Shown here: in pieces, positions 1 to 64,000 of the stretch | How the letters are laid out: every line of letters starts with the position of its first letter | Position numbering within the stretch: position 1 is the first letter of the stretch | NCBI GenBank assembly: GCA_017307505.1 | Contig: JAFKEE010000024.1 | Coordinates: 186,001-250,000, forward strand | Source: Acidobacteriota bacterium | Lineage (GTDB): Bacteria > Acidobacteriota > Terriglobia > Bryobacterales > Bryobacteraceae | Reading direction: 5' to 3' | DNA: 64,000 bases | The notes under the pieces: model-generated | The model's database searches: none | Told to the model about the DNA's origin: nothing | The model's input: the letters and a program-made list of their open reading frames with translations, nothing else | Position numbers and translations under genes: made by a program

Positions 1-2
1 TG

Positions 3-746
3 GCATTGATCCTCACTGTGGCGTTCGTGGCTGCGGCGCTGGTTTCGCTGCCGGGCATGCTCCGGCGGCACCGGGAAGAGCAGACCGAGCCCTGCTTCTC
101 GTTGCCCGAATTGGTCCTCATCACCGGATTCCTGATCTACCCCGCCATATTGGTGGTCCTCGCCCTCTTGTCCGGCTCAGGCTACGTTCCGCGCTACGGT
201 TTGCCTGCCGTCATCGGTCTTGCCCTCGGCGCGTCGTATCTGTTTCGCGGCATCTGGCGATACGGACATTCTGTTGTCCTGACGGGCGCGTTGCTGAGCT
301 TTGTGATGGTCCGCGCGGGCCTGGAAGTAGGATGGGCCCTGACGCCCCTACCTGCGTCGCCCGAACAGAACTGGGCGAAGGTCATCGAACTGACTCGGCA
401 GGAGCCCGGCTTGCCGATCGCGGTCACCCCCGGCGCGCTCTACCTGGAACTGGTTCAGTATGCCCCGCGCGAGCTGAGCAGCCGGTTCATTTATCTGGCA
501 GACCCTGAATCCGCCGTTCGTTTCACGGGGACGGACACGCCCGATCGATCCAATACCATCCTGGCTCGGTTCGTTCCTCTGCGGGTGATGGATCGCGGCG
601 CATTCCAGGCGGCTCATCACCGCTTCCTGCTGTTTTCTGCCGGCGGTGAACTGGACTGGCTGATCCTCTACCTGAAACGGTCCGGGCGATCGTTGGAGCC
701 GCTCACAAAACACGGTGGCTTCCAGATCTACAGCGTTGGGCCGTAA
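3..746 (+). CDS. C-terminal part of a polytopic membrane protein (5' end outside window)
   Basis: This reading frame is open from the left window edge and ends at a TAA, so the gene is 5'-truncated. The visible part has three or four hydrophobic segments in its first 110 residues, followed by a soluble domain of about 130 residues. This layout resembles the C-terminal end of dolichyl-phosphate-mannose mannosyltransferase-like (GT39/PMT-type) membrane glycosyltransferases, whose last helices are followed by an extracytoplasmic domain. That assignment is inference from topology only: the catalytic N-terminus is not in the window. The gene converges on the tRNA-Glu gene. Confidence 0.6.
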   Translation, partial: ALILTVAFVAAALVSLPGMLRRHREEQTEPCFSLPELVLITGFLIYPAILVVLALLSGSGYVPRYGLPAVIGLALGASYLFRGIWRYGHSVVLTGALLSFVMVRAGLEVGWALTPLPASPEQNWAKVIELTRQEPGLPIAVTPGALYLELVQYAPRELSSRFIYLADPESAVRFTGTDTPDRSNTILARFVPLRVMDRGAFQAAHHRFLLFSAGGELDWLILYLKRSGRSLEPLTKHGGFQIYSVGP

Positions 747-786
747 GTATGCGTTGGGTAGAGAAGGCGGGAAGGGGACAAAAGAA

Positions 787-864
787 TGGCGTCCCCAGCG
801 GGATTCGAACCCGCGTTATCGCCGTGAAAGGGCGGTGTCCTAGGCCGGGCTAGACGATGGGGAC
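787..864 (-). tRNA. tRNA-Glu (anticodon UUC)
   Basis: Read on the minus strand, positions 864 to 790 fold into a complete cloverleaf. The acceptor stem is GTCCCCA/TGGGGAC, the anticodon loop is CTTTCAC giving anticodon TTC (Glu), and the T-arm is GCGGGTTCGAATCCCGC. The discriminator base is G at 790 and a CCA end is encoded at 789-787. A TTCTTTT run follows directly and may act as a simple transcription stop. A short inverted repeat (871-876 with 882-887) lies just upstream of the mature 5' end. Confidence 0.95.
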
Positions 865-991
865 GCACACAGCGGCTCAATGCCGCTGACCTTCTCAGTC
901 TAGCTGGCTGTAGCCACTGAGGTCAAATCCGGGCTGGGTCCCGGCCGGGTTCGATCTTCATTCCACACTCTTTAGAAGGCCTGAGGATGTG

Positions 992-1021
992 TTCAGCCGC
1001 TGACAGTTGGGCTGATATAAC
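992..1021 (+). promoter_or_regulatory. Possible extended -10 promoter for the EAL-HDOD gene
   Basis: TG-A-TATAAC at 1013-1021 matches an extended -10 element. The candidate -35 (TTCAGC at 992) is weak. The predicted start point near 1028 would give a leader of about 74 nt before the ATG at 1102. Sequence pattern only. Confidence 0.35.
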
Positions 1022-1101
1022 ATAGTACGGATTCACGGCAATTCCAGACTCGGGGCTGGCCTTTGCCGTTCTGGGCTCATTTTACGGTCGAAATCAAGCA
1101 G

Positions 1102-2337
1102 ATGTCACTCGAAGTTCACGTAGCTCGTCAGGCAATCTTCGACCGCACGAACAACGTGGTCGCCTACGAGCTGCTGTTTCGCCCACTGCCCGACTCCGTC
1201 TCCACAAGCCGCAACGACGAACTGGCGAGTTGGCAGGTCCTCTCGGCCAGTTTCCTCGATATTGGTCTGGATTCCCTTCTGAAAGGCAGGCGGGCGCTCA
1301 TCAATGTGCCGCGCAGCATGCTCCTGGACGACCGCCTCCGCTCCTTACCGCCGGATGTTATCGGACTGGAGATCCTGGAGAGCGTTGAGCCGGACGGCGA
1401 GGTTCTGGCGGCCTGCCGGGAACTGCGCCGCCTGGGTTATCTACTGCTTCTGGACGACTATACGGGACTGCCTGAGTTTGAGCCGTTTCTGGATGTTGTC
1501 GACTGGATAAAGGTGGATTTTCGCGCGATTTCAGCCAGCGATTCGGCCAGGCTGGCCCGTCAACTCAAGCGCCGCAAACTCCGGCTTCTCGCCGAGAAAG
1601 TCGAGACGGTTGAGGAGCGGGACGCGGCGTTGACCGCCGGCTACGACTTCTTCCAGGGCTATTTTCTGCACCGGCCCAGGGTGGTCAGCGGCCGGACGCT
1701 CAATGCCCGCCACAACACGAAACTCAAACTGCTTTCGCTGCTGGGTGCCGACCAGTTCACCCTGGAAAAGGTGGAATCCGCCATCGCACCCGATGTTGGC
1801 CTGTGCTACCGGCTGATTCAATATTCCAACTCAGCGCGCTTCGGGGCACCGCGCGAGATCTCCAGCCTGCGCCAGTGCCTGATGCGCTTAGGCGAAAATG
1901 AAACCCGCCGCTGGATGACGTTTGTCCTTCTCCCCTCGCTCGGCGCGGGCCGCAGCACCGAGATCGTCGACGCAGCTCTGACCCGAGCCAGAATGTGCGA
2001 ACTGCTGGCAGAAGAGGCTGGTCTGAGGATGGCGAAGTCTCTGGCCTTCATGGCCGGGATGTTCACGTTGATGGACGCGCTGCTGGGTGCGCCGATGCTC
2101 GAAGTGGTCCAGCAACTGGGACTGGGGGAAGAACTGGCGGGCGCTTTGCTCGGGCGGAATCGAGGCCCCCTGGGGACGCTCGTCCGGATTGCCGAATCCT
2201 ATGAACGCGCGACCCCTCAGGAACTGGCTCCATACTGCGCGCAACTAAAGCTTCCGCAGGCAGTTGTCGCCGATATCTACGTGCGGGCCCTTCAATGGAC
2301 CGCCGAGGTCACCGAGACCGGTGTTCCCTCTAAGTAA
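1102..2337 (+). CDS. EAL-HDOD (YuxH-type) signalling protein
   Basis: This 411-residue protein has an N-terminal EAL-type domain (about residues 4-205) and a C-terminal HDOD domain (about 210-375), the YuxH/CdgJ-type architecture. The start ARQAIFDR..YELLFR is the usual opening of these proteins. The canonical DDFG-type loop of active cyclic-di-GMP phosphodiesterases is replaced by LLLDDYTG, so hydrolysis of c-di-GMP is doubtful and a scaffold or sensory role is more likely. I chose the ATG at 1102 because homology begins there; a TTG at 1063 would add 13 residues without domain similarity. It is transcribed alone and converges on the cytochrome gene with a 5-bp gap. Confidence 0.85.
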   Translation: MSLEVHVARQAIFDRTNNVVAYELLFRPLPDSVSTSRNDELASWQVLSASFLDIGLDSLLKGRRALINVPRSMLLDDRLRSLPPDVIGLEILESVEPDGEVLAACRELRRLGYLLLLDDYTGLPEFEPFLDVVDWIKVDFRAISASDSARLARQLKRRKLRLLAEKVETVEERDAALTAGYDFFQGYFLHRPRVVSGRTLNARHNTKLKLLSLLGADQFTLEKVESAIAPDVGLCYRLIQYSNSARFGAPREISSLRQCLMRLGENETRRWMTFVLLPSLGAGRSTEIVDAALTRARMCELLAEEAGLRMAKSLAFMAGMFTLMDALLGAPMLEVVQQLGLGEELAGALLGRNRGPLGTLVRIAESYERATPQELAPYCAQLKLPQAVVADIYVRALQWTAEVTETGVPSK

Positions 2338-2342
2338 TTGAT

Positions 2343-2669
2343 TTAGATAGTCTTGAGATAGGCCATCAGGTCGGCCTTCTCGTCGGCGCTCAGCACTTCA
2401 TCAAATGCCGGCATCGCGCCCTTGCCCTTGTTGATGATGCCCAGGATGGCCGCGTCCGTCGGCTTCTGCCCGTTGGCCAGCTTCGGCTTCTTATACAGCC
2501 CCTTCAGGCTGGGCCCCATCTTCTTCTCATCGGTCGTGGCATTGTGGCACACGCCGCATTGCTCGAAAACTTCCTTACCCTTATCCGCGTCGCCCTTCTT
2601 CTGCGCCAGCGCCAGACCGGAAACCAGATTCAAGGTAATGGCGGCAGTCGCCAGAACTCGCTTCAGCAT
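2343..2669 (-). CDS. Small periplasmic c-type cytochrome
   Basis: This 108-residue protein has an N-terminal signal peptide ending near residue 22 (ALA-Q). A single haem-binding motif CGVCH (C38, C41, H42) follows, with a likely distal Met at 86 in KGAMPAF. Size and motif order fit a class I monohaem cytochrome c acting as a periplasmic electron carrier. AAGGAG lies 11 nt upstream of the ATG. It is transcribed alone, divergent from complex I operon 1. A link to respiration is plausible but its partner oxidase or reductase is not visible here. Confidence 0.9.
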   Translation of the reverse strand: MLKRVLATAAITLNLVSGLALAQKKGDADKGKEVFEQCGVCHNATTDEKKMGPSLKGLYKKPKLANGQKPTDAAILGIINKGKGAMPAFDEVLSADEKADLMAYLKTI

Positions 2670-3034
2670 TGTTACGGGAGCTCCTTAGGAGAACAGTGAT
2701 TAACTCCATTTTACAATCTCTTGGACACAGCCGTCGCGGTCGCGGAACACCAGGGCCACCCGGCCTGTTTCCGGCCTCCTGCCCACCCGATCCGCACCTC
2801 GAGTCCGAAGTTTAACTTGACGTTAATGTGCGGTCGAATTTGGGGCACCAGGGGCCCCCGATGCCCGATTCCCGCCTCCAGACCCGGTCCCTGCTTCGGC
2901 TTTTGAGGTATTTTTGTCGCTAGAGGGCCGCGAAACCCTGTCCTGCAAAGGGCTCACAGCGCTCGGGGAACTTCGGACATTTGACACCGAATTTCCGGTT
3001 GTGATAACCCTGAATGTTCAGTTAGGATTCTTCC
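2670..3034. other. Intergenic region between cytochrome c and complex I operon 1
   Basis: No intact gene is supported in this 365-bp stretch. It carries the cytochrome c ribosome-binding site at its left end and a sigma70-like promoter for nuoC at its right end. nuoA and nuoB, which normally precede nuoC, are absent. On the minus strand, positions 2774-2700 read in one frame as a short protein-like tail containing VALVFRDRDG and ending in TAA. It has no start codon and the similarity is weak; it may be a decayed gene end or chance. Confidence 0.6.
2981..3009 (+). promoter_or_regulatory. Sigma70-like promoter of complex I operon 1
   Basis: A perfect -35 hexamer TTGACA (2981-2986) is followed by a 17-bp spacer and ATAACC (3004-3009), giving a predicted transcript start near 3016 and a leader of about 20 nt. 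AGGA at about 3029 can serve as ribosome-binding site for the ATG at 3035. The promoter lies immediately before nuoC, so nuoC is the first gene of this operon. Confidence 0.5.
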
Positions 3035-3745
3035 ATGCCTGACGACCTAAAGCCGGAAGGCGCCCCCGCGCCGGAGCCTGTTCCGCCAGCTCAAACGCCT
3101 GCCGCCGCTCCACAAACTCCCGATGCCGCACCGGTAACCCCGGCCGCTGCGCCGAAACCTGCAGCAGCAGCGGCGCCCAAGCCTCCGGCCGCCGCCGCAA
3201 AGCCGGCTGCTCCTCCTGCGCCCAAACCTCCGGCCGTCATGGTTACAGCCCCGTGGGAAGGCGAGTTACCATCCGCTCTGGCTGCTGAGTTTTCCGACCA
3301 GATCCCTGCCTTTCTCAGTTACCTGGGCCAGAATTTCCTGGTGGCGAAACCGGCCTCTGTGATTCCTATCCTGCAGTCCCTAAAGGACAATCACGGATTT
3401 GACTACCTGGTGGACATTACCGCGGTCCACTGGCCAAAACGTGATGAGCAATTCGACATCATCTACGTTCTCTACAGCTTCCGGAGGAACGAGCGGATCC
3501 GAATCAAAGTCCTGCTGAAGGATGGAGAGCAGATCGCCACGGCGACCACCGTGCACATCACGGCAGACTGGCTGGAGCGTGAAGTCTACGATATGTTCGG
3601 CATCGAGTTCGACGGGCATCCCAACATGCGGCGCATCCTGCTGCCGGACGAATGGTCCACCTTCCCTCTGCGTAAGGAAAACGGGATCCTGAACATGGAT
3701 CAGAAGTGGGTCCAGGAGAACCTGGGCATCGAGAGCGGACAATAG
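3035..3745 (+). CDS. nuoC: NADH-quinone oxidoreductase subunit C, operon 1, with Pro/Ala-rich N-terminal extension
   Basis: NuoC is the 30-kDa peripheral subunit of the Q-module of complex I. Residues about 75-236 form the conserved domain, with the family signature [10 protein letters not shown] at 181-190 followed by [14 protein letters not shown]. Residues 1-68 are almost only Pro, Ala and Lys, which is unusual for a cytoplasmic complex I subunit and makes the protein 236 residues long, against 162 for the operon 2 copy. The promoter and AGGA element support the ATG at 3035. An internal ATG at 3239 would remove the extension but lacks a ribosome-binding site. It is the first gene of the operon; nuoD follows after 2 bp. 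Confidence 0.92.
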
Positions 3746-3747
3746 CC

Positions 3748-4857
3748 ATGGCGGGAACCTTCCTCGATTCCACAGAACTAGTTCTGAACATGGGGCCCCA
3801 GCACCCCTCCACGCACGGTGTTCTGCGCGTGATCGTCAAGCTGGACGGCGAGCGCGTGTTGGGTACCGAGTCGGTGATCGGCTACCTGCACCGCGGCGTT
3901 GAAAAGATCGCTGAAAACCGCACCTACACGATGTTCGCGCCCTACGTGGACCGCATGGACTACGTAGCCGCGATTTCCAACGGGTTAGGGTACTGCCTGG
4001 CGGTGGAGAAGCTCCTCAATGCCGAAGCCACTCCGCGTGCACAGGCGGTTCGCGTCATCCTCACGGAACTCAACCGGATCGCGAGCCACCTTCTGTGGCT
4101 GGGCACGCACGCCCTGGACATTGGCGCCATCACCCCGCTGTTCTACTGCATGCGCGAACGTGAATACGCGCTGAACATCTTCGAGAAGTACTGCGGGGCC
4201 CGCCTGACCACCCACGCTTTCCGCATCGGCGGTCTGCAGTACGAGACCTACGAAGGTTTCGAGAAGGATACAAACGACTTCTGCGACATGATGCTGCCGA
4301 AGATCGATGAGTACGAAGAGCTGCTCACCGGCAACCGCATCTGGCGCGAGCGCATGATCGGCGTCGGCATCCTGAACACCGAGGACTGCAAAGCGTACGG
4401 CGTGACGGGTCCTATGCTGCGCGCCGCCGGCTGCGCCTGGGACATCCGCAAGGCGCTGCCGTACTCCGGCTACGAGAAATACGAGTTCGACATCCCGACC
4501 GGTCAGAACGGCGACACGTACGACCGGTACATGGTGAGAATGCAGGAGATGCGCCAGAGCGTGCGCATTGTCCGCCAGGCCGTGGCCGACATCCCGGCCG
4601 GCCCCATCATGGCCAAGGTGCCCAAGGTGCTGAAGCCGCCCGTGGGCGAGGCTTACGTCTCGATCGAAGCGCCCAAGGGCGAACTCGGTTACTACATTGT
4701 CAGCGACGGTTCCACGCAGCCTTACCGCTGCCGGGTGCGGCCGCCGTCCTTCGTCAATCTACAATCGCTCGACAAGATGGCGCGCGGTTCACTGGTGGCG
4801 GATCTGGTGGCCATCATCGGCACCATCGACATTGTGCTTGGGGAGGTGGACCGCTAA
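3748..4857 (+). CDS. nuoD: NADH-quinone oxidoreductase subunit D, operon 1
   Basis: NuoD is the 49-kDa subunit that forms the quinone-binding pocket with NuoB. The 369-residue protein begins with the hallmark [15 protein letters not shown] (residues 13-27) and ends with the typical DIVLGEVDR tail. It has no CxxC nickel ligands, so it is a complex I subunit and not a hydrogenase large subunit. The start is the ATG at 3748, two bases after the nuoC stop. The operon 2 copy is 411 residues with a longer N-terminus. Its obligatory partner NuoB is not encoded in this window. Confidence 0.95.
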
Positions 4858-4879
4858 CCCCCGGCGGATCTAAACGACC

Positions 4880-5335
4880 ATGCGTAAGCTTCTGAGAACT
4901 ATTTTTCTCGTCGACCTTGTGCAGGGCCTGATGGTGACCTTCCGGACCCAGAATCCGAAGAACATCGTCACCGAGCAGTATCCGGCCCAACGCCCCAAGA
5001 TCGCCGAGCGTTACCGTGGCGCTCCGCGGCTGAACATCAACCCGGAGAATGGACAAACCCTCTGCATCGCCTGTGACCTTTGTGCCCTGGCGTGCCCCGA
5101 GAATCTCATTGTTGTTGGTTGGGAGCGCAATCCCGAGACCAAGCGCAAAGACCTGATCAACTTCACTTACGACACCTCGCGCTGCATGTTCTGCGGCCTG
5201 TGCGAAGATGCCTGTCCGGTAGACGCTCTGGAACTGACGCAGGACTTTGAATTGGCGAGTTACTCGCGGGAAGGGGCGATCTTTGACCGGCAGATCCTCG
5301 AAGAGGGCATCAAGCCAACTAAGTACAAGTTCTGA
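4880..5335 (+). CDS. nuoI: NADH-quinone oxidoreductase subunit I, 2x[4Fe-4S]
   Basis: NuoI carries clusters N6a and N6b, which pass electrons from the peripheral arm to N2 in NuoB. The 151-residue protein has two CxxCxxCxxxCP motifs: C62, C65, C68, C72 and C102, C105, C108, C112. An N-terminal amphipathic segment (about residues 3-20) is typical of the membrane-facing end. This is the only nuoI in the window: operon 2 goes directly from nuoH to nuoJ, so this protein might serve both complexes. It lies 22 bp after nuoD. Confidence 0.95.
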   Translation: MRKLLRTIFLVDLVQGLMVTFRTQNPKNIVTEQYPAQRPKIAERYRGAPRLNINPENGQTLCIACDLCALACPENLIVVGWERNPETKRKDLINFTYDTSRCMFCGLCEDACPVDALELTQDFELASYSREGAIFDRQILEEGIKPTKYKF

Positions 5336-5383
5336 TCGCCGCCCGATCGACAGGGAGCGGGTTCTGAAACCCGACGTGTGCCC

Positions 5384-5890
5384 ATGCTAGAAACAGGATT
5401 TTTCTATGCGTTCGCCGCGCTGACACTCATCGGCGCGATTCTTACCGTCACTTTACGCAACGCCATCCATTGCGCCATCTCGCTCATCGGGTCGCTGGCC
5501 GGCGTCGCCGGACTCTACCTGCTGCAGAAGGCTGAGTTTCTCTTTGCCGTCCAGATCGTGCTGTATATCGGCGGCATCATGGTGCTCTTCCTTTTTGTGA
5601 TCATGCTGGTGAATCTGGACGCCGCCGCACGGGAGAGGCAGTACCACCGCCACTGGCTGGCCGCCGTCATCTGTACCGTCGGCTCCGGCGCCCTGATTAC
5701 CTGGTTCCTGCGCCAGGGTTCCGGCACCATGCACCTGGGCCAGTCGGCGCCCGAGCTTCCATCGGCGGGTAATGTCGAAGCGCTCTCCGATGTGCTCTTC
5801 AAACAGTATCTGGTGCCCTTCGAACTGGCCTCTGTGCTGCTGCTGGTGGCCGTTGTAGGCAGCGTCATCATGGCGAAAAAGAGGATCTGA
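5384..5890 (+). CDS. nuoJ: NADH-quinone oxidoreductase subunit J, operon 1
   Basis: NuoJ is a small membrane subunit of the proton-channel region (ND6 equivalent). The 168-residue protein has about five transmembrane helices. Its third helix contains VLYIGGIMVLFLFVIMLVN, matching the conserved pi-bulge helix of the family. I chose the ATG at 5384; a GTG two codons upstream (5378) is possible. No strong ribosome-binding site is seen. It lies 48 bp after nuoI and 3 bp before nuoK. Confidence 0.92.
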   Translation: MLETGFFYAFAALTLIGAILTVTLRNAIHCAISLIGSLAGVAGLYLLQKAEFLFAVQIVLYIGGIMVLFLFVIMLVNLDAAARERQYHRHWLAAVICTVGSGALITWFLRQGSGTMHLGQSAPELPSAGNVEALSDVLFKQYLVPFELASVLLLVAVVGSVIMAKKRI

Positions 5891-5893
5891 CCC

Positions 5894-6205
5894 ATGCTGC
5901 ACCCCATCACCACGGAACACTATCTCGTCCTGAGCGCCGCGTTGCTGCTCATCGGCACCGTGGGAATCCTGCTGCGCCGCAATGCGGTAGTCGTCATGAT
6001 GTCCCTCGAGTTGATCCTGAATGCGGTCAACATCAATCTGGTCGCCTTCGGCAAGCATCTGCAGCAGCTCAATGGCCAGGTTTTCGCCATCTTTATCATC
6101 ACTGTTGCCGTGGCGGAAGCCGCGGTTGGCCTTGGCATCCTGATCGCCGTCTTCCGGAACAAGGAAACGGTGCTGGTCGACGAAATCGACCTGTTGAAGT
6201 GGTAG
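5894..6205 (+). CDS. nuoK: NADH-quinone oxidoreductase subunit K, operon 1
   Basis: NuoK (ND4L equivalent) is a three-helix membrane subunit. The 103-residue protein has the expected length. It contains the conserved acidic residues in helices 2 and 3, within SLELILNAVNINLVAF and VAVAEAAVGLGI, which take part in the proton path. It follows nuoJ by 3 bp and lies 14 bp before the nuoL start. Confidence 0.94.
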   Translation: MLHPITTEHYLVLSAALLLIGTVGILLRRNAVVVMMSLELILNAVNINLVAFGKHLQQLNGQVFAIFIITVAVAEAAVGLGILIAVFRNKETVLVDEIDLLKW

Positions 6206-6219
6206 GAGGAGCCGGCACG

Positions 6220-8250
6220 ATGAACTTCCTCGATCTCATCTGGCTGATCCCCATCCTGCCGCTCTGCGGCGCGGCGATCATGCTGTTCTTTGGCCGCAAT
6301 CTACCCAAAGCGGCGATCCGGGTGATCAGCCCCGGCGCGGTTGGGCTCTCATTCCTGCTGTCTCTCGGAGCGGTGCTGCAACTCGCCTCTCTGCCCGAGA
6401 AAGTGCACCAGGTCATCCTGTTCCAGTGGCTCCCGTTGCTCCATGCCGATATGGGCTACATGCTGGACCCGCTGTCGAGCGTCATGATCCTGGTCGTCAC
6501 CGGCATCGGCTTCCTGATCCATGTGTATGCCACCGGCTACATGGCTCATGAGCACGGACCCCGGCACGGCGGCTTTTACCGCTTTTTCGGATACCTCAAT
6601 CTGTTCGTCTTCTTCATGCTGACTCTGGTGCTGGCCAACAACTACCCGCTGTTGTTCGTCGGCTGGGAAGGTGTGGGCCTGTGCAGCTACCTGCTGATCG
6701 GCTTCTACTTCAATAAGAAGAGCGCCGGGGATGCGGGCAAGAAGGCCTTTATCGTCAACCGGATCGGTGATGCCGGCTTCATTCTGGGCATGTTCTTCCT
6801 GTTCCAGATTACCGGCTCGCTCACCTTTGTCGATGTGAACGAGGCGCTGCGGTCTGCCCGGTTCTCGCCCGAGGTCGGCGTTTTCGGTGTGCTGAGCCTG
6901 ACCGCGCTGCTCCTCTTCGTCGGCGCCACCGGCAAGAGCGCGCAGATTCCGCTGTACGTTTGGCTTCCCGACGCGATGGAGGGCCCGACACCGGTCAGCG
7001 CCCTGATCCACGCCGCCACCATGGTGACCGCCGGCGTCTACATGTGCGCCCGGTCGAATGCGCTGTTCGCCCTGACCCCCGAGACTTCCCACATCGTGGC
7101 TGCGGTCGGAGCTGCGACGGCCATCTTCGCCGCCTCCATCGGCTTGGTTCAGAACGACATCAAGCGCGTCCTCGCTTACTCCACGGTTTCCCAGCTTGGG
7201 TACATGTTTGTTGCGGTGGGCGTTGGCGCCTACTGGGTAGGCGTCTTCCACCTTTATACGCACGCCTTCTTCAAGGCCCTGCTCTTCCTCGGCGCCGGAT
7301 CGGTGATCCATGCCGTGAGCGGTGAGCAGGATATGCGCAAGATGGGCGGACTGAAGGATAAGATCCCGGTCACATTCGGCACCATGTTCATCGCTTCCCT
7401 GGCCATTGCGGGCATCCCTGGTCTGGCCGGATTCTTCTCGAAAGACGAGATCCTGTGGCAGGCGTGGTCTTCGCCGCTTGGCTCCAAAGTGTTGTGGGCC
7501 GTGGGCTTCTGCACTGCCCTCATGACCGCCTTCTACATGTGGCGGCTGATGTTCATGACCTTCTACGGCGAAGGGCGCATGGACGAACACACGAAGCACC
7601 ACATTCACGAGTCGCCCAAGTCCATGACCGTCCCGTTGATGGTTCTAGCCGCCGGGTCCGTCTGCGCCGGCTGGATCGGGATGCCGAAAGTTTTCGGGGA
7701 GAACGGTTTCTTCCAGGGGCTGGAGCACTGGCTCGCGCCGGTCTTCGAGACCGGTAAAGAAGTTGCTGAGCATGGAGCCGAGCATCACGACACCAGCATG
7801 GAGTGGGTCCTTATGGGCCTGTCGATCGGCGCGGCGCTCTCCGGTATCTTCCTGGCTCGCCATATCTACCTGAAAATGAAGGAATCCGACCGCCCGACCG
7901 GCGGCGCGCTCCACCCCATTCTGTACAACAAGTGGTATGTGGACGAGATCTACGACTTCCTCTTCGTTCACGGCTTCTCGATGCGCGGCGGGTCGCTCAT
8001 GGCTGCCTTCGACCGCACGGTGGTCGACGGCGGTGTCAACGGAACCGCCTGGCTGACCAAGATGGTCTCCCGCATCTCCATGTGGTACGACACCTGGATC
8101 GTTGACGGGCTCGTCAACTTGAGTGCCTACACGGTCCGGGCGCTGTCGTTCCCGGTGCGCTTCTTCCAGACGGGTTTCCTCCAGTCATACGCACTCGTCT
8201 TCATCGCCGGAGTCTTCGCCATGTTCGGATACTTCTGGTGGGTTCGCTAG
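6220..8250 (+). CDS. nuoL: NADH-quinone oxidoreductase subunit L, operon 1
   Basis: NuoL (ND5) is the distal antiporter-like proton-pumping subunit with a long lateral helix. The 676-residue protein contains the family signatures FVGWEGVGLCSYLLIGFYF and LPDAMEGPTPVSALIHAATM and a C-terminal extension with YNKWYVDEIYDFLFVHGF. I chose the ATG at 6220 because AGGAGGA lies about 9 nt upstream and homology starts at once; an upstream in-frame start would overlap nuoK. It is about 60 residues longer than the operon 2 NuoL, mostly in the linker and C-terminal part. Confidence 0.95.
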   Translation: MNFLDLIWLIPILPLCGAAIMLFFGRNLPKAAIRVISPGAVGLSFLLSLGAVLQLASLPEKVHQVILFQWLPLLHADMGYMLDPLSSVMILVVTGIGFLIHVYATGYMAHEHGPRHGGFYRFFGYLNLFVFFMLTLVLANNYPLLFVGWEGVGLCSYLLIGFYFNKKSAGDAGKKAFIVNRIGDAGFILGMFFLFQITGSLTFVDVNEALRSARFSPEVGVFGVLSLTALLLFVGATGKSAQIPLYVWLPDAMEGPTPVSALIHAATMVTAGVYMCARSNALFALTPETSHIVAAVGAATAIFAASIGLVQNDIKRVLAYSTVSQLGYMFVAVGVGAYWVGVFHLYTHAFFKALLFLGAGSVIHAVSGEQDMRKMGGLKDKIPVTFGTMFIASLAIAGIPGLAGFFSKDEILWQAWSSPLGSKVLWAVGFCTALMTAFYMWRLMFMTFYGEGRMDEHTKHHIHESPKSMTVPLMVLAAGSVCAGWIGMPKVFGENGFFQGLEHWLAPVFETGKEVAEHGAEHHDTSMEWVLMGLSIGAALSGIFLARHIYLKMKESDRPTGGALHPILYNKWYVDEIYDFLFVHGFSMRGGSLMAAFDRTVVDGGVNGTAWLTKMVSRISMWYDTWIVDGLVNLSAYTVRALSFPVRFFQTGFLQSYALVFIAGVFAMFGYFWWVR

Positions 8251-8265
8251 CGGAGCTATAGAGAT

Positions 8266-9807
8266 ATGCAAGGACACCTACTTTCGGTCATCCTGTTCAC
8301 GCCGCTGGCCGGACTCTTCCTTCTGCTGTTCATTCCCAAGTCGCAGAAGACGTTCATCCGGCTTTGGGCCAACATCACCGCCGCGGTTGGCTTTCTGGTC
8401 TCACTGCCTCTGATTATTGGCTTCGACCGTTCCAATGGCGGTTATCAGTTCGTCGAACGAGCGGAATGGATTCCATCCCTCGGCGTGCAGTATCTGATCG
8501 GCGTCGATGGCATCAGCGTGCTGATGGTGATGCTCACGACGATCATGGGCTTCCTGGCGATCTTCTCCTCGTGGGATTCGATCAAAGACCGGGAGAAGGA
8601 ATACTACTCGATGTTCCTGCTCCAGCAGACCGGCATGCTGGGCGTCTTCATCTCGATGGACTTTCTCCTGTTCTACGTGTTCTGGGAGATGGTCCTTGTC
8701 CCGATGTACTTCATCATCGGCGTGTGGGGCGGGCCCAGAAAGCTGTACGCGGCCATCAAGTTCTTCCTCTATACCCTGACCGGCGGCGTCCTGATGCTGC
8801 TGGGCATCCTGCTGCTCTACTTCAACTACGCTTCGCAGTTCGGGCGCTACACGTTTGAGATTGCGGAACTGATGAAGATCAATCTGCCGCTGGCCACGCA
8901 GCAGTGGGTGTTCTGGGCCTTCTTCGTCGGCTTCGCCATCAAGGTCCCGATGTTCCCGTTCCACACCTGGCTGCCCGACGCTCATACCGAGGCGCCGACC
9001 GCGGGCTCCGTCATCCTGGCGGCCGTACTGCTGAAGATGGGCACATACGGATTCATCCGGTTTTCGCTGCCGCTGCTGCCCAAAGCCAGTTCCGATCAGA
9101 CGATTGTCACCATCGTCGCGGTCCTGTCGATCATCGGCATACTCTACGGAGCGCTGGTCAGTCTGATGCAGCAGGACTGGAAGAAACTGGTGGCCTACTC
9201 CTCCGTCAGTCACCTCGGATTCTGCACATTGGGCATCTTTGCTCTGAATCAGAGCGGCATCGCCGGCTCAGTGATCCAGCAGATCAATCACGGCATCTCC
9301 ACCGGCATGTTGTTCCTTGTGGTGGGCGTGATTTACGAGCGCCGACATACGCGCGAGATTAAGGAATATGGCGGCCTGGCGCACATCATGCCGAACTACG
9401 CCATCGTCTTCGCCATCGCCATGCTCAGCAGCGCGGGCCTGCCTCTGCTGAATGGGTTTGTCGGCGAGTTCACCATCCTGCAGGGCGCGTTCGACGCCAA
9501 CCGGATTTGGGCGGCGTTCGCGGTGCTCGGCGTCATCTTTGGTGCCGCTTACCTGCTCTGGCTTTACCAGCGCACCATGCTGGGCGAAGTGACCAACGAG
9601 AAGAACAAGGGCTTGCCGGACCTGAAGTGGCGCGAATGGGCGGTCTTCGTCCCGCTCATCATCTGGGCCATCTCCATCGGCGTTTATCCCAAACCGTACT
9701 TCGACATTCTGGAAAAGCCGGTAGCGCAGATCGTGCACCGTGTACATGACACGGCCAACGCCGCCGCTGTGCCTGCCACTCCCACTCCGGAGGTTGCCTC
9801 CCGATGA
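8266..9807 (+). CDS. nuoM: NADH-quinone oxidoreductase subunit M, operon 1
   Basis: NuoM (ND4) is an antiporter-like membrane subunit that pumps protons. The 513-residue protein has about 14 predicted helices. It shows the conserved Glu-bearing helix in FYVFWEMVLVPMYFIIGVWG and the HTWLPDAHTEAPTAGSVILA signature. Its last four bases overlap the nuoN start (ATGA), so translation is probably coupled. Confidence 0.95.
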   Translation: MQGHLLSVILFTPLAGLFLLLFIPKSQKTFIRLWANITAAVGFLVSLPLIIGFDRSNGGYQFVERAEWIPSLGVQYLIGVDGISVLMVMLTTIMGFLAIFSSWDSIKDREKEYYSMFLLQQTGMLGVFISMDFLLFYVFWEMVLVPMYFIIGVWGGPRKLYAAIKFFLYTLTGGVLMLLGILLLYFNYASQFGRYTFEIAELMKINLPLATQQWVFWAFFVGFAIKVPMFPFHTWLPDAHTEAPTAGSVILAAVLLKMGTYGFIRFSLPLLPKASSDQTIVTIVAVLSIIGILYGALVSLMQQDWKKLVAYSSVSHLGFCTLGIFALNQSGIAGSVIQQINHGISTGMLFLVVGVIYERRHTREIKEYGGLAHIMPNYAIVFAIAMLSSAGLPLLNGFVGEFTILQGAFDANRIWAAFAVLGVIFGAAYLLWLYQRTMLGEVTNEKNKGLPDLKWREWAVFVPLIIWAISIGVYPKPYFDILEKPVAQIVHRVHDTANAAAVPATPTPEVASR

Positions 9808-11273
9808 GCGTGTACTACACCTCGCTCGACCACTTCGTGCTGCTGCCGGTTCTTCTGCTGGCGCTGTTTGGTTGTGCCACGCTGCTGTTCGATTTCTGGG
9901 TTTTCCCCGAAGCGCATCAGCGCAAGTATCTGCTGATCTTTCTCGGCCTGGGCGAAGCATTCGCCGGTTGGGCCTACTGGCGGCAGGGGGCGGCGCTGGC
10001 CATCAACGGCGGTGAAATCTCAGCGTTCCATGGGGCGGTGGTGGTCGATCACTTCGCCCTGTTCTTCCACTGGATCTTCCTGATTACAACGCTGGTGGTG
10101 GGTTTGATCTCCTATCGCTATCTCGAAGTCCGGGACGAGCATCACGGCGAGTATTACGGCATCCTGATGCTGGCGCAGTGCGGCATGTTTTTCCTGGCCA
10201 GCGGCAACGACCTGGTTACGATTTTTGTCGGCTTAGAGACGATGGCCGTCTCGTTCTATGTCCTTGTGGGCTTTCTGCGCGCCGAGCAGCGCTCGAATGA
10301 AGCGGCGCTGAAGTATCTGCTTCTCGGCGGGCTCTCGTCGGGCTTTCTCGCCTACGGCTTCTCGATTCTGTACGGGATCGCCGGTTCCACCCTGCTCAAC
10401 GACATTTCCAAGGCAGTGGCGAGCCGCGGGCACTCAGATACGATCCTCTTCCTGGCCATCGCCACAACCACCGTCGGCCTGCTCTTCAAGATCGCCGCGG
10501 CTCCCTTCCATATGTGGGCTCCGGACGTGTATGAGGGCGCGCCAACAACGATTACGGCTTTCCTGGCCGTCGGATCCAAGGCTGCTTCATTTGCCCTGCT
10601 GATGCGGGTGTTCGCCAGCACCCTTGGTTCGGCCCGTTCCACGTGGGAGCCGTTGCTGATCGCTGCCGCCGTGCTTTCGATGACCATCGGCAATCTGGCG
10701 GCGATCACACAGACCAATACGAAACGGCTGCTGGCCTACAGTTCGGTGAATCATGCCGGCTACGTCCTGTTGGGCGTCATCGCCGGCAACAACACCGGCT
10801 ACAAGGGAGTTCTGATCTACCTGCTGGTCTACACCTTCATGAACCTCGGCGCGTTCCTGGTGCTCACCTCGCTCACGCGCAAGGGCTTAGCGGGGGAAGA
10901 CATCAACGACCTGCGCGGCCTGATGAAGAAGTCGCCCGGACACGCGCTGTGGATGCTGATCTTCCTGCTGTCTCTGGCCGGCATTCCGCCGACGGCCGGC
11001 TTCTTCGGCAAGTACTTTATCTTCCTGTCCCTGATCGAAACCGGCCACTATGTGCTGGCCGTCCTTGGCTGTCTGTATGCCGCTGTCGCCATCTACTACT
11101 ACATGCGGATGGTTAAGGCGATGTTCATCGAGACGGAGGAGGAAGAGACGCCGGCGTTGAGCACCAGTTTCGGCACTCAGGTTGCCTTGGTGGTGACCGG
11201 CGTAATGACCCTGGTCATCGGCGTCTACCCCGAGCCATTCGTCCGCCTGGCACAGCAGAGTTTCCAACGATGA
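9804..11273 (+). CDS. nuoN: NADH-quinone oxidoreductase subunit N, operon 1
   Basis: NuoN (ND2) is the third antiporter-like proton pump of complex I. The 489-residue protein has about 14 helices and shows conserved features: GLETMAVSFYVLVGFLR, AAPFHMWAPDVYEGAPT and KRLLAYSSVNHAGY. The start overlaps the nuoM stop by four bases. In most operons nuoN is the last gene; here nuoH follows 13 bp downstream. Confidence 0.95.
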   Translation: MSVYYTSLDHFVLLPVLLLALFGCATLLFDFWVFPEAHQRKYLLIFLGLGEAFAGWAYWRQGAALAINGGEISAFHGAVVVDHFALFFHWIFLITTLVVGLISYRYLEVRDEHHGEYYGILMLAQCGMFFLASGNDLVTIFVGLETMAVSFYVLVGFLRAEQRSNEAALKYLLLGGLSSGFLAYGFSILYGIAGSTLLNDISKAVASRGHSDTILFLAIATTTVGLLFKIAAAPFHMWAPDVYEGAPTTITAFLAVGSKAASFALLMRVFASTLGSARSTWEPLLIAAAVLSMTIGNLAAITQTNTKRLLAYSSVNHAGYVLLGVIAGNNTGYKGVLIYLLVYTFMNLGAFLVLTSLTRKGLAGEDINDLRGLMKKSPGHALWMLIFLLSLAGIPPTAGFFGKYFIFLSLIETGHYVLAVLGCLYAAVAIYYYMRMVKAMFIETEEEETPALSTSFGTQVALVVTGVMTLVIGVYPEPFVRLAQQSFQR

Positions 11274-11286
11274 GAGGCCCTATTCG

Positions 11287-12477
11287 ATGAGCACCGTTTT
11301 CACACAACCCTGGTTCATCCCGCTGGTTACAGGGATCATCATCATCGCGTTGGCTCCGTTGGCGGTGGCGTTTACCGTCTTGCTGGAACGCAAGGTGCTG
11401 GCGGACATGCAGGCCCGTCTGGGGCCGATGCGGGTGGGTCCGAATGGCGTTCTGCAAACCCTGGCCGACGCCGTCAAACTGCTGCTGAAGGAAGACATCG
11501 TCCCGAAGGACGCCAACCAGTGGATCTTCCGCTTTGCTCCCGCGATCAGTTTCTTCACCGGTGCGACCTGCCTGACGGTGGTCCCCTTCTCCGACACCAT
11601 CAAAGTGGCTGACGTGAATGTCGGCTTGCTGGTGATCTCCGCCATGTCGGCGGTCGGGATTCTGGGCCTGATCCTCGGCGGGTGGTCCTCGAACTCCCAC
11701 TACTCGCTGCTGGGCGGGCTCCGCTCGGCGGCCCAGCTGGTCAGCTACGAAGTGGCTCTCGGCCTGGCTCTGATGAGCGGTGTGATGTGCGCAGGCACGC
11801 TCTCGCTGACGGGCATCGTGCGGGCCCAGCAGTCGCAGGGCATCTGGTTCGCCTTCGACAACTACGGCCTGATGCTGGTGCCGATGGTGATCTACTTCAT
11901 CAGCTCGGTCGCCGAAACCAACCGCGCGCCCTTCGACCTGCCGGAAGCCGAATCGGAACTCGTGGCCGGCTATCACACGGAATACAGCGGCTTCCGCTGG
12001 GGTATCTACATGCTCTCCGAGTACATCAACATGTTTGCCGTCGGCAGCGTGTTGGTGACTCTGTTCTGGGGTGGCTGGTTGCGGCCTTTCCCGAGCATCT
12101 CCTGGCTGGCTCTTCCCTTGAATTACGGCACGCCACTGCTGGTCTTCGGCGGCACGGGGCTTGGCTGCCTGTATCTCTCCCGCCGACAGCCCATTCAGGG
12201 CTATGCCATTGGTATGGCAGGACTTGGTGTGGTCTTCCTTGGCGTGGCGGCGCTGTTCATGGTGCCGGCGGTGAACGGCCCTTCGGCCCCCGTGTTCTGG
12301 TGGGCGTTGAAGTTGTTTATCGTCCTCTACCTCTTCATCTGGCTGCGCGGCACCTTCCCGCGCTACCGCTATGACCAGCTTATGAATATCGGCTGGAAGA
12401 TCATGATCCCAACCGCTTTAGGTGCGATCTTCGTGAATGCTGTGGTGGGCATGGCCCGGCAAACCCTGGGCAAGTGA
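11287..12477 (+). CDS. nuoH: NADH-quinone oxidoreductase subunit H, operon 1
   Basis: NuoH (ND1) anchors the peripheral arm and forms part of the quinone entry channel. The 396-residue protein shows the conserved ERKVLADMQARLGPMRVGP start and the Glu-rich loop APFDLPEAESELVAGYHTEY. Its place at the end of the operon, after nuoN, is unusual because nuoH normally lies between nuoG or nuoD and nuoI. The Fe-S membrane protein gene follows after 44 bp. Confidence 0.95.
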   Translation: MSTVFTQPWFIPLVTGIIIIALAPLAVAFTVLLERKVLADMQARLGPMRVGPNGVLQTLADAVKLLLKEDIVPKDANQWIFRFAPAISFFTGATCLTVVPFSDTIKVADVNVGLLVISAMSAVGILGLILGGWSSNSHYSLLGGLRSAAQLVSYEVALGLALMSGVMCAGTLSLTGIVRAQQSQGIWFAFDNYGLMLVPMVIYFISSVAETNRAPFDLPEAESELVAGYHTEYSGFRWGIYMLSEYINMFAVGSVLVTLFWGGWLRPFPSISWLALPLNYGTPLLVFGGTGLGCLYLSRRQPIQGYAIGMAGLGVVFLGVAALFMVPAVNGPSAPVFWWALKLFIVLYLFIWLRGTFPRYRYDQLMNIGWKIMIPTALGAIFVNAVVGMARQTLGK

Positions 12478-12521
12478 CCAGAGTCACAGCCTTTCCTGTG
12501 GCATAAGTCCACAATGAGGCC

Positions 12522-13598
12522 ATGAGTGCAGCGCCAGTAGTTGCCCAACCGCCCGCCGCTTCCGGCCGCAAGCCCAAAAAACCGTTTGTCCGCCGCATTG
12601 GGGTGGACCGCTCGCAGCTGTTGCGGCGCATCGTCCAGTTCTCGTTCCTGGCCCTGAATCTGTGGATCGGATTCCAGTTCTACCTGTTCGTGCGGCAGTT
12701 CGAAGGCTCGGGTATGGCTGGCTACACCCGCCCGCCCGGAGTTGAGGGCTGGTTGCCCATCGCGGGCATGATGAATACCCGCTACTTCGTCCTCACCGGG
12801 CAAGTGCCGGTGGTTCACCCGGCGGCGATGGTGCTCTTCGTGGTCTTTCTGGCGGCTTCGATCTTCTTCCGGAAAGCCTTCTGCGGATGGCTCTGCCCGG
12901 TCGGCACGCTGTCTGAGTACCTCTGGAAACTGGGCCGTGACACCTTCAAGCGCAACTTCTACCTGCCGCGCTGGCTCGACATCGGGCTGCGAAGCCTCAA
13001 GTACATCCTCTTTGGCCTGTTCTTCTATGCGGTGTTCTCCATGCCGCCCATCGCCTTGAAGGAGTTTCTGGAGTCCCCCTACGGCCTGGTGGCGGACGTG
13101 AAGATGCTGAACTTCTTCCGGCACATGGGCATGGCTGCGGCGATCACGGTCGGCATCCTCATGCTGGCCTCCGTGTTCGTGCAGAACTTCTGGTGCCGCT
13201 ACCTCTGCCCTTACGGCGCATTGATGGGCCTGGTGTCGATGCTGAGTCCGATGAAGATCCAGCGGAAGGCCGAGTCCTGCATCGACTGCGGCAAATGCGC
13301 CAAGGTCTGCCCGTCGCGGCTCCCGGTCGACAAGCTGGTTCAGATCCAGTCGGCCGAATGCCTGGGCTGTATGGAGTGTGTGGCCGTCTGTCCCGTTGAG
13401 GACACGCTGCACATGGCGCTGGTGGTTCCGTCCAGGAAGCCGGTGCCCGCCTGGGTGATGGCGGCCGGGGTGGCGGTCCTGTTCTTCGGTCTGGTGGGGG
13501 CGGCCAAACTCACCGGCCACTGGCACACCCCGCTTTCCAACGAGACGTACCAGGAACTGATCCCCCACGTGAACGAATACTCGCACCCCGGACGCTAG
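12522..13598 (+). CDS. Polytopic membrane polyferredoxin (NapH/CcoG-like 4Fe-4S protein)
   Basis: This 358-residue protein has about five transmembrane helices. The NapH-type motifs AFCGWLCPVG (C121, C125) and FWCRYLCPYG (C225, C229) lie at helix ends. A double ferredoxin domain follows: C253, C256, C259, C263 and C280, C283, C286, C290. Such proteins (NapH, NosR C-terminus, CcoG, YccM families) move electrons between quinol or a periplasmic carrier and a cytoplasmic partner. It lies 44 bp after nuoH on the same strand, so it may be co-transcribed with complex I operon 1, which lacks the NADH module. A donor or acceptor role for that complex is inference. The exact subfamily is unclear. Confidence 0.8.
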   Translation: MSAAPVVAQPPAASGRKPKKPFVRRIGVDRSQLLRRIVQFSFLALNLWIGFQFYLFVRQFEGSGMAGYTRPPGVEGWLPIAGMMNTRYFVLTGQVPVVHPAAMVLFVVFLAASIFFRKAFCGWLCPVGTLSEYLWKLGRDTFKRNFYLPRWLDIGLRSLKYILFGLFFYAVFSMPPIALKEFLESPYGLVADVKMLNFFRHMGMAAAITVGILMLASVFVQNFWCRYLCPYGALMGLVSMLSPMKIQRKAESCIDCGKCAKVCPSRLPVDKLVQIQSAECLGCMECVAVCPVEDTLHMALVVPSRKPVPAWVMAAGVAVLFFGLVGAAKLTGHWHTPLSNETYQELIPHVNEYSHPGR

Positions 13599-13603
13599 TT
13601 CCC

Positions 13604-14320
13604 CTAAATCCAGCCGCTCTCCAGCGGAGCACGCTTCTGCTTCATGGTCAGCAGCGGCTCGTTCAGAAAGCTGATCATAGGCGCCATGGCCTTAAACCGC
13701 GAGCAGATTTCCCCCAGTAGTTCGGGACTGGTGGCCAGTTCGGCCGGCAGTTCACGCCAGTAGAAAAACTGCTTCCGCTTCAACCACTCGATGGCGGGAT
13801 GGTCGGCCGGGAAGCCCTTGGGCGGCCGGCTGAGCGAATCGCCCTTCATCGGCTCCATGTCCGCCAGTTTCTTATCCGCCAGCAGCTTCTGGAAGCGCTT
13901 GAAATTGTCCATGATGTGCACGCGGATCAGCCGCAGATTCTCGGCCTCCGGCATGTATACCCCGCCGGCGAACCCCACGTACTTGTGCGAAAGCTCAAAG
14001 TAAAACCCGCCGGCGATGTGCTTGCCCAGGTCGTTCCGGTAGAAAGACGCGGCCAGGTGGGTCTTATAGGGCGTCTTGTCCGCGCTGAATCTCGTATCAC
14101 GGTAAATGCGGTAAATCGCTTTGCCCGGCGCGGTCGCCGCCTCCGGAGCAAACTTCGTCATTTCCGCGCCCACCGCCGTCACCAACGCCTCCAGGGGCGC
14201 CTTCACTTTTTCCAGATAGGTAGTCTTGTTCGCTTCAAACCAGTCACGATTGTTGTTCTTCTCCAGATCCCTCAGGAACTTGATGGATTCCTTGGGCATT
14301 CCGGCAAAGCTGGCACGCAT
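13604..14320 (-). CDS. DUF2461 (TIGR02453) family protein
   Basis: This 238-residue protein has the opening of the DUF2461 family, with FLRDLEKNNNRDWFEANK near residue 15, a YRDTRFSADKTPYKTH stretch and a C-terminal region rich in aromatic residues. The family is widespread and its biochemical function is not established. I chose the start at 14320 because AGGGGAGG lies seven bases upstream on the minus strand; an in-frame upstream start would run into murB. It is divergent from murB with only 27 bp between the two start codons, and it converges on the Fe-S protein gene. Confidence 0.85.
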   Translation of the reverse strand: MRASFAGMPKESIKFLRDLEKNNNRDWFEANKTTYLEKVKAPLEALVTAVGAEMTKFAPEAATAPGKAIYRIYRDTRFSADKTPYKTHLAASFYRNDLGKHIAGGFYFELSHKYVGFAGGVYMPEAENLRLIRVHIMDNFKRFQKLLADKKLADMEPMKGDSLSRPPKGFPADHPAIEWLKRKQFFYWRELPAELATSPELLGEICSRFKAMAPMISFLNEPLLTMKQKRAPLESGWI

Positions 14321-14347
14321 TCGGCTGCCTCCCCTACAATTGGGACA

Positions 14348-15343
14348 ATGCTGTCTGTGCAAGAGGCGCACGAGCGCCTCAGTTCGGTCCCGTCTCTTCA
14401 GATTAGCCGCAACGAACCGCTGGCGCGTCACACCCGATTTGCCCTGGGCGGTCCGGCTTCCCTATTTGCCGATACCGAGGATGAAACGGCGTTCCTGCAG
14501 GCGCTACGCATCGCGAAAGCGACCGGGTTGCCGCGCCTGGTTATCGGCCTCGGGACGAACCTGGTGGTTGCGGACGAAGGGTACGAGGGCATTGTGCTGC
14601 GCTATCGCGGCGGCGCGATCGGCTCAGACGGAACACTGGTTCGCGTACAGGCCGGAGCGGCCCTCCAGGATCTGGTCGACTATACAACCGCGCGAGGACT
14701 GAAGGGCATCGAGCCGATGACCGGCATTCCCGGCAATGTGGGGGCGGCCATCTACGGCAACGCCGGAGCCTATGGCGCGTCGATCTCGGATGTGGTCGAG
14801 CGGGTCCGCTACTTCGACGGCGAAACTGTTCGCGAGTTGGACAAGGCGGGCTGCGAGTTCCGCTATCGCGGCAGTATTTTCAAACGCAGCCGTCTGCAGG
14901 GCGAGCCGTGGCTGATCCTGTCCGCGGAGCTTCGCCTGGGCACCGGCGACGCGGCCGAACTCCAGAAGACATCGGCCGAAATCCTGGCTGTCCGCAATCG
15001 CAAGTTCCCACCCGAGATGAAGTGCGCCGGCAGCATCTTCAAGAACCTGATCCTGGCGGAACTGCCAGCCGCCACCCGTGCTGAGGTGCCGGCGGAGGTG
15101 GTCAAAGGCGGCAAGGTGCCATCCGCCTGGTTCCTCGATCAGGTGGGCGCGCGCGGCCTGTTCGAAGGCGGGATCCGCGTGGCCGACTATCACGCCAACA
15201 CGATTTTCAACGCCGGTGATGGCACGGCCGCCGAGGTCCGCCGCCTGGTGGCTGAGCTCAAGCGGCGCGTCCGCGAGCGCTATGGCATCGACCTGGAGGA
15301 AGAGGTGCAGTACATTGGTTTCGACTCAACGTCGCAGCCATGA
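14348..15343 (+). CDS. murB: UDP-N-acetylenolpyruvoylglucosamine reductase
   Basis: MurB reduces UDP-GlcNAc-enolpyruvate to UDP-MurNAc with NADPH and FAD, an early cytoplasmic step of peptidoglycan synthesis. The 331-residue protein shows the FAD-binding segments LVIGLGTNLVVADEGYEG and GIPGNVGAAIYGNAGAYG and the C-terminal KVPSAWFLDQVGARG..GG..VADYHANTIFN block. It also has the YRGSIFK and CAGSIFKN motifs. The start is the ATG at 14348, where homology begins; longer frames to the left are antisense to the DUF2461 gene. The stop overlaps the next gene by four bases (ATGA). Confidence 0.95.
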   Translation: MLSVQEAHERLSSVPSLQISRNEPLARHTRFALGGPASLFADTEDETAFLQALRIAKATGLPRLVIGLGTNLVVADEGYEGIVLRYRGGAIGSDGTLVRVQAGAALQDLVDYTTARGLKGIEPMTGIPGNVGAAIYGNAGAYGASISDVVERVRYFDGETVRELDKAGCEFRYRGSIFKRSRLQGEPWLILSAELRLGTGDAAELQKTSAEILAVRNRKFPPEMKCAGSIFKNLILAELPAATRAEVPAEVVKGGKVPSAWFLDQVGARGLFEGGIRVADYHANTIFNAGDGTAAEVRRLVAELKRRVRERYGIDLEEEVQYIGFDSTSQP

Positions 15344-16353
15344 AGCTCATCCTCGCCTCACTCATCGCCCTTTCCCTCCTTGCGCAGTCGCCCCGCAAGC
15401 AAGCCAGCCCACTGGAGAACCTGCCGAAGAACATCGAAGTGCTGACGCATTTCGGGGAGCGGGCCGACTTCTCGCCCTCCAACGACTCCGTCGCCTTCAT
15501 GGCCAAGAGCTTCGGCGACGCCTTCACCATCGATCTGAAGACGCGCCAGATCCGCTGCCTCACCTGCAACATCCCCGGCGCCGCCTTCCTGCGTGTGATG
15601 CACCTGTCGTCCGGCGACTATATTCTGATCGGCGCCGAGCACTTCACCGACATCCACACCAGCCGCGGCCGCGACAACGAGCTTTGGTTCCTGTCAAAGA
15701 AGCCCGGTTCCAAGCCCGTCCGGCTGGGCCAGAAGATGAGCGAGGGGGCGGCCCTCTCGAAGCAGTCGATGCTGATCTCCTTCTCCGAGACCAGCGGCCA
15801 GAACCCGGCGCTGCCGCGCGGTGCTTCCAACCTGATCGTCGCCGAAGTCGACCTGAGCGGTCCGCAACCCCAGCTGAAGAACAAGCACGTCGTGCATTCC
15901 AGCCCGGACAACTCCTGCACGCTCGAAGCCCAGGACTTTTTCGACAACGACCGCAAGATGACGTTCACCTGTTACGAGCCCAAAGGTATGGGGTCGGTCT
16001 GGACCATTGATCTCGCGACGAAACAGGTGGTCAACCACACCAAGGCGATCGGCAGTTACAACGAGGTGGAAGGCATCTTCCCCGGCGGCACGTACACCTG
16101 CGTCGAATCCGACCGCCAGGCCGTCCAGATGGGCTCCACCAAACTGTTCCGCGATGTGGACATCTGGAAGCTGAAGCTGGACGGAACCGGCAGCAGCTTT
16201 GAGCGCTTGACCCACTTCAACGACTACGAGGGCTGGAAGTCCTCCAATCCGGTGGTGTCCACCGATGGCAGGATGATGGCATTCCAGGTGGCCAAGAGCT
16301 CGGACGAGGCCGGCGTCGGCTACGGCATCCTGCTGATGCACTTCAAAAAGTAG
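15340..16353 (+). CDS. Secreted protein with WD40/PD40-like (TolB-type) repeats, function unknown
   Basis: This 337-residue protein starts with a signal peptide (MKLILASLIALSLLAQS). It contains several beta-propeller-like segments of the PD40/TolB kind, such as GERADFSPSNDSVAFMAKS near residue 35 and a closing VVSTDGRMMAFQVAKSSDEAG. The start overlaps murB by ATGA, which implies translational coupling, although nothing in the sequence ties it to cell-wall synthesis. I do not recognise a characterised homologue. A periplasmic or surface protein is the safest description. Confidence 0.75.
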   Translation: MKLILASLIALSLLAQSPRKQASPLENLPKNIEVLTHFGERADFSPSNDSVAFMAKSFGDAFTIDLKTRQIRCLTCNIPGAAFLRVMHLSSGDYILIGAEHFTDIHTSRGRDNELWFLSKKPGSKPVRLGQKMSEGAALSKQSMLISFSETSGQNPALPRGASNLIVAEVDLSGPQPQLKNKHVVHSSPDNSCTLEAQDFFDNDRKMTFTCYEPKGMGSVWTIDLATKQVVNHTKAIGSYNEVEGIFPGGTYTCVESDRQAVQMGSTKLFRDVDIWKLKLDGTGSSFERLTHFNDYEGWKSSNPVVSTDGRMMAFQVAKSSDEAGVGYGILLMHFKK

Positions 16354-16460
16354 CCGCCGGCGGGGGAGTCTGGCGCACCTTGTGGGGCCGATCTGCCGGC
16401 CCGATTCCCTTTTTGTTTTTGGCAGGACGGCCCACTCCGCGCTATCGTTCTACAAGGCCC

Positions 16461-18152
16461 ATGCAACTCCCCGCGCAGTTTGGCAAATACCAGCTCGACC
16501 AGTTTCTCGGCGGCGGCATGTCGCACGTCTTCAAGGCTCGCGACACAGTACTGAACCGCGTGGTCTGCGTGAAGATCCTCACACCCGAAGGAGCGGCGGA
16601 CCCGGAAACTCGCGCCCGGTTCCTGGCGGAGGCCAAAATGTCGGCGTCGCTGATGCACGACAACGTGATCCGCATCTTCGACTATGGCGAGGAGCAGGGC
16701 AAGCCGTATATCGTGATGGAGTTTCTCACGGGAGCTGACCTGCGCACCGCCATCAAGGACGGCTCCTCCGGCGATGTCCGTACCCAGATCGGCATCGCCC
16801 TGCAGGGCGCGAAAGCGCTGGAGTACGTCCATCAGCAGAAGCTGATCCATCGCGACATCAAGCCCGACAACCTGCATGTCGACCCCCAGGGCCGCGTGCG
16901 CCTGATGGACTTCGGCATCGCCAAGTCGCAGGACCTGCACCTCACCAAAACCGGCTTCCAGGTGGGGACACCCTATTACATGTCGCCCGAGCAGATCATG
17001 GGCGACCCGGCGACCGAGCGCGTGGATATCTATGCCTATGGCGTGCTGATGTACGAGCTTTTCACCGGGGTCCGTCCCGTGAGCGGGGACACGATCGAAA
17101 GGCTGTTCTACCAGATCCTGAACGAGCCGCTGAAACTCGACGCCTTGCACGAACGGGGCGTGCCGGAGGCGGTGATCAATCTGGTCGGGCGCATGACGGC
17201 CAAGAACCCCATGGAACGGCCAGGGACTTTCACAGACGTGATCGCCGTCCTGGATGAGGTGCTGCACCCCAAGGCCGCGCCGCCACCGCCGCCTCCGGTG
17301 CAACGGCCGCCGTCTTCGTCCTCCATCCCGGTCCAGGAGCCCCTGTCCCAGGAACCCGCAGCTTCCCCCGTTTCCGGCAAACGGGTCACTGTAGTGGTCC
17401 TGCTGATCGCGGCTCTGATCAGCGTCGGCTTTATTGCCATCGTTCTGTTCAAAAAGGATCTGATCTATAAGGCAGTGGACCGGAATCGCCGCATGGGCCC
17501 GCCGCCCGGCATGGCCCTGGTGGAAGCCGGAGCCTTCGTGGCCGGGTCCGGTACCAACAACGCCTCGCACGAGCTGCCCACTTTCTTTGTCGATCGCACT
17601 GAGGTGACGCGCGGCGACTTCGTCAAATTCTGCCGGGCCAAGAACATCCCCCTGCTGAAGGATCTGGATGACACCCGGCCCAACTATCCGGTGACCTACG
17701 TCAGCGTGCTGCAGGCGAAGGATTATTGCTCCTGGGTCGAGAAGCGCCTGCCCACGCCCCTGGAATGGGAGAAGGCCGCGCGCGGCAAGGACGGCCGAAT
17801 CTATCCCTGGGGGAACGACCCCGACCCCTCCAAGGCCGTGGTCGACAACAAACCGCTGGCGCCGGCCGACTCGATGGCGAGCGGGGCCAGCCCGTTCGGC
17901 GCCCTGAATATGGCAGGCAATGTCTGGGAATGGGTCGATGAGCAGCGGACCCCCAGTGAAGGCGCGATTCAGGCGTTTTCCACCATCCTGAATCCGCCTC
18001 CCACCGCAAACGAGCCCTGGTACGCAGCGAAGGGCGGCGCCTTCGATCGCCCTGTCCAGGATGCCGCGTCCGCCGAGTTCATCACTCTGCCTGCGCGTTT
18101 CACTGCTCCCAACGTCGGCTTCCGCTGCGTCGTCAGCCAGCCGAAGAACTAA
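16461..18152 (+). CDS. Membrane Ser/Thr protein kinase fused to a C-terminal formylglycine-generating-enzyme-like (SUMF1) domain
   Basis: This 563-residue protein has an N-terminal Hanks-type kinase domain (8-265): Gly-rich loop LGGGMSHVF (16-24), Lys38, catalytic HRDIKPDN (130-137), DFG (150-152) and SPE (175-177). A Pro/Ser-rich linker (273-305) and one transmembrane helix (about 308-330) follow. The C-terminal domain (350-558) is FGE-sulfatase/SUMF1-like, with GNVWEWV at 486-492 and GFRCV at 553-557. The paired active-site cysteines of true formylglycine-generating enzymes are not evident, so this domain is probably a non-catalytic external sensor or binding module. Topology predicts kinase inside and SUMF1 domain outside. 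I chose the ATG at 16461, where the kinase domain begins. Confidence 0.88.
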   Translation: MQLPAQFGKYQLDQFLGGGMSHVFKARDTVLNRVVCVKILTPEGAADPETRARFLAEAKMSASLMHDNVIRIFDYGEEQGKPYIVMEFLTGADLRTAIKDGSSGDVRTQIGIALQGAKALEYVHQQKLIHRDIKPDNLHVDPQGRVRLMDFGIAKSQDLHLTKTGFQVGTPYYMSPEQIMGDPATERVDIYAYGVLMYELFTGVRPVSGDTIERLFYQILNEPLKLDALHERGVPEAVINLVGRMTAKNPMERPGTFTDVIAVLDEVLHPKAAPPPPPPVQRPPSSSSIPVQEPLSQEPAASPVSGKRVTVVVLLIAALISVGFIAIVLFKKDLIYKAVDRNRRMGPPPGMALVEAGAFVAGSGTNNASHELPTFFVDRTEVTRGDFVKFCRAKNIPLLKDLDDTRPNYPVTYVSVLQAKDYCSWVEKRLPTPLEWEKAARGKDGRIYPWGNDPDPSKAVVDNKPLAPADSMASGASPFGALNMAGNVWEWVDEQRTPSEGAIQAFSTILNPPPTANEPWYAAKGGAFDRPVQDAASAEFITLPARFTAPNVGFRCVVSQPKN

Positions 18153-18161
18153 GTGGCGATC

Positions 18162-18207
18162 AGCGGTCAGCAATCAGCTTCCATGTTTGGGCTGACCGCT
18201 GACCGCT
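18162..18207. terminator. Inverted repeat between convergent genes, possible bidirectional terminator
   Basis: AGCGGTCAGC (18162-18171) is the exact reverse complement of GCTGACCGCT, which occurs twice in overlapping copies (18191-18200 and 18198-18207). The element fills the 62-bp gap between two converging genes, a usual place for a shared terminator. It has no clear U-tract, so a dispersed repeat is also possible. Confidence 0.4.
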
Positions 18208-18214
18208 TCGATCC

Positions 18215-19567
18215 TCAGCTCCAGAAAGTCAGATACGGCTTTCCGGCGATCTCCCGCTGCAGGTACAGGGCGGCCTCGCGCGCATGGTAATCACCCCACA
18301 TCGACGACTCGCCGCGCGGCACGCCATCGCCTCCGGGCATCCGGTCCCAGCCATTGGGCCGGTGGTATACCGAGTGCAGGACCAGCCCCTGGTGGCTCGG
18401 ATCACTGCTCAGGTAAGGCTCGTCGAACAGACTGTCGCAGACCGTCAGGCCCGCCTGCCAGTAGCTGCTGTTGCCCAGATAGCGGCCCAGCCGCAGCAGG
18501 CCCTGAGCACCGATCGCCGCGGCCGAGCTGTCCACCGGTTCATGAGGGTTGAAGGGATCCGAAACACGGTCCACCCAGCTTTCCATCCTCGAAAGCCCCG
18601 GGGCTCCGGTATCCCAATAGGGGATGCCGTCCACGGGCGTATACGCGATGTAGAAGTCGCACGTCGCCTCGGCTGCCTTGCGCATCATGGCCTCGATCGC
18701 CGTCCGCCCTCCGAAGGGCGCGAGGTCCTCGTCGGTCAAGGTCTGCAGGAACTCCAGTTGTTCCGCGAAGCCGCACATGGCCCAGGCTAAGCCGCGGGTC
18801 CAGGTGCTGAACGGGGCATAGCCTTGCTGCGAGTTCGGGCAGCGGTAATTGCCGTCGTTGACGTTGAAGACGCTCTCATGCGCCGTGCGCCCGCGTACGT
18901 CGTAATGATCACGGCCTTCGCCGTAGTAAACCGAATACTGGGCCGTGGCTCGCGCGTGGTCCACCAGTCGTCCCAGCAAGGAGATCTTCCGGTCGTTCTC
19001 ACCCATCAAGGCATGACCCAGTCGGTGGCCCACTGCCAGCGCGCGCAACGACCGGATCGTGTCCACGAACAGCGAATGTGGCCCGTTGAACGAGTAAATG
19101 TACCCGCCGCCGCTGGCCGTCCTCGACCAGCGAGCCGCCTGCACCGCACCGGAGCATTTGAGCGCGAGTTCGTAGAAGTTCTTCTCCCACTCGCCGGCCG
19201 GAATCCGGCCTTCATTCATCAGGCGCAACAGGTTGCCGTAGGTGCTCACGTTGTTGAAGCCGTGGTCGTGGACACCCACATGGGAAACGTGAGGCGCCAT
19301 ATATGCCACGGTGGCCTTCCGGCCCGATTCCAGGGCGGCCGCATCGCCAGTGGCATCGAACTGCAGAATGGCGGCTCCAAACTGGAAGCCCTGCGTCCAT
19401 TCGGTCCAGCCGCGGCTGGTGTACCGGCCGTCGACCGTGAATACTGGGGAACCCTGTTCCGGGCTCCATCCGGCTTCGAGGGAATGAAGCTTCTGCGCGG
19501 AGAGTTCGAACAGATGCTGGATCTTCTTCTCCAGCGAATGAGCGGTAAGAGTGCTGTTGATCTTCAT
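18215..19567 (-). CDS. Glycoside hydrolase family 88/105-like unsaturated glucuronyl hydrolase
   Basis: This 450-residue protein matches GH88 enzymes, which release the unsaturated 4,5-uronic acid left on oligosaccharides by polysaccharide lyases. Visible features are the alpha6/alpha6-barrel segments, RGWTEWTQGFQFGAAIL near residue 54, VHDHGFNNVSTYGNLLRLM containing one likely catalytic Asp, and DDGIPYWD-like TPVDGIPYWDTGAPG. It has no signal peptide, so it probably acts in the cytoplasm. The start overlaps the stop of the upstream oxidoreductase gene by four bases, so the two form an operon. Exact substrate is unknown. Confidence 0.85.
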   Translation of the reverse strand: MKINSTLTAHSLEKKIQHLFELSAQKLHSLEAGWSPEQGSPVFTVDGRYTSRGWTEWTQGFQFGAAILQFDATGDAAALESGRKATVAYMAPHVSHVGVHDHGFNNVSTYGNLLRLMNEGRIPAGEWEKNFYELALKCSGAVQAARWSRTASGGGYIYSFNGPHSLFVDTIRSLRALAVGHRLGHALMGENDRKISLLGRLVDHARATAQYSVYYGEGRDHYDVRGRTAHESVFNVNDGNYRCPNSQQGYAPFSTWTRGLAWAMCGFAEQLEFLQTLTDEDLAPFGGRTAIEAMMRKAAEATCDFYIAYTPVDGIPYWDTGAPGLSRMESWVDRVSDPFNPHEPVDSSAAAIGAQGLLRLGRYLGNSSYWQAGLTVCDSLFDEPYLSSDPSHQGLVLHSVYHRPNGWDRMPGGDGVPRGESSMWGDYHAREAALYLQREIAGKPYLTFWS

Positions 19568-20640
19568 AGCGGAATAACTTTGCCGCTGACGGCGGCCTCA
19601 TGGGCGCCCAGGGTGATCTCGCAAAGGCGGTAGATCTCAGAAAGCGGCAGGGCTGTGGGTTTGCCCAGGTAGACGTGCTCCAGAAACTCGCCGAACACCG
19701 CACCCGCCGGAGGCAATTGCGCCAGTTTTTCCGGTTTCCGCGTATTCGACATGACGGTGACCCCGGTGGCGGCCATATACTCGGCCACGCCTTTCGTGCC
19801 AGCCAGTCGCACCCGGTCGTCGCCGTGGGATCCGGCCATGGCCGGCCGGCAGTAGTCCATGTGAAGTGTGGCGGTTCCGCCGTTGTCCAGCCGAAAACTC
19901 GAGGCAGTGGAATTCTCCATGTCGCCCTGCCGCAGATCCCCCGCAATGCCCATGAACGAGCTCACCGCTTTCATCTCCCGGCCACTGGTCCAGCGCATCA
20001 GGTCGAACATGTGAATCCCGATCCATAGGATCGTACTGCCGTACGTGGCGCGCTTTCGCATCCACTCCGGCCGCGTGCCCAATTGATAGGACTTCTGCGA
20101 CGAGATCTGAATCACTTCGCCGATCTCGCCGGATTCGACAATTTGTTTCAGGGCCAGGAACTCCGAGTCGAGCCTCATCGGCAGCAGCATGCCCAGTTTG
20201 ATTCCGCTATCGGCCACGGCCTTTTTGACCCGATCGAGGTCCGCCCTTGTCAATGCCAGCGGCTTCTCGGCCATCACGTGCAGCTTGCGATTCGCGCATT
20301 CGAGGATGGCCGCAGCGCGCTCCCCGTTATTGTTGTTGATGGCGACGACGTCCGGCTTCACCTCGTCCAGCATCTTGCGGGCGTCCGTGAACACCGGCGC
20401 TTTGCCGCCCGCCGTCTTGCGCGCTGCTGCCTGGTTCCAATCCTGCACGCCCACCAGTTCGACGTCCGGATATTGCGGTAGCGGCTTCGTGATGTCGCCC
20501 GGATGCCCGTCCAGTCCCCACATCGCGAGACGAACCTTGCGGCCCAGACTGACAGGAGCGGCGGAGGAGAGTGCAGTGGCAGCGGCGCCGGCCAGCATCA
20601 GGCGGCGGCTCAGACGAGGGGACACACTACGGACTGACAT
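19564..20640 (-). CDS. Gfo/Idh/MocA-family oxidoreductase with twin-arginine-type leader
   Basis: This 358-residue NAD(P)-dependent oxidoreductase has an N-terminal leader with SRRLMLAGAAATAL (residues 11-24), which resembles a Tat signal, a Rossmann-type opening (KVRLAMWGLDGHPGDI) and the motif MAEKPLALT near residue 134, with the EKP Lys that binds cofactor and substrate. The C-terminal beta-sheet domain shows the usual FRLDNGGTATLHMDY. Exported members of this family are common in Acidobacteriota and Planctomycetota and are linked to sugar metabolism. Coupling with the GH88 gene suggests a role in uronate or glycoside breakdown; this is inference. Confidence 0.85.
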   Translation of the reverse strand: MSVRSVSPRLSRRLMLAGAAATALSSAAPVSLGRKVRLAMWGLDGHPGDITKPLPQYPDVELVGVQDWNQAAARKTAGGKAPVFTDARKMLDEVKPDVVAINNNNGERAAAILECANRKLHVMAEKPLALTRADLDRVKKAVADSGIKLGMLLPMRLDSEFLALKQIVESGEIGEVIQISSQKSYQLGTRPEWMRKRATYGSTILWIGIHMFDLMRWTSGREMKAVSSFMGIAGDLRQGDMENSTASSFRLDNGGTATLHMDYCRPAMAGSHGDDRVRLAGTKGVAEYMAATGVTVMSNTRKPEKLAQLPPAGAVFGEFLEHVYLGKPTALPLSEIYRLCEITLGAHEAAVSGKVIPL

Positions 20641-20670
20641 GCAGCTATTCTGTCAGGTTCCGGCGGGGGA

Positions 20671-22752
20671 TTACTGGGCTTGGAGGGCTTTGTCGATGGC
20701 GGCAATGTTCTGCCGGGCGAACTTCGCTTCGTCCAGATCGGCATTCAGGTCCAGCATACGGACGAAGCTCTTGCGGGCCGCGGCCAACATCTCCAGCGAG
20801 CCGGTCTTCTGCGCTTCGTAGCTGTAATTCAGGGCCAGCAGGTAGTAGTTGAACGCATCGCCGGGATCGTAGGTGATTGCCTTCTGGCAGTAACCGATCG
20901 CCGCTTCATACTGCTTGGAATTCTTCGAATTTTCGCACAGCCCGAAGTAAGCCATGCTGCGCAGGTCTTTCCAGATGTCGCGCTGCGCCGCGCGCTTCTT
21001 CCGGCCCATGCCGAAGACAAATCCGGCGACATAGTAGTTCAGCTTTCCGCCGATCTTGGAGTCGTAGTCGCTCAGGCGCAGATAAGCTTCATACTCCGCC
21101 GTCGACTCGGCCGGCTTCTTGCTCATGCGCAGGCTCTCGGCCAGCCAGAAATGAGCTTCGGCATTGGACGGTGTCAATTGAATAGCCCTGCGCGCCGACT
21201 CGATCGACTCCGGATACATGTCCTTCATGCGGTAGGCCTGGGCCTGCAGATAAAACGCGAGCTGATTCTTCTTGTCGCGCAGTGTGACGACATTGAACTG
21301 GCGGATGGCCTCGTCGACGCTGCCGATGCCCAGCAGCATGCCGCCATAGCTGGCGCGCGCTTCCAGGTAGTCCGGATCAATCTCGATCGCTTTCTTGTAG
21401 TACGTGGCCGCCGTCTCCTGTTGGAAGAGGGCATCGTACGTGCGGCCCAGATAGAGAGCCGCCTGGCTATAAGTGGGGTCGGCGGCAAGCGCCTGTTCGA
21501 ATAGCGCCGCCGCCTTCTTGTACTCTTCCTGGCTGCCCTTGTTGTAGTGGTTCAGGCCGTCGTCGAACTTGTCGACCGCGGCCTTCGGCCTGCGGCGAGG
21601 AATGACGATCTTGATCGACACGGTCGATTCCGTGCCGGGGTAGATGATCTCCTCGCGCGGTCCATCCGGCTCGTAGCCCATCTTGACGCCCTTCACCGTA
21701 ATGGTGCCCGGCGGCAGGCCCGGCAGCCGCAGCGATTTGCCTTTGTCGACCACGCCGACGCTGCGGCCATTGACGAAGATCTCCACCCCGTCCATGTTCG
21801 CTTCCAGCACCAGAGTGCCGTCCTTCGGCGGCGGCGGCGCGCCGGGCGTCACTCCAGACGGCAGGTACGACAGCAGCATGTCACTGTCGAAGCTGCCTCG
21901 ATCCGAGGTGGGATTCTGCTGCCCACCGCTCGCCTCACGCACGTTGCGGCGGACATACTCCGCCAATTCGTCGGCCGTTACGATGCCGTCCTGCGACTCG
22001 TCGGCCAGCCCTTCCAGCCCTTTCACCACGTAGTAGGTGAAGATGCCGTGCCCACCGCCCCATTCCTTGCTCTCGTAGCTGCGTTCCCGGTCGCGGCTGG
22101 CTGTCAGCGAAAATACGTTCTTGTTGAGGTCCAGCAGTTTGCCGTTGATGACGGCGGCATCCGCCGCGGGCGTGATGGCGCCGCTATGGCAGGAGTCCGT
22201 CAGCATGACCTTCCATTTGCCCTTGATCTTGGATCCGAATACCTCGCCCAGCCGGTCCATCGGATACCCCGTCGAGGCAATGTTGTCCTGCGTGATATCG
22301 TACGGCGCCAGGTAGGCGCGGTTCTGAAAGACGAAGCCGTGGCCCGCGAAGTAGATCAGCACCCGGTCGTCGTCTTTTGTCACGCTGGGTAGCCACTCCT
22401 CAAGCTCCTTGCGCAGGTTCGCCAGCGTGGCTTTCGGGCCGATCAGCCTGTGGACATTCTCAGCGCGGAAATTGCCGCCCTCCGGACTGATCAGAATCGA
22501 GTACACAGACTCGGCGTCACGTTCCGGAAACGACAGTTGCGCGTTCTCCGGCAGGTTCTTGTAGCCGGCAATCCCCACCACCAGCGCATAGCTGCGGGGG
22601 ATCTGCGGCGGAGCTCCGGCCGGCTTCCCCGGAGGCTTGTTGACCTCCGTCTCAAACTTCAGGTCGCGCTGCTTCTGATCGGATTTTGTGGGCGGTTGCT
22701 GTTGAGCGCCGGCGGCAAGCGCAAGTCCCAGGAGGAAAATGAGTGTTCTCAT
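20671..22752 (-). CDS. Secreted caspase-like (peptidase C14) protein with EF-hand-like loop, PEGA domain and TPR repeats
   Basis: This 693-residue protein starts with a signal peptide (1-16). A caspase-fold domain (about 54-295) follows, with the catalytic pair His138 in YFAGHGF and Cys188 in LTDSCHSG. Residues 251-262 (DESQDGIVTADE) form a canonical 12-residue EF-hand-type loop. A PEGA domain (about 312-384) contains DGVEIFVNGRSVGVV. The remaining 300 residues are TPR-type helical repeats, for example YSQAALYLGRTYDALFQ and NAEAHFWLAESLRMSKKP. The predicted place is the periplasm or cell surface. The gene is the third of a minus-strand operon behind two DUF4384 genes, overlapping the upstream one by four bases. 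Bacterial caspase homologues act in proteolytic signalling; the substrate is unknown. Confidence 0.88.
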   Translation of the reverse strand: MRTLIFLLGLALAAGAQQQPPTKSDQKQRDLKFETEVNKPPGKPAGAPPQIPRSYALVVGIAGYKNLPENAQLSFPERDAESVYSILISPEGGNFRAENVHRLIGPKATLANLRKELEEWLPSVTKDDDRVLIYFAGHGFVFQNRAYLAPYDITQDNIASTGYPMDRLGEVFGSKIKGKWKVMLTDSCHSGAITPAADAAVINGKLLDLNKNVFSLTASRDRERSYESKEWGGGHGIFTYYVVKGLEGLADESQDGIVTADELAEYVRRNVREASGGQQNPTSDRGSFDSDMLLSYLPSGVTPGAPPPPKDGTLVLEANMDGVEIFVNGRSVGVVDKGKSLRLPGLPPGTITVKGVKMGYEPDGPREEIIYPGTESTVSIKIVIPRRRPKAAVDKFDDGLNHYNKGSQEEYKKAAALFEQALAADPTYSQAALYLGRTYDALFQQETAATYYKKAIEIDPDYLEARASYGGMLLGIGSVDEAIRQFNVVTLRDKKNQLAFYLQAQAYRMKDMYPESIESARRAIQLTPSNAEAHFWLAESLRMSKKPAESTAEYEAYLRLSDYDSKIGGKLNYYVAGFVFGMGRKKRAAQRDIWKDLRSMAYFGLCENSKNSKQYEAAIGYCQKAITYDPGDAFNYYLLALNYSYEAQKTGSLEMLAAARKSFVRMLDLNADLDEAKFARQNIAAIDKALQAQ

Positions 22753-23429
22753 TTGTGCGACAACCGGAATTCGTAGATCACCGGCCCCTTCAGGTTACCG
22801 GGCGTCGAAACCACGGCTCCTCCCTTCTCCCTGATAAACACCAGTTCCCGTGATTTCAGGCCCTGGACGTCCTTCAGATTCTCCGGCAACGCCTCGACGT
22901 TTGTCACCTTGCGCGGGCCGGCGGTGGAATCGATGCATTCGCCCCGGGCCTTGAAGATGGAATCGTCACATCGAGGCATCAGGGTGTTCAACTTGGTACC
23001 AGGCGGCGGAGGCGGCGGCAGCGGCACATACGACGAGGCCGGCGGTCTCGACTCGCTGCTGGTGATCTCCACCGGCGTCACCATCCAGTACACAACGTCG
23101 TGACCAGCCGGACCGGTGACCTTGAACGCGCCCGCGGCGGCAGGCACGATGTAGTCGTGATCCGGCTCCAGCCGGTTCTGGCTGCCGGTGTCTTCCCGTG
23201 GGAAAAGCAGGCTATAGCTCCCGGTGGTCCCCTGGTTCATGACATACAGCCACCCCGGGAAATTGGTCCGCACGCGGAACCGCACCTGCGCGTCCTTCTC
23301 GAAGACGGTGGATGGATCCACCATCTTCCAGGAGCCTTCCTTGCGCAGCTCCACCTTGATTTCCATGCGGTTCGGGGCCTGTTGGCCATACAAAGCCGCG
23401 CCTAACAAACACACAAGTCCCAGTCGCAC
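22749..23429 (-). CDS. Secreted DUF4384 protein (second of two)
   Basis: This 226-residue protein has a signal peptide (MRLGLVCLLGAALYGQQ). It contains one DUF4384 domain, recognised by VRFRVRTNFPGWLYVMNQG and SLLFPREDTG..NRLEPDHDY. DUF4384 domains are beta-rich and often accompany caspase-like proteins and TPR proteins. The C-terminal third (about 145-226) contains a Pro-rich stretch and four Cys residues at most, without known motif. It overlaps the caspase gene start by four bases, so the two are co-expressed. Confidence 0.82.
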   Translation of the reverse strand: MRLGLVCLLGAALYGQQAPNRMEIKVELRKEGSWKMVDPSTVFEKDAQVRFRVRTNFPGWLYVMNQGTTGSYSLLFPREDTGSQNRLEPDHDYIVPAAAGAFKVTGPAGHDVVYWMVTPVEITSSESRPPASSYVPLPPPPPPGTKLNTLMPRCDDSIFKARGECIDSTAGPRKVTNVEALPENLKDVQGLKSRELVFIREKGGAVVSTPGNLKGPVIYEFRLSHK

Positions 23430-23459
23430 TGCGGACCTCCCCTCTCTCCCCTCACTCGT

Positions 23460-24398
23460 CTATTTATGCTTTAGGCTGATATCTGCGATCAGCCGTGAAT
23501 CTGAAGTCAGAGACGAGTTCACCACATAAGTGGCCGTCTCTTTCCGGCTGCCTGACGCCGACGGCGCCGGCTTGCTTTCGTCTACTTTTTCAAACACCAG
23601 GTCGCGCGCCAGTACACCGTTCCGCAGTTGGGAAACCATGGAATTACCGATCGCCGCACTCGCCATCATAGATTTCGGAGTGGAGGAGGCCGGCGCGGCG
23701 GTCTCTCTCTTCTGGCTGTCAAGTTCGTAGATGAGCTGATCCATCTCCTTGAGGGGCTGCCGGGACAGAACCACAAACAGCTTCTCAGTGCCGGATTGCT
23801 CGTCGAACACGACGCGCGTCCGGCCCGGCACGTCATACTGCCGGTTCGGGACAACCCGGTTGGAGCCCGAATCGATTTCCGGAGCAGGGAACATCACCCG
23901 CCACGTACCGCTTGTGCCCTGCATGACGACGTACAGATAGCCTGGGTCGTTCACCTGCACACGCAGCCGGATCTTGTCGCCGGAATGGAACGTGTGTTCC
24001 GGGTCGACTTCCACATAGTCGTCATCGCCGGTGTATTTGAGAATGCTGTAGCGCAGACCCAGCGGAACGGAACTCGTCGACGCCATCACCAAAGAGCCTC
24101 CTCCAGGCAGCTTGGTTTCCATCTCCACCGGCCGCTTGCGCTCAGGGATCTGCTCCGCCGCCTTCTTCGGTTCTGGTGCCGGCTTGGCGACTGCCTGTTC
24201 CTTTTGCGCCGGCTTCTCCGTGACCTGCTTCACGGGCGGCTGCACCGGCTTCTTCGGAGCCGCGGGTGATTTGGACACCGCCGGAGCCGTGTAGAACAGC
24301 TCTCTCGCTGTCAATCCCTTGGGCGCCTGCGCCCACATCGTGGACACAAGCATGCTCAGTAGCGCTGCGCCAATACCGAGAATTCTTGACTCTGTCAT
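23460..24398 (-). CDS. Secreted DUF4384 protein (first of two)
   Basis: This 312-residue protein has an N-terminal signal peptide, then a Lys/Pro/Ala-rich linker of about 60 residues (45-105) and a DUF4384 domain at about 110-225. That domain contains IRLRVQVNDPGYLYVVMQG and VMFPAPEIDSGSNRVVPN. A C-terminal region of about 85 residues has no recognised domain. It is the first gene of the operon, 30 bp upstream of the second DUF4384 gene. GGAGAG lies five bases before the ATG. The domain pair with a caspase suggests a surface-associated complex, which is inference. Confidence 0.82.
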   Translation of the reverse strand: MTESRILGIGAALLSMLVSTMWAQAPKGLTARELFYTAPAVSKSPAAPKKPVQPPVKQVTEKPAQKEQAVAKPAPEPKKAAEQIPERKRPVEMETKLPGGGSLVMASTSSVPLGLRYSILKYTGDDDYVEVDPEHTFHSGDKIRLRVQVNDPGYLYVVMQGTSGTWRVMFPAPEIDSGSNRVVPNRQYDVPGRTRVVFDEQSGTEKLFVVLSRQPLKEMDQLIYELDSQKRETAAPASSTPKSMMASAAIGNSMVSQLRNGVLARDLVFEKVDESKPAPSASGSRKETATYVVNSSLTSDSRLIADISLKHK

Positions 24399-24502
24399 GT
24401 CGCTCTCCAGATTCTTCTACCAACCCTCTGCAAACTTGAGGCCATTGTACTCCCCCTTGCAAGCATCTCCCGAATCTCTTGATGGGAGGAGCATCATTTA
24501 GG

Positions 24503-24531
24503 TTCTGCAAGCTCTAGGTTTTAGCTATACT
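24503..24531 (+). promoter_or_regulatory. Possible promoter for the small exported protein / He_PIG operon
   Basis: TATACT at 24526-24531 is a good -10 hexamer. TTCTGC at 24503-24508 with a 17-bp spacer is a weak -35. It lies in the 170-bp divergent region between the DUF4384 operon and the plus-strand operon, 38 bp before the ATG at 24569. Pattern evidence only. Confidence 0.35.
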
Positions 24532-24568
24532 ACGGGCTAACAGTTTACCTGGCCGCAAGGGTGATGGG

Positions 24569-25159
24569 ATGTTGAAACAGAATTCGATACTTCGAATCTA
24601 CTTGTCGTTGTTCCTCTCCGCACTGCTGTGCGGCCAGGGGACCACGGCCCCGAAACAACTCAATATTGTGATCGTGGAAGGCGACGGCGTGATCAACAAC
24701 GTCCGCCAGCGCGTCGCACGCGAACCGATTGTTCAGGTCGAGGACGAGAACCATAAGCCAGTCGCTGGCGCGGTGGTGACCTTCCTTCTGCCCGGCAACG
24801 GACCGGGCGCCTCCTTCGCGAATGGCGCCAACAGCCTGACTGCCGTCACCGGGCCGGATGGCCGCGCGGTCGCCCGTGGCCTGCAGGCCAACAATCATAA
24901 GGGCCAGTACCAGATGCGCATAACCGCCTCCGCCGCCGGCGGTGTCACTGCCTCCGCGGTCATCACGATGAGTAACGTTGCCGCCGCCGCTGCCCTGGGG
25001 ACCACCGCCATCTGGGCGATCGTCCTCATCGCGGGCGCCGCCGCAGCAGCCGGTATCGCTCTGGGCGTGAATTCAGGTGGTGGCGGCGGTGGCTCGAACC
25101 AGGCTGGTTCCCCCGTCACCGTCACACCAGGCACCCCCTCCGTTACACCTCCGCGCTAG
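24569..25159 (+). CDS. Small exported protein with Ig-like/carboxypeptidase-regulatory-like domain, TM helix and Gly tract
   Basis: This 196-residue protein has an N-terminal signal peptide (to about 23). One Ig-like or CarboxypepD_reg-like beta domain (about 30-135) follows, with PIVQVEDENHKPVAGAVVTF and VTGPDGRAVARGLQ. A hydrophobic helix (about 143-166), a run of Gly (169-175) and a Pro/Thr tail complete it. The arrangement suggests a domain exposed outside the cytoplasm and anchored by the C-terminal helix. It lies 23 bp before the He_PIG repeat protein gene, probably in one operon, and is divergent from the caspase/DUF4384 operon. No characterised homologue recognised. Confidence 0.75.
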   Translation: MLKQNSILRIYLSLFLSALLCGQGTTAPKQLNIVIVEGDGVINNVRQRVAREPIVQVEDENHKPVAGAVVTFLLPGNGPGASFANGANSLTAVTGPDGRAVARGLQANNHKGQYQMRITASAAGGVTASAVITMSNVAAAAALGTTAIWAIVLIAGAAAAAGIALGVNSGGGGGGSNQAGSPVTVTPGTPSVTPPR

Positions 25160-25182
25160 TTCAGAGAGGAAGCTGAGTTCTC

Positions 25183-28100
25183 ATGGCACGGTCATTTATC
25201 CCCCGAACCACCCTTACCCATCGTCTCTCCGCCCTCCTGGTTCTGGTTGCCGCCGGTCTCGGCGCTCAGACGAGCGCGCCGACCATGCTGCCCACCAGCT
25301 TTCCCAACGGTACTATCGGCGAGCCCCTCAATTTCGGATCCGGCTATGCTCTCCAGGTGTCCGGGGACTCGTGTACCGGTCGCACATGGGCAGTCACCGC
25401 TGGCGCCCTGCCGCCCGGCGTCACCCTCAGTCCACCCCAAGTCGGCGGTCCTTCCGCTCTGCTCACCGGAACGCCCACTCAGACGGGGACCTTCTCCTTC
25501 ACCATCACCGCCACAGCCGTCCTCCCCTGCAGTGCGCCGCCACCCGTTCCGCCCGTCGTCAGGGCTTACACCCTGACCATCGATGGATTGTCCCTTCAGC
25601 CCACCACCCTTAGCGATGGCGCCGTAGGCAACTTCTACGAGGGGTCCAGTTTCTACCCGGCTTCCACCCAGTCCTGCTTCACCTACGCCATTACCAGCGG
25701 AACCATCCCCCCCGGGCTCACCCTCACGGTTGAGGGCTCCTCCGCCTTTCTGAATGGAACTCCAACGGTCCAGGGCGTCTATACCTTTACTGTCACCGCG
25801 ACAGAAGGAGTCTGCGAAGGCTCGTTCTCGCCCAGGCGGACCGCGGCCCGCTCCTACACAGTCCATATACTAGGGATTTCCACTTCCTCTCTGCCTCAGG
25901 GCACGGCCACCCGGCCCTATCCCTCCACCCAACTGGCAGTGGCCGGGAATCTCGGCACCGTTCAATACAGCGGCAGCGGGCTGCCCGCCAATCTTCAGGT
26001 GGATGCGGCCGGCGTCATCACCGGCACCACGACGACCGCTGGCACGACCAACGCCACGTTCAGCGTGTTTGATCCGTACACTTACTACACCGCCAACCGT
26101 GTGCTGGCCATTGTTGTGAATCCCTTCCCCACTTTCCCCGGCACGACTCTGCCCGGTGGCATGGTGGGCTCGCTCTACAACGCCGGCGTTGCCGCAACTG
26201 GCGGCACGGCTCCTTTCAGTTACGCGTATTCGTCCGGCAACCTGCCCCCCGGTTTGAGCATTGGCAACGGCGGCACCATCTCCGGAACCCCCACCAGTTC
26301 CGGAACCTTCACCTTTGTGGCGCGCGCCACGGACGTGAATGGAGCCGCGGTGACTCAGTCGTTCTCGATCTTCGTCGCTCCGGCGCCGGTCCTGACGATC
26401 AATCCCCCCACGCTGCCCGCGGGCTACCTGGGCAGCTCGTATGCGGCCAACCTCTCCGCCACGGGCTTCACCGGCTCAGTCACGTTCAATGTGAGCTCCG
26501 GATCGCTGCCGCCTGGAATCACCCTTGCCTCGAATGGTGCCTTGCAGGGTACGCCCACCCAGACAGGTTTGTTCTCCTTTACCGCCCGCGCTTTCTCAGC
26601 AAGTTCGGGCCAAAGCACGACCCGCGATTACCAGATCCAGGTGGCCAATGCGGTCACGTTTGTCACGCCCGCCACTCTGCCCGGAGCCCAGGTCGGCCTG
26701 GCGTATCATGTCGATTTCCAGGCCGCCGGTGGTCTGCCCCCCTACAGCTTCTCATTGGAAGTTTTGGGGATTCCCGGTCTGACCTTCACCAGCGGCGCGA
26801 ATGGCAGCATCAACGGCACGCCAACCGCGGCCGGCACCTACACCTTTGATGTCTTCGTGAACGACAACGCGAACGGCTTCGCTTCGCGTACGTTCAGTCT
26901 CACCGTCGCGCCCCCGGCCAGCATTTCCACCACGCTGCTGCCACCCGGATTCCTCACCCAGGCTTATCAGGCGAGCCTCACGTCCTCGGGCTTTGTGGGC
27001 ACGCCCACCTGGGCCGTTGTCCAGGGATCCCTGCCAACCGGTCTGACTCTGAATCCCTCCACCGGCGCCATCACCGGCACGCCAACCGCCGAGGGTACCT
27101 ATCCCTTCCAGGTCACTGCCACTGCTGGCAACCAGGTTGCCGGGCCGAAGGCTCTCAGCATCTCGGTCGGGCTGCCCGGTCTCGATTTCACGCCAGACAC
27201 CCTGCCGGGCGGCACCATTGGAGTTCCTTACAGTCAGGTATTCTCCCCCACCGGCGGCTCGGGTAACTACGTCTTTACCCTGGTCAGCGGAACCATGCCC
27301 CCTGGGCTCAGCCTCGGGACCACCGGTTCCGTAACCGGTACGCCCACCACGGCCGGCACTTACAAGTTCGTGGTCCGTCTGACCTCTTCCAACCTGGTGA
27401 TCGAACGGCTCATCACCCTTTACGTCGACACCACGGTGCTCGACCTCTCGCCTTCCACGCTCCCGGACGCTTATATCGGTCAGGCTTACAGCCAGGTTCT
27501 TACACCCTCGGGCGGGACCGCACCCTATACCTTCTCGGTCATCACCGGGTCACTGCCGCTTGGCATCGCCCTGGATACTGCCGCCGGCACCCTGACCGGC
27601 AAGCCCTCGGTTGTCGGCAAATTCACCTTCGACCTGCTTCTGACCGACGTCAATAAGAAGCAGATCGTGCGCAGCTTCAGCATCACGGTCCAGAACACCG
27701 TGACTCAGCCAGGCACCGTTCTCCCCGATGGCACCCAGAACGAAACTTACCCCGGAGCTACAATCAGCACCTCCGGCGGCGCCGCGCCCTTTACGTTCAC
27801 CATCGTCCAGGGAGCCCTGCCCATCGGCCTGACCATCGGACAGGACGGCAGCATCGCCGGTACGCCCGTGAACTCCGGCGACTTCAGCGTCGATGTCAGG
27901 GTGACTGACAGCAACAACGTCAGTTCCGTGGCTACTTACAGCATCCGGGTCTTTGCGGCGCTCACTATTGCCCCGAATACCCTGCCGAACGGACTCCTGC
28001 TGCAGGAGTACACCGCTCAGTTGAGCGTCTCCGGTGGCGCCCCCAGCTACATTTTCGAGCTCGTGTCCGGCACCCTGCCGGACGGGATCCTCTTCAATGC

Positions 28101-29160
28101 GGGCAGCTTCCGTGGCGCACCCACCAAGACGGGCAGCTTCGATTTCAGTGTTAAGGTCACTGACTCCCGTCAGCGCACCACGACGAAACAGTTCACCATT
28201 ACCGTCAGCGGCGGCCCGAACATCAACATTCAGGGCACCCCGCCGGCCGCTGTGGTGGGTATTCCCTATCAGGCGAGTTTCTCCACCTCGGGTGGACGCC
28301 AGCCGTTCCGCTGGTCCTTCACCGGCAACCTCCCGCCGGGCCTCTCGATGGATGCCTCCACGGGGGCGATCACCGGCATCCCGGGTATTGCTGGAATCTT
28401 CAGCTTTACCGTGCGGGTTGAGGACGCCGATAACCTGTTCGCCACCAGCGGGTTCACTATCACCGCCACCTTGGCTCCGCTCGGGCCCATCAGCTTCAAT
28501 CCGGTTCCGCCCAACGCCAGCCCCGGATCCCAGATTACCGTCGGCTTGACGCTGACAAATCCGTATCCCGTCGCACTGAATGGGCTGCTCACCATGCAGT
28601 TCACTCCGGATTCCGGGTTCGACGACCCCGCTGTGGTGTTCGCCTCCGGTGGACGTTCTCTGCCGTTCACCATCCCGGCCGGTGCCACCGGTGCCAACTT
28701 CCAGGTGCCGAACTCCGCCTTCCAGACCGGCACGGTGGCCGGCCTGATCACCATTACTGCCGGGTTGAACGTCCAGGGGGCGGATGTCACGCCAACTCCG
28801 GTGCCTACTCAGCAGGTACGTGTTCAGCCGTCGGCTCCGGTGATCACCCGGATCGATCTCAACAAGACCACCAGCGGATTCGAATTGATCGTCTTCGGTT
28901 TCGCGACGCCGCGCCAGGTGAGTTCCGCCAACGTGAAGCTCACGGCGGCCACCGGGAAGTCGCTCACTACGACTGACTTCCCGTTCACTGTCAATCAGAT
29001 CTTCACGACGTACTTCAGCGACTCGGCGTCCGCGCCGTTCGGCAGCCAGTTCCGGCTGGTTCTGCCGTTCACCACCGGCGACACGACTGCCATCGGCAGC
29101 GCCACCGTCACCCTCACCAACAGTGTGGGGACCTCGGCGCCCAGTTCTGTGAACTTCTAG
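25183..29160 (+). CDS. Giant exported protein with 12 tandem He_PIG (Ig-like) repeats
   Basis: This 1325-residue protein starts with a signal peptide. About 12 repeats of 80-95 residues follow. Each has the He_PIG pattern: TLPGGxxGxxY near its start, a middle SGxLPPGLxL, and GTPTxxGxYTFxVxATD at its end. The first two repeats are longer and contain paired Cys. The last 230 residues are different: a beta-rich segment near PGSQITVGLTLTNPYPVALNG and a C-terminal piece ending in SAPSSVNF, without a recognised anchor or sorting motif. AGAGAGGAAG lies 12 nt upstream of the ATG. Such proteins are usually surface adhesins or carbohydrate-binding scaffolds. The stop codon overlaps that of the convergent gene. 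Confidence 0.88.
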   Translation: MARSFIPRTTLTHRLSALLVLVAAGLGAQTSAPTMLPTSFPNGTIGEPLNFGSGYALQVSGDSCTGRTWAVTAGALPPGVTLSPPQVGGPSALLTGTPTQTGTFSFTITATAVLPCSAPPPVPPVVRAYTLTIDGLSLQPTTLSDGAVGNFYEGSSFYPASTQSCFTYAITSGTIPPGLTLTVEGSSAFLNGTPTVQGVYTFTVTATEGVCEGSFSPRRTAARSYTVHILGISTSSLPQGTATRPYPSTQLAVAGNLGTVQYSGSGLPANLQVDAAGVITGTTTTAGTTNATFSVFDPYTYYTANRVLAIVVNPFPTFPGTTLPGGMVGSLYNAGVAATGGTAPFSYAYSSGNLPPGLSIGNGGTISGTPTSSGTFTFVARATDVNGAAVTQSFSIFVAPAPVLTINPPTLPAGYLGSSYAANLSATGFTGSVTFNVSSGSLPPGITLASNGALQGTPTQTGLFSFTARAFSASSGQSTTRDYQIQVANAVTFVTPATLPGAQVGLAYHVDFQAAGGLPPYSFSLEVLGIPGLTFTSGANGSINGTPTAAGTYTFDVFVNDNANGFASRTFSLTVAPPASISTTLLPPGFLTQAYQASLTSSGFVGTPTWAVVQGSLPTGLTLNPSTGAITGTPTAEGTYPFQVTATAGNQVAGPKALSISVGLPGLDFTPDTLPGGTIGVPYSQVFSPTGGSGNYVFTLVSGTMPPGLSLGTTGSVTGTPTTAGTYKFVVRLTSSNLVIERLITLYVDTTVLDLSPSTLPDAYIGQAYSQVLTPSGGTAPYTFSVITGSLPLGIALDTAAGTLTGKPSVVGKFTFDLLLTDVNKKQIVRSFSITVQNTVTQPGTVLPDGTQNETYPGATISTSGGAAPFTFTIVQGALPIGLTIGQDGSIAGTPVNSGDFSVDVRVTDSNNVSSVATYSIRVFAALTIAPNTLPNGLLLQEYTAQLSVSGGAPSYIFELVSGTLPDGILFNAGSFRGAPTKTGSFDFSVKVTDSRQRTTTKQFTITVSGGPNINIQGTPPAAVVGIPYQASFSTSGGRQPFRWSFTGNLPPGLSMDASTGAITGIPGIAGIFSFTVRVEDADNLFATSGFTITATLAPLGPISFNPVPPNASPGSQITVGLTLTNPYPVALNGLLTMQFTPDSGFDDPAVVFASGGRSLPFTIPAGATGANFQVPNSAFQTGTVAGLITITAGLNVQGADVTPTPVPTQQVRVQPSAPVITRIDLNKTTSGFELIVFGFATPRQVSSANVKLTAATGKSLTTTDFPFTVNQIFTTYFSDSASAPFGSQFRLVLPFTTGDTTAIGSATVTLTNSVGTSAPSSVNF

Positions 29161-29801
29161 TTCGCGGTAATCTTCAGATCGGCAAAGTGGGCCAGGGTTC
29201 CTGGCCCCACCCAGAGAGCTATGCCGCCGGACTCGTCTCCCAGGAAGAGGCCGTCCACAATGAGGGTGGGCTGCTGCGCGTCATGGACGAACAGCCGTGC
29301 CTGCTTACCCTTCACCTCAATCCTCACCCGCGTCCATTCCCCTGGAACCAGGTCGACATAGGACTCATACTTCTCCGGGAAGTCCTTGCGCAACTGATAC
29401 CAAGGATGTTCGGGTTCTGAGATGTACTGCGCGGAGTGGTTGCGCCGCACCTGATCGTCCGCCCGTCCGTTGGTCGGTCGAAGGTAGAAGGCCTCGTAAC
29501 GCGCGGCTTGCGGCCGGGTCCGGAATGCAATCCCAACGAAACCCCGCGCTCCCGTCCCTGAGCCGGATCCCGGTTCGCCGCTCACCCACGCTTCAATGAC
29601 CCCATCCTTGAAGGTCTGGTCCTTCAGAATGGCCAGCATCTCAGCGTCCTTGGCGCCCGGCTCCCCGGTGACCTTTACTGCTTTCCGCCCCTTGTAAGTG
29701 ACTGATTCTGTTTTGACCCCACGCAACTCGAACGGCCCTGTCAGGCCGGTCTGTCCGTATACGGCCGCGGCCGCCAGGGCAGCCGGAATCAACCAACGCA
29801 T
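29157..29801 (-). CDS. Secreted DUF1080/LamG-like concanavalin-fold protein
   Basis: This 214-residue protein has a signal peptide (1-16). Its beta-sandwich domain is like those of DUF1080 (3-keto-disaccharide hydrolase-like) and LamG proteins: FKDGVIEAWVSGEP, GFVGIAFRTRPQAARYEAFY and a closing GGIALWVGPGTLAHFADLKI. Many members bind or modify sugars outside the cell, but no catalytic site is evident in this short single-domain version. It is transcribed with rsmD and recG on the minus strand; rsmD lies 4 bp upstream. Confidence 0.75.
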   Translation of the reverse strand: MRWLIPAALAAAAVYGQTGLTGPFELRGVKTESVTYKGRKAVKVTGEPGAKDAEMLAILKDQTFKDGVIEAWVSGEPGSGSGTGARGFVGIAFRTRPQAARYEAFYLRPTNGRADDQVRRNHSAQYISEPEHPWYQLRKDFPEKYESYVDLVPGEWTRVRIEVKGKQARLFVHDAQQPTLIVDGLFLGDESGGIALWVGPGTLAHFADLKITAN

Positions 29802-29805
29802 GTCT

Positions 29806-30339
29806 CTACCTCGGTTCGAAGAAACTCAGTGAGTTGTCCCCTTGGCTCAGGATTCTCACCCGCTTCAGTTTGCCGTAGGTCTCCTTCAGGTGGTGTGTAA
29901 ACTTCGAGGCGTGCTGGACGATGACAAGCGGGCGCGGCGCTTCCCCCAGCGCATCCAGACAGAGGCCGTACTCCTGCTCGCGAGGGTAGGGCGGGTCGAG
30001 AAACACGATCTCTGCGTCAAATTTAGTGATCATGGCGGCGGCGTTGCCCGCGTGCACTTCACACCGCTTCGAGATCTCCAGCAGAGAGATGTTCTCCTGC
30101 AGCGTGCGCAGGGCCGGCCGGCTCTTCTCCAGGAAAATCGCGCGCCCGGCGCCGCGGCTCAAAGCCTCGATTCCGACACTGCCCGCTCCCGCGTACGCAT
30201 CCAGAAAGACACACCCTTCGATGCGCGGGGCCAGGATGTTGAAAAGAGCCTCCCGCAACCTGTCCGGGGTCGGACGAACGCCGTCTCCCGCCGGAGATTT
30301 CAACCGGCGGCTGCGAAACTCACCACCAATCACTCGCAT
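29806..30339 (-). CDS. rsmD: 16S rRNA (guanine966-N2)-methyltransferase
   Basis: RsmD methylates G966 of 16S rRNA with S-adenosylmethionine. The 177-residue protein begins with MRVIGGEFRSRRLKSP. It shows the SAM-binding FLDAYAGAGSVGIEALSRGA and the catalytic LDPPY motif (residues 116-120), and matches the family in length. It lies 18 bp downstream of recG on the same strand, a common neighbourhood for rsmD. Confidence 0.95.
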   Translation of the reverse strand: MRVIGGEFRSRRLKSPAGDGVRPTPDRLREALFNILAPRIEGCVFLDAYAGAGSVGIEALSRGAGRAIFLEKSRPALRTLQENISLLEISKRCEVHAGNAAAMITKFDAEIVFLDPPYPREQEYGLCLDALGEAPRPLVIVQHASKFTHHLKETYGKLKRVRILSQGDNSLSFFEPR

Positions 30340-30357
30340 GACAACTCTGCCTTTCCT

Positions 30358-32463
30358 CTATCCAATCAAAGCCAATCCGTAGCGCCGCTGCCAGTGCTCG
30401 CGGACGAAGCGTAGCGCGGCCGCCAGCAGATCCTCAGACGGAGGCTGTTCGACGAACGACCGCGCCTCCTCGCGCGCCAATTCCAGAATCTCCTGATCTC
30501 TCAATAAATTGCCGATCCGGAACACCGGCAGCCCGCTCTGCTTCGTGCCCAGGAACTCGCCGGGCCCGCGCAGCCTCAAGTCCATTTCGGCGATATAGAA
30601 ACCGTCGGTGGACTCCACCAGCGTCCTGATCCGTTCCCGTCCGTTCTCGCTAAGCTTATCGGTCACCAGCACGCAATAACTCTGATCCGCCCCGCGCCCC
30701 ACACGGCCCCTCAACTGGTGGATCTGCGCCAATCCGAACCGCTCGGCGTTCTCCACCACCATGACCGTGGCATTGGGCACGTCCACTCCGACTTCGATCA
30801 CCGTGGTCGACACCAGCACCTGGATCTCTCCGCGCTTGAAGCCGTCCATGACGGCATCCTTCTCCGCTGCTGGAAGCTTGCCGTGCAGCAAGCCCACCTT
30901 CAACTGCGGGAAGATCAGCGTGGAAAGCTCCTGGTACGCCGCCTGTGCCGCCTTCACCGCCTGCGTCTCGCTCTCTTCAATCGCCGCGTAAACGACATAC
31001 GCCTGCCGTCCCGCCTGCACCTGCCGGAGGATGAAACTGTACACCTGTTCCAGTTCTAACTTGGTCTTGTGGAACGTCTTGATCGGCTGCCGGCCGGGCG
31101 GCAATTCGTCGATGATGCTGACGTCCAGGTCGCCGTAAATGGTCAGGGCCAGGGTGCGTGGGATGGGGGTTGCGGTCATCACCAGAACGTCCGGATAGAT
31201 CCCCTTCTGCTGCAGGGATTTGCGCTGCAGAACGCCAAAGCGGTGCTGCTCGTCGATGATCGCCAGGCCCAACCGGTGAAACTCTACGTCTTCTTCCAAT
31301 AATGCGTGAGTGCCGACGGCGAGCTGGGCAAAGCCACTGGCCAAAGCCCGCTTAGCCACCGCCTTTTCCTTCTTCGTCATCGAGCCCATCAGCGGTGCCA
31401 GGCGGTAACCCAGCGGAGCCAGCACCCGCTCCAGATTGACCTGATGCTGCGCCGCCAGGATTTCGGTCGGCGCGAGGAGGGCCGCCTGATACCCGTTCTC
31501 CACCGCAATCACTGCCGCCTGCGCCGCGACAATCGTCTTGCCGCTCCCCACGTCCCCCTGCAGCAACCGCGACATCGGCGTATCGGTGGACATGTCCCTG
31601 GCGATCTCGCCAAGAACGCGTTTCTGCGCACCCGTCGGCTTGAATGGCAGGATCTTCTTGATCTGCTCCCTCACCTGTTCGTTCAACTCGAACCGGATGC
31701 CCGGGTCCTTCCGGGATTGCCGCCGCTTCAGCGCGATTCCCGTTTCCAGCCAGAAGAACTCCTCAAAGATCATTCGGATCTGGGCCGGCGAACGGAACCC
31801 GTTCAGCAGCCGCAAGTCCGAATCGACTGGCGGGAAGTGCAGTCCTTTCAATGCGGTAGTCAGGTCAGGCAGCGCCAGACGGCGCCGGATGAATTCCGGC
31901 AACGCGTCCTGCATCTCCGGCAGATTATCGAGGATCCTCTTTACCACGCCGCGCAGCACCCGCGTGCTGGTCTTGCCCGCCGCTTCGTAAACCGGAACAA
32001 TCCGTCCGGTATGAAGTCCTGCCTCGTCTTCCTCATCGTCGTCGCGCAGGATTTCGTAATCGGGGTGGAGCATCATCAGCTCGCCTTTGTACCCGTCGAA
32101 CTCCACCTTGCCGAACAGCGAAACCCGGATCCCGGGCAGGAACACATTCTTCAAGTACTGCGCATGGAACCACTTGCCGGTCAGCCGCTGGCTGCTGGAA
32201 TCCTGAAAGACCACCTCGACCAGGCCCAGGTCGCGGCGGTGGAACTGGGGCGCATGCAGGCTCTGAACCTCCGCCAGCACCGTGGCCATTTCCCCCGGCG
32301 CCAATTGCCCCAGCGGCTTGATGTTTGAGCGGTCTTCGTAGCGAAAGGGTGCGTAGGTGAGCAGGTCGGCGGCCGTGGTCAATCCGCGCCCTTCGAGGTC
32401 GGCGGCACGGCGTGGTCCGACGCCTTTTACAAACTTAATCGGGGTGGAGAGATCCAGCGGCAC
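30358..32463 (-). CDS. recG: ATP-dependent DNA helicase RecG
   Basis: RecG remodels stalled replication forks and Holliday junctions. The 701-residue protein has an N-terminal wedge/OB domain (about 60-140) and superfamily 2 helicase motifs: Walker A GDVGSGKT (303-310), DEQH as motif II, TATPIPRTLA as motif III, and QLRGRVGRG as motif VI. The C-terminal TRG region with RGPGEFLGTKQSGLP is typical. Length matches the family. It is the first gene of a minus-strand group recG-rsmD-DUF1080. Confidence 0.96.
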   Translation of the reverse strand: MPLDLSTPIKFVKGVGPRRAADLEGRGLTTAADLLTYAPFRYEDRSNIKPLGQLAPGEMATVLAEVQSLHAPQFHRRDLGLVEVVFQDSSSQRLTGKWFHAQYLKNVFLPGIRVSLFGKVEFDGYKGELMMLHPDYEILRDDDEEDEAGLHTGRIVPVYEAAGKTSTRVLRGVVKRILDNLPEMQDALPEFIRRRLALPDLTTALKGLHFPPVDSDLRLLNGFRSPAQIRMIFEEFFWLETGIALKRRQSRKDPGIRFELNEQVREQIKKILPFKPTGAQKRVLGEIARDMSTDTPMSRLLQGDVGSGKTIVAAQAAVIAVENGYQAALLAPTEILAAQHQVNLERVLAPLGYRLAPLMGSMTKKEKAVAKRALASGFAQLAVGTHALLEEDVEFHRLGLAIIDEQHRFGVLQRKSLQQKGIYPDVLVMTATPIPRTLALTIYGDLDVSIIDELPPGRQPIKTFHKTKLELEQVYSFILRQVQAGRQAYVVYAAIEESETQAVKAAQAAYQELSTLIFPQLKVGLLHGKLPAAEKDAVMDGFKRGEIQVLVSTTVIEVGVDVPNATVMVVENAERFGLAQIHQLRGRVGRGADQSYCVLVTDKLSENGRERIRTLVESTDGFYIAEMDLRLRGPGEFLGTKQSGLPVFRIGNLLRDQEILELAREEARSFVEQPPSEDLLAAALRFVREHWQRRYGLALIG

Positions 32464-32762
32464 GGCTTCGAGGGTGAAACCCTAGTTTACGAGGTTCGGG
32501 ATGCCGCCCGCTGCGTGACGACCGTATAGGAGGGAGTCCAATGAGTGGAAGCGGATGCAGCGGCTGTAAGCCGTTGCCTCCGGACGGGATAGATTATGTG
32601 AACCCGGCTTCATCGTCAGTGTTTCCATTTCGTTCGATAGGATCCTTCCTCCACTCCAACGGCCTCAGCCAGCTAACTGCAATGGAATCCATGTCTTTGA
32701 ATCGTCACGCTCCATCTTTCCGGCGCCTAGGATAACCTTTTCGATAGGCTTGTCGTCTTAAC
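32464..32762. other. Intergenic region upstream of recG and the export operon
   Basis: This 299-bp divergent region separates recG from the export operon. It contains one possible small reading frame (32541-32735) with an ideal ribosome-binding site. I see no strong promoter hexamers, riboswitch-like fold or repeat. Confidence 0.5.
32541..32735 (+). CDS. Possible small protein of 64 residues, unknown
   Basis: AGGAGG at 32528-32533 lies seven bases before an ATG, the best ribosome-binding site in this area. The predicted peptide of 64 residues starts MSGSGCSGCKPLPPDGIDY and has one CxxC pair, no membrane helix and no known domain. It could be a real small protein, a leader peptide of the export operon, or a gene remnant. 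No homology is recognised; the ribosome-binding site is the only support. Confidence 0.35.
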   Translation: MSGSGCSGCKPLPPDGIDYVNPASSSVFPFRSIGSFLHSNGLSQLTAMESMSLNRHAPSFRRLG

Positions 32763-34667
32763 ATGCGGGACAGCCCTGCCGAATCGGCCCAACGCATTCC
32801 ACGTGTTCAGGATCCAGAGTTAGACCGTATGCAGCCGCAGATGAATCCATCTCCGCAATCCACTCCGCCGGGTGTTCCCGGCGTCGTTCCGGTTTCCCAT
32901 GAGCCGAAGCGGCCGCGATCCATGGGCGGAATCGCGCTTCTGGTTGTAGCCTTGCTGGCCGGCGCCGGCTGGTTCGCCTGGAGGCAGGCGACCGACCCCG
33001 CGCGCACCGGTTCAGGCACTGTGGACGTCCGCACGGCCGTCGTGGCGGCAGGTACACTGGAGCGGTCCATTCGGCTCACCGGTGTGACATCCGCGGATAA
33101 GTTCGCCTCGCTGGCCGCTCCGCAATTGCGCGGCATGCGCGGTGGCGGTGGTGGTGGGGGAGGCAACACAGGCGGCAGCAGCAGCTCTTCCAGTTCCTCA
33201 ACGGCTTCAACGAGTTCGTCGGCTTCGGGCAGTGCGACCGGCTCGTCCTCTTCCTCGAGCAGCGCCAGCACCGCGTCGACGTTCCGGGCGACTACCAACC
33301 GGTTCGGTTCCGGTTCAACTTCCTCAACTTCCAGCTCGACTTCCAAGTCCGGTACTTCCGGCTCCACCTCTTCGTCGACGTCCTCTTCAACCTCAAGTTC
33401 CTCATCCTCCTCGAGCGGTGGGAGCGGTGGAGGTGGCGGTGGTGGTGGCGGCGGCAATATGCTGAGCGGCGGCAATGACGACTTCATGCAGGTTCTGCAG
33501 AAGGTAGCCCGGCCCGGGAGCCATGTCACCAAGGGCCAGATCGTCGCCGAGTTCGACCAACAGTTCCAATTGCTTCGCCTGGATGACTACAAGTCGACCG
33601 TCGAGCAGGCTGACCGGACGCTCCGGTCCCTCGATTCAAACCTGGAAGTCCAGCGAAAGTCGTATGACTACAACATCCAGCAGGCCAAGGGAGCGGTAGA
33701 GAAAGCCAAGCTGGACATCAAGACGACGCCGGTGCGTTCGGCCATTGAAGCCGAGCAGCTTCAGCTCGCACTGGAAGAGGCGCAGGCGAATCTCAAGCAG
33801 CTGCAGACGCAGATTCCCTATCAGGAAACGAGTCTCAAGAGCCAGCGCCGCATCTCCGAAATCGATGTCGAGCAGTCAAGAGTGGAGCTGAAGCGGGCTG
33901 AGCGCAATGTGAGCCTGATGCAGATCACCGCCAGCATGGACGGCATGATCGCCATGGAAAACATGATGCGCGGCAGCGAATTCTCGCAGGTTCAGCAGGG
34001 CGATCAACTTTTCCCCGGCCAGCTCTTTGCGCGGATCGTGGACCCAAGCTCATTCCTCGTTTCGGCGACCATCAACCAGGCTGATGTGGAATACGTTCGA
34101 GTCGGATCCAAGGCTACGCTGCACTTCGATGCCTACCCCGAGATGACCCTGCCGGCCCACGTCGTCTCTATCGCCGCGATCACGAAACCGGGTGGACAGC
34201 GGGCATCCTATGTGAAGGAAATCCCGCTTTACCTCAAAATCGACAAGCTGGACCCGCGGGTGATCCCGGATCTCACTGTGAGCGCGGATGTTGTCATTCA
34301 GACCAACGAGAATCAACTGCTGGCGCCCATCGAGTCGATCTTCCGTGACGGTCCCACCGGCAAGCCCTATGTCTATGTAAAGACAGGCGGGACATTTGAG
34401 AAACGGACGATCGAACTGGGCGACCGCAACAATATTAAGACGATCGTGTCTTCCGGCCTGAAAGCCGGCGACGTGATCGCACTCGACGCGCCGCGAAAGC
34501 TCGACGGACAAACCACGGCCACTGCCTCAGTGCATCCCGGCCAGGTGCCGCCGGCTTCGAACGCGGGCCGTCCCTGGGCGCTAGCCCTCGCCGTACCGGT
34601 GCTTGGATTCCGCCGCCGTGTGCTGCGGGCCCTCCGCCTTTGGAACAGCAGATCGGAACGCGTCTGA
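32763..34667 (+). CDS. HlyD-type membrane-fusion adaptor with a 110-residue Ser/Gly-rich insert
   Basis: This protein of up to 634 residues is a periplasmic adaptor of the HlyD/MacA type. One N-terminal membrane helix lies at about 54-72. The lipoyl-type half motifs flank a coiled-coil hairpin (about 265-400), followed by beta-barrel segments such as SSFLVSATINQADVEYV and KPYVYVKTGGTFEKRTIELG. Between the two parts of the first beta segment (LAAPQLRG and VLQKVARPGSHVTKGQ) lies an insert at residues 127-237 made mainly of Ser, Thr and Gly, with poly-Gly at both ends. A start at 32829 is also possible, since no clear ribosome-binding site decides. It is the first gene of the export operon. Confidence 0.85.
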   Translation: MRDSPAESAQRIPRVQDPELDRMQPQMNPSPQSTPPGVPGVVPVSHEPKRPRSMGGIALLVVALLAGAGWFAWRQATDPARTGSGTVDVRTAVVAAGTLERSIRLTGVTSADKFASLAAPQLRGMRGGGGGGGGNTGGSSSSSSSSTASTSSSASGSATGSSSSSSSASTASTFRATTNRFGSGSTSSTSSSTSKSGTSGSTSSSTSSSTSSSSSSSSGGSGGGGGGGGGGNMLSGGNDDFMQVLQKVARPGSHVTKGQIVAEFDQQFQLLRLDDYKSTVEQADRTLRSLDSNLEVQRKSYDYNIQQAKGAVEKAKLDIKTTPVRSAIEAEQLQLALEEAQANLKQLQTQIPYQETSLKSQRRISEIDVEQSRVELKRAERNVSLMQITASMDGMIAMENMMRGSEFSQVQQGDQLFPGQLFARIVDPSSFLVSATINQADVEYVRVGSKATLHFDAYPEMTLPAHVVSIAAITKPGGQRASYVKEIPLYLKIDKLDPRVIPDLTVSADVVIQTNENQLLAPIESIFRDGPTGKPYVYVKTGGTFEKRTIELGDRNNIKTIVSSGLKAGDVIALDAPRKLDGQTTATASVHPGQVPPASNAGRPWALALAVPVLGFRRRVLRALRLWNSRSERV

Positions 34668-34700
34668 GGCCCCAACAGAATTTTTATCTTGGAGTATTGA

Positions 34701-36008
34701 ATGCCTTCTAAGGATTTAAAGCCTGGCAAGAAGCTGGGGCAAACCGGCAGCGGAAAAGGCCGGATCGTTTTGTGGGTAGTGATCCTCCTGGCTCTTGCCG
34801 GAGGGAGCTTCGCCGCTTACCGGTACTCCACCGCCAAGCCGGTGGAGGTTCCCACCGTCAGCGTCCGCAAGGGCGAGTTCACCATCACGATCAGCGCGCG
34901 CGGTGAAATCCGCTCCACCCGCTCGGTCACTCTCTCAGCTCCGCAGGTGCCGAATCCGACCATCACCACCCTGGCCGAATCCGGCAAGATGGTGAAAGCC
35001 GGCCAGGTAGTCGTCGAGTTCGATACCGCGCAGTATGAGAATTTTTATCTGAACTTCGTGACGAACGCCCGCACGGTCGACAGCGAAATCGTTCAGACAA
35101 AAGCCACCCACAAAATCACGGACGAGCAGGACGCGATGAGCCTGATGACGTCGGAGTACGACGTCCAGCGCGCCGGTCTGGAGGCCTCGAAGGCCGAGAT
35201 TCTGTCCGAGATCGAGGGTGCCAAGAACCGCATCAACGTCGGCTTGTCCGAAGGTGCGCTGAACCAGGTGAAGACCTCCGTCAAGGCCCACGACGTCAGC
35301 CAGCAGGCTGACCTGGAGCGGTTGGATACCCGCAAGAACAAGACCCTCCGCGACATGGCCCGCGTCAAGGATTACCTCGGCAAGATGACCATCCGCGCTC
35401 CGCAGGACGGCATCCTCAATGTCCTGCCCAACTTCCGCGCCCAGGGCAACTGGGGCCAGACGCCACCGGCCTTCAAGGAAGGTGACCGCGCCTGGACCGG
35501 CGCCGCTATCGCTGAAATTCCTGATCTCTCGGAAATGCGGCTGGAACTCAAGGTGGAGGAAGTGGACCGCGGCAAGATCCAACTGGGCCAGAGCGTCCGG
35601 GTGCGGATCGACGCCATCCAGGATAAGGAATTCGAAGCCACTCTGGACTGGATCAGTCCCATTGCTTCGCTCAACTTCCGCGGCTACGGCTCAGCCAATG
35701 AAAAGACCTTCCCCGCCCGGGCCACGCTGAAATCAGTGGACCCCCGGCTGCGGCCAGGGATGAGCGCAACAGGTATCGTCCTGATCGAGAGCCGGCCGGA
35801 CAGTTTGCTGATCCCGAACAAGGCCAGCTTCCTGCAGGCCGGAAAACCGCACGTCTGGATCCAGAAAGGCTCCGGTTTCCAATCGCGTGAAATCGAAGTC
35901 GGCAAGCGCAACGACAACGACATCATCGTCCTGAAAGGACTGCAGGCCGGGGATCGTGTCGCGCTGGAAGATCCGGCTGAAGTAGCGAAACGCGCAAAGA
36001 AATTATAG
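34701..36008 (+). CDS. HlyD-type membrane-fusion adaptor (second)
   Basis: This 435-residue periplasmic adaptor has one membrane helix (22-40). The first lipoyl half (EFTITISARGEIRSTRSVTL), a helical hairpin (about 115-230), the second lipoyl half (KMTIRAPQDGILNVLPN) and beta-barrel and membrane-proximal domains (about 265-425) follow. It has no low-complexity insert, unlike the adaptors on both sides. TTGGAGTATTGA precedes the ATG. It lies 33 bp after the first adaptor gene and 51 bp before the third. Confidence 0.88.
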   Translation: MPSKDLKPGKKLGQTGSGKGRIVLWVVILLALAGGSFAAYRYSTAKPVEVPTVSVRKGEFTITISARGEIRSTRSVTLSAPQVPNPTITTLAESGKMVKAGQVVVEFDTAQYENFYLNFVTNARTVDSEIVQTKATHKITDEQDAMSLMTSEYDVQRAGLEASKAEILSEIEGAKNRINVGLSEGALNQVKTSVKAHDVSQQADLERLDTRKNKTLRDMARVKDYLGKMTIRAPQDGILNVLPNFRAQGNWGQTPPAFKEGDRAWTGAAIAEIPDLSEMRLELKVEEVDRGKIQLGQSVRVRIDAIQDKEFEATLDWISPIASLNFRGYGSANEKTFPARATLKSVDPRLRPGMSATGIVLIESRPDSLLIPNKASFLQAGKPHVWIQKGSGFQSREIEVGKRNDNDIIVLKGLQAGDRVALEDPAEVAKRAKKL

Positions 36009-36059
36009 CGGGCAGAACGTCGTACCCAGAAAGACACGGCAGTAACGAGATCGCAATCC

Positions 36060-38120
36060 ATGAAGAAAGTCGTTTTCCGTCTAATCCTGATCGCTGTGGT
36101 CCTTGGGGCCGGCTATGGCGTGTACCACTTTTTCCAGGGCATGTCCTCACGGCAGCAAAGCATCCCCACCACCAAAGTCAGGAGGGGCGATGTAGTGGTG
36201 CGCAGCTTCACACGCGGAGAACTGCGGGCGGTGCGCACGGCGAGTCTCGCTGCTCCTAATCTGTTCGGTACGGTACAGGTCACGAAGCTGGCTCCTCTTG
36301 GAGCGTTGGCCCGGGAAAAGAACCTGATCGTAGAGTTTGACGACTCCGAAGTGCTGTCCCGCCTGGAGTCCCGCCAGCTCGAACTCGAGCAGGTGGACGA
36401 GCAGATCAAGAAGTCGCAAGCCGATCTGGCCATTCGCAACAATCAGGACCAGGTGGATCTCCTGAGGGCCCGCTATGCGGTCCGGCGCGCTGAACTGGAA
36501 GTGAAGCGCAACGAGATTCTTGCCGCGATCGACCAGAAGAAGAACCTCCTGAATCTGGACGAAGCACGCCGCCGCCTGAAGCAGCTGGAAAGCGACATCA
36601 AATCGAAGCAGGAACAGGCGCTGGCCGAGTTGAACGTTTTGCGTGAGAAACGCAACCGCAGCCTGCTGGACATCAACCGCGAAAAGATGCGGCTCTCGCA
36701 GGTGAAACTGCTATCTCCCATCGGCGGCCTCGTTGCGGTCCGGCAGAACCGCAGCGGATTCTCCGGAATGTTCGGCACGCAGGTGCCTGACATCCGCGAA
36801 GGCGATCAGGTGCCGCCCGGTACTCCGGTCGCGGATGTACTGGACCTTTCCGAGTTGGAAGTCATCGCCCGCGTTGGTGAGTTGGACCGCGCGAATCTGC
36901 GGGAAGGCCAGGAAGTGGTCATCCGGCTGGATGCGCTGGCCGAGAAGGTATTTGACGGAAAGATCAAGAGCATGAGCGGCACGGCGAGCGCCAACGTATT
37001 CAGCTCTGATCCTGGCAAGAAGTTCGACGTCGTCTTCTCCATCGACATGAAGCAGTTGCTGACGTCGCTCGGCGCGAAGCCGGACGCCATTGCGCGCATC
37101 CTGGCGCTGGCGGACGAGAACCGCAAGAAGCCGCTTAGCGTGACCACGGGTTCGATGTTTGGCGGAATGCCGGGCATGGCCGGGTTGACCGGGATGGGCG
37201 GCGGCGCACAGGCTGGCGGTATGCAGGCCGGTGGCATGCAGGCTGGCGGCGCCGGCGGTGGTATGCAGTCCGGCGGCATGCAGGGCGCGATGCAGGGTGG
37301 CGGCATGCAAGGCGGAATGGCCGGGGCGGACCAGGCTGGCGGCCAGGGCGGCGGACAACGGCGGGCAGGTGGCTTTGGCATGGGTGCCAATTCCAACATG
37401 ACCCCCGAGCAACAGAAGAAAATGCAGGAGATCCTCAAGAAGGCGCTGAACGGCAAGTCGATGATCGACCTCTCGCCCGAAGATCGCCAGGCGGTCTTTG
37501 CCAAGGTCAGGGAAGAGGCCAAAAAGGCTGGCATCGAGATGCCGCAGCGGGGCGGCAATCGCGGCGGTGGTACGGAGACCGCCGGTGGTACCGGCGCCCC
37601 GGGCGCAGCCGGTGGCCGTGGCGCGGCAGCCGGAGCTCCTTCGTTTGGTCCGCAGGCTCCCGGCGCGGCCGCTGGCGGCAACCGTGGCGGCATGATGGGC
37701 ATGGGTTCCGGCGGCGCTGGCGGTTTCTCCGCCAAGGATCTTGAGAACGCTACATTGCCTCCTCCTCCGGAAGAGGGCGACACCATGGAAGTGCTTCTGC
37801 GGCCGGGTCTTCTGGCCGATGTGGAAATCCTGGTGGAGAAGGTGCCGAACGCCATCTACGTGCCGAACCAGAGCATCTTCGAGAAGGACGGCAAGCCAGT
37901 TGTCTACGTAAAATCCGGGGATAACTGGGTGGCCCGGAACATCAAGGTCGACAAACGGTCTGAATCGGTCACCGTGATCACTTCGGGCGTGAATCCAGGC
38001 GACACCATCTCGCTGGCGGATCCGAATGCAAAGCCCGGCGACAAGAAGAAAGCGGATGAGAAGAAATCCGGCGGAGCCGCGGGCGCACTCCCGGTTGGCG
38101 GTTCAAAGGGTGGGCAGTAA
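36060..38120 (+). CDS. HlyD-type membrane-fusion adaptor with Gly/Met/Gln-rich inserts (third)
   Basis: This 686-residue adaptor has an N-terminal helix (5-27), a lipoyl domain and a helical hairpin (about 100-215). In its beta-barrel region it carries a large insert of about 200 residues (362-560). The insert has two low-complexity blocks, one of repeated GGMQAGGMQ-type units and one of Gly/Ala/Pro, separated by a helical stretch (MTPEQQKKMQEILKKALNG). The end of the protein returns to adaptor-like sequence with KPVVYVKSGDNWVARNIKV. The permease gene follows after 3 bp. Confidence 0.85.
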   Translation: MKKVVFRLILIAVVLGAGYGVYHFFQGMSSRQQSIPTTKVRRGDVVVRSFTRGELRAVRTASLAAPNLFGTVQVTKLAPLGALAREKNLIVEFDDSEVLSRLESRQLELEQVDEQIKKSQADLAIRNNQDQVDLLRARYAVRRAELEVKRNEILAAIDQKKNLLNLDEARRRLKQLESDIKSKQEQALAELNVLREKRNRSLLDINREKMRLSQVKLLSPIGGLVAVRQNRSGFSGMFGTQVPDIREGDQVPPGTPVADVLDLSELEVIARVGELDRANLREGQEVVIRLDALAEKVFDGKIKSMSGTASANVFSSDPGKKFDVVFSIDMKQLLTSLGAKPDAIARILALADENRKKPLSVTTGSMFGGMPGMAGLTGMGGGAQAGGMQAGGMQAGGAGGGMQSGGMQGAMQGGGMQGGMAGADQAGGQGGGQRRAGGFGMGANSNMTPEQQKKMQEILKKALNGKSMIDLSPEDRQAVFAKVREEAKKAGIEMPQRGGNRGGGTETAGGTGAPGAAGGRGAAAGAPSFGPQAPGAAAGGNRGGMMGMGSGGAGGFSAKDLENATLPPPPEEGDTMEVLLRPGLLADVEILVEKVPNAIYVPNQSIFEKDGKPVVYVKSGDNWVARNIKVDKRSESVTVITSGVNPGDTISLADPNAKPGDKKKADEKKSGGAAGALPVGGSKGGQ

Positions 38121-38123
38121 GTT

Positions 38124-39383
38124 ATGACGTCGTTCCTGCAGGCAGTCCTGCCTGAAATCTACATGGGGCTTTCGAGCCTCCTGGTTCATAAACTCCGCAC
38201 CATGCTCACCATGTTGGGCATGATCTTCGGCGTGGGCGCCGTGGTGGCCATGCTGGCCATCACCGCTGGTGTCGAAAAGGAGATGCTCTCTTACATCGAT
38301 CTGCTTGGCGTGAACAATATCATCATCGAAGCCAAGGAGGCGGTTGACCGCAACGAACTCCAGCAGCGCCGGGCGGTGAGCCCGGGCATGACCTTCCGGG
38401 ACTACCGGGCGATCATGGAGAACACCCAGGGCATTGAGAAGGCGACGCCTCGCAAGCGCTTCAAGCCCTTGAAGGTGCTGCCCAAGACTGCGGCCGAGCC
38501 GCCGATGCTCATCGGTGTGGAGCCCGATTACCGCGAGATCCAAAGCCTGAAACTCGTGGAAGGGCGGTTCTTCAACGATGAAGAAAACGCCACCGCGGCT
38601 CCGGTCTGCGTGCTGGGTGAGACGACGAAGGTCAACCTGTTGGGCTACGAGCCCGCGGTGGGCAAGTACGTCAAGATCAATGACACCTGGCTGCAGGTGG
38701 TGGGTGTGATGGCTTCCCAGTCCGGCGGCGACACGGATGTGGAAGGCGTCGAAATCCTCTCCAGAAATAATCTGGTGGTCAGCCCGCTCCGCACCGTAAT
38801 GTTTCGCTTCGAGGACGGTAATAGCTACCTGAAGGATGAGATCGACGGCATCTACCTGCGCGTCAAGCCGGGCACGAATTCCATCGAGACGGCGGCCGTC
38901 ATCAATGCCATTCTGGCCGCGGTTCATAAGGACGCGGGCGACTACAACGTGACCGTGCCGGCCGGGCTGTTGGAGCAGAAGAAGCGGACCAGTGACATTT
39001 TTAAAATCGTCATGATTTGTATCGCCGGTATCAGTCTATTGGTAGGCGGCATCGGCATCATGAACATCATGCTGGCGACTGTGTTGGAACGAACCCGGGA
39101 AATCGGTATCCGGCGCGCGATTGGTGCACGCCAGGCCGACATCGTGCGTCAGTTCCTCACAGAAGCGGTCATGATCTCGATCATTGGCGGGTTCCTCGGA
39201 ATTGTGTTCGGAGTGACGTTGGCGCAGATCATCGCGGCCGCGGCCGGCTGGTCCACCGTGGTGACGTTCACTTCCATCGCCGTGGCATTCGGCGTCTCAG
39301 TCGGCATCGGGCTGCTTTTCGGCATTTACCCGGCCGTTCAAGCTGCCAGACTCGATCCGATTGAGGCCATCCGGTATGAGTAG
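38124..39383 (+). CDS. MacB-like ABC transporter permease
   Basis: This 419-residue protein has the MacB permease layout. One N-terminal transmembrane helix (about 23-45) is followed by a periplasmic MacB_PCD domain (about 50-270) and three C-terminal helices of the FtsX domain, with SLLVGGIGIMNIMLATVLER near residue 300 and PAVQAARLDPIEAIRYE at the end. It lacks the fused N-terminal ATPase domain of Escherichia coli MacB. No separate ATPase gene lies in this operon, so it must use one encoded elsewhere. Its partners are the three adaptors upstream and the TolC-like protein downstream. Confidence 0.9.
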   Translation: MTSFLQAVLPEIYMGLSSLLVHKLRTMLTMLGMIFGVGAVVAMLAITAGVEKEMLSYIDLLGVNNIIIEAKEAVDRNELQQRRAVSPGMTFRDYRAIMENTQGIEKATPRKRFKPLKVLPKTAAEPPMLIGVEPDYREIQSLKLVEGRFFNDEENATAAPVCVLGETTKVNLLGYEPAVGKYVKINDTWLQVVGVMASQSGGDTDVEGVEILSRNNLVVSPLRTVMFRFEDGNSYLKDEIDGIYLRVKPGTNSIETAAVINAILAAVHKDAGDYNVTVPAGLLEQKKRTSDIFKIVMICIAGISLLVGGIGIMNIMLATVLERTREIGIRRAIGARQADIVRQFLTEAVMISIIGGFLGIVFGVTLAQIIAAAAGWSTVVTFTSIAVAFGVSVGIGLLFGIYPAVQAARLDPIEAIRYE

Positions 39384-39411
39384 TTTTCATCGCTATCATC
39401 AGGTCCAACCC

Positions 39412-41163
39412 ATGCGTTTTCTTGTTGTTCTTCTTTGCACTACACTCATTGCGCCTGCGCAACAACCGCCCGCCGGCCCGGCGCCGGCGCCCGCTCCTGC
39501 TCCTGCCCCCGCCCCCGCGACTCAGACAACATCCGCCCAACCGCCAGTGAGTTCCGGGGCTGTCGCACGCATGAATGCGGCCATTTCCGAACCGAGCGCA
39601 CCCTGGATTGGTTCCGGCAACTGGTGGCGTAAGACCTTTGCATCGAACGACCTGACGGTCACCGTCGACGGCCCGGTGCGTTTGAAAGACTATGTTGTCG
39701 ACGGCAAGCTGACGCTTTCGTTGAAAAACTATCTTGACCTGGTAGTCGCCAACAACACGGATATCGCCGTGCAGCGTTTGACCCTCGAGTCCCCGAAAAA
39801 CGCGATCCAGCGCGCCTTCGGCGTTTTCGACCCGGTCATCAACAGTTCATTCTCGGCCACCCGCGCCAAGACGCCCTCCACCAACACCCTGCAGGGCGCC
39901 AACGTGCTGAACCAGTTGGATCAACCCTTTCAGGCTTCCTATCAGCAACTGTTCGCACCCGGCACGCAGGTGAATACGACGCTCAATATGTCCAAGACGT
40001 CGACGAACAACCAGTTCAACCAGTACAACCCGGCGTTGACGACATCCTGGAGTTCGAGTTTCAGCCAGCCGCTGTTGCGAAACCGCGGCATCTATGTGAA
40101 CCGGCTGCCCATCACGATCGCGCGGGCCCAGCGCAAGACGTTCGAACTGTCCCTGGAAAGCACCCTGCAGCAACTGCTGGTCACGGCGGAGAACGCCTAT
40201 TGGGACGTAATCAGTGCCCGGGAACGCTTGAAGGTGCAGGAACAGGCGCTGTTCCTCGCAGACCAGGCGCTGAAGCGCTCTCAGAAGGAAGTTGAGCTGG
40301 GCGCCACCTCGCCGCTGGAAATCTTCCAGCCGCAGCAGAACTATGCGACCGCGGAAATCAACCTGACGCAGGTGAAGTATCAGCTCCAGATTGCGGAAGA
40401 CGCCCTGCGCCGCCAGATCAGCGCCGATCTGGATCCCGATGTGCGAAAGCTGCCCATCGTGCTGACCGAGGACTCCAAGACCGCTGCCGATGAAGCTGCG
40501 CTCGATGCCGACGCTCTTGTGAAGATGGCCCTTCAGAAGCGGCCGGACCTGATTGCCGTGAAGCAGACCCTGGATGTCAACGATCTGCAGATCCAGAGCT
40601 CTCTCAACCTGCTGAAGCCGAACCTCAGCCTGGGCGGCCGCTACAGCACGACCGGCCGCGGCGGCACCGCTTTCGCCACCGATCCGGTGACCGGAATCCG
40701 GACGCCAATTCCAGGGGGCATCACGGACGCTTTCGGCCAGTATTTTGACTACAATACCTTTTCGTTCAACCTCACGTTGAACTTCCCGCTGCGCGACCGG
40801 GCCGCCTCGGCGAACCTCGCCGATTCTGTGGTGAACAAGAAGTTGACCGCGCTGCGCCAGCGCTCTCTCGAACAGTCTGTCCGGCAGGACGTGTTGACCG
40901 CCATCAACCAGGTTGAGAACAGCCGGGCTTCGGTCAAGCTGGCCATGGTCGCCCTCGACTTCGCCCAGAAGCGTGCCGACGCCGACCAGAAACGCTACGA
41001 CTTGGGCGTCATCACGATCTTCTTCCTGCTCGCGTCCCAGAACGACCTGACGCAGGCTCAGTCTACCCTCGTCAACAGCACGGTGAACTACCGCCGCAAT
41101 GTTCTCAACCTGCAACAGCGGGTTGGGAATTTGCTGGAGGTCAAAGGCATCGTGATGCAGTAG
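39412..41163 (+). CDS. TolC-family outer membrane efflux protein
   Basis: This 583-residue outer-membrane channel protein starts with a signal peptide (MRFLVVLLCTTLIAPAQ) and a Pro/Ala-rich linker. Two OEP repeats follow, with the typical AENAYWDVISARERLKVQEQ and, in the second half, QVENSRASVKLAMVALDFAQ and LASQNDLTQAQSTLVNS. I chose the ATG at 39412 for the signal peptide; the ATG at 39376, overlapping the permease stop, would add 12 residues. It is the last gene of the export operon; a strong terminator follows. Confidence 0.9.
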   Translation: MRFLVVLLCTTLIAPAQQPPAGPAPAPAPAPAPAPATQTTSAQPPVSSGAVARMNAAISEPSAPWIGSGNWWRKTFASNDLTVTVDGPVRLKDYVVDGKLTLSLKNYLDLVVANNTDIAVQRLTLESPKNAIQRAFGVFDPVINSSFSATRAKTPSTNTLQGANVLNQLDQPFQASYQQLFAPGTQVNTTLNMSKTSTNNQFNQYNPALTTSWSSSFSQPLLRNRGIYVNRLPITIARAQRKTFELSLESTLQQLLVTAENAYWDVISARERLKVQEQALFLADQALKRSQKEVELGATSPLEIFQPQQNYATAEINLTQVKYQLQIAEDALRRQISADLDPDVRKLPIVLTEDSKTAADEAALDADALVKMALQKRPDLIAVKQTLDVNDLQIQSSLNLLKPNLSLGGRYSTTGRGGTAFATDPVTGIRTPIPGGITDAFGQYFDYNTFSFNLTLNFPLRDRAASANLADSVVNKKLTALRQRSLEQSVRQDVLTAINQVENSRASVKLAMVALDFAQKRADADQKRYDLGVITIFFLLASQNDLTQAQSTLVNSTVNYRRNVLNLQQRVGNLLEVKGIVMQ

Positions 41164-41185
41164 CGGAAACCCCTATCATGGAAGG

Positions 41186-41218
41186 GAGGGCGGGCTGCGG
41201 CCTGCCCTCTTCTTTTTT
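41186..41218 (+). terminator. Rho-independent terminator of the export operon, abutting the mutL start codon
   Basis: GAGGGCGGGC (41186-41195) pairs with GCCTGCCCTC (41200-41209) around a TGCG loop, 10 bp with one G-U pair. TTCTTTTTT follows (41210-41218). The next base is the A of the mutL ATG at 41219. Confidence 0.75.
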
Positions 41219-43153
41219 ATGGGCCGTATTCGCATTCTCTCCGACAACGTCGCTAACAAGATCGCCGCCGGCGAGGTGGTGGAACGGCCAGCCTCGGTCA
41301 TTAAGGAGCTGCTGGAGAACTCGCTGGACGCCGGGGCGACCGACATCCGGGTGGAAGTCGAAAGCGGCGGCCGCCGCCTGTTGCGCATTGTCGACAACGG
41401 CTGTGGAATGCTCCGCGACGATGCCATGCTAGCCTTTGAGCGGCATGCCACCTCGAAGCTGTCCAATGTTGACGAATTGGAAGCGATTGCCACGCTCGGG
41501 TTTCGCGGCGAAGCGTTGCCGTCGATTGCCTCGGTTTCCCGGCTTGTCCTGGAGACCCGTTCGCCGGACGAACCGACGGGGACAAGGGTTGAGATCTCCG
41601 GCGGCAAGCTGCTGAGCTGCGAAGAGAGCGCCCTGCCTGCGGGCACCGCCATCACCGTTCGCGACCTGTTCTTCAACGTCCCGGCCCGCAAGAAGTTCCT
41701 GCGCAGCGACCAGACGGAACTGGCGCACATCGCCTCGCTGGTCACGCATTATTCCTTGGCTCATCCCGAGAAGTCGTTCGAACTGACTCACGCGGGCAAG
41801 GAGTTGCTGCGCGTGACCCCGGTGCTCACGGACCGGGAGCGCGTGTTCCAGGTCTTCGGCGCCGAGGCGTTGGAGGATCTGGTCGAATTGCCGCAGCGTG
41901 AAGTAGGAGAGGGCCGCTTCCGTCTCTCCGGCTTCATCTCCCGGCCCCAGGTGCAGAAGACGAATCGCAACTCGATCTTCCTGTTTGTGAACAGGCGGCT
42001 GATCCGCGACCGGCTGCTGATGCACGCCATCACGGCGGCCTACTACAACCTGATGCCGCCGGCCTGTTACCCGTTCGCGCTGCTGTTCGTGGATTGCGAT
42101 CCGGCGGAAGTGGATGTCAACGTACATCCCTCGAAGACGGAAGTCCGCTTCCGGAACAGCAGCTATGTCCACGACCATGTTCGGGATTCCCTGCGGGCCA
42201 CGCTGATCGAGCAGCGCCCCGTGCCCAGCGCCCCGCCGCCGGGTACTCCCTTCCTGGAGGGACCGTCGGGACAATCCGCGACCCGGCTTCCTTACTCCGA
42301 GTTCACGCAGACCATCGAGAACTTCCGCTACGACGAAGCCCGGCCGGTGCTGCCCCCTCCGGAGGAGGGCCAACCGTCCCAATCGATGCAGATTCCGGAG
42401 TACACCCTGCGGCCTGTGGCGCCACCGCCGGCGCGCTTCGATTTCAGCGGCGGCGAGCCGATCACGATGGATCCGCAACCGGCTGGGGCGGAGCCTCTAC
42501 GGCTGAAAATCCCAGATACGCACGGTGGGTTCCCGGCTGGCTTCGATCTGGACGCGCCGCAGGGGATGATCTCACTCGACGACCTGCGGGTGATGGGCCA
42601 ACTGCACGATAGCTTCATCATTGCCGCCGGCCGGGACGGCCTGTGGATCATCGACCAGCATGTTGCCCACGAACGGATTCTTTTCGAAAAAGTACTGGCG
42701 CAGCAGGCGGCAGGCCGCGTGGAACAACAACGGCTGCTCCTGCCCATCGTGCTGCAACTGACGCCGTCGCAGCAAGTGGAGTACGAGCGGATCGCCGACG
42801 ACCTGGCTCGCGCTGGTTTCGAAACAGAGCCATTCGGCCAGCGTACCATCGCGGTGAAAGCGGCGCCCTCCGATCTGTCCACGGGCGACCTGGAACGGGC
42901 TATCTTTGAAATCCTCGAAATCGCCGAGACGGAGCTCCGCCGCGTGAGTGTCGACGACTTCCGCCGAGGGATTGCCGCGTCGGTGGCCTGCCGGGCCGCC
43001 ATCAAGATCAACATGCGCCTGGACCAGACGCGCATGGACTACCTGCTGCGGGAACTGGCCCGGACGCAGTACCCCATGAGCTGCCCGCACGGCCGGCCCG
43101 TGGCACTGCGATACTCCACGCGCGAGATCCTCCGGAGTTTCCACCGCATCTAG
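41219..43153 (+). CDS. mutL: DNA mismatch repair protein MutL (with endonuclease motif)
   Basis: MutL couples mismatch recognition by MutS to strand removal. The 644-residue protein has the GHKL ATPase motifs KELLENSLDAGA (29-40) and DNGCGM (59-64), FRGEALPSIASVSRL, and a C-terminal dimerization domain. There, DQHVAHERILFE (479-490) fits the DQHA(x)2E(x)4E endonuclease motif with Val for Ala, and SCPHGRP is also present. It should therefore nick DNA itself, unlike the Escherichia coli protein. The Pro-rich linker covers about 340-455. The start matches the family exactly, yet no free ribosome-binding site is seen because a terminator hairpin lies directly upstream. Confidence 0.95.
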   Translation: MGRIRILSDNVANKIAAGEVVERPASVIKELLENSLDAGATDIRVEVESGGRRLLRIVDNGCGMLRDDAMLAFERHATSKLSNVDELEAIATLGFRGEALPSIASVSRLVLETRSPDEPTGTRVEISGGKLLSCEESALPAGTAITVRDLFFNVPARKKFLRSDQTELAHIASLVTHYSLAHPEKSFELTHAGKELLRVTPVLTDRERVFQVFGAEALEDLVELPQREVGEGRFRLSGFISRPQVQKTNRNSIFLFVNRRLIRDRLLMHAITAAYYNLMPPACYPFALLFVDCDPAEVDVNVHPSKTEVRFRNSSYVHDHVRDSLRATLIEQRPVPSAPPPGTPFLEGPSGQSATRLPYSEFTQTIENFRYDEARPVLPPPEEGQPSQSMQIPEYTLRPVAPPPARFDFSGGEPITMDPQPAGAEPLRLKIPDTHGGFPAGFDLDAPQGMISLDDLRVMGQLHDSFIIAAGRDGLWIIDQHVAHERILFEKVLAQQAAGRVEQQRLLLPIVLQLTPSQQVEYERIADDLARAGFETEPFGQRTIAVKAAPSDLSTGDLERAIFEILEIAETELRRVSVDDFRRGIAASVACRAAIKINMRLDQTRMDYLLRELARTQYPMSCPHGRPVALRYSTREILRSFHRI

Positions 43154-43161
43154 AATGGGGT

Positions 43162-43722
43162 ATGGAGAGTATCCCCGCCACTGCGGCGCTGATCCTGATC
43201 GATCTGCAGCGCGCCATCGACGATCCGTCCTGGGGAGTCCGCAACAACCCGGACGCTGAGCGGTTGGGTTCCTCCCTGCTCGCAGCCTGGAGGGCGAGCG
43301 GGCGGGCGGTGTATCACGTACGGCATGATTCCGTCGAACCCAATTCCACCTACCGGCCCGGGCAGCCTGGCCACGACTTTAAACCCGAGTTCGAGCCACA
43401 CGCCGATGAGCCGGTGACCGGGAAGCACACGGGCAGCGCGTTCGAAGGGACGGAGTTGGGCGAACGCATGGCCACCGGATGCCACGAGGTTCTGGTGGTA
43501 TTCGGGGTCATCACGAATAACTCGGTGGAATCCACAGTCCGCCATGCCGCCTGCCTGGGCTACCGTGTGTTGCTGGCCGCAGACGCCTGCTTTACTTTCG
43601 CCAAGGTCGACTGGAACGGCGTACCGCGGACTGCCGACGAAGTGCATGCGATGTCCCTGGCAAACCTGCATGGTGAGTACTGTACCGTTGCCACTTGTGC
43701 CGAGATTCAGGGGGCCCTCTAA
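43162..43722 (+). CDS. Isochorismatase-like hydrolase with Ser at the usual Cys position
   Basis: This 186-residue protein has the isochorismatase fold. The conserved Asp is in LILIDLQRAI, the conserved Lys region is GKHTGSAFEGT, and the third catalytic element is GVITNNSVESTVRHA. In cysteine hydrolases of this superfamily the third element usually reads xTxxCVxxTxR; here Ser replaces Cys (residue about 119). It is therefore uncertain that this is a typical amidase such as nicotinamidase. It lies 8 bp after mutL and overlaps the next gene by one base. Confidence 0.82.
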   Translation: MESIPATAALILIDLQRAIDDPSWGVRNNPDAERLGSSLLAAWRASGRAVYHVRHDSVEPNSTYRPGQPGHDFKPEFEPHADEPVTGKHTGSAFEGTELGERMATGCHEVLVVFGVITNNSVESTVRHAACLGYRVLLAADACFTFAKVDWNGVPRTADEVHAMSLANLHGEYCTVATCAEIQGAL

Positions 43723-44546
43723 TGAGTTCGGATCTTCAGGACAAGGCCAGGATTCTGCTTGATCTTCATGGTATTGGGAAGATTCTTGTGCTGCCCAACG
43801 CCTGGGATGCCGGCAGCGCTCGCATTTTCGAGAAGGCGGGCTTCCCGGCCATCGCCACGACGAGCGCCGGTGTTGCGTTCACCTATGGCAAACCGGACGG
43901 CCAGCGCATCAACGCCGCGGAGATGCTCGCGGTAGTGCAGCGGATCGCTGAGACGGTGAAGGTGCCGGTGACGGCGGATGTCGAGGCCGGCTATGGCGAC
44001 ATTGCAGGCACGGTGCACCGGGTGCTGGAGGCCGGCGCGGTCGGAATGAACCTGGAGGACGTCGAGGGCGACGGTTCCGCCGGGCTGATCCCCCTGGCTG
44101 AGCAGGTGGAACGGGTGAAAGCCGCTCGGGCGGCGGCCGATGCGGCGGGCGTCCATGTTGTTCTGAATGCCCGGACGGATGTCTTCCTGGCTGCGATCGG
44201 ACGGCCGGAGGACCGGCTTGCCCTGACGATTGAGCGGATTCGGGCGTACGCCGAGGCCGGCGCGGATTCGCTGTTTGTCCCTGCCGTGAAGGAGGAAGAC
44301 GTAATCCGCGCGCTGGTGCAGGCGGTGCCCAAGCCGATCAACATCCTGGCGAATGCGGGTGTCCCGTCGACAGAGCGTTTGCGGGCATTGGGTGTCAGAC
44401 GCGTGAGTACAGGATCCGGGCCCTCTCGTGCGGCGCTGAGTGTCGCACAAGCGGTCGCGGATCAGTTGCTGTCCACGGGGGAATACAGCGTCTTCACCGA
44501 GTGCTCTTTGAGCTACCCGGCGGCTAACAAGTTGTTTGCGGAGTGA
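43722..44546 (+). CDS. Isocitrate lyase/PEP mutase superfamily protein
   Basis: This 274-residue protein has the PEP mutase/isocitrate lyase TIM barrel. Visible signatures are VLPNAWDAGSARIFEKAGFP, the metal-binding PVTADVEAGYGD and AGAVGMNLEDVEGD, and NARTDVFL. It lacks the KKCGH loop of true isocitrate lyases, so it is more like oxaloacetate hydrolases, methylisocitrate lyases or carboxyphosphonoenolpyruvate mutase-type enzymes; substrate is open. The ATG at 43722 shares its A with the stop of the isochorismatase-like gene, giving tight coupling. It converges on guaA with a 3-bp gap. Confidence 0.85.
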   Translation: MSSDLQDKARILLDLHGIGKILVLPNAWDAGSARIFEKAGFPAIATTSAGVAFTYGKPDGQRINAAEMLAVVQRIAETVKVPVTADVEAGYGDIAGTVHRVLEAGAVGMNLEDVEGDGSAGLIPLAEQVERVKAARAAADAAGVHVVLNARTDVFLAAIGRPEDRLALTIERIRAYAEAGADSLFVPAVKEEDVIRALVQAVPKPINILANAGVPSTERLRALGVRRVSTGSGPSRAALSVAQAVADQLLSTGEYSVFTECSLSYPAANKLFAE

Positions 44547-44549
44547 GAG

Positions 44550-46334
44550 TTACTCCCACTCGATGGTGCCGGGCGGCTTGTGCGTCAGGTCGTACAGGAC
44601 CGCACAGATTCCCGGCAGCGCGAGAAGGGCCCCGGTCATCTCGTCAAGCAGTTCCTGGGGCATGGCGACGGACTGGGCCGTCATGCCGTCCACCGAATCG
44701 ATGGGCCGCAGGACGATGGAGTCCGGCCGGTCACCTGCTCCGAGCGGGACGATGATCACCGGAAACTGCCAGACCTTGTGCTCGAACCCGGAAGATAGAC
44801 AGAGGGAGCGGACGATGGAGTCCGCCGCCCGGAGCCGGTCGAGCCGTTCCGCCGAGATGTACGCCGCGCTGGTCTTCAATTCGGAAACCGGCGTGTGAGT
44901 GCCAGTGACCGCGACCACACGGTTGATGCCCGCCAGGCGGTTGATCAGATCGGTGGCCTGGCCGTGCACGCCCGGGGTGGCCGGTGATTCTTCCAGTAGA
45001 AGTACGGGCCGGTAGGTGCGGGAATCACCCTGGACTCCGACAGAGTGCAGCGGAGCGAGCCAGCCGGCGTCGAGCCGTTCGACGGGACGGACTTCGTCCT
45101 CGCACAAGCAGCGGATCGCCAGGCCGGGACCCGGAAATGGATGACGCGAAAGGAGTTCTTCCGGTAGGTTCAGTTCCCGGCCGACTTCGCGGACCTCATC
45201 CTTGTAGAGCAGGTGGAGCGGTTCCACGATGCGCCCCTCGGCCAGCAGCTTCTGGATGCCAGAAACGCGATTGTGGTGCGTTTTGATCAGATCAGCCTTG
45301 GCCGTGCCGCCGCTTTCGATGGTGTCGGGGTAGATGGTGCCTTGGCCGAGGATCCAATTCCCTTCCAGGAACTGGCCGGAGGCCAGAATCTGTTCCTGGA
45401 CTTCCACAAACTTCTCGCCGATGATGTGGCGCTTCTTCTCAGGTTCCCGGACTCCCGCCAAAGCACTGAGAAAACGGTCCTGGGCGTGTTCGACGGCGAA
45501 GATCCCCTTGCCCAGGGATTCAAAGACGCCCTGGACGAACGGAGTTTCGCTGTCGCGCATCAGCCCGGTGTCGACATACAGAGCGCGGACGCGCTCCGGG
45601 CCAAGTGCCCGCAAACAAAGGGTAAAGGCGACTGTGGAGTCGACGCCGCCAGAGACGAAGAAGAAAACATTGCGGTCGCCGACCCGCTGCCGGATCTCTT
45701 CCTCGATGCGGCTGGTCTGCTCGCGCGGGCTCCAGTCGGGTTCGCAGCCGCAGACGCCGAAGAGGAAGTTCGAAAGGATCTGCCGGCCGCGTTCGGTGTG
45801 CACGACCTCGGGGTGAAACTGGACGCCGTAGATTCGCCGGGCGGCGCTGCCCATGGAGGCGATGGCGCAGGTTTCGGTGGCGCCATAGACCTCAAATCCC
45901 GCCGGTGCGGCGGTCACGGTGTCCCGGTGGCTCATCCAAACCTGCTGCCGGCCGGTGGCGCCCTGGAAGAGCGCGGCGCTCGACTCGAGGTCGAGGTGCG
46001 CCATGCCGTACTCGCCTTTTTTCCCTGGACTTACGGTGCCACCCAGGTGCCAGGCGATCAATTGCTGGCCATAGCAGATGCCAAGGACCGCGCAGGGCAG
46101 ATCGAAAATGGCGGGATCTACCTGGGGGGAGCCTTGTTCATAGACACTCGCCGGTCCACCTGAGATCACAATGCCCAAAACCCCTGCCAGCTCAGCGGCA
46201 GGGGTTTCACTGGGGCGAATCTCGGAATAAACGCCGAGCTCACGGATTTTGCGTGTGATCAGGTGGCAATACTGTCCACCCGTATCAAGTACGATGATTT
46301 GCGGCCGTGTACCTTGGTCTGGAGACTGGTTCAA
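44550..46334 (-). CDS. guaA: GMP synthase (glutamine-hydrolysing), long form
   Basis: GuaA converts XMP to GMP with ATP and glutamine. The 594-residue protein has an N-terminal class I glutamine amidotransferase domain, with catalytic Cys87 in LGICYGQ and His174/Glu176 in QFHPEV. Its ATP-pyrophosphatase domain has P-loop SGGVDST (228-234). The C-terminal dimerization part is about 70 residues longer than the common bacterial form: SVGVQGDSRTY appears early, followed by a second subdomain ending in LTHKPPGTIEWE. This resembles the two-subdomain eukaryotic enzyme. The start is a TTG overlapping the upstream stop (TTGA), so it is translated after the S41 protease gene. Confidence 0.92.
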   Translation of the reverse strand: MNQSPDQGTRPQIIVLDTGGQYCHLITRKIRELGVYSEIRPSETPAAELAGVLGIVISGGPASVYEQGSPQVDPAIFDLPCAVLGICYGQQLIAWHLGGTVSPGKKGEYGMAHLDLESSAALFQGATGRQQVWMSHRDTVTAAPAGFEVYGATETCAIASMGSAARRIYGVQFHPEVVHTERGRQILSNFLFGVCGCEPDWSPREQTSRIEEEIRQRVGDRNVFFFVSGGVDSTVAFTLCLRALGPERVRALYVDTGLMRDSETPFVQGVFESLGKGIFAVEHAQDRFLSALAGVREPEKKRHIIGEKFVEVQEQILASGQFLEGNWILGQGTIYPDTIESGGTAKADLIKTHHNRVSGIQKLLAEGRIVEPLHLLYKDEVREVGRELNLPEELLSRHPFPGPGLAIRCLCEDEVRPVERLDAGWLAPLHSVGVQGDSRTYRPVLLLEESPATPGVHGQATDLINRLAGINRVVAVTGTHTPVSELKTSAAYISAERLDRLRAADSIVRSLCLSSGFEHKVWQFPVIIVPLGAGDRPDSIVLRPIDSVDGMTAQSVAMPQELLDEMTGALLALPGICAVLYDLTHKPPGTIEWE

Positions 46335-47947
46335 TCGCGACGGGCCCTCTTATCCAATTGAACCATCTGCTTCTTGGAGTTGTCGAGCAGCAGAGCCTTG
46401 GCTTTGGGCAGGGAGTCCATCGCTTTCAGCACGGCCGGGTCGGTTTCGATGGCATAGCGCAGGGACTCATCGAGCGATACTGCCGTGATGAGCGCTTCGC
46501 GCTTCAATTGGGTCTTGATCCAGTCGTTGTTCTCGGCCCACTCGGCTTCCGTGAACTGCGCGTTGTTCTTCAGCGCGTAGTCGTGGAATTCGTTCAGCAT
46601 GGCGTTGTCCGGAGTCCAATCCTTAGCCAGCGTGGTGCTGTGCGAGGAGAAGTACTTCGGCAGGAAGTCGCGGAAGGCGCTGCGGCGGGCCAGCTCGATC
46701 TGGAACTTGTTGTATTTGATGACGAACTTCTCGTCCGGCGTGATGCCGTTGCCGCCGTAGACTGCCCGGCCGGCGTCGGTCATTTTGACATCGGTGGAAT
46801 CTTTCTGCGCGCCGTCCTTGCGGTTGAAGTAGTACTCATAGAAAGATCCGCTCGTGTAATCGCGCTGGATGAGGCGGCCGGACGGGGTGTAGTACTTTGC
46901 CGTCGTCAGGGCAAGGCCGGTGTTCTCGGAGAGCGGGAAGACCGTCTGCACGAGTCCCTTGCCGAAGGTGTTGTCGCCGAAGATCCAGGCGCGGTCGTGA
47001 TCCTGCAGGGCACCGGCCACGATTTCAGCGGCCGAGGCGGAGTAGCGATTCACCATTACGACGATCGGATAGTCACGGGCGGAGCTGCCGTTGCTGGCGG
47101 TGTAGGGGCGCTCTGGGGAGGAACGGCCACGGTGGCTGACAACGGTTTGGCCCTTGCGGAGGAAATGGCCGGCGACGGCGACGCCTTCATTCAGAAGACC
47201 GCCCGGGTTGTCGCGCAGGTCGAAGACGAGGCCCTTGATGTTAGATTCGCCCAGCTTGTGCATCGCGTCCTCCAACTCCTTCGAGGTGTTCTCGTTGAAG
47301 CTTTCCACGTCGATGTAGGCGATGCCGGGCTTAAGCCAGAACGCATTCTGGACGCTAAAGCGTGGAATCTCGCCGCGCACCAGATTGAAAGTAATGGGTT
47401 TGTCGACACCTTCGCGGGCGATCAGGACCTGGACCTTGGTGCCCTTGGGGCCCTTCAACAGGTCGGCCACTTCGGAGGTGTTCATGCCGTCGGTGCGCTT
47501 GTCGTTCACTTCGACGATGACGTCACCCGGGCGGATGCCGGCCTTGTAGGCGGGTGAGCCTGTAAATGGCGCCACGACCACAATGCGGCTATCCTTCGGC
47601 TGGATGGTCATACCCACGCCGTAGTAGGAGCCGCGCTGGTCTTCGCGGAGCTGCTGGAAGTCGCGCGGGTCAAAGAAGCTGGAGTGGGGATCCAAGGTCC
47701 GAAGCATGCCGGGGACGGCACCTTTATATATGGCCTTGTCAGGATTTACTTTGTCCGCGGCGTTCTCTTCGACGAGCCGGTAGATGGAAGTAAAGGTCTT
47801 AAGCCCGGCACTGAGTTCGTCGTCGGCCGAAGCAGGGGCGGCTGAGGATTCGGCAAGGGCCGATGCGCCTGGGCCGAAGTTTCCGGCGACTATCGCGCAG
47901 GACGCGATCACCAGTAAAGAAAAGACAAAAGCGCGGATTTGGCGCAT
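46331..47947 (-). CDS. S41-family carboxy-terminal processing protease with PDZ domain
   Basis: This 538-residue exported protease has an N-terminal signal or anchor helix (6-22), a PDZ domain (about 95-185, with SPAYKAGIRPGDVIVEVND) and a catalytic S41 domain. The Ser/Lys dyad fits S305 in RYSASAAEI and K330 in DNTFGKG, 25 residues apart as in characterised C-terminal processing proteases. A C-terminal region of about 150 residues ends in Lys/Arg. I chose the start at 47947, nine codons inside the longest frame, where the signal sequence begins. It overlaps the guaA start by four bases, an unusual pairing. Confidence 0.9.
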   Translation of the reverse strand: MRQIRAFVFSLLVIASCAIVAGNFGPGASALAESSAAPASADDELSAGLKTFTSIYRLVEENAADKVNPDKAIYKGAVPGMLRTLDPHSSFFDPRDFQQLREDQRGSYYGVGMTIQPKDSRIVVVAPFTGSPAYKAGIRPGDVIVEVNDKRTDGMNTSEVADLLKGPKGTKVQVLIAREGVDKPITFNLVRGEIPRFSVQNAFWLKPGIAYIDVESFNENTSKELEDAMHKLGESNIKGLVFDLRDNPGGLLNEGVAVAGHFLRKGQTVVSHRGRSSPERPYTASNGSSARDYPIVVMVNRYSASAAEIVAGALQDHDRAWIFGDNTFGKGLVQTVFPLSENTGLALTTAKYYTPSGRLIQRDYTSGSFYEYYFNRKDGAQKDSTDVKMTDAGRAVYGGNGITPDEKFVIKYNKFQIELARRSAFRDFLPKYFSSHSTTLAKDWTPDNAMLNEFHDYALKNNAQFTEAEWAENNDWIKTQLKREALITAVSLDESLRYAIETDPAVLKAMDSLPKAKALLLDNSKKQMVQLDKRARRD

Positions 47948-47982
47948 GTATTGGCCTCCCCAGACCTGACCCAAGTATAACG

Positions 47983-48019
47983 CAGGGCCTCTGAGCCGTT
48001 AGACGACACAGAGACCCTG
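47983..48019 (-). terminator. Hairpin downstream of the merR-type gene, weak terminator candidate
   Basis: CAGGGCCTCTG (47983-47993) and CAGAGACCCTG (48009-48019) form an 11-bp stem with one mismatch or G-U pair and a 15-nt loop. It lies between the MerR-type gene and the S41 protease gene on the minus strand. No U-tract follows. TATACT at 47978-47973 just beyond it could be a -10 element for the protease gene. Confidence 0.3.
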
Positions 48020-48068
48020 TAGGTTTGAGAAATGTAAAAGTAAGGTCTAAATTCCCGCAATGGAGCCG

Positions 48069-48569
48069 CTAGACAGCCTTGGACTTGCGTGCGGCGGCCG
48101 GCGCCTCGCTCTTGGGCGGCTTGCGGGGGGTGACCGTCAGCCGACGAACCTGGTCCGTTACACAGACCAGGAACATCGGCTGCTTGGCGGCTTTGAGCAG
48201 ATCGATGATCCGCTCCTGACTCTCCTCGAGATAGATGGACTTACCGTCAGTAAGCAGGTGCAAGTCACTGCCGGCGTTGAGGATATCGGAAAGGCGCTTG
48301 CCCATCTCGCGCTGCAGGAAGCGCAGTACGCGGCGGATCTTCTGGAGGCTGAAGCCTTTGCGGCGCAGCTCGGCGATCACGCTGACCTCGACCACTTCCT
48401 CAGTCAGATAAATTCGCTTGTGGCCCTCATGACGGGGGGAAACCACCCTTTGTTCATCCCACCACTGCAGTTGCCGGAGGCTGACTCCGGACAAACGCGA
48501 CACGTCAGCGCTCGAAAAAGTCCGCTCTCCGGGGGCGGGTGCGCCCTGTCGCGATTTTGTTTTGAACAT
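48069..48569 (-). CDS. MerR-family transcriptional regulator
   Basis: This 166-residue protein has an N-terminal MerR-type winged helix-turn-helix (about 18-85), with TFSSADVSRLSGVSLRQLQW and a basic wing EGHKRIYLTEEVVEV. A helical dimerization segment (GFSLQKIRRVLRFLQREM) follows, then a C-terminal part with no Cys-based metal site and a Lys/Ala-rich tail. I chose the start at 48569 because AGGGAG lies about six bases upstream. The effector and target genes are not evident. Confidence 0.85.
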   Translation of the reverse strand: MFKTKSRQGAPAPGERTFSSADVSRLSGVSLRQLQWWDEQRVVSPRHEGHKRIYLTEEVVEVSVIAELRRKGFSLQKIRRVLRFLQREMGKRLSDILNAGSDLHLLTDGKSIYLEESQERIIDLLKAAKQPMFLVCVTDQVRRLTVTPRKPPKSEAPAAARKSKAV

Positions 48570-48689
48570 CTCACTCCCTTTCTGTTTGGGCCCAAAACTC
48601 ATACACGAGTCTATAGGAGGGGTAAGGGAAGTCAATTCGCAAGATCTGGCGCAATTTCGAACCGCGCCACTAGGGGATGGGGGGCACTT

Positions 48690-48923
48690 TCAGCGGCGGC
48701 CGCCACCCACAAAGGTGACGATTTCGAGGGAGGCGCCGGGTTCGATGGGGGTGGTATCCCAGTCGGGCTTGCGGACGATCTCGCGATTGAGTTCGACCGC
48801 GACGCGGCCGGAATCGAGCCCGAGATGGGTCAGTAGCTGGCGAATATTCAGACCGGAAGGTATGATTCGGTCTTCTCCGTTGACTTTGATAGGGATATTG
48901 AGACCACCAAGTTGGTTTGACAC
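48690..48923 (-). CDS. thiS: ThiS/MoaD-like sulfur-carrier protein
   Basis: This 77-residue protein has the beta-grasp ThiS fold: PIKVNGEDRIIPSGLNIRQL, RVAVELNREIVRK and the C-terminal LEIVTFVGGG. ThiS carries sulfur as a C-terminal thiocarboxylate on the Gly-Gly end for the thiazole part of thiamine. Here two Arg residues follow the glycines, so maturation would need their removal, or the Gly run is not terminal in function. Start is a GTG at 48923. No other thiamine gene lies nearby. Its promoter region is shared with the divergent nuoA operon. Confidence 0.8.
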   Translation of the reverse strand: MSNQLGGLNIPIKVNGEDRIIPSGLNIRQLLTHLGLDSGRVAVELNREIVRKPDWDTTPIEPGASLEIVTFVGGGRR

Positions 48924-48946
48924 GCTTCTCTGAGGCTCATTATAGT
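48917..48946 (+). promoter_or_regulatory. Sigma70-like promoter of complex I operon 2
   Basis: TTGACA (48917-48922), an 18-bp spacer and TATAGT (48941-48946) form a strong sigma70-type promoter 37 bp upstream of the nuoA ATG. Its -35 element overlaps the start codon of the divergent thiS gene. Operon 1 has the same TTGACA-based promoter type. Confidence 0.6.
48939..48944 (-). promoter_or_regulatory. Consensus -10 hexamer for thiS
   Basis: TATAAT on the minus strand (48944 to 48939) is a perfect -10 element 16 bp before the thiS GTG. No good -35 is placed 16-18 bp upstream, so its use is uncertain. It overlaps the -10 region of the opposing nuoA promoter. Confidence 0.3.
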
Positions 48947-48983
48947 TAAAAGTTAACGCCCCGGGGACTCGACAACTGCACTC

Positions 48984-49382
48984 ATGCCCACATCTGTCTT
49001 AGAAGCTTACTTCCCGGTCCTGGTCCAGGTGATCTTGGCTGCCGCCGTGGCCGCGGGATTGCTTGGCGCGGGCGTTTTACTGGGTAAACGCGTCAAGAAT
49101 AAAGTTAAAGACACACCCTACGAATGCGGCATCACACCGACGGGCTCCGCGAAGGAGCGCTTCAGTGTCAAGTTCTACCTGGTGGCGATGCTCTTCATCC
49201 TTTTCGATATTGAGGCGATCTTCCTGTATCCCTGGGCCGTGGTGTATCGCGAGCTGAAGCTGTTTGGGTTCTTCGAGATGCTCCTCTTCATCGGCCTTGT
49301 GCTGGCCGGCTTCTTCTACATATGGAAGAAGGGGGTATTGAATTGGGCCGCTGAGGAGAGCCAGCAGGATAGCCAGCGCTAG
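48984..49382 (+). CDS. nuoA: NADH-quinone oxidoreductase subunit A
   Basis: NuoA (ND3) is a three-helix membrane subunit at the junction between the arms. The 132-residue protein has the conserved loop with TPYECGITPTGSA, the Cys-containing segment after helix 1, and ILFDIEAIFLYPWAV in helix 2. It is the first gene of operon 2 and the only nuoA in the window. nuoC follows after 13 bp; nuoB, which is almost always next to nuoA, is missing. Confidence 0.95.
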   Translation: MPTSVLEAYFPVLVQVILAAAVAAGLLGAGVLLGKRVKNKVKDTPYECGITPTGSAKERFSVKFYLVAMLFILFDIEAIFLYPWAVVYRELKLFGFFEMLLFIGLVLAGFFYIWKKGVLNWAAEESQQDSQR

Positions 49383-49395
49383 AGGGGGCGCCAGA

Positions 49396-49884
49396 ATGTT
49401 GCCGGACAATTTGAAGGATATGGCCGTGCCTGCCGCGATCGAGGCCTGGGACTCAGCGGTGGTGACGGGCGGAAGCCACGAGTTTGGCGAAACGCTGCTC
49501 TATGTGCAACCGGAGCGCATTGTGGCGGTCTGCCAGTACCTGAAGACTCAATTGAAATTTGAACGCCTGACGGGCGTCACCTGCATCGACCGGTTCCCTG
49601 CCGAACCACGCTTCGAGGTACTGTATCTGCTTCATTCCATTGCCAGGAATGAGCGGCTGAAGCTCAAAGTCGCGCTGGGCAGCGACAATCCGCAGGTGGA
49701 GAGTGTGACCGCCGTCTGGGCCGGCGCCGACTGGTATGAGCGCGAAGTGTTCGATCTGTTCGGGGTGACCTTCACGAACCACCCGAACCTGAAGCGGCTG
49801 ATGATGCCCGAAAACTGGGAAGGCCATCCGTTGAGGAAAGACTTCCCTGTTCACGGTCATAAGTACAGCTACCAGAACGACTAA
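49396..49884 (+). CDS. nuoC: NADH-quinone oxidoreductase subunit C, operon 2
   Basis: This 162-residue protein is the standard 30-kDa Q-module subunit, with the EREVFDLFGVTFTNHPNLKR signature near residue 116. It lacks the Pro/Ala-rich extension of the operon 1 paralogue. AGAGGGGGCG lies upstream of the ATG. nuoD starts 40 bp downstream. Confidence 0.95.
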   Translation: MLPDNLKDMAVPAAIEAWDSAVVTGGSHEFGETLLYVQPERIVAVCQYLKTQLKFERLTGVTCIDRFPAEPRFEVLYLLHSIARNERLKLKVALGSDNPQVESVTAVWAGADWYEREVFDLFGVTFTNHPNLKRLMMPENWEGHPLRKDFPVHGHKYSYQND

Positions 49885-49924
49885 GCGGACCAGAAGTGTG
49901 CGTCCGGTTCTGAAGAGGGGAACC

Positions 49925-51160
49925 ATGAACGAAATCGACGAAACGACAGTGCCCTCCGGCTTCGAAACACAAGTAACGGAGAATCTGGCGGGCGGTGGCC
50001 GCAGGATGGTCCTGAACATGGGGCCCCAGCACCCGTCCACCCACGGCGTTCTGCGCATCCTGCTGGAACTGGACGGCGAAATCATCCAGAAGGCCGAACC
50101 CGACATCGGGTTCCTGCATACGGGCATCGAGAAGCAGGCCGAAACCCTCACCTGGCAGCAGGTTGTCACGTTGACCGACCGCATGGACTACCTGTCCAAC
50201 ATGGCCAACAACCTGGCCTATGTGCTGCCGGTGGAAAAACTGCTGGGCATTGAAATCCCGCCGAAGGCGCAATGGCTGCGTGTGCTGCTGTCGGAACTCT
50301 CGCGTATCAACAGCCACGCGGTGTGGCTGGGCACCCACGCGCTTGACCTGGGCGCGATGACGGTCTTCTTCTACTGTTTCCGCGAGCGCGAAGACATTCT
50401 CCGGCTGTTCGAGATGTTTAGCGGCCAACGCCTGATGACGAGTTACATCCGCATCGGCGGGGTCGCGCTGGAGCCGCCACGCGGTTGGGAAAAGGCCGTG
50501 GGGCGCTTCGTTGACGGACTGCAGGAGAAGATCGACGAATACGAGAACCTGCTCAATACGAACCCGATCTTCCTCCAGCGCACCCAGAAGGTTGGTTATC
50601 TCAGCCTGGAGCAATTGCTGGATATCGGCGTGACCGGCCCGATGATCCGCGCGGCGGGTCTCAAGTGGGACATCCGCAAGTCGGAGCCCTACTCGAGCTA
50701 CGAGAAGTTTGATTTCGACATCCCGGTCTACAACGAGAGCGACGTGTATGCCCGCTTCCGGGTCCGCCTGGAAGAGATGCGGCAGAGCGCGCGGATCTGC
50801 AAGCAGGCTATGGAGGGCATGCCGGAAGGCGCCTGGAAGGCCGATGCGCCCAAGGTGGTGCTGCCTGACCGCGAAAAGATGAAGACGCAGATGGAAGCGC
50901 TCATCTACCACTTCAAGATCGTCACGGAAGGTTTCCGTGTGCCTGCCGGCGAGGCGTATGTCCCGGTGGAATCGCCCCGCGGCGAAATCGGATTCTATGC
51001 GGTAAGCGACGGCACTTCGAAGCCTTACCGTGTGTTCATGCGGACCCCGAGCTTTGGCAACCTGCAGTGCCTGTCCGCGCTGTTTGAGGGCAAGTTGATC
51101 TCCGACTCCATCGCCGCGCTCGGCAGCATGGACTTCGTCCTCGGCGACGTGGACCGCTAA
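49925..51160 (+). CDS. nuoD: NADH-quinone oxidoreductase subunit D, operon 2
   Basis: This 411-residue 49-kDa subunit shows [16 protein letters not shown] near residue 29 and ends with DFVLGDVDR, and forms the quinone site with NuoB. I chose the ATG at 49925 because GAGGGGAA lies just upstream; a GTG nine codons earlier (49898) is less likely. It is about 40 residues longer than the operon 1 copy, mainly at the N-terminus. Confidence 0.95.
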   Translation: MNEIDETTVPSGFETQVTENLAGGGRRMVLNMGPQHPSTHGVLRILLELDGEIIQKAEPDIGFLHTGIEKQAETLTWQQVVTLTDRMDYLSNMANNLAYVLPVEKLLGIEIPPKAQWLRVLLSELSRINSHAVWLGTHALDLGAMTVFFYCFREREDILRLFEMFSGQRLMTSYIRIGGVALEPPRGWEKAVGRFVDGLQEKIDEYENLLNTNPIFLQRTQKVGYLSLEQLLDIGVTGPMIRAAGLKWDIRKSEPYSSYEKFDFDIPVYNESDVYARFRVRLEEMRQSARICKQAMEGMPEGAWKADAPKVVLPDREKMKTQMEALIYHFKIVTEGFRVPAGEAYVPVESPRGEIGFYAVSDGTSKPYRVFMRTPSFGNLQCLSALFEGKLISDSIAALGSMDFVLGDVDR

Positions 51161-51177
51161 GGAACAGAGAGACTGTC

Positions 51178-51660
51178 ATGACCTTTTCACCCGAACTCGA
51201 AGCCAAGTTCGCGAAGATGATCCAGAACTACCCGCCGGGCCGCCAGAAGGGCGCGCTGATCCCGATGCTGTTGTTCGCTCAGGATGAAGTGGGCTCGATG
51301 ACCCCGGAACTGATCGACGAAGTTTCCAAGCGGCTCAAGGTGAATAGGGTAGAGATCGAGGAAGTCATCGGCTATTACACGATGCTGACCCGCGAACCGC
51401 GCGGTAAGCATCACGTACAGATCTGCACGAACGTGAGCTGCATGCTGACAGGCGGCGAAGAGCTCTACCAGCACGCCTGCAAGAAGCTGGGGATCGGCAA
51501 CAAGCAGAAGACGGCGGATGGGCAGTTCTCGCTGGAAGAAGTGGAATGCCTGGGTGCCTGCTCTTGGGCTCCGGCCATGATGGTCGACTACGACTTCCAT
51601 TTCAACGTGACGCCGGAGAAGCTGGACGGGCTCATCGAGAGCCTGAAGAAGACGCAGTAG
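51178..51660 (+). CDS. nuoE: NADH-quinone oxidoreductase subunit E, [2Fe-2S]
   Basis: NuoE is the 24-kDa thioredoxin-like subunit of the NADH module. The 160-residue protein has the N1a cluster ligands C83 and C88 (CTNVSC) and C124 and C128 (CLGAC), and the helical N-terminus of the family. It is the only nuoE in the window and supplies the NADH module to operon 2; operon 1 has none. Confidence 0.95.
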   Translation: MTFSPELEAKFAKMIQNYPPGRQKGALIPMLLFAQDEVGSMTPELIDEVSKRLKVNRVEIEEVIGYYTMLTREPRGKHHVQICTNVSCMLTGGEELYQHACKKLGIGNKQKTADGQFSLEEVECLGACSWAPAMMVDYDFHFNVTPEKLDGLIESLKKTQ

Positions 51661-51684
51661 GGGATCCATTCTGGGGAAAACGAA

Positions 51685-53007
51685 ATGCTTTTGAACGAAC
51701 CGCATCCACTGGAAGTCAAGGTCCTTACAAGGCGCTACAAGTATCCGCAGCAGGATCCGATCTGGCTGGAGCAGTACGTGGCGGATGAAGGCTACGACGC
51801 CATCCGCAAGGCGCTCACGATGCAGCCGGAAGAGATCATCGAGGAAGTGAAGAAGTCTTCGCTGCGCGGACGCGGTGGAGCGGGCTTCCCAACCGGTCTC
51901 AAGTGGAGTTTTGTCGACCGCAAATCGCCCAAACCAAAATACATCGTGGTCAACGGCGACGAGGGCGAGCCGGGCACCTGCAAAGACCGCATCATCATGG
52001 GGCACGAGCCGCACCGGTTGATTGAGGGCTGCCTCATCGCTGGCCGCGCCATCGGTTCCAATCGCGGCTGGGTGTACATCCGGGGTGAATATCGCGAGTA
52101 CATCGACATCATGGATCGCGCCATTCAGGAGGCCTACGACAAGGGCTACCTGGGCGACAACGTGCTGGGCAGCGGCTGGGCGTTCCACCTGTCGACGCAC
52201 ACCGGCGCGGGATCGTATGAGTGCGGCGAAGAGTCCGCGCTGCTGGAATCGCTGGAAGGCAAGCGCGGCAATCCGCGATTGAAGCCCCCGTTTCCAGCCA
52301 CGTCCGGAGCGTTTCAGGCTCCGACGATTGTGAACAACGTCGAGACCTACAGTGCTGTTCCGGAGATCATCCTCAAGGGCGGCGAGTGGTTTGCAGGGCT
52401 GGGTACGCCGCGCAATGGCGGCACGCGCCTGGTGTGCCTGTCGGGCCATCTCAACAAGCCGGGTGTCTATGAAGTGCCGCTGGGCATGAACATGATGACG
52501 CTCATCAACGAGGTGGGCGGCGGCGTGTGGAAGGGCCGTAAGTTGAAGGCGGTGATTCCGGGCGGCAGTTCCAGTCCGATTCTGCGCGCCGAGGAATGCG
52601 ACATTCCGGCCGACTACGATTCGCTGGCCAAAGCGGGTTCGATGCTGGGTTCCGGCGCCACGGTGGTGCTGGATGAGACCGCCGACATCGTGAAAGTGCT
52701 GGCGCGGCTGATGGCTTTCTACGCGCATGAAAGCTGCGGCTGGTGCATCCCCTGCCGCGAGGGTACGACGTGGTTGAAGAAGATCATGGCGCGCCTGGAT
52801 GAAGGCGTAGGCACGAAGCGGGACATCGATATGGTGGACCAGCTCGCGCAGGGTATGATGGGCCGGACCTTCTGCGCCCTGGGCGATGCGGCGGCCATGC
52901 CGGCCATGAGTTACGTGCGGAAGTTCCGCGAAGAGTTCGAGGCAAAGATTCAGTCGGCGCAGGTCTTTATGCCAGCGCCTCAGACGCAACCTCTGGTTGT
53001 GTTGTAG
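51685..53007 (+). CDS. nuoF: NADH-quinone oxidoreductase subunit F, FMN and [4Fe-4S]
   Basis: NuoF oxidises NADH by FMN and passes electrons to cluster N3. The 440-residue protein has the NADH/FMN motif GRGGAGFPTGLKW (62-74), NGDEGEPGTCKDR (90-102) and the N3 ligands C351, C354, C357 and C397 (CGWCIPC and RTFCALGD). Length fits the family. It lies 24 bp after nuoE and 9 bp before nuoG. Confidence 0.96.
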   Translation: MLLNEPHPLEVKVLTRRYKYPQQDPIWLEQYVADEGYDAIRKALTMQPEEIIEEVKKSSLRGRGGAGFPTGLKWSFVDRKSPKPKYIVVNGDEGEPGTCKDRIIMGHEPHRLIEGCLIAGRAIGSNRGWVYIRGEYREYIDIMDRAIQEAYDKGYLGDNVLGSGWAFHLSTHTGAGSYECGEESALLESLEGKRGNPRLKPPFPATSGAFQAPTIVNNVETYSAVPEIILKGGEWFAGLGTPRNGGTRLVCLSGHLNKPGVYEVPLGMNMMTLINEVGGGVWKGRKLKAVIPGGSSSPILRAEECDIPADYDSLAKAGSMLGSGATVVLDETADIVKVLARLMAFYAHESCGWCIPCREGTTWLKKIMARLDEGVGTKRDIDMVDQLAQGMMGRTFCALGDAAAMPAMSYVRKFREEFEAKIQSAQVFMPAPQTQPLVVL

Positions 53008-53016
53008 GGAGAAGAC

Positions 53017-55098
53017 ATGGCCGATCCCATTACGCTGACAATCGACGGTAGACAGGTGAAGGTGCCGGCCGGCACTCTGGTCATCGAAGCTGCCAAGACG
53101 GTCGGTATTGAAGTGCCCTCGTTCTGCTACTACGAAGGCTTCTCGCTGCAGGCCGCCTGCCGCATGTGCCTGGTGGAAGTGGAAAAAATGCCCAAGCTGC
53201 AGCCCGGCTGTACGCTGCCCGCGGCGGAAGGCATGGTGGTCTACACCGAATCGCCGAAGGTTGTCGAGGCGCGCAAGGGCATGCTCGAGTTTCTGTTGTC
53301 CAACCATCCGCTGGATTGCCCGGTGTGCGACAAAGGCGGCGAGTGCGAACTGCAGGACATGACGTTCCGCTACGGGGCGGGCGAGAGCCGCTTCGTCGAG
53401 ATCAAGCATCACGTCGATGAAAAGCAGTGGAGCCCGGCGGTGTACTACGATGCCGCACGGTGCATTCTCTGCTACCGCTGCATTCGCGTTTGCGACGAGG
53501 GCCTCGGCGTGGGCGCCCTCGGACTGACTTACCGCGGGGTGGCGGCGGAGATCACGCCGAGCCACGGCGATCATCTCGAGTGCGATGAGTGCGGCTGGTG
53601 TATCGATGTCTGCCCTGTGGGCGCACTGACCTCCGGCACCTACCGCTATAAGTCGCGGCCCTGGGAGATGAGCTATGCGGGGACGATCTGTACCCACTGC
53701 TCCGACGGCTGCAAGACGACGTTGAGCGTGCGCAATGGGGAAGTGATCCGCGCCAATAATCGTGACCGCAGCGGCGTGAACGGCGAGTTCCTGTGCGTGA
53801 AGGGCCGCTTTGGTTTCGACTTCGTGCATAGTGAGGAGCGGCTGCAGTCGCCTCTGCTGCGCAAGGACGGCAAGCTGGAGCCGGTGAGCTGGAGTGAGGC
53901 GCTGGCCGCGGTGGCCGCCCGCTTCGGCGAGGTGAAGGCGCGCAACGGCAAGTTCGGCATTCTGGGTTCCACCCACACAACCAACGAAGAGAATTACTTC
54001 CTGCAGAAGTTCGCACGGCAGGGACTGGGCACGGCGAACATTGACCATCACCGGTCGGGTGATGTGCCGGCTCTGCTGGATGCACTGAGCGGGAAGACTG
54101 GCAAGCTGGCTTCTTCCGCGGATCTTTACAACGCCAAGGCCGCTCTGGTGATCGGCAGCGACCTGGCACAGCAGCATCCGTTCCTGGCCTTCCAGTTGCG
54201 TGCGAATTTCCGGCATCATCAGGCTGCGGTTTATACGGTGACCAGCGGTACGGTGCGGGAAGAGCAGTATGCGGCGAAGAGCCTGCACTGTGAGGCCGGC
54301 CAGGAGCTGGCATCGGCGCAGTCGCTGGCCGAGGATCTGAAGAAGCATGGCGATCTGGTGATCCTGTTCGGCGATGCGGTTCGCGGGCAGGCGGTAAGCC
54401 AGCTTGTGGCGTTTGGCGAGTCGCTGGGCATTCCCGTGAAGTATGTGTGTCTGGTGGACTACGCGAATTCCCGCGGAGCCATGGACATGGGCCTGCTGCC
54501 CGATCTTGGGCCGGGCTATCACGCCGCTCCGGCGGTTGGCCTGTCTCGCGATGAGATGCTGGCCGCTGCCGATCTCGACGTGCTGTGGGTGGTGGGTTCG
54601 AACCCCTTCAAAACCACTGCGCCGGCGGGCACCAAGACGTTTACCGTTGTGCAGGACCTCTTCCTTACCGAGACCGCGCAGCGCGCCGATGTGGTGCTGC
54701 CCGCGGCGAGCGCGTATGAGAAGAACGGCACGGTCACGAATGTCTGCGGCGAAGTGCAGCGCCTGAAGCAGGGACCGAAGGTCATGGGCACGAAGTCGGA
54801 CCTCGAGATCTTCGGGCTGCTGGCGAAGGAGCTTGGGCTGAACCTGGGCATCTGGACGGCGGACAAGGTTTTTGAAGAGATCCGGCGGACGGTGCCGGGT
54901 TATAACGTGCCGTTGCCGGTGATTGCGACCGGCGGCGCGGCGCAGACCGCGGCGGTGAATGGCGGCGTGCCCTCGAAGGGTAAGCCGGAATACATTCGCT
55001 CAGCGGGCGATACGCTTTTCACATCGGGCACCTTGGGGCGCTACTCCAAGATGCTCAATCGAGTCATGGAAGCACCGGGACAGTTGTACAAACCGTAA
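53017..55098 (+). CDS. nuoG: NADH-quinone oxidoreductase subunit G
   Basis: NuoG is the 75-kDa electron-wire subunit. The 693-residue protein has a [2Fe-2S] site (C37, C48, C51, C65), the N5 site (H97 region with C101, C104, C110), two further [4Fe-4S] motifs (C149, C152, C155, C159 and C189, C192, C195, C199), and a fourth CxxCxxxC plus Cys set (C225, C228, C232, C260) that corresponds to the N7 cluster of some bacterial enzymes. A molybdopterin-oxidoreductase-like domain without metal-binding role follows. It is shorter than the 908-residue Escherichia coli protein. Confidence 0.95.
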   Translation: MADPITLTIDGRQVKVPAGTLVIEAAKTVGIEVPSFCYYEGFSLQAACRMCLVEVEKMPKLQPGCTLPAAEGMVVYTESPKVVEARKGMLEFLLSNHPLDCPVCDKGGECELQDMTFRYGAGESRFVEIKHHVDEKQWSPAVYYDAARCILCYRCIRVCDEGLGVGALGLTYRGVAAEITPSHGDHLECDECGWCIDVCPVGALTSGTYRYKSRPWEMSYAGTICTHCSDGCKTTLSVRNGEVIRANNRDRSGVNGEFLCVKGRFGFDFVHSEERLQSPLLRKDGKLEPVSWSEALAAVAARFGEVKARNGKFGILGSTHTTNEENYFLQKFARQGLGTANIDHHRSGDVPALLDALSGKTGKLASSADLYNAKAALVIGSDLAQQHPFLAFQLRANFRHHQAAVYTVTSGTVREEQYAAKSLHCEAGQELASAQSLAEDLKKHGDLVILFGDAVRGQAVSQLVAFGESLGIPVKYVCLVDYANSRGAMDMGLLPDLGPGYHAAPAVGLSRDEMLAAADLDVLWVVGSNPFKTTAPAGTKTFTVVQDLFLTETAQRADVVLPAASAYEKNGTVTNVCGEVQRLKQGPKVMGTKSDLEIFGLLAKELGLNLGIWTADKVFEEIRRTVPGYNVPLPVIATGGAAQTAAVNGGVPSKGKPEYIRSAGDTLFTSGTLGRYSKMLNRVMEAPGQLYKP

Positions 55099-55102
55099 GG
55101 CA

Positions 55103-56299
55103 ATGAACTTCTTCCTCCTCAGCCTGATCAAGACCGGCCTGGTGGCGTTTGTTCTGCTCACCACGCTGGCTTACCTGCAATGGATCGAGCGCAAAGTGCT
55201 CGCCCATATCCAACTCCGCCCCGGTCCCTATCGCGTTGGACCGCACGGCTTGCTGCAACCGCTGGCCGACGTCGTGAAGCTGGCTACAAAGGAAGGCGTC
55301 ATTCCGGGTAATGCCAACGTCTTCTTCTTCCTGTTCGCGCCGTTCTTCGCCGTCACTCTGGCCTTAACCTCGATCTCCGTAATTCCCTTTGGTCCGGAGA
55401 TCGAAGTGTTCGGCGTGAAAACGAACATGGAGCTGACGGGCGTCAACATCGGGGTCCTGTTCATCCTGGCTCTCTCCTCGCTGGGTGTGTACGGCATTGC
55501 CATCGGCGGCTGGGCTTCGAATTCGAAGTATTCGCTGATGGGCGGCCTGCGCAGTTCGGCCCAGATGATCAGCTACGAACTGCCGATGTCGCTGGCCATC
55601 GCCGCGCCGCTGCTGCTGGTGAACACCTTGAACTTCCGCGATATGGTCAACGCGCAGTCGGGCTACTGGCTGGGTGTGATTCCGAAGTGGAACGTCTTCG
55701 CCGGACCGTTTCCGCAGTTCTTCAGCTTCCTGATCTTCCTCATCGCGGCATTCGCGGAAACGAACCGCGTGCCGTTCGATCTGCCGGAAGCGGAGAGCGA
55801 ACTGGTGTCGGGCTTCCACACGGAGTACAGCTCGCTGGGCTTCGCGGCGTTCTTCATGGCGGAGTACGCGAACATGATCACGGTGTGCTCGGTGGCCACG
55901 CTGCTATATCTCGGCGGCTGGCAGCCGCTGTGGCCGTCGTCGCTGGGCTCCGATTTCGTGGCGCCGCTGATCCACTTTGCCGCGGCCGGCATGCTGTTCT
56001 ATCACGCCGGCCAGACGGTGAAGAGCCGCACCTGGGACCGCTTCTCGTTCCCGGCCTTCGGTGTCATCTTCCTGGTGGTGGGTGCGCTGTTCCTGGTTCC
56101 GGTACTGAAACCGATTCTGATTCCGCTGTTCTGGTTCGTGGGCAAGGTGGGCATCCTGCTGTTCATCTTTATCTGGATCCGTGGAACGCTGCCGCGCTTC
56201 CGTTATGACCAGCTCATGCGGTTTGCCTGGACGTTCCTGTTCCCGGTAGCCATCGTCAACCTGTTGATCACGGGTCTGCTGGTGGCCTTGCAGAGCTAA
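55103..56299 (+). CDS. nuoH: NADH-quinone oxidoreductase subunit H, operon 2
   Basis: This 398-residue ND1-type subunit has QWIERKVLAHIQLRPGPYRV and the loop VPFDLPEAESELVSGFHTEY. I chose the ATG at 55103, four bases after the nuoG stop, where the first helix starts. The gene directly downstream is nuoJ: nuoI, which normally sits between them, is absent. Confidence 0.95.
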   Translation: MNFFLLSLIKTGLVAFVLLTTLAYLQWIERKVLAHIQLRPGPYRVGPHGLLQPLADVVKLATKEGVIPGNANVFFFLFAPFFAVTLALTSISVIPFGPEIEVFGVKTNMELTGVNIGVLFILALSSLGVYGIAIGGWASNSKYSLMGGLRSSAQMISYELPMSLAIAAPLLLVNTLNFRDMVNAQSGYWLGVIPKWNVFAGPFPQFFSFLIFLIAAFAETNRVPFDLPEAESELVSGFHTEYSSLGFAAFFMAEYANMITVCSVATLLYLGGWQPLWPSSLGSDFVAPLIHFAAAGMLFYHAGQTVKSRTWDRFSFPAFGVIFLVVGALFLVPVLKPILIPLFWFVGKVGILLFIFIWIRGTLPRFRYDQLMRFAWTFLFPVAIVNLLITGLLVALQS

Positions 56300-56315
56300 T
56301 GAGGTAGCACGCGAA

Positions 56316-56810
56316 ATGGACGCATTGTTGTTTTTCCTGTTCGCCGCGATCGCTGTGGGCTGCGCCATCAATCTGGTGTTGCAGACGCACCCGATTTCGA
56401 GCGCTTTGTCACTAGTTGGCGTGATGGGTTCGCTGGCTGTGCTGTACCTGCTGTTGGGTGGCGAATTCATCGCCGCGGTGCAGTTGATCGTCTACGCCGG
56501 CGCCATCATGGTGCTGTTCATCTTTGTGATCATGCTGCTGAATGCGGGCGCTGAGAAGAAGCCGACGAGGAACATCCTGCGAGCCGCCGTGGCTCTGCCT
56601 CTGCTGTTCACCCTGCTGGCTATCGGCGCGTTCCTGGTCGCTTCGCAAACACCGTCCACCGACGTAGTGAAGTTCGGCAGTTTCCTCGTTGGGGGCCACG
56701 AGATCGGAAGAGCGCTGTTCACCACTTATCTGCTGCCCTTCGAGGCCACATCCATCCTGATCCTCATCGCCATCCTCGGGGCGATTGTGCTGGCCCGGAA
56801 GGAGATCTAA
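56316..56810 (+). CDS. nuoJ: NADH-quinone oxidoreductase subunit J, operon 2
   Basis: This 164-residue ND6-type membrane subunit has about five helices and the conserved VQLIVYAGAIMVLFIFVIML. It lies 16 bp after nuoH and 9 bp before nuoK. Confidence 0.93.
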   Translation: MDALLFFLFAAIAVGCAINLVLQTHPISSALSLVGVMGSLAVLYLLLGGEFIAAVQLIVYAGAIMVLFIFVIMLLNAGAEKKPTRNILRAAVALPLLFTLLAIGAFLVASQTPSTDVVKFGSFLVGGHEIGRALFTTYLLPFEATSILILIAILGAIVLARKEI

Positions 56811-56819
56811 CGAAACCCC

Positions 56820-57152
56820 ATGCCTGAGCTGCCCATCGCACTACCCGCCCACGTACCGCTGTCCTGGTACCTGATTCTCAGTGTGATCCTGTTCGTGGTC
56901 GGCGCTGCCGGATTTCTGCTGCGCCGCAACATTATCACCGTATTCATGTGCATCGAGCTGATGCTGAATGCGGTGAATCTGACGTTCATCGCCTTCAGCC
57001 ACCAGTTGAAGCAGGTGGACGGGCACATCTACAGTTTCTTCGTGATGGTTGTAGCCGCGGCCGAAGCCGCCGTGGGTCTCGCCATCATTCTCACGGTGTT
57101 CAAGAATCGTTCGACGCTGGAAGTCGACGAAGTCTCCTCGATGAAGCTCTGA
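56820..57152 (+). CDS. nuoK: NADH-quinone oxidoreductase subunit K, operon 2
   Basis: This 110-residue ND4L-type subunit has three helices with conserved Glu residues in CIELMLNAVNLTFIAFS and VAAAEAAVGLAII. It lies 9 bp after nuoJ and 4 bp before nuoL. Confidence 0.94.
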   Translation: MPELPIALPAHVPLSWYLILSVILFVVGAAGFLLRRNIITVFMCIELMLNAVNLTFIAFSHQLKQVDGHIYSFFVMVVAAAEAAVGLAIILTVFKNRSTLEVDEVSSMKL

Positions 57153-57156
57153 TCCG

Positions 57157-59010
57157 ATGCATCAACTCTGGCTCATTCCCGCATTGCCGTTTGCCGGATT
57201 TCTGGTGAACGGTCTGTTCGGCCGCAAGCTGCCCAAAGCGGCCGTCAACGCAGCGGCAATCGGCAGCGTTCTACTCGCCTTCCTATGGGTCGTGAAGACC
57301 GTGCTCGCACTGGGCGCCATGGAGGCCCCGCATGTAGAGCACTACTTCACCTGGATCCAAAGCGGATACGTGAACATCGGTTTCGACTTCTCGGTCGATC
57401 GCCTCAGCGCCATCATGCTGCTGATTGTCACCGGCATCGGCACGCTCATCCACATCTATGCCGCGGGCTACATGGAGCACGAGGGCGGGTACTACCGCTT
57501 CTTTGCCTACCTGAACCTGTTCATGTTCTTCATGCTCGTGCTGGTGCTGGCCGCCAACTACCTGCTGCTCTTTGTCGGGTGGGAAGGTGTGGGTTTGTGC
57601 AGCTACCTGCTGATTGGCTTCTACTTCATCAAGAAGAGCGCGGGCGATGCAGGCAAGAAGGCATTCGTGGTCAACCGCGTCGGCGACTTTGGTTTCTCGC
57701 TGGCCATGTTCCTGATCCTGGTCCACTTCAAGTCGCTGGACTTCCAGACGGTGTTCGCCAAGGCCGGCGCGACGGATGCGGGTGGTGTCACCACCTCGAC
57801 ATTCACCTTGATCTGCCTTTTGCTGCTGGTCGGCGCGGCTGGTAAGAGCGCCCAGCTTCCCTTGTATGTCTGGCTGCCGGACGCGATGGAAGGTCCAACT
57901 CCGGTCAGCGCGCTGATCCACGCGGCCACGATGGTGACCGCCGGTGTGTATATGATTGCGCGGTCGGCCGTTCTGTTTAACCACGCCCCGGCTGCCCTGG
58001 ATGTGGTCGCCTACGTCGGACTGGCCACGGCTGTGATGGCCGCGACCATCGGCCTCACGCAGTACGACATCAAGAAGGTCTTCGCTTACTCCACGGTTTC
58101 GCAGCTTGGGTACATGTTCCTGGCGCTGGGCAGTGGGGCCTACTCCGCCGGCATCTTTCACGTGATGACGCATGCGTTCTTCAAAGCCCTGCTCTTCCTG
58201 GGCGCCGGGTCTGTGATTCACGCCGTGCACGGAGAGCAGGACCTGCGCATGATGGGCGGGTTGAGGTCCAAGATCCCGGTGACCTGCGCGCTCTTGCTGT
58301 GCGCCTCCGTGGCCATCGCCGGTGTGCCTCCGTTCTCCGGCTTTCACAGCAAGGACGCGATCCTGCTGGCCGCTCATGCCAAGGCACCCTGGATGTACTG
58401 GGTGGGCGTGGTGACCGCCGGGATGACCGCCTTCTACGTGTTTCGCGCCTGGTTCATGGCGTTCTTCGGCAGCTATCGCGGGCATGCGCATCCGCATGAG
58501 TCTCCGCTGATCATGACATTGCCGCTGGGCGTTCTGGCGCTGCTCAGCCTGGGCGGCGGGTATCTCGATGTCCCGCACTTCCTGGAACCGATGTTTGGAG
58601 GCGAACACGCCGCGCATGACGAGACCCTGGTGTTTATCTCCGTGGCCTCCGGTGTCCTGGGCATTGTTCTCGCCTACATCTTCTATGTGGCGAAACCCGG
58701 ATTGGCCGACGGCATCGCCCGCACGTTCTCGTGGCCCTACAAGGTGCTCTACAACAAGTACTACGTGGATGAGGCCTACGACGCCGTGATCGTCCATCCT
58801 ATCCGGGACGGCTCTACCAGCATCCTCTGGAAGGGCATCGACGCCGGCGTGATTGACGCCGCCGTGAATGGAGTGGGGTCGCTCTCGCAGGGGATCGGTG
58901 GCATCCTGCGGCACCTGCAATCCGGGTACATACGAAGATACGCCGCGTGGGTCGTGCTTGGCAGCATCGTTATTGTGGCTGTCGTCAGCTTCTGGGGAGG
59001 CGTTCGGTGA
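57157..59010 (+). CDS. nuoL: NADH-quinone oxidoreductase subunit L, operon 2
   Basis: This 617-residue ND5-type antiporter-like subunit has FVGWEGVGLCSYLLIGFYF, LPDAMEGPTPVSALIHAATM and the C-terminal YNKYYVDEAYDAV segment. It is about 60 residues shorter than the operon 1 paralogue. Its stop overlaps the GTG start of nuoM (GTGA). Confidence 0.95.
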   Translation: MHQLWLIPALPFAGFLVNGLFGRKLPKAAVNAAAIGSVLLAFLWVVKTVLALGAMEAPHVEHYFTWIQSGYVNIGFDFSVDRLSAIMLLIVTGIGTLIHIYAAGYMEHEGGYYRFFAYLNLFMFFMLVLVLAANYLLLFVGWEGVGLCSYLLIGFYFIKKSAGDAGKKAFVVNRVGDFGFSLAMFLILVHFKSLDFQTVFAKAGATDAGGVTTSTFTLICLLLLVGAAGKSAQLPLYVWLPDAMEGPTPVSALIHAATMVTAGVYMIARSAVLFNHAPAALDVVAYVGLATAVMAATIGLTQYDIKKVFAYSTVSQLGYMFLALGSGAYSAGIFHVMTHAFFKALLFLGAGSVIHAVHGEQDLRMMGGLRSKIPVTCALLLCASVAIAGVPPFSGFHSKDAILLAAHAKAPWMYWVGVVTAGMTAFYVFRAWFMAFFGSYRGHAHPHESPLIMTLPLGVLALLSLGGGYLDVPHFLEPMFGGEHAAHDETLVFISVASGVLGIVLAYIFYVAKPGLADGIARTFSWPYKVLYNKYYVDEAYDAVIVHPIRDGSTSILWKGIDAGVIDAAVNGVGSLSQGIGGILRHLQSGYIRRYAAWVVLGSIVIVAVVSFWGGVR

Positions 59011-60521
59011 ACCTTTTGAACATACTCCTGATTGTGCCGGCGGCTGGCTTTCTGCTGACGCTGTTGTTGCCGAAGGACAATCCGGGCCTCGTCCGGAATT
59101 TCACGCTCTTTGTTTCGCTCATCGCATTCCTGCTGTCCCTGGGGCTCATCGGTCCGGTGCTGGCCAGCCCGCACCAGCTTTCGTTTGAGACCAACACGCA
59201 GTGGATTGAGTATCCTTCCATTCGCTATCACGTCGGCCTGGATGGACTCAGCCTGTGGCTGGTGATCCTTTCCACCTTCCTCACGCCGCTCGTCATCCTG
59301 GTGAGCTGGAAGTACATTCAGAAGCGCGTCAAGGAATACTACGCCTTCCTGCTGTTCCTGCTGTTCGGGGTGCTGGGCGTCTTCGTTTCCCTCGATCTCT
59401 TCCTGTTCTTCGTGTTCTGGGAAGTGTCGCTGGTGCCGATGTACTTCCTTGTCGGCATCTGGGGCCACGACAAGCGGATCTATGCCGCGGTCAAGTTCTT
59501 CCTGTATACGATGGCCGGTTCCGCGATGATGCTGATCGCGATGGTGTACCTCTACAACAAGAGCGGCACGTTCGACATCCCTCTGCTCATGGACATGATG
59601 GCGAAGGGCCGTCTGGTGCTGACAGGTACCGAAGGCTTCTGGTTGTTCATGGCCTTCTTTGTCGCTTTCGCCATCAAGGTTCCGCTCTTCCCGCTGCATA
59701 CCTGGCTGCCAGATGCTCACGGTGAAGCGCCCACGGCCGGTTCTGTGATGCTGGCCTCCGTGCTGCTGAAACTCGGCACGTATGGCATCGTCCGCATCTG
59801 CCTGCCGCTGTTCCCTGAGGCTTCGCACCAGAATGCGCAGTGGATTATCGGCCTGGCCATCGGCGGCATCATCTACGGTGCCCTGGTTGCCATGGTCCAG
59901 CCGAACATGAAGCGGTTGGTCGCATACTCTTCGGTCAGCCACCTGGGTTTCGTGATCCTCGGCGTCTTCACCTTTACGCAGGTGGGCCTCGACGGCGCGG
60001 TCTACCAGATGCTGAACCACGGTATCTCCACCGGCGCACTCTTCATCCTGGTGGGCATGCTCTATGAGCGCCGCCACTCGCTGGAGATTGCGGACTACGG
60101 CGGAGTGGGCACGGTGGCGCCGTGGCTCTCGACAATGTTCGTGATTACTACGCTGGCCAGTGTCGGTTTGCCGCTGTTGAACAACTTCGTGGGTGAATTC
60201 CTGGTGCTGCAGGGTGCGGCGGAGCGCAACTTCCTCTACGCTGTGTTCGCGGCGGTCGGCGTGATCCTGTCCGCGGTCTACATGCTCTGGATGGTCCAGC
60301 GAACCTTCTACGGCGAAACGCCCGACGAGGTGAAGCACCACTTCAGCGACCTTTCGGTTCGCGAATGGGGCGTGATCCTGCCGCTCATCGCCATGATGAT
60401 CTGGATGGGTATCGGATCAGGCAGTTTCATTCCAGCCATCAGCGCCAGCGATTCCAAGATACTTTCCGTGGTCCAATCGAAAGCCCCTGTCGCAGGGAAG
60501 GAGCTTGCCAATGCCCGCTAG
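59007..60521 (+). CDS. nuoM: NADH-quinone oxidoreductase subunit M, operon 2
   Basis: This 504-residue ND4-type antiporter-like subunit has FFVFWEVSLVPMYFLVGIWG and HTWLPDAHGEAPTAGSVMLA. I chose the GTG at 59007, overlapping the nuoL stop by GTGA, because the first helix begins there. The nuoN gene overlaps its end by 11 bases. Confidence 0.94.
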   Translation: MNLLNILLIVPAAGFLLTLLLPKDNPGLVRNFTLFVSLIAFLLSLGLIGPVLASPHQLSFETNTQWIEYPSIRYHVGLDGLSLWLVILSTFLTPLVILVSWKYIQKRVKEYYAFLLFLLFGVLGVFVSLDLFLFFVFWEVSLVPMYFLVGIWGHDKRIYAAVKFFLYTMAGSAMMLIAMVYLYNKSGTFDIPLLMDMMAKGRLVLTGTEGFWLFMAFFVAFAIKVPLFPLHTWLPDAHGEAPTAGSVMLASVLLKLGTYGIVRICLPLFPEASHQNAQWIIGLAIGGIIYGALVAMVQPNMKRLVAYSSVSHLGFVILGVFTFTQVGLDGAVYQMLNHGISTGALFILVGMLYERRHSLEIADYGGVGTVAPWLSTMFVITTLASVGLPLLNNFVGEFLVLQGAAERNFLYAVFAAVGVILSAVYMLWMVQRTFYGETPDEVKHHFSDLSVREWGVILPLIAMMIWMGIGSGSFIPAISASDSKILSVVQSKAPVAGKELANAR

Positions 60522-61980
60522 TTTCGTGCCGCCCTCCCCGCAGGAGTTGTTCCGGTTCGCGCCTGAAATGCTGATGACTGTGATTGCCACGCTCATCATG
60601 GTGATGGAGCCCCTGAGCGCGCCCGAAGGCAAGCGCAAGTTTGCCGTGATCACGTTTCTGACACTCGTCGCCGGCATCGTGCTGACCTTGATGGGCGCCA
60701 GCGATCCGGGTACCGCCTTCTCGAAAATGCTGGTGCTGGACGGTTTCGCGGAGTTCTTCCGGATTCTCGTGATGGTCGTGGGGCTGCTCATTGTACTGAT
60801 TTCCACGAACTATCTGAAGTTGGAGCAGCACGAGTCCGGTGAGTACTACGCGCTGATCCTGTTCTCGATCATCGGCCAGTGCCTGATGGTTTCCGCCAAC
60901 GAACTCATCATGCTGTTCATCGGGCTGGAGTGCTCGTCCATCGCCAGCTACGTTCTGGCCGGATACCTCCGTGACGACAAGCGAAACAACGAGTCGGCCT
61001 TGAAGTACTTTCTGCTTGGCTCGTTCGCAACTGCATTCCTGCTGTACGGCGTAGCCTGGATCTACGGCCTGACCGGCACCACGAACCTCAGCGCAATCCG
61101 CGCCACACTGCTGGATCCCACGAATCACCCCAACCTGGTGATGCTCGGCGCCGCCACGGCTCTGCTGTTTGTCGGCCTCGCTTTCAAGGTGTCGGCCGCT
61201 CCGTTTCAGATGTGGGCGCCGGATGTCTACCAGGGCGCCCCTGCTCCGGTTACCGCGTTCATGTCCGTTGGCCCGAAAGCAGCGGCGTTTGCGATGTTTC
61301 TGCGAATACTGATGACGGCCTTCGAGCCGTTGAAGGACCGTTGGGAGCCCATCCTCTGGACCTCCGCTCTGGTGACCATGCTCATTGGCAACTTCGCCGC
61401 CCTGCGCCAGGCAAATATCAAACGCCTGCTGGCCTACAGTTCTATTGCGCACGCCGGCTATGTCATGGTGGCCCTCACCACGCACAGCGAGATTGGTACC
61501 GCCGCCGCGATGTTCTATCTGGCGTCCTACGCCTTCATGAACATCGGTGCGTTCGCCGTAGTCACTTATCTTGCGCGCCGCGGCGAGAAGCATGTAGCCA
61601 CGCAGGACCTGGCCGGGCTCAGCCAGACGCAGCCGCTGGTGGCCGCCATGCTCACCATCTTCCTGCTTTCGCTGACTGGCATTCCGCTGACCGCGGGCTT
61701 CTTCGGCAAGTTCTACATCTTCAAGGCCGCTCTGGACGCCAACCTGGTCTGGCTGGCGGTGCTGGGCATGTTGAACAGCGCCGTGGCCGCGTACTACTAT
61801 TTGCGGATCATCGTCGTGATGTACATGGAGCCGCCGGCTGAGAGCGCCGAGGAACTGCTTGCTCCCACTGCCGGCATTCGCGTCGCGATTTTCTGCACCG
61901 CGATCGTTACGCTATTCCTGGGCATCTTCCCCTCGATCATTCTCGATTTCGCCGGGAAATCCGCTGCTCTGATCCGGTAG
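60511..61980 (+). CDS. nuoN: NADH-quinone oxidoreductase subunit N, operon 2
   Basis: This 489-residue ND2-type antiporter-like subunit has GLECSSIASYVLAGYLRDD, APFQMWAPDVYQGAPAP and KRLLAYSSIAHAGY. The ATG at 60511 lies inside the nuoM end; a TTG at 60505 is also possible. It is the last gene of operon 2; a strong terminator follows 38 bp after its stop. Confidence 0.94.
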   Translation: MPASFVPPSPQELFRFAPEMLMTVIATLIMVMEPLSAPEGKRKFAVITFLTLVAGIVLTLMGASDPGTAFSKMLVLDGFAEFFRILVMVVGLLIVLISTNYLKLEQHESGEYYALILFSIIGQCLMVSANELIMLFIGLECSSIASYVLAGYLRDDKRNNESALKYFLLGSFATAFLLYGVAWIYGLTGTTNLSAIRATLLDPTNHPNLVMLGAATALLFVGLAFKVSAAPFQMWAPDVYQGAPAPVTAFMSVGPKAAAFAMFLRILMTAFEPLKDRWEPILWTSALVTMLIGNFAALRQANIKRLLAYSSIAHAGYVMVALTTHSEIGTAAAMFYLASYAFMNIGAFAVVTYLARRGEKHVATQDLAGLSQTQPLVAAMLTIFLLSLTGIPLTAGFFGKFYIFKAALDANLVWLAVLGMLNSAVAAYYYLRIIVVMYMEPPAESAEELLAPTAGIRVAIFCTAIVTLFLGIFPSIILDFAGKSAALIR

Positions 61981-62018
61981 CCCGACTTCTGACACTACAT
62001 CCGCTTTGACGCAGAGAC

Positions 62019-62046
62019 GGCCGGCCAATGCCGGCCCTCTTTGTTT
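62019..62046 (+). terminator. Rho-independent terminator of complex I operon 2
   Basis: GGCCGGC (62019-62025) and GCCGGCC (62030-62036) form a perfect 7-bp stem with a CAAT loop, followed by CTCTTTGTTT. Confidence 0.8.
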
Positions 62047-62152
62047 CAGGTACAGCGTTCCAAACAGTCAAGCAGATCCCAAACCCTAAAAAAGAACTCG
62101 CTGCCCCTCCTATGCGAAGATGCAAACATCTGGAGGTACCTTCGACTTGGGA

Positions 62153-64000
62153 ATGGGCTCAGACTCGAAGCCAAGGATGTACCGGCCGATTGAATCCTGT
62201 GGAATCATCGGCAATTTGCAGTCGGTTGCACTGGTCTCTACGGAGGGTGAGATCGATTGGTGCTGCTTGCCGAATTTTGATTCGCCAAGCATTTTCGGAG
62301 CGATTTTAGATCGGGGTAAGGGCGGTTACTTTCGAATCGCGCCCGTGACGGAGGGCGTGAACCGGCAGATGTACCTGCCGGAAACGAACGTCCTGATGAC
62401 GCGATTCCTGCGGCCCGATGGCGTGGCCGAGGTCCTCGACTTCATGCCCGTGCGGGAAGAGGTTGTCTGGCCCGGCGCACAGGCGCCCAGCGAGATCATC
62501 CGCATTGTGCGCGGCGTTCGCGGTGTCACGAGGATCCGGCTGGATTGCTCTCCGGCTTTCGGCTACGCGCTGGCGCCGCACGATACGGAGATCCGCCCCT
62601 GGGGCTGCATCTTTCGTAGCGAGCAGGGCAGCCTCGCGCTGAGCAGCCCAGTGCCGATTGCCGAAGAAAATGGGCACGCCATAGCGGAGTTCAACATCCA
62701 CCCGAAGGAGAGCTTCACCTTCTCTCTTCGCTTCCTGGAGCACGGAGAGCCGGCGCCGGGTGGTCATGATTCCATAGACGGCGAGATCCTCATGGACCAG
62801 GCCGTGAAATACTGGCGCGGCTGGCTCAGTCGCTGCACCTACACCGGACGGTGGCGGGAACGCATCATCCGTTCCGCCCTGGTCCTGAAGCTTCTCACCT
62901 ACCGTCCCACCGGCGCGATTGTCGCCGCGCCCACCTGTAGCCTTCCGGAAGAGGTGGGCGGAACCCGCAACTGGGATTACCGCTACACCTGGATCCGCGA
63001 CGCTGCATTCACTGTGTACGCCTTCCTGCGCATGGGCTTCACAGAGGAGGCGAAGGCGTTCATGGGTTGGCTCGAGAGCCGCATCCACGAGCAGGAGCGC
63101 GATAACGGGCCACTGAATGTGATGTACGCCATCGACGGACGTCACGATCTCACCGAGTACACGCTCGATCATTTCGAGGGCTATCGCGGCTCGCGGCCCG
63201 TGCGTGTCGGCAACGGCGCCTACAATCAGTTGCAGCTCGATATCTACGGTGAAGTTGTCGATTCCATCTATCTGTACGACAAGCACGTCACCCCCATCTC
63301 CTACAGCTTCTGGAAGCAGGTGCGGGTCATGCTGGAATGGGTGGCCGCCAACTGGCAGCAGCCCGATGAGGGGCTGTGGGAAGTGCGCAGCCAGCGCCAG
63401 CACTTCATCTATTCCAAACTGCAGTGTTGGGTGGCGCTCGATCGTGGCTTGCGCCTGGCGGCGCGAAGAAGCCTGCCGCTCAACCGCGCGCATCTGGAGC
63501 AGGAGAGGGACAAGGTCTTCGAGTGGATCATGGCCCACGGCTGGGACGCGGACCAGCAGTCTTTCGTGCAGGCAGCAGGAACGAAGGCCCTCGACGCCGC
63601 CAATCTTCTCATGCCGCTGGTTTACTTCATGGCTCCGACCGATCCGCGCATGCTGAGTACGATCGACCGCACCATCGAAGCTCTGGTGTCCGACAGTCTG
63701 GTCTACCGTTACCAGTTGCACGGCGAGGTCTTCACCGACGATGGCCTTAGCGGCGGCGAAGGCACCTTCAGCATGTGCACCTTCTGGCTGGTTGAGGCGC
63801 TCACTCGTGCCGGGCGTCTGGAGGAAGCCCGTTTGATCTTCGAAAAAATGCTTACTTACTGCAACCACCTTGGTTTGTATTCGGAAGAGATCGGACCCAC
63901 AGGAGAGTCGTTGGGCAACATCCCGCAGGCGTTCACCCATCTGGGCCTGGTCAGCGCGGCGTTGAACCTGAACGCCCGGCTCGATGGCCGGGAGTACGGG
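62153..64000 (+). CDS. Glycoside hydrolase family 15 enzyme (glucoamylase/trehalase-like), 3' end outside window
   Basis: The frame stays open to the right edge (616 codons), so the gene is 3'-truncated. The N-terminus YRPIESCGIIGNLQSVALVS followed by EIDWCCLPNFDSPSIFGA is the typical trehalase-like N-terminal domain. The GH15 (alpha/alpha)6 barrel begins around residue 235, with TRNWDYRYTWIRDAAFTVYA, and the catalytic Glu region SEEIGPTGESLGNIPQAFTH is near the end. Members hydrolyse alpha-glucosidic bonds of trehalose or glucans. The start is uncertain: 62153 and 62177 are in frame, with GGAGG 17 nt before the first. Confidence 0.85.
   Translation, partial: MGSDSKPRMYRPIESCGIIGNLQSVALVSTEGEIDWCCLPNFDSPSIFGAILDRGKGGYFRIAPVTEGVNRQMYLPETNVLMTRFLRPDGVAEVLDFMPVREEVVWPGAQAPSEIIRIVRGVRGVTRIRLDCSPAFGYALAPHDTEIRPWGCIFRSEQGSLALSSPVPIAEENGHAIAEFNIHPKESFTFSLRFLEHGEPAPGGHDSIDGEILMDQAVKYWRGWLSRCTYTGRWRERIIRSALVLKLLTYRPTGAIVAAPTCSLPEEVGGTRNWDYRYTWIRDAAFTVYAFLRMGFTEEAKAFMGWLESRIHEQERDNGPLNVMYAIDGRHDLTEYTLDHFEGYRGSRPVRVGNGAYNQLQLDIYGEVVDSIYLYDKHVTPISYSFWKQVRVMLEWVAANWQQPDEGLWEVRSQRQHFIYSKLQCWVALDRGLRLAARRSLPLNRAHLEQERDKVFEWIMAHGWDADQQSFVQAAGTKALDAANLLMPLVYFMAPTDPRMLSTIDRTIEALVSDSLVYRYQLHGEVFTDDGLSGGEGTFSMCTFWLVEALTRAGRLEEARLIFEKMLTYCNHLGLYSEEIGPTGESLGNIPQAFTHLGLVSAALNLNARLDGREYG

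Follow-up and report, generated by a model that had tools for sequence, protein, structure and literature searches.

Separate nuoA, nuoB and nuoI genes and the probable completion of two broken-up complex I operons in a Bryobacteraceae genome

Complex I is canonically an enzyme of 14 subunits encoded by a nuoA-N operon. Cyanobacterial NDH-1 and Fpo are complex I-like enzymes without NuoEFG, and the cyanobacterial ndh genes are dispersed, with ndhK (nuoB) staying together with ndhC (nuoA). PMC12361115 names Rhodopseudomonas palustris and Acidiphilium cryptum as organisms with two complete complex I sets. The DNA analysed here, referred to as the window, is a stretch of 64,000 nt (positions 186,001 to 250,000 of the forward strand of contig JAFKEE010000024.1, assembly GCA_017307505.1) from an Acidobacteriota bacterium of the Bryobacteraceae, whose genome of 9.39 Mb in 75 contigs is 99.9% complete with a contamination estimate of 4.59%. 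With a probability that we put at about 0.88, this genome encodes two separate, complete members of the complex I family. Their operons would have been broken up, with a dedicated gene elsewhere providing each missing subunit in trans and none being obligatorily shared.

Gene content of the two operons

A first-pass annotation had read operon 1 as C-D-I-J-K-L-M-N-H and operon 2 as A-C-D-E-F-G-H-J-K-L-M-N, and in profile searches each subunit indeed matched its expected family (for the M and N subunits of operon 2 this was PF00361). The genes are as follows.

3035..3745, +, nuoC, operon 1 (TIGR01961 2.1e-35, 121.9 bits against a cut-off of 122.45)
3706..4857, +, nuoD, operon 1 (TIGR01962 2.3e-152, over cut-off; mechanical call overlaps nuoC)
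4880..5335, +, nuoI, operon 1 (TIGR01971 1.6e-33, over cut-off; two CxxCxxCxxxCP motifs)
5378..5890, +, nuoJ, operon 1 (NF005165 3.2e-39, below cut-off)
5894..6205, +, nuoK, operon 1 (NF004320 4e-33, over cut-off)
6199..8250, +, nuoL, operon 1 (TIGR01974 9.3e-222, over cut-off)
8266..9807, +, nuoM, operon 1 (TIGR01972 1.5e-187, over cut-off)
9804..11273, +, nuoN, operon 1 (TIGR01770 2.5e-132, over cut-off)
11287..12477, +, nuoH, operon 1 (NF004741 1.1e-95, over cut-off)
12522..13598, +, NapH/MauN-like membrane ferredoxin gene directly 3' of operon 1 (TIGR02163 4.8e-25, below cut-off; Fer4_5 8.4e-22)
48984..49382, +, nuoA, operon 2 (NF005922 1.9e-35; PF00507 3.3e-37, over cut-off)
49396..49884, +, nuoC, operon 2 (TIGR01961 3.1e-42, over cut-off)
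49898..51160, +, nuoD, operon 2 (TIGR01962 3.6e-168, over cut-off)
51178..51660, +, nuoE, operon 2 (TIGR01958 2.4e-45, over cut-off)
51685..53007, +, nuoF, operon 2 (TIGR01959 2.5e-181, over cut-off)
53017..55098, +, nuoG, operon 2 (TIGR01973 6.5e-152, over cut-off)
54959..56299, +, nuoH, operon 2 (NF004741 3.5e-91, over cut-off)
56316..56810, +, nuoJ, operon 2 (NF005165 5.4e-30, below cut-off)
56820..57152, +, nuoK, operon 2 (NF004320 2.1e-36, over cut-off)
57157..59010, +, nuoL, operon 2 (NF005141 1.1e-222, over cut-off)
58947..60521, +, nuoM, operon 2 (PF00361 2.3e-78 and Oxidored_q5_N; same place in relatives)
60505..61980, +, nuoN, operon 2 (PF00361 2.3e-82; same place in relatives)

All subunits of both operons have open frames that span most of each profile; both NuoJ and the NuoC of operon 1 are among the few that score under the NCBIfam curated cut-offs. 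The true start of the operon-2 nuoH probably lies near 55.1 kb, as homology begins from about residue 48-54. It was also correctly noted that nuoA and nuoC of operon 2 are 13 bp apart (49382 to 49396), that the nuoI of the window is confined to operon 1 (TIGR01971 matches over cut-off) and its nuoA to operon 2 (PF00507), with none before nuoC in operon 1, and that the window has no nuoB, none of the four PF01058 matches of the genome falling inside it. The description of the operons as sharing their missing parts applies to nuoB alone; operon 1 additionally lacks A, E, F and G, and operon 2 lacks I. The two operons are separated by ~35 kb, and the part of its ORFs that was scanned contains no complex I genes, the products including efflux proteins, RecG and PEP mutase.

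Separate nuo genes in the genome and in relatives

Profile searches of the whole genome gave two copies each of nuoA, Nuo-type nuoB, nuoI and nuoD, so that none of these subunits, which both complexes need, falls below two copies and no sharing is needed. Both copies of nuoB and one copy each of nuoA and nuoI are located apart from other nuo operons: one nuoB on the contig we label C20, the other on C66, and nuoA and nuoI on C32. PF01058, which covers NuoB and the hydrogenase small subunit, has four matches, two of them Nuo-type (frames of 191 and 192 aa), and in both of these all four N2-pattern cysteines (CC, C, C) are retained; of the other two, that on C9 adjoins a NiFe hydrogenase large subunit and that on C35 was graded hydrogenase-like solely from its longer match. 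PF00507 has two matches, two of the eight TIGR01971 matches are over cut-off, and the three PF00346 rows represent two genes. The earlier proposal that NuoB is encoded elsewhere is therefore upheld by two Nuo-type copies outside the window, and the A-B-I sets for both complexes at a third locus, whose discovery was to count against shared subunits, exist in substance, albeit spread over three contigs. The accompanying idea that NuoI, and perhaps NuoA, is shared found no support, since each of the two genes has a second copy and since synteny in relatives, genomes with operon 2 only and trees give one A, B and I per complex; sharing of any of the three as a necessity is rejected on the genome counts together with this pairing evidence.

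On the basis of gene counts, synteny in relatives, tree placement and Fe-S ligand motifs, complex 2 would consist of operon 2 with the nuoB of C20 and the nuoI of C32, giving a canonical 14-subunit NADH:quinone oxidoreductase, and complex 1 would consist of operon 1 with the nuoA of C32 and the nuoB of C66, giving 11 subunits without an NADH module (NuoEFG) of its own. For complex 2, NuoA, C-H and J-N are encoded together, NuoE, NuoF and NuoG score over the TIGR01958, TIGR01959 and TIGR01973 cut-offs, the C20 NuoB has the N2 ligands and the C32 NuoI has two 4Fe-4S motifs. For complex 1, A, B, C, D and H-N are all present when operon 1 is combined with the separate A (A_C32) and B (B_C66). Each protein would be expected to assemble only with its own set, and both complexes are presumably made.

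The pairing was addressed in a class sample of 41 genomes, our own included, in which neighbouring matches under 15 kb apart were counted as linked. An operon-2-type nuoD was found in 31 genomes, and in 26 of these the nuoA match begins at a distance of 1.2-1.9 kb from nuoD, with the nuoB and nuoI matches unlinked to either. Eight of the 41 (G020, G040, G049, G063, G076, G083, G091, G093) carry the split operon-2 complex alone, each with one nuoA match and one separate nuoI match at 1e-20, and with one Nuo-type nuoB; in six this is the sole PF01058 match genome-wide, so that operon 2 must depend on it. In seven of the eight nuoB was fetched, and each time the C20 gene was its best match (74-80%); nuoI fetched from three match the C32 nuoI at 73-75%. 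Conversely, operon-1-type operons still holding A and B (L159, L160, L197) have these genes closest to A_C32 and B_C66, as do separate A-B pairs (L157, L161, L176).

The C20-type nuoB is divergent from the adjoining malQ in 62 of 80 relatives' loci, and in 79 of the 80 a search of the available flanks for A, C, D and H-N genes found none (51 of the 80 have at least 5 kb on both sides). In the remaining locus, L063, where malQ adjoins too, an operon-1 set is located ~5 kb upstream of it; by itself this locus would speak for the reverse NuoB pairing. Around the start of the C20 nuoB an RNA fold analysis gave nothing clearly beyond chance (z-score -0.51), a promoter scan returned 0 promoter-like sites, and a terminator scan returned two terminator-like sites, both on the opposite strand, 0.8 (sd 0.9) being expected, again not clearly beyond chance. 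It should be noted that NuoB, whose gene here diverges from malQ, and NuoI are the quinone module's two Fe-S proteins.

The NuoB tree comprised 59 rows, with NuoB fetched from part of the 41-genome class sample; L158, a hydrogenase-like NuoB homologue, was omitted and frames more than 1.8x the match length were trimmed to the match. The C20 group joins the NuoB of four E-F-G operons (97/86) and the C66 group joins the type-1 NuoB (96/83). Three NuoB that belong to E-F-G operons in other parts of the phylum (L198, L202, L209) form long branches and are placed in neither group. The 65% identity of the two NuoB had suggested that one arose from the other by a late duplication, which is not borne out by this tree. 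Quick trees of NuoA and NuoI group the separate genes with the close relatives that were expected; support is mostly modest, and several type-1 NuoA of more distant origin are placed beyond the midpoint root, on the side of operon 2.

Separation of nuoA and nuoB is not confined to the class, since in some genomes of a 60-genome phylum sample (for example G029, G035, G038, G054 and G056) they are on different contigs; the nuoA family was present in 55 of the 60 and PF01058 in at least 57, and outside the class many genomes have the two genes adjacent, among the matches listed and as judged by eye. These sequences point to an old, lineage-wide operon break-up that recurs in relatives, and give no evidence of mixed assembly. 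The sampled genomes show intermediates of such a break-up: intact operons, operons from which A and B have left as a pair, genomes in which A and B are themselves separated, and an operon 2 that loses I and then B.

Alternative explanations and the electron donor of complex 1

An exchange or sharing of NuoB, NuoI or NuoA between the complexes, producing hybrid enzymes, appears improbable. It is conceivable for NuoB, as the two copies are 65% identical, above any other paralogue pair (35-52%), only seven of 160 compared columns cleanly separate the types, and the N2 ligand pattern is intact in both. The genome, however, holds a full dedicated complement of subunits, the A and I pairs are just 37% identical each, the NuoB lineages remain distinct in the tree, and the stretch after the third NuoB cysteine differs consistently by type (S104/A128, S105/T129, V106/S130, P109/V133). 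That one operon is decaying and silent is very unlikely: no sequence feature supports it, the frames are open throughout, and operon-1-type sets are kept in five of the seven same-family genomes sampled (own included), all five with separate A and B. Scattering through faulty assembly or binning might be supposed from the 75 contigs and from the location of the separate genes on contigs other than that of the window, but the same arrangement of the C20-type nuoB recurs in the independent genomes described above and in G076 operon 2, nuoB and nuoI lie on one contig with hundreds of kb between them, making an artefact extremely unlikely. We further consider it unlikely that the separation of nuoB and nuoI from operon 2 was selected rather than neutral, with independent expression gating the completion of complex I and the similar NuoB competing for both scaffolds in dual-complex genomes.

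Complex 1 appears to have no NuoEFG of its own, as judged from the genes of operon 1 and from a genome-wide search for NuoF. The only NuoF over the TIGR01959 cut-off is that of operon 2, and no second one for operon 1 was found. Of the two other PF01512 proteins, one is a fusion with a NuoF domain, encoded next to a NiFe hydrogenase, and the other is RnfC-like, its gene adjoining one for a BMC domain. The single NuoF and the missing N-module of operon 1 would fit a borrowing of the operon-2 NuoEFG by complex 1, which would then be an NADH enzyme as well. Of 20 class genomes selected for this test, 14 have a NuoF over cut-off and the other six all lack an operon-2-type nuoD; four of the 14 (G061, G074, G078, G080) have an operon-1-type and a third type of nuoD but no operon-2 type. 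Two of the six, G068 and G092, argue against borrowing and leave it rather unlikely: they carry the operon-1-type nuoD alone with no NuoF over cut-off, so that type-1 complexes seem viable without an N-module, although each of the two genomes has a weaker, longer NuoF-like protein. Complex 1, as a dedicated 11-subunit enzyme, may instead be supplied with electrons by something else than NADH, possibly ferredoxin. The NapH-like gene gave no tblastn match at 1e-6 in 61 relatives' loci; its membership of operon 1 is doubtful because it is absent after operon 1 in the relatives fetched, and it was discarded as a conserved partner.

Comparison with known systems

A gene-neighbourhood reading would label both complexes incomplete, and counting the separate genes makes both complete. 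The arrangement offers a natural test of the importance of operon linkage in assembling a large membrane complex, with defined cognate pairing. A literature search found no report of a separate nuoB in Acidobacteriota among the matches listed, most subscription papers being outside its reach. Like the product of the canonical nuoA-N operon, complex 2 would have all 14 subunits, with its operon genes in alphabetical order, but its nuoB and nuoI are at loci without other genes of operon 2. The dispersed cyanobacterial ndh genes are similar in that complex I genes of a free-living bacterium occupy several loci; here, in contrast, neither nuoB has another nuo gene in its neighbourhood. Like the C-I-like enzymes without NuoEFG of PMC12361115, complex 1 would have A, B, C, D and H-N and no E, F or G of its own, whereas its A and B are away from the C-D-I-J-K-L-M-N-H cluster. 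With R. palustris and A. cryptum the genome shares the presence of two paralogous complexes and differs in that one complex is without an N-module and neither operon is intact.

Complex I genes within and outside the two operons

A profile search of the genome (9.39 Mb in 75 contigs, 99.93% complete, 4.59% contamination) confirmed the gene content that the first-pass annotation had given for the two operons, as well as the absence of nuoB from the window, where the nuoB family PF01058 has no match within the 64 kb. Both nuoD copies of the genome are inside the window, which spans positions 186001-250000 of contig C70.

3035-12477: operon 1, NuoC-D-I-J-K-L-M-N-H
12522-13598: NapH/MauN-like membrane ferredoxin gene, close behind operon 1
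20671-22752, minus strand: caspase-domain (Peptidase_C14) protein with TPR repeats
23460-24398, minus strand (as the preceding gene): DUF4384 protein
48984-61980: operon 2, NuoA-C-D-E-F-G-H-J-K-L-M-N

Genome-wide there are four PF01058 matches, namely two Nuo-type genes on contigs C66 and C20 and two of hydrogenase type, one on C9 adjoining a NiFe large subunit gene and one on C35 which was so called from its longer match alone. Two copies were also found of nuoA (operon 2 and C32) and, over the family cut-off, of nuoI (operon 1 and C32), the C32 genes lying about 6 kb apart on opposite strands. With two copies each of nuoA, Nuo-type nuoB and nuoI, the genome can equip either complex with an A, a B and an I of its own, where the first-pass annotation had proposed that NuoI, and perhaps NuoA, might be common to both. 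The two NuoB are 65% identical, the other subunit pairs 35-52%. "Separate" here means away from nuo operons, and such genes may still share a transcript with non-nuo genes: the C66 nuoB is probably co-transcribed with the next gene, encoding a laccase-domain protein, because the two overlap by four bases. The C20 nuoB is divergent beside malQ, with flagellar genes further out.

Pairing of the separate genes with the operons

Operon-2-type nuoD was present in 31 of 41 genomes sampled across the class, our own included. Of these 31, 26 have a nuoA match that begins 1.2-1.9 kb away from nuoD, with nuoB and nuoI matches at other loci; in the remaining five, all of one family (f40), A-B-D-I are together. 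The split operon-2-type complex is the sole complex in eight of the 41 class genomes, each of which has, at 1e-20, one match to nuoA and one to nuoI. Genome-wide, PF01058 matches just once in six of them; the extra matches in the other two, G049 and G091, were judged hydrogenase-like from match length or a weak nuoD-like neighbour. With one nuoA, one nuoI and a sole Nuo-type nuoB, the separate nuoB and nuoI must therefore complete operon 2 in these eight genomes. The nuoB fetched from seven of them (all except G091) had the C20 copy as best match in 7/7 cases (74-80%), and the nuoI fetched from three match the C32 copy (73-75%).

In a NuoB tree built by a careful method (59 rows, midpoint root) 21 separate C20-type genes grouped with the NuoB of E-F-G operons from G022, G042, G051 and G044 (97/86), and C66-type genes with type-1 (operon-1-like) NuoB (96/83); three other NuoB of E-F-G operons (L198, L202, L209) fell outside on long branches. 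Quick trees placed the C32 nuoA among the type-1 NuoA of the class and the window nuoA among operon-2 NuoA, though several distant type-1 NuoA lay across the root; the C32 nuoI grouped with five further separate nuoI, of which three come from single-complex genomes. When separate NuoB of type 1 (n = 12) and type 2 (n = 21) are compared over 160 columns, 55 columns are invariant and seven distinguish the types, four of these directly after the third cysteine. The N2 cysteine pattern is present in 59 of 60 NuoB rows, the exception being the hydrogenase-like L158. Of 26 NuoI rows, 24 carry the two-cluster motif; L194 and L201 are without it.

Two genomes of the class, G007 and G031, carry an additional operon (L148, L151) of A, B, C, D and H-N in which two NuoM-like genes are consecutive and E, F and G have no match; it may represent a third complex I type beside the split type 2.

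Dispersal in relatives

For the operon-1 type, A and B are just upstream of nuoC in G068, G074 and, from outside the class, G021; an A-B pair lies away from C-D in G061, G080 and G067; and in all five same-family genomes with operon-1-type nuoD, our own included, neither A nor B adjoins another nuo operon. In all three arrangements the relatives' A and B are closest to the C32 nuoA and C66 nuoB. Apparent B-C-D fusions, in which a single frame of 774-886 aa matches both the nuoB and the nuoD family, were seen beside type-1 sets in three genomes of family f39 (G061:C66, G074:C47, G080:C253). For the operon-2 type, G022 and G042, outside the class, keep nuoA adjoining nuoB, and no nuoI was seen in the G022 operon as examined up to nuoN; nuoI therefore seems to have departed first and nuoB afterwards, an order inferred from few genomes. 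Some genomes outside the class in the phylum sample have nuoA and nuoB on different contigs, and therefore the separation arose more widely or earlier. In L186 (G090:C93) the separate nuoA is followed, about 2 kb downstream, by a second, partial nuoA-like match.

Among the best 80 of at least 558 relatives of the C20 nuoB, 79 loci had none of the queried genes A, C, D and H-N in the available flank (5 kb or more on each side in 51 of the 80), the exception, L063, having an operon-1 set which ends about 5 kb upstream. At 64 of these best 80 loci malQ was found, always on the opposite strand (64/64) and in 62 no more than 600 bp away; the 16 where it was not found comprise seven with under 1.5 kb of upstream sequence and nine with more. 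The laccase-domain gene next to nuoB on C66 recurs in 4/4 fetched type-1 loci of same-family relatives. It was seen in 0/7 of the remaining separate type-1 loci, among them L163, which is truncated at the gene. The nuoB positions thus seem to have been passed down within the family or order. Among the listed matches to the C20 nuoB, the nearest that carry a title are mostly from Bryobacterales or Solibacter (Acidobacteriota) assemblies; two nuoB loci 83-84% identical to it come from assemblies titled Arcobacter and Acidimicrobiia (L035, L102), which suggests mislabelled metagenome bins.

Electron input and comparison with known systems

Complex 2, built on operon 2, is expected to work as an ordinary NADH:quinone oxidoreductase. 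NuoF exceeds the curated cut-off once in the genome, and complex 1 is without its own N-module. Among 20 class genomes chosen for a NuoF test, 14 had NuoF over the cut-off, ten of them carrying operon-2-type nuoD and four (G061, G074, G078, G080) carrying operon-1-type nuoD together with a third type. The remaining six all lack operon-2-type nuoD, two of them (G068, G092) having operon-1-type nuoD alone. Another diaphorase may be the donor of complex 1, since a weaker, longer NuoF-like protein is encoded in all six; that a Hox diaphorase might feed cyanobacterial NDH-1 has been suggested in print (PMC9414918). From family likeness, ferredoxin would be a guess as donor. The NapH/MauN-like gene behind operon 1 is a possible local electron-input partner; none was found in the relatives' fetched loci. 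On contig C59 of our genome an RnfC/NuoF-like protein (L217, 5738-7623) directly precedes a BMC-domain gene, which suggests a bacterial microcompartment locus.

According to the consulted portions of a 2025 survey, most Acidobacteriota have a complete complex I, and a separate nuoB goes unmentioned there (PMC12361115); no description of one in this phylum was found in the literature searched, coverage of which was partial. Two complex I sets, sets free of the N-module and dispersed complex I genes are already known kinds. What appears to be new is the stepwise, lineage-wide dispersal, with nuoB, the gene of the central Fe-S subunit, out of the operon for both complexes.
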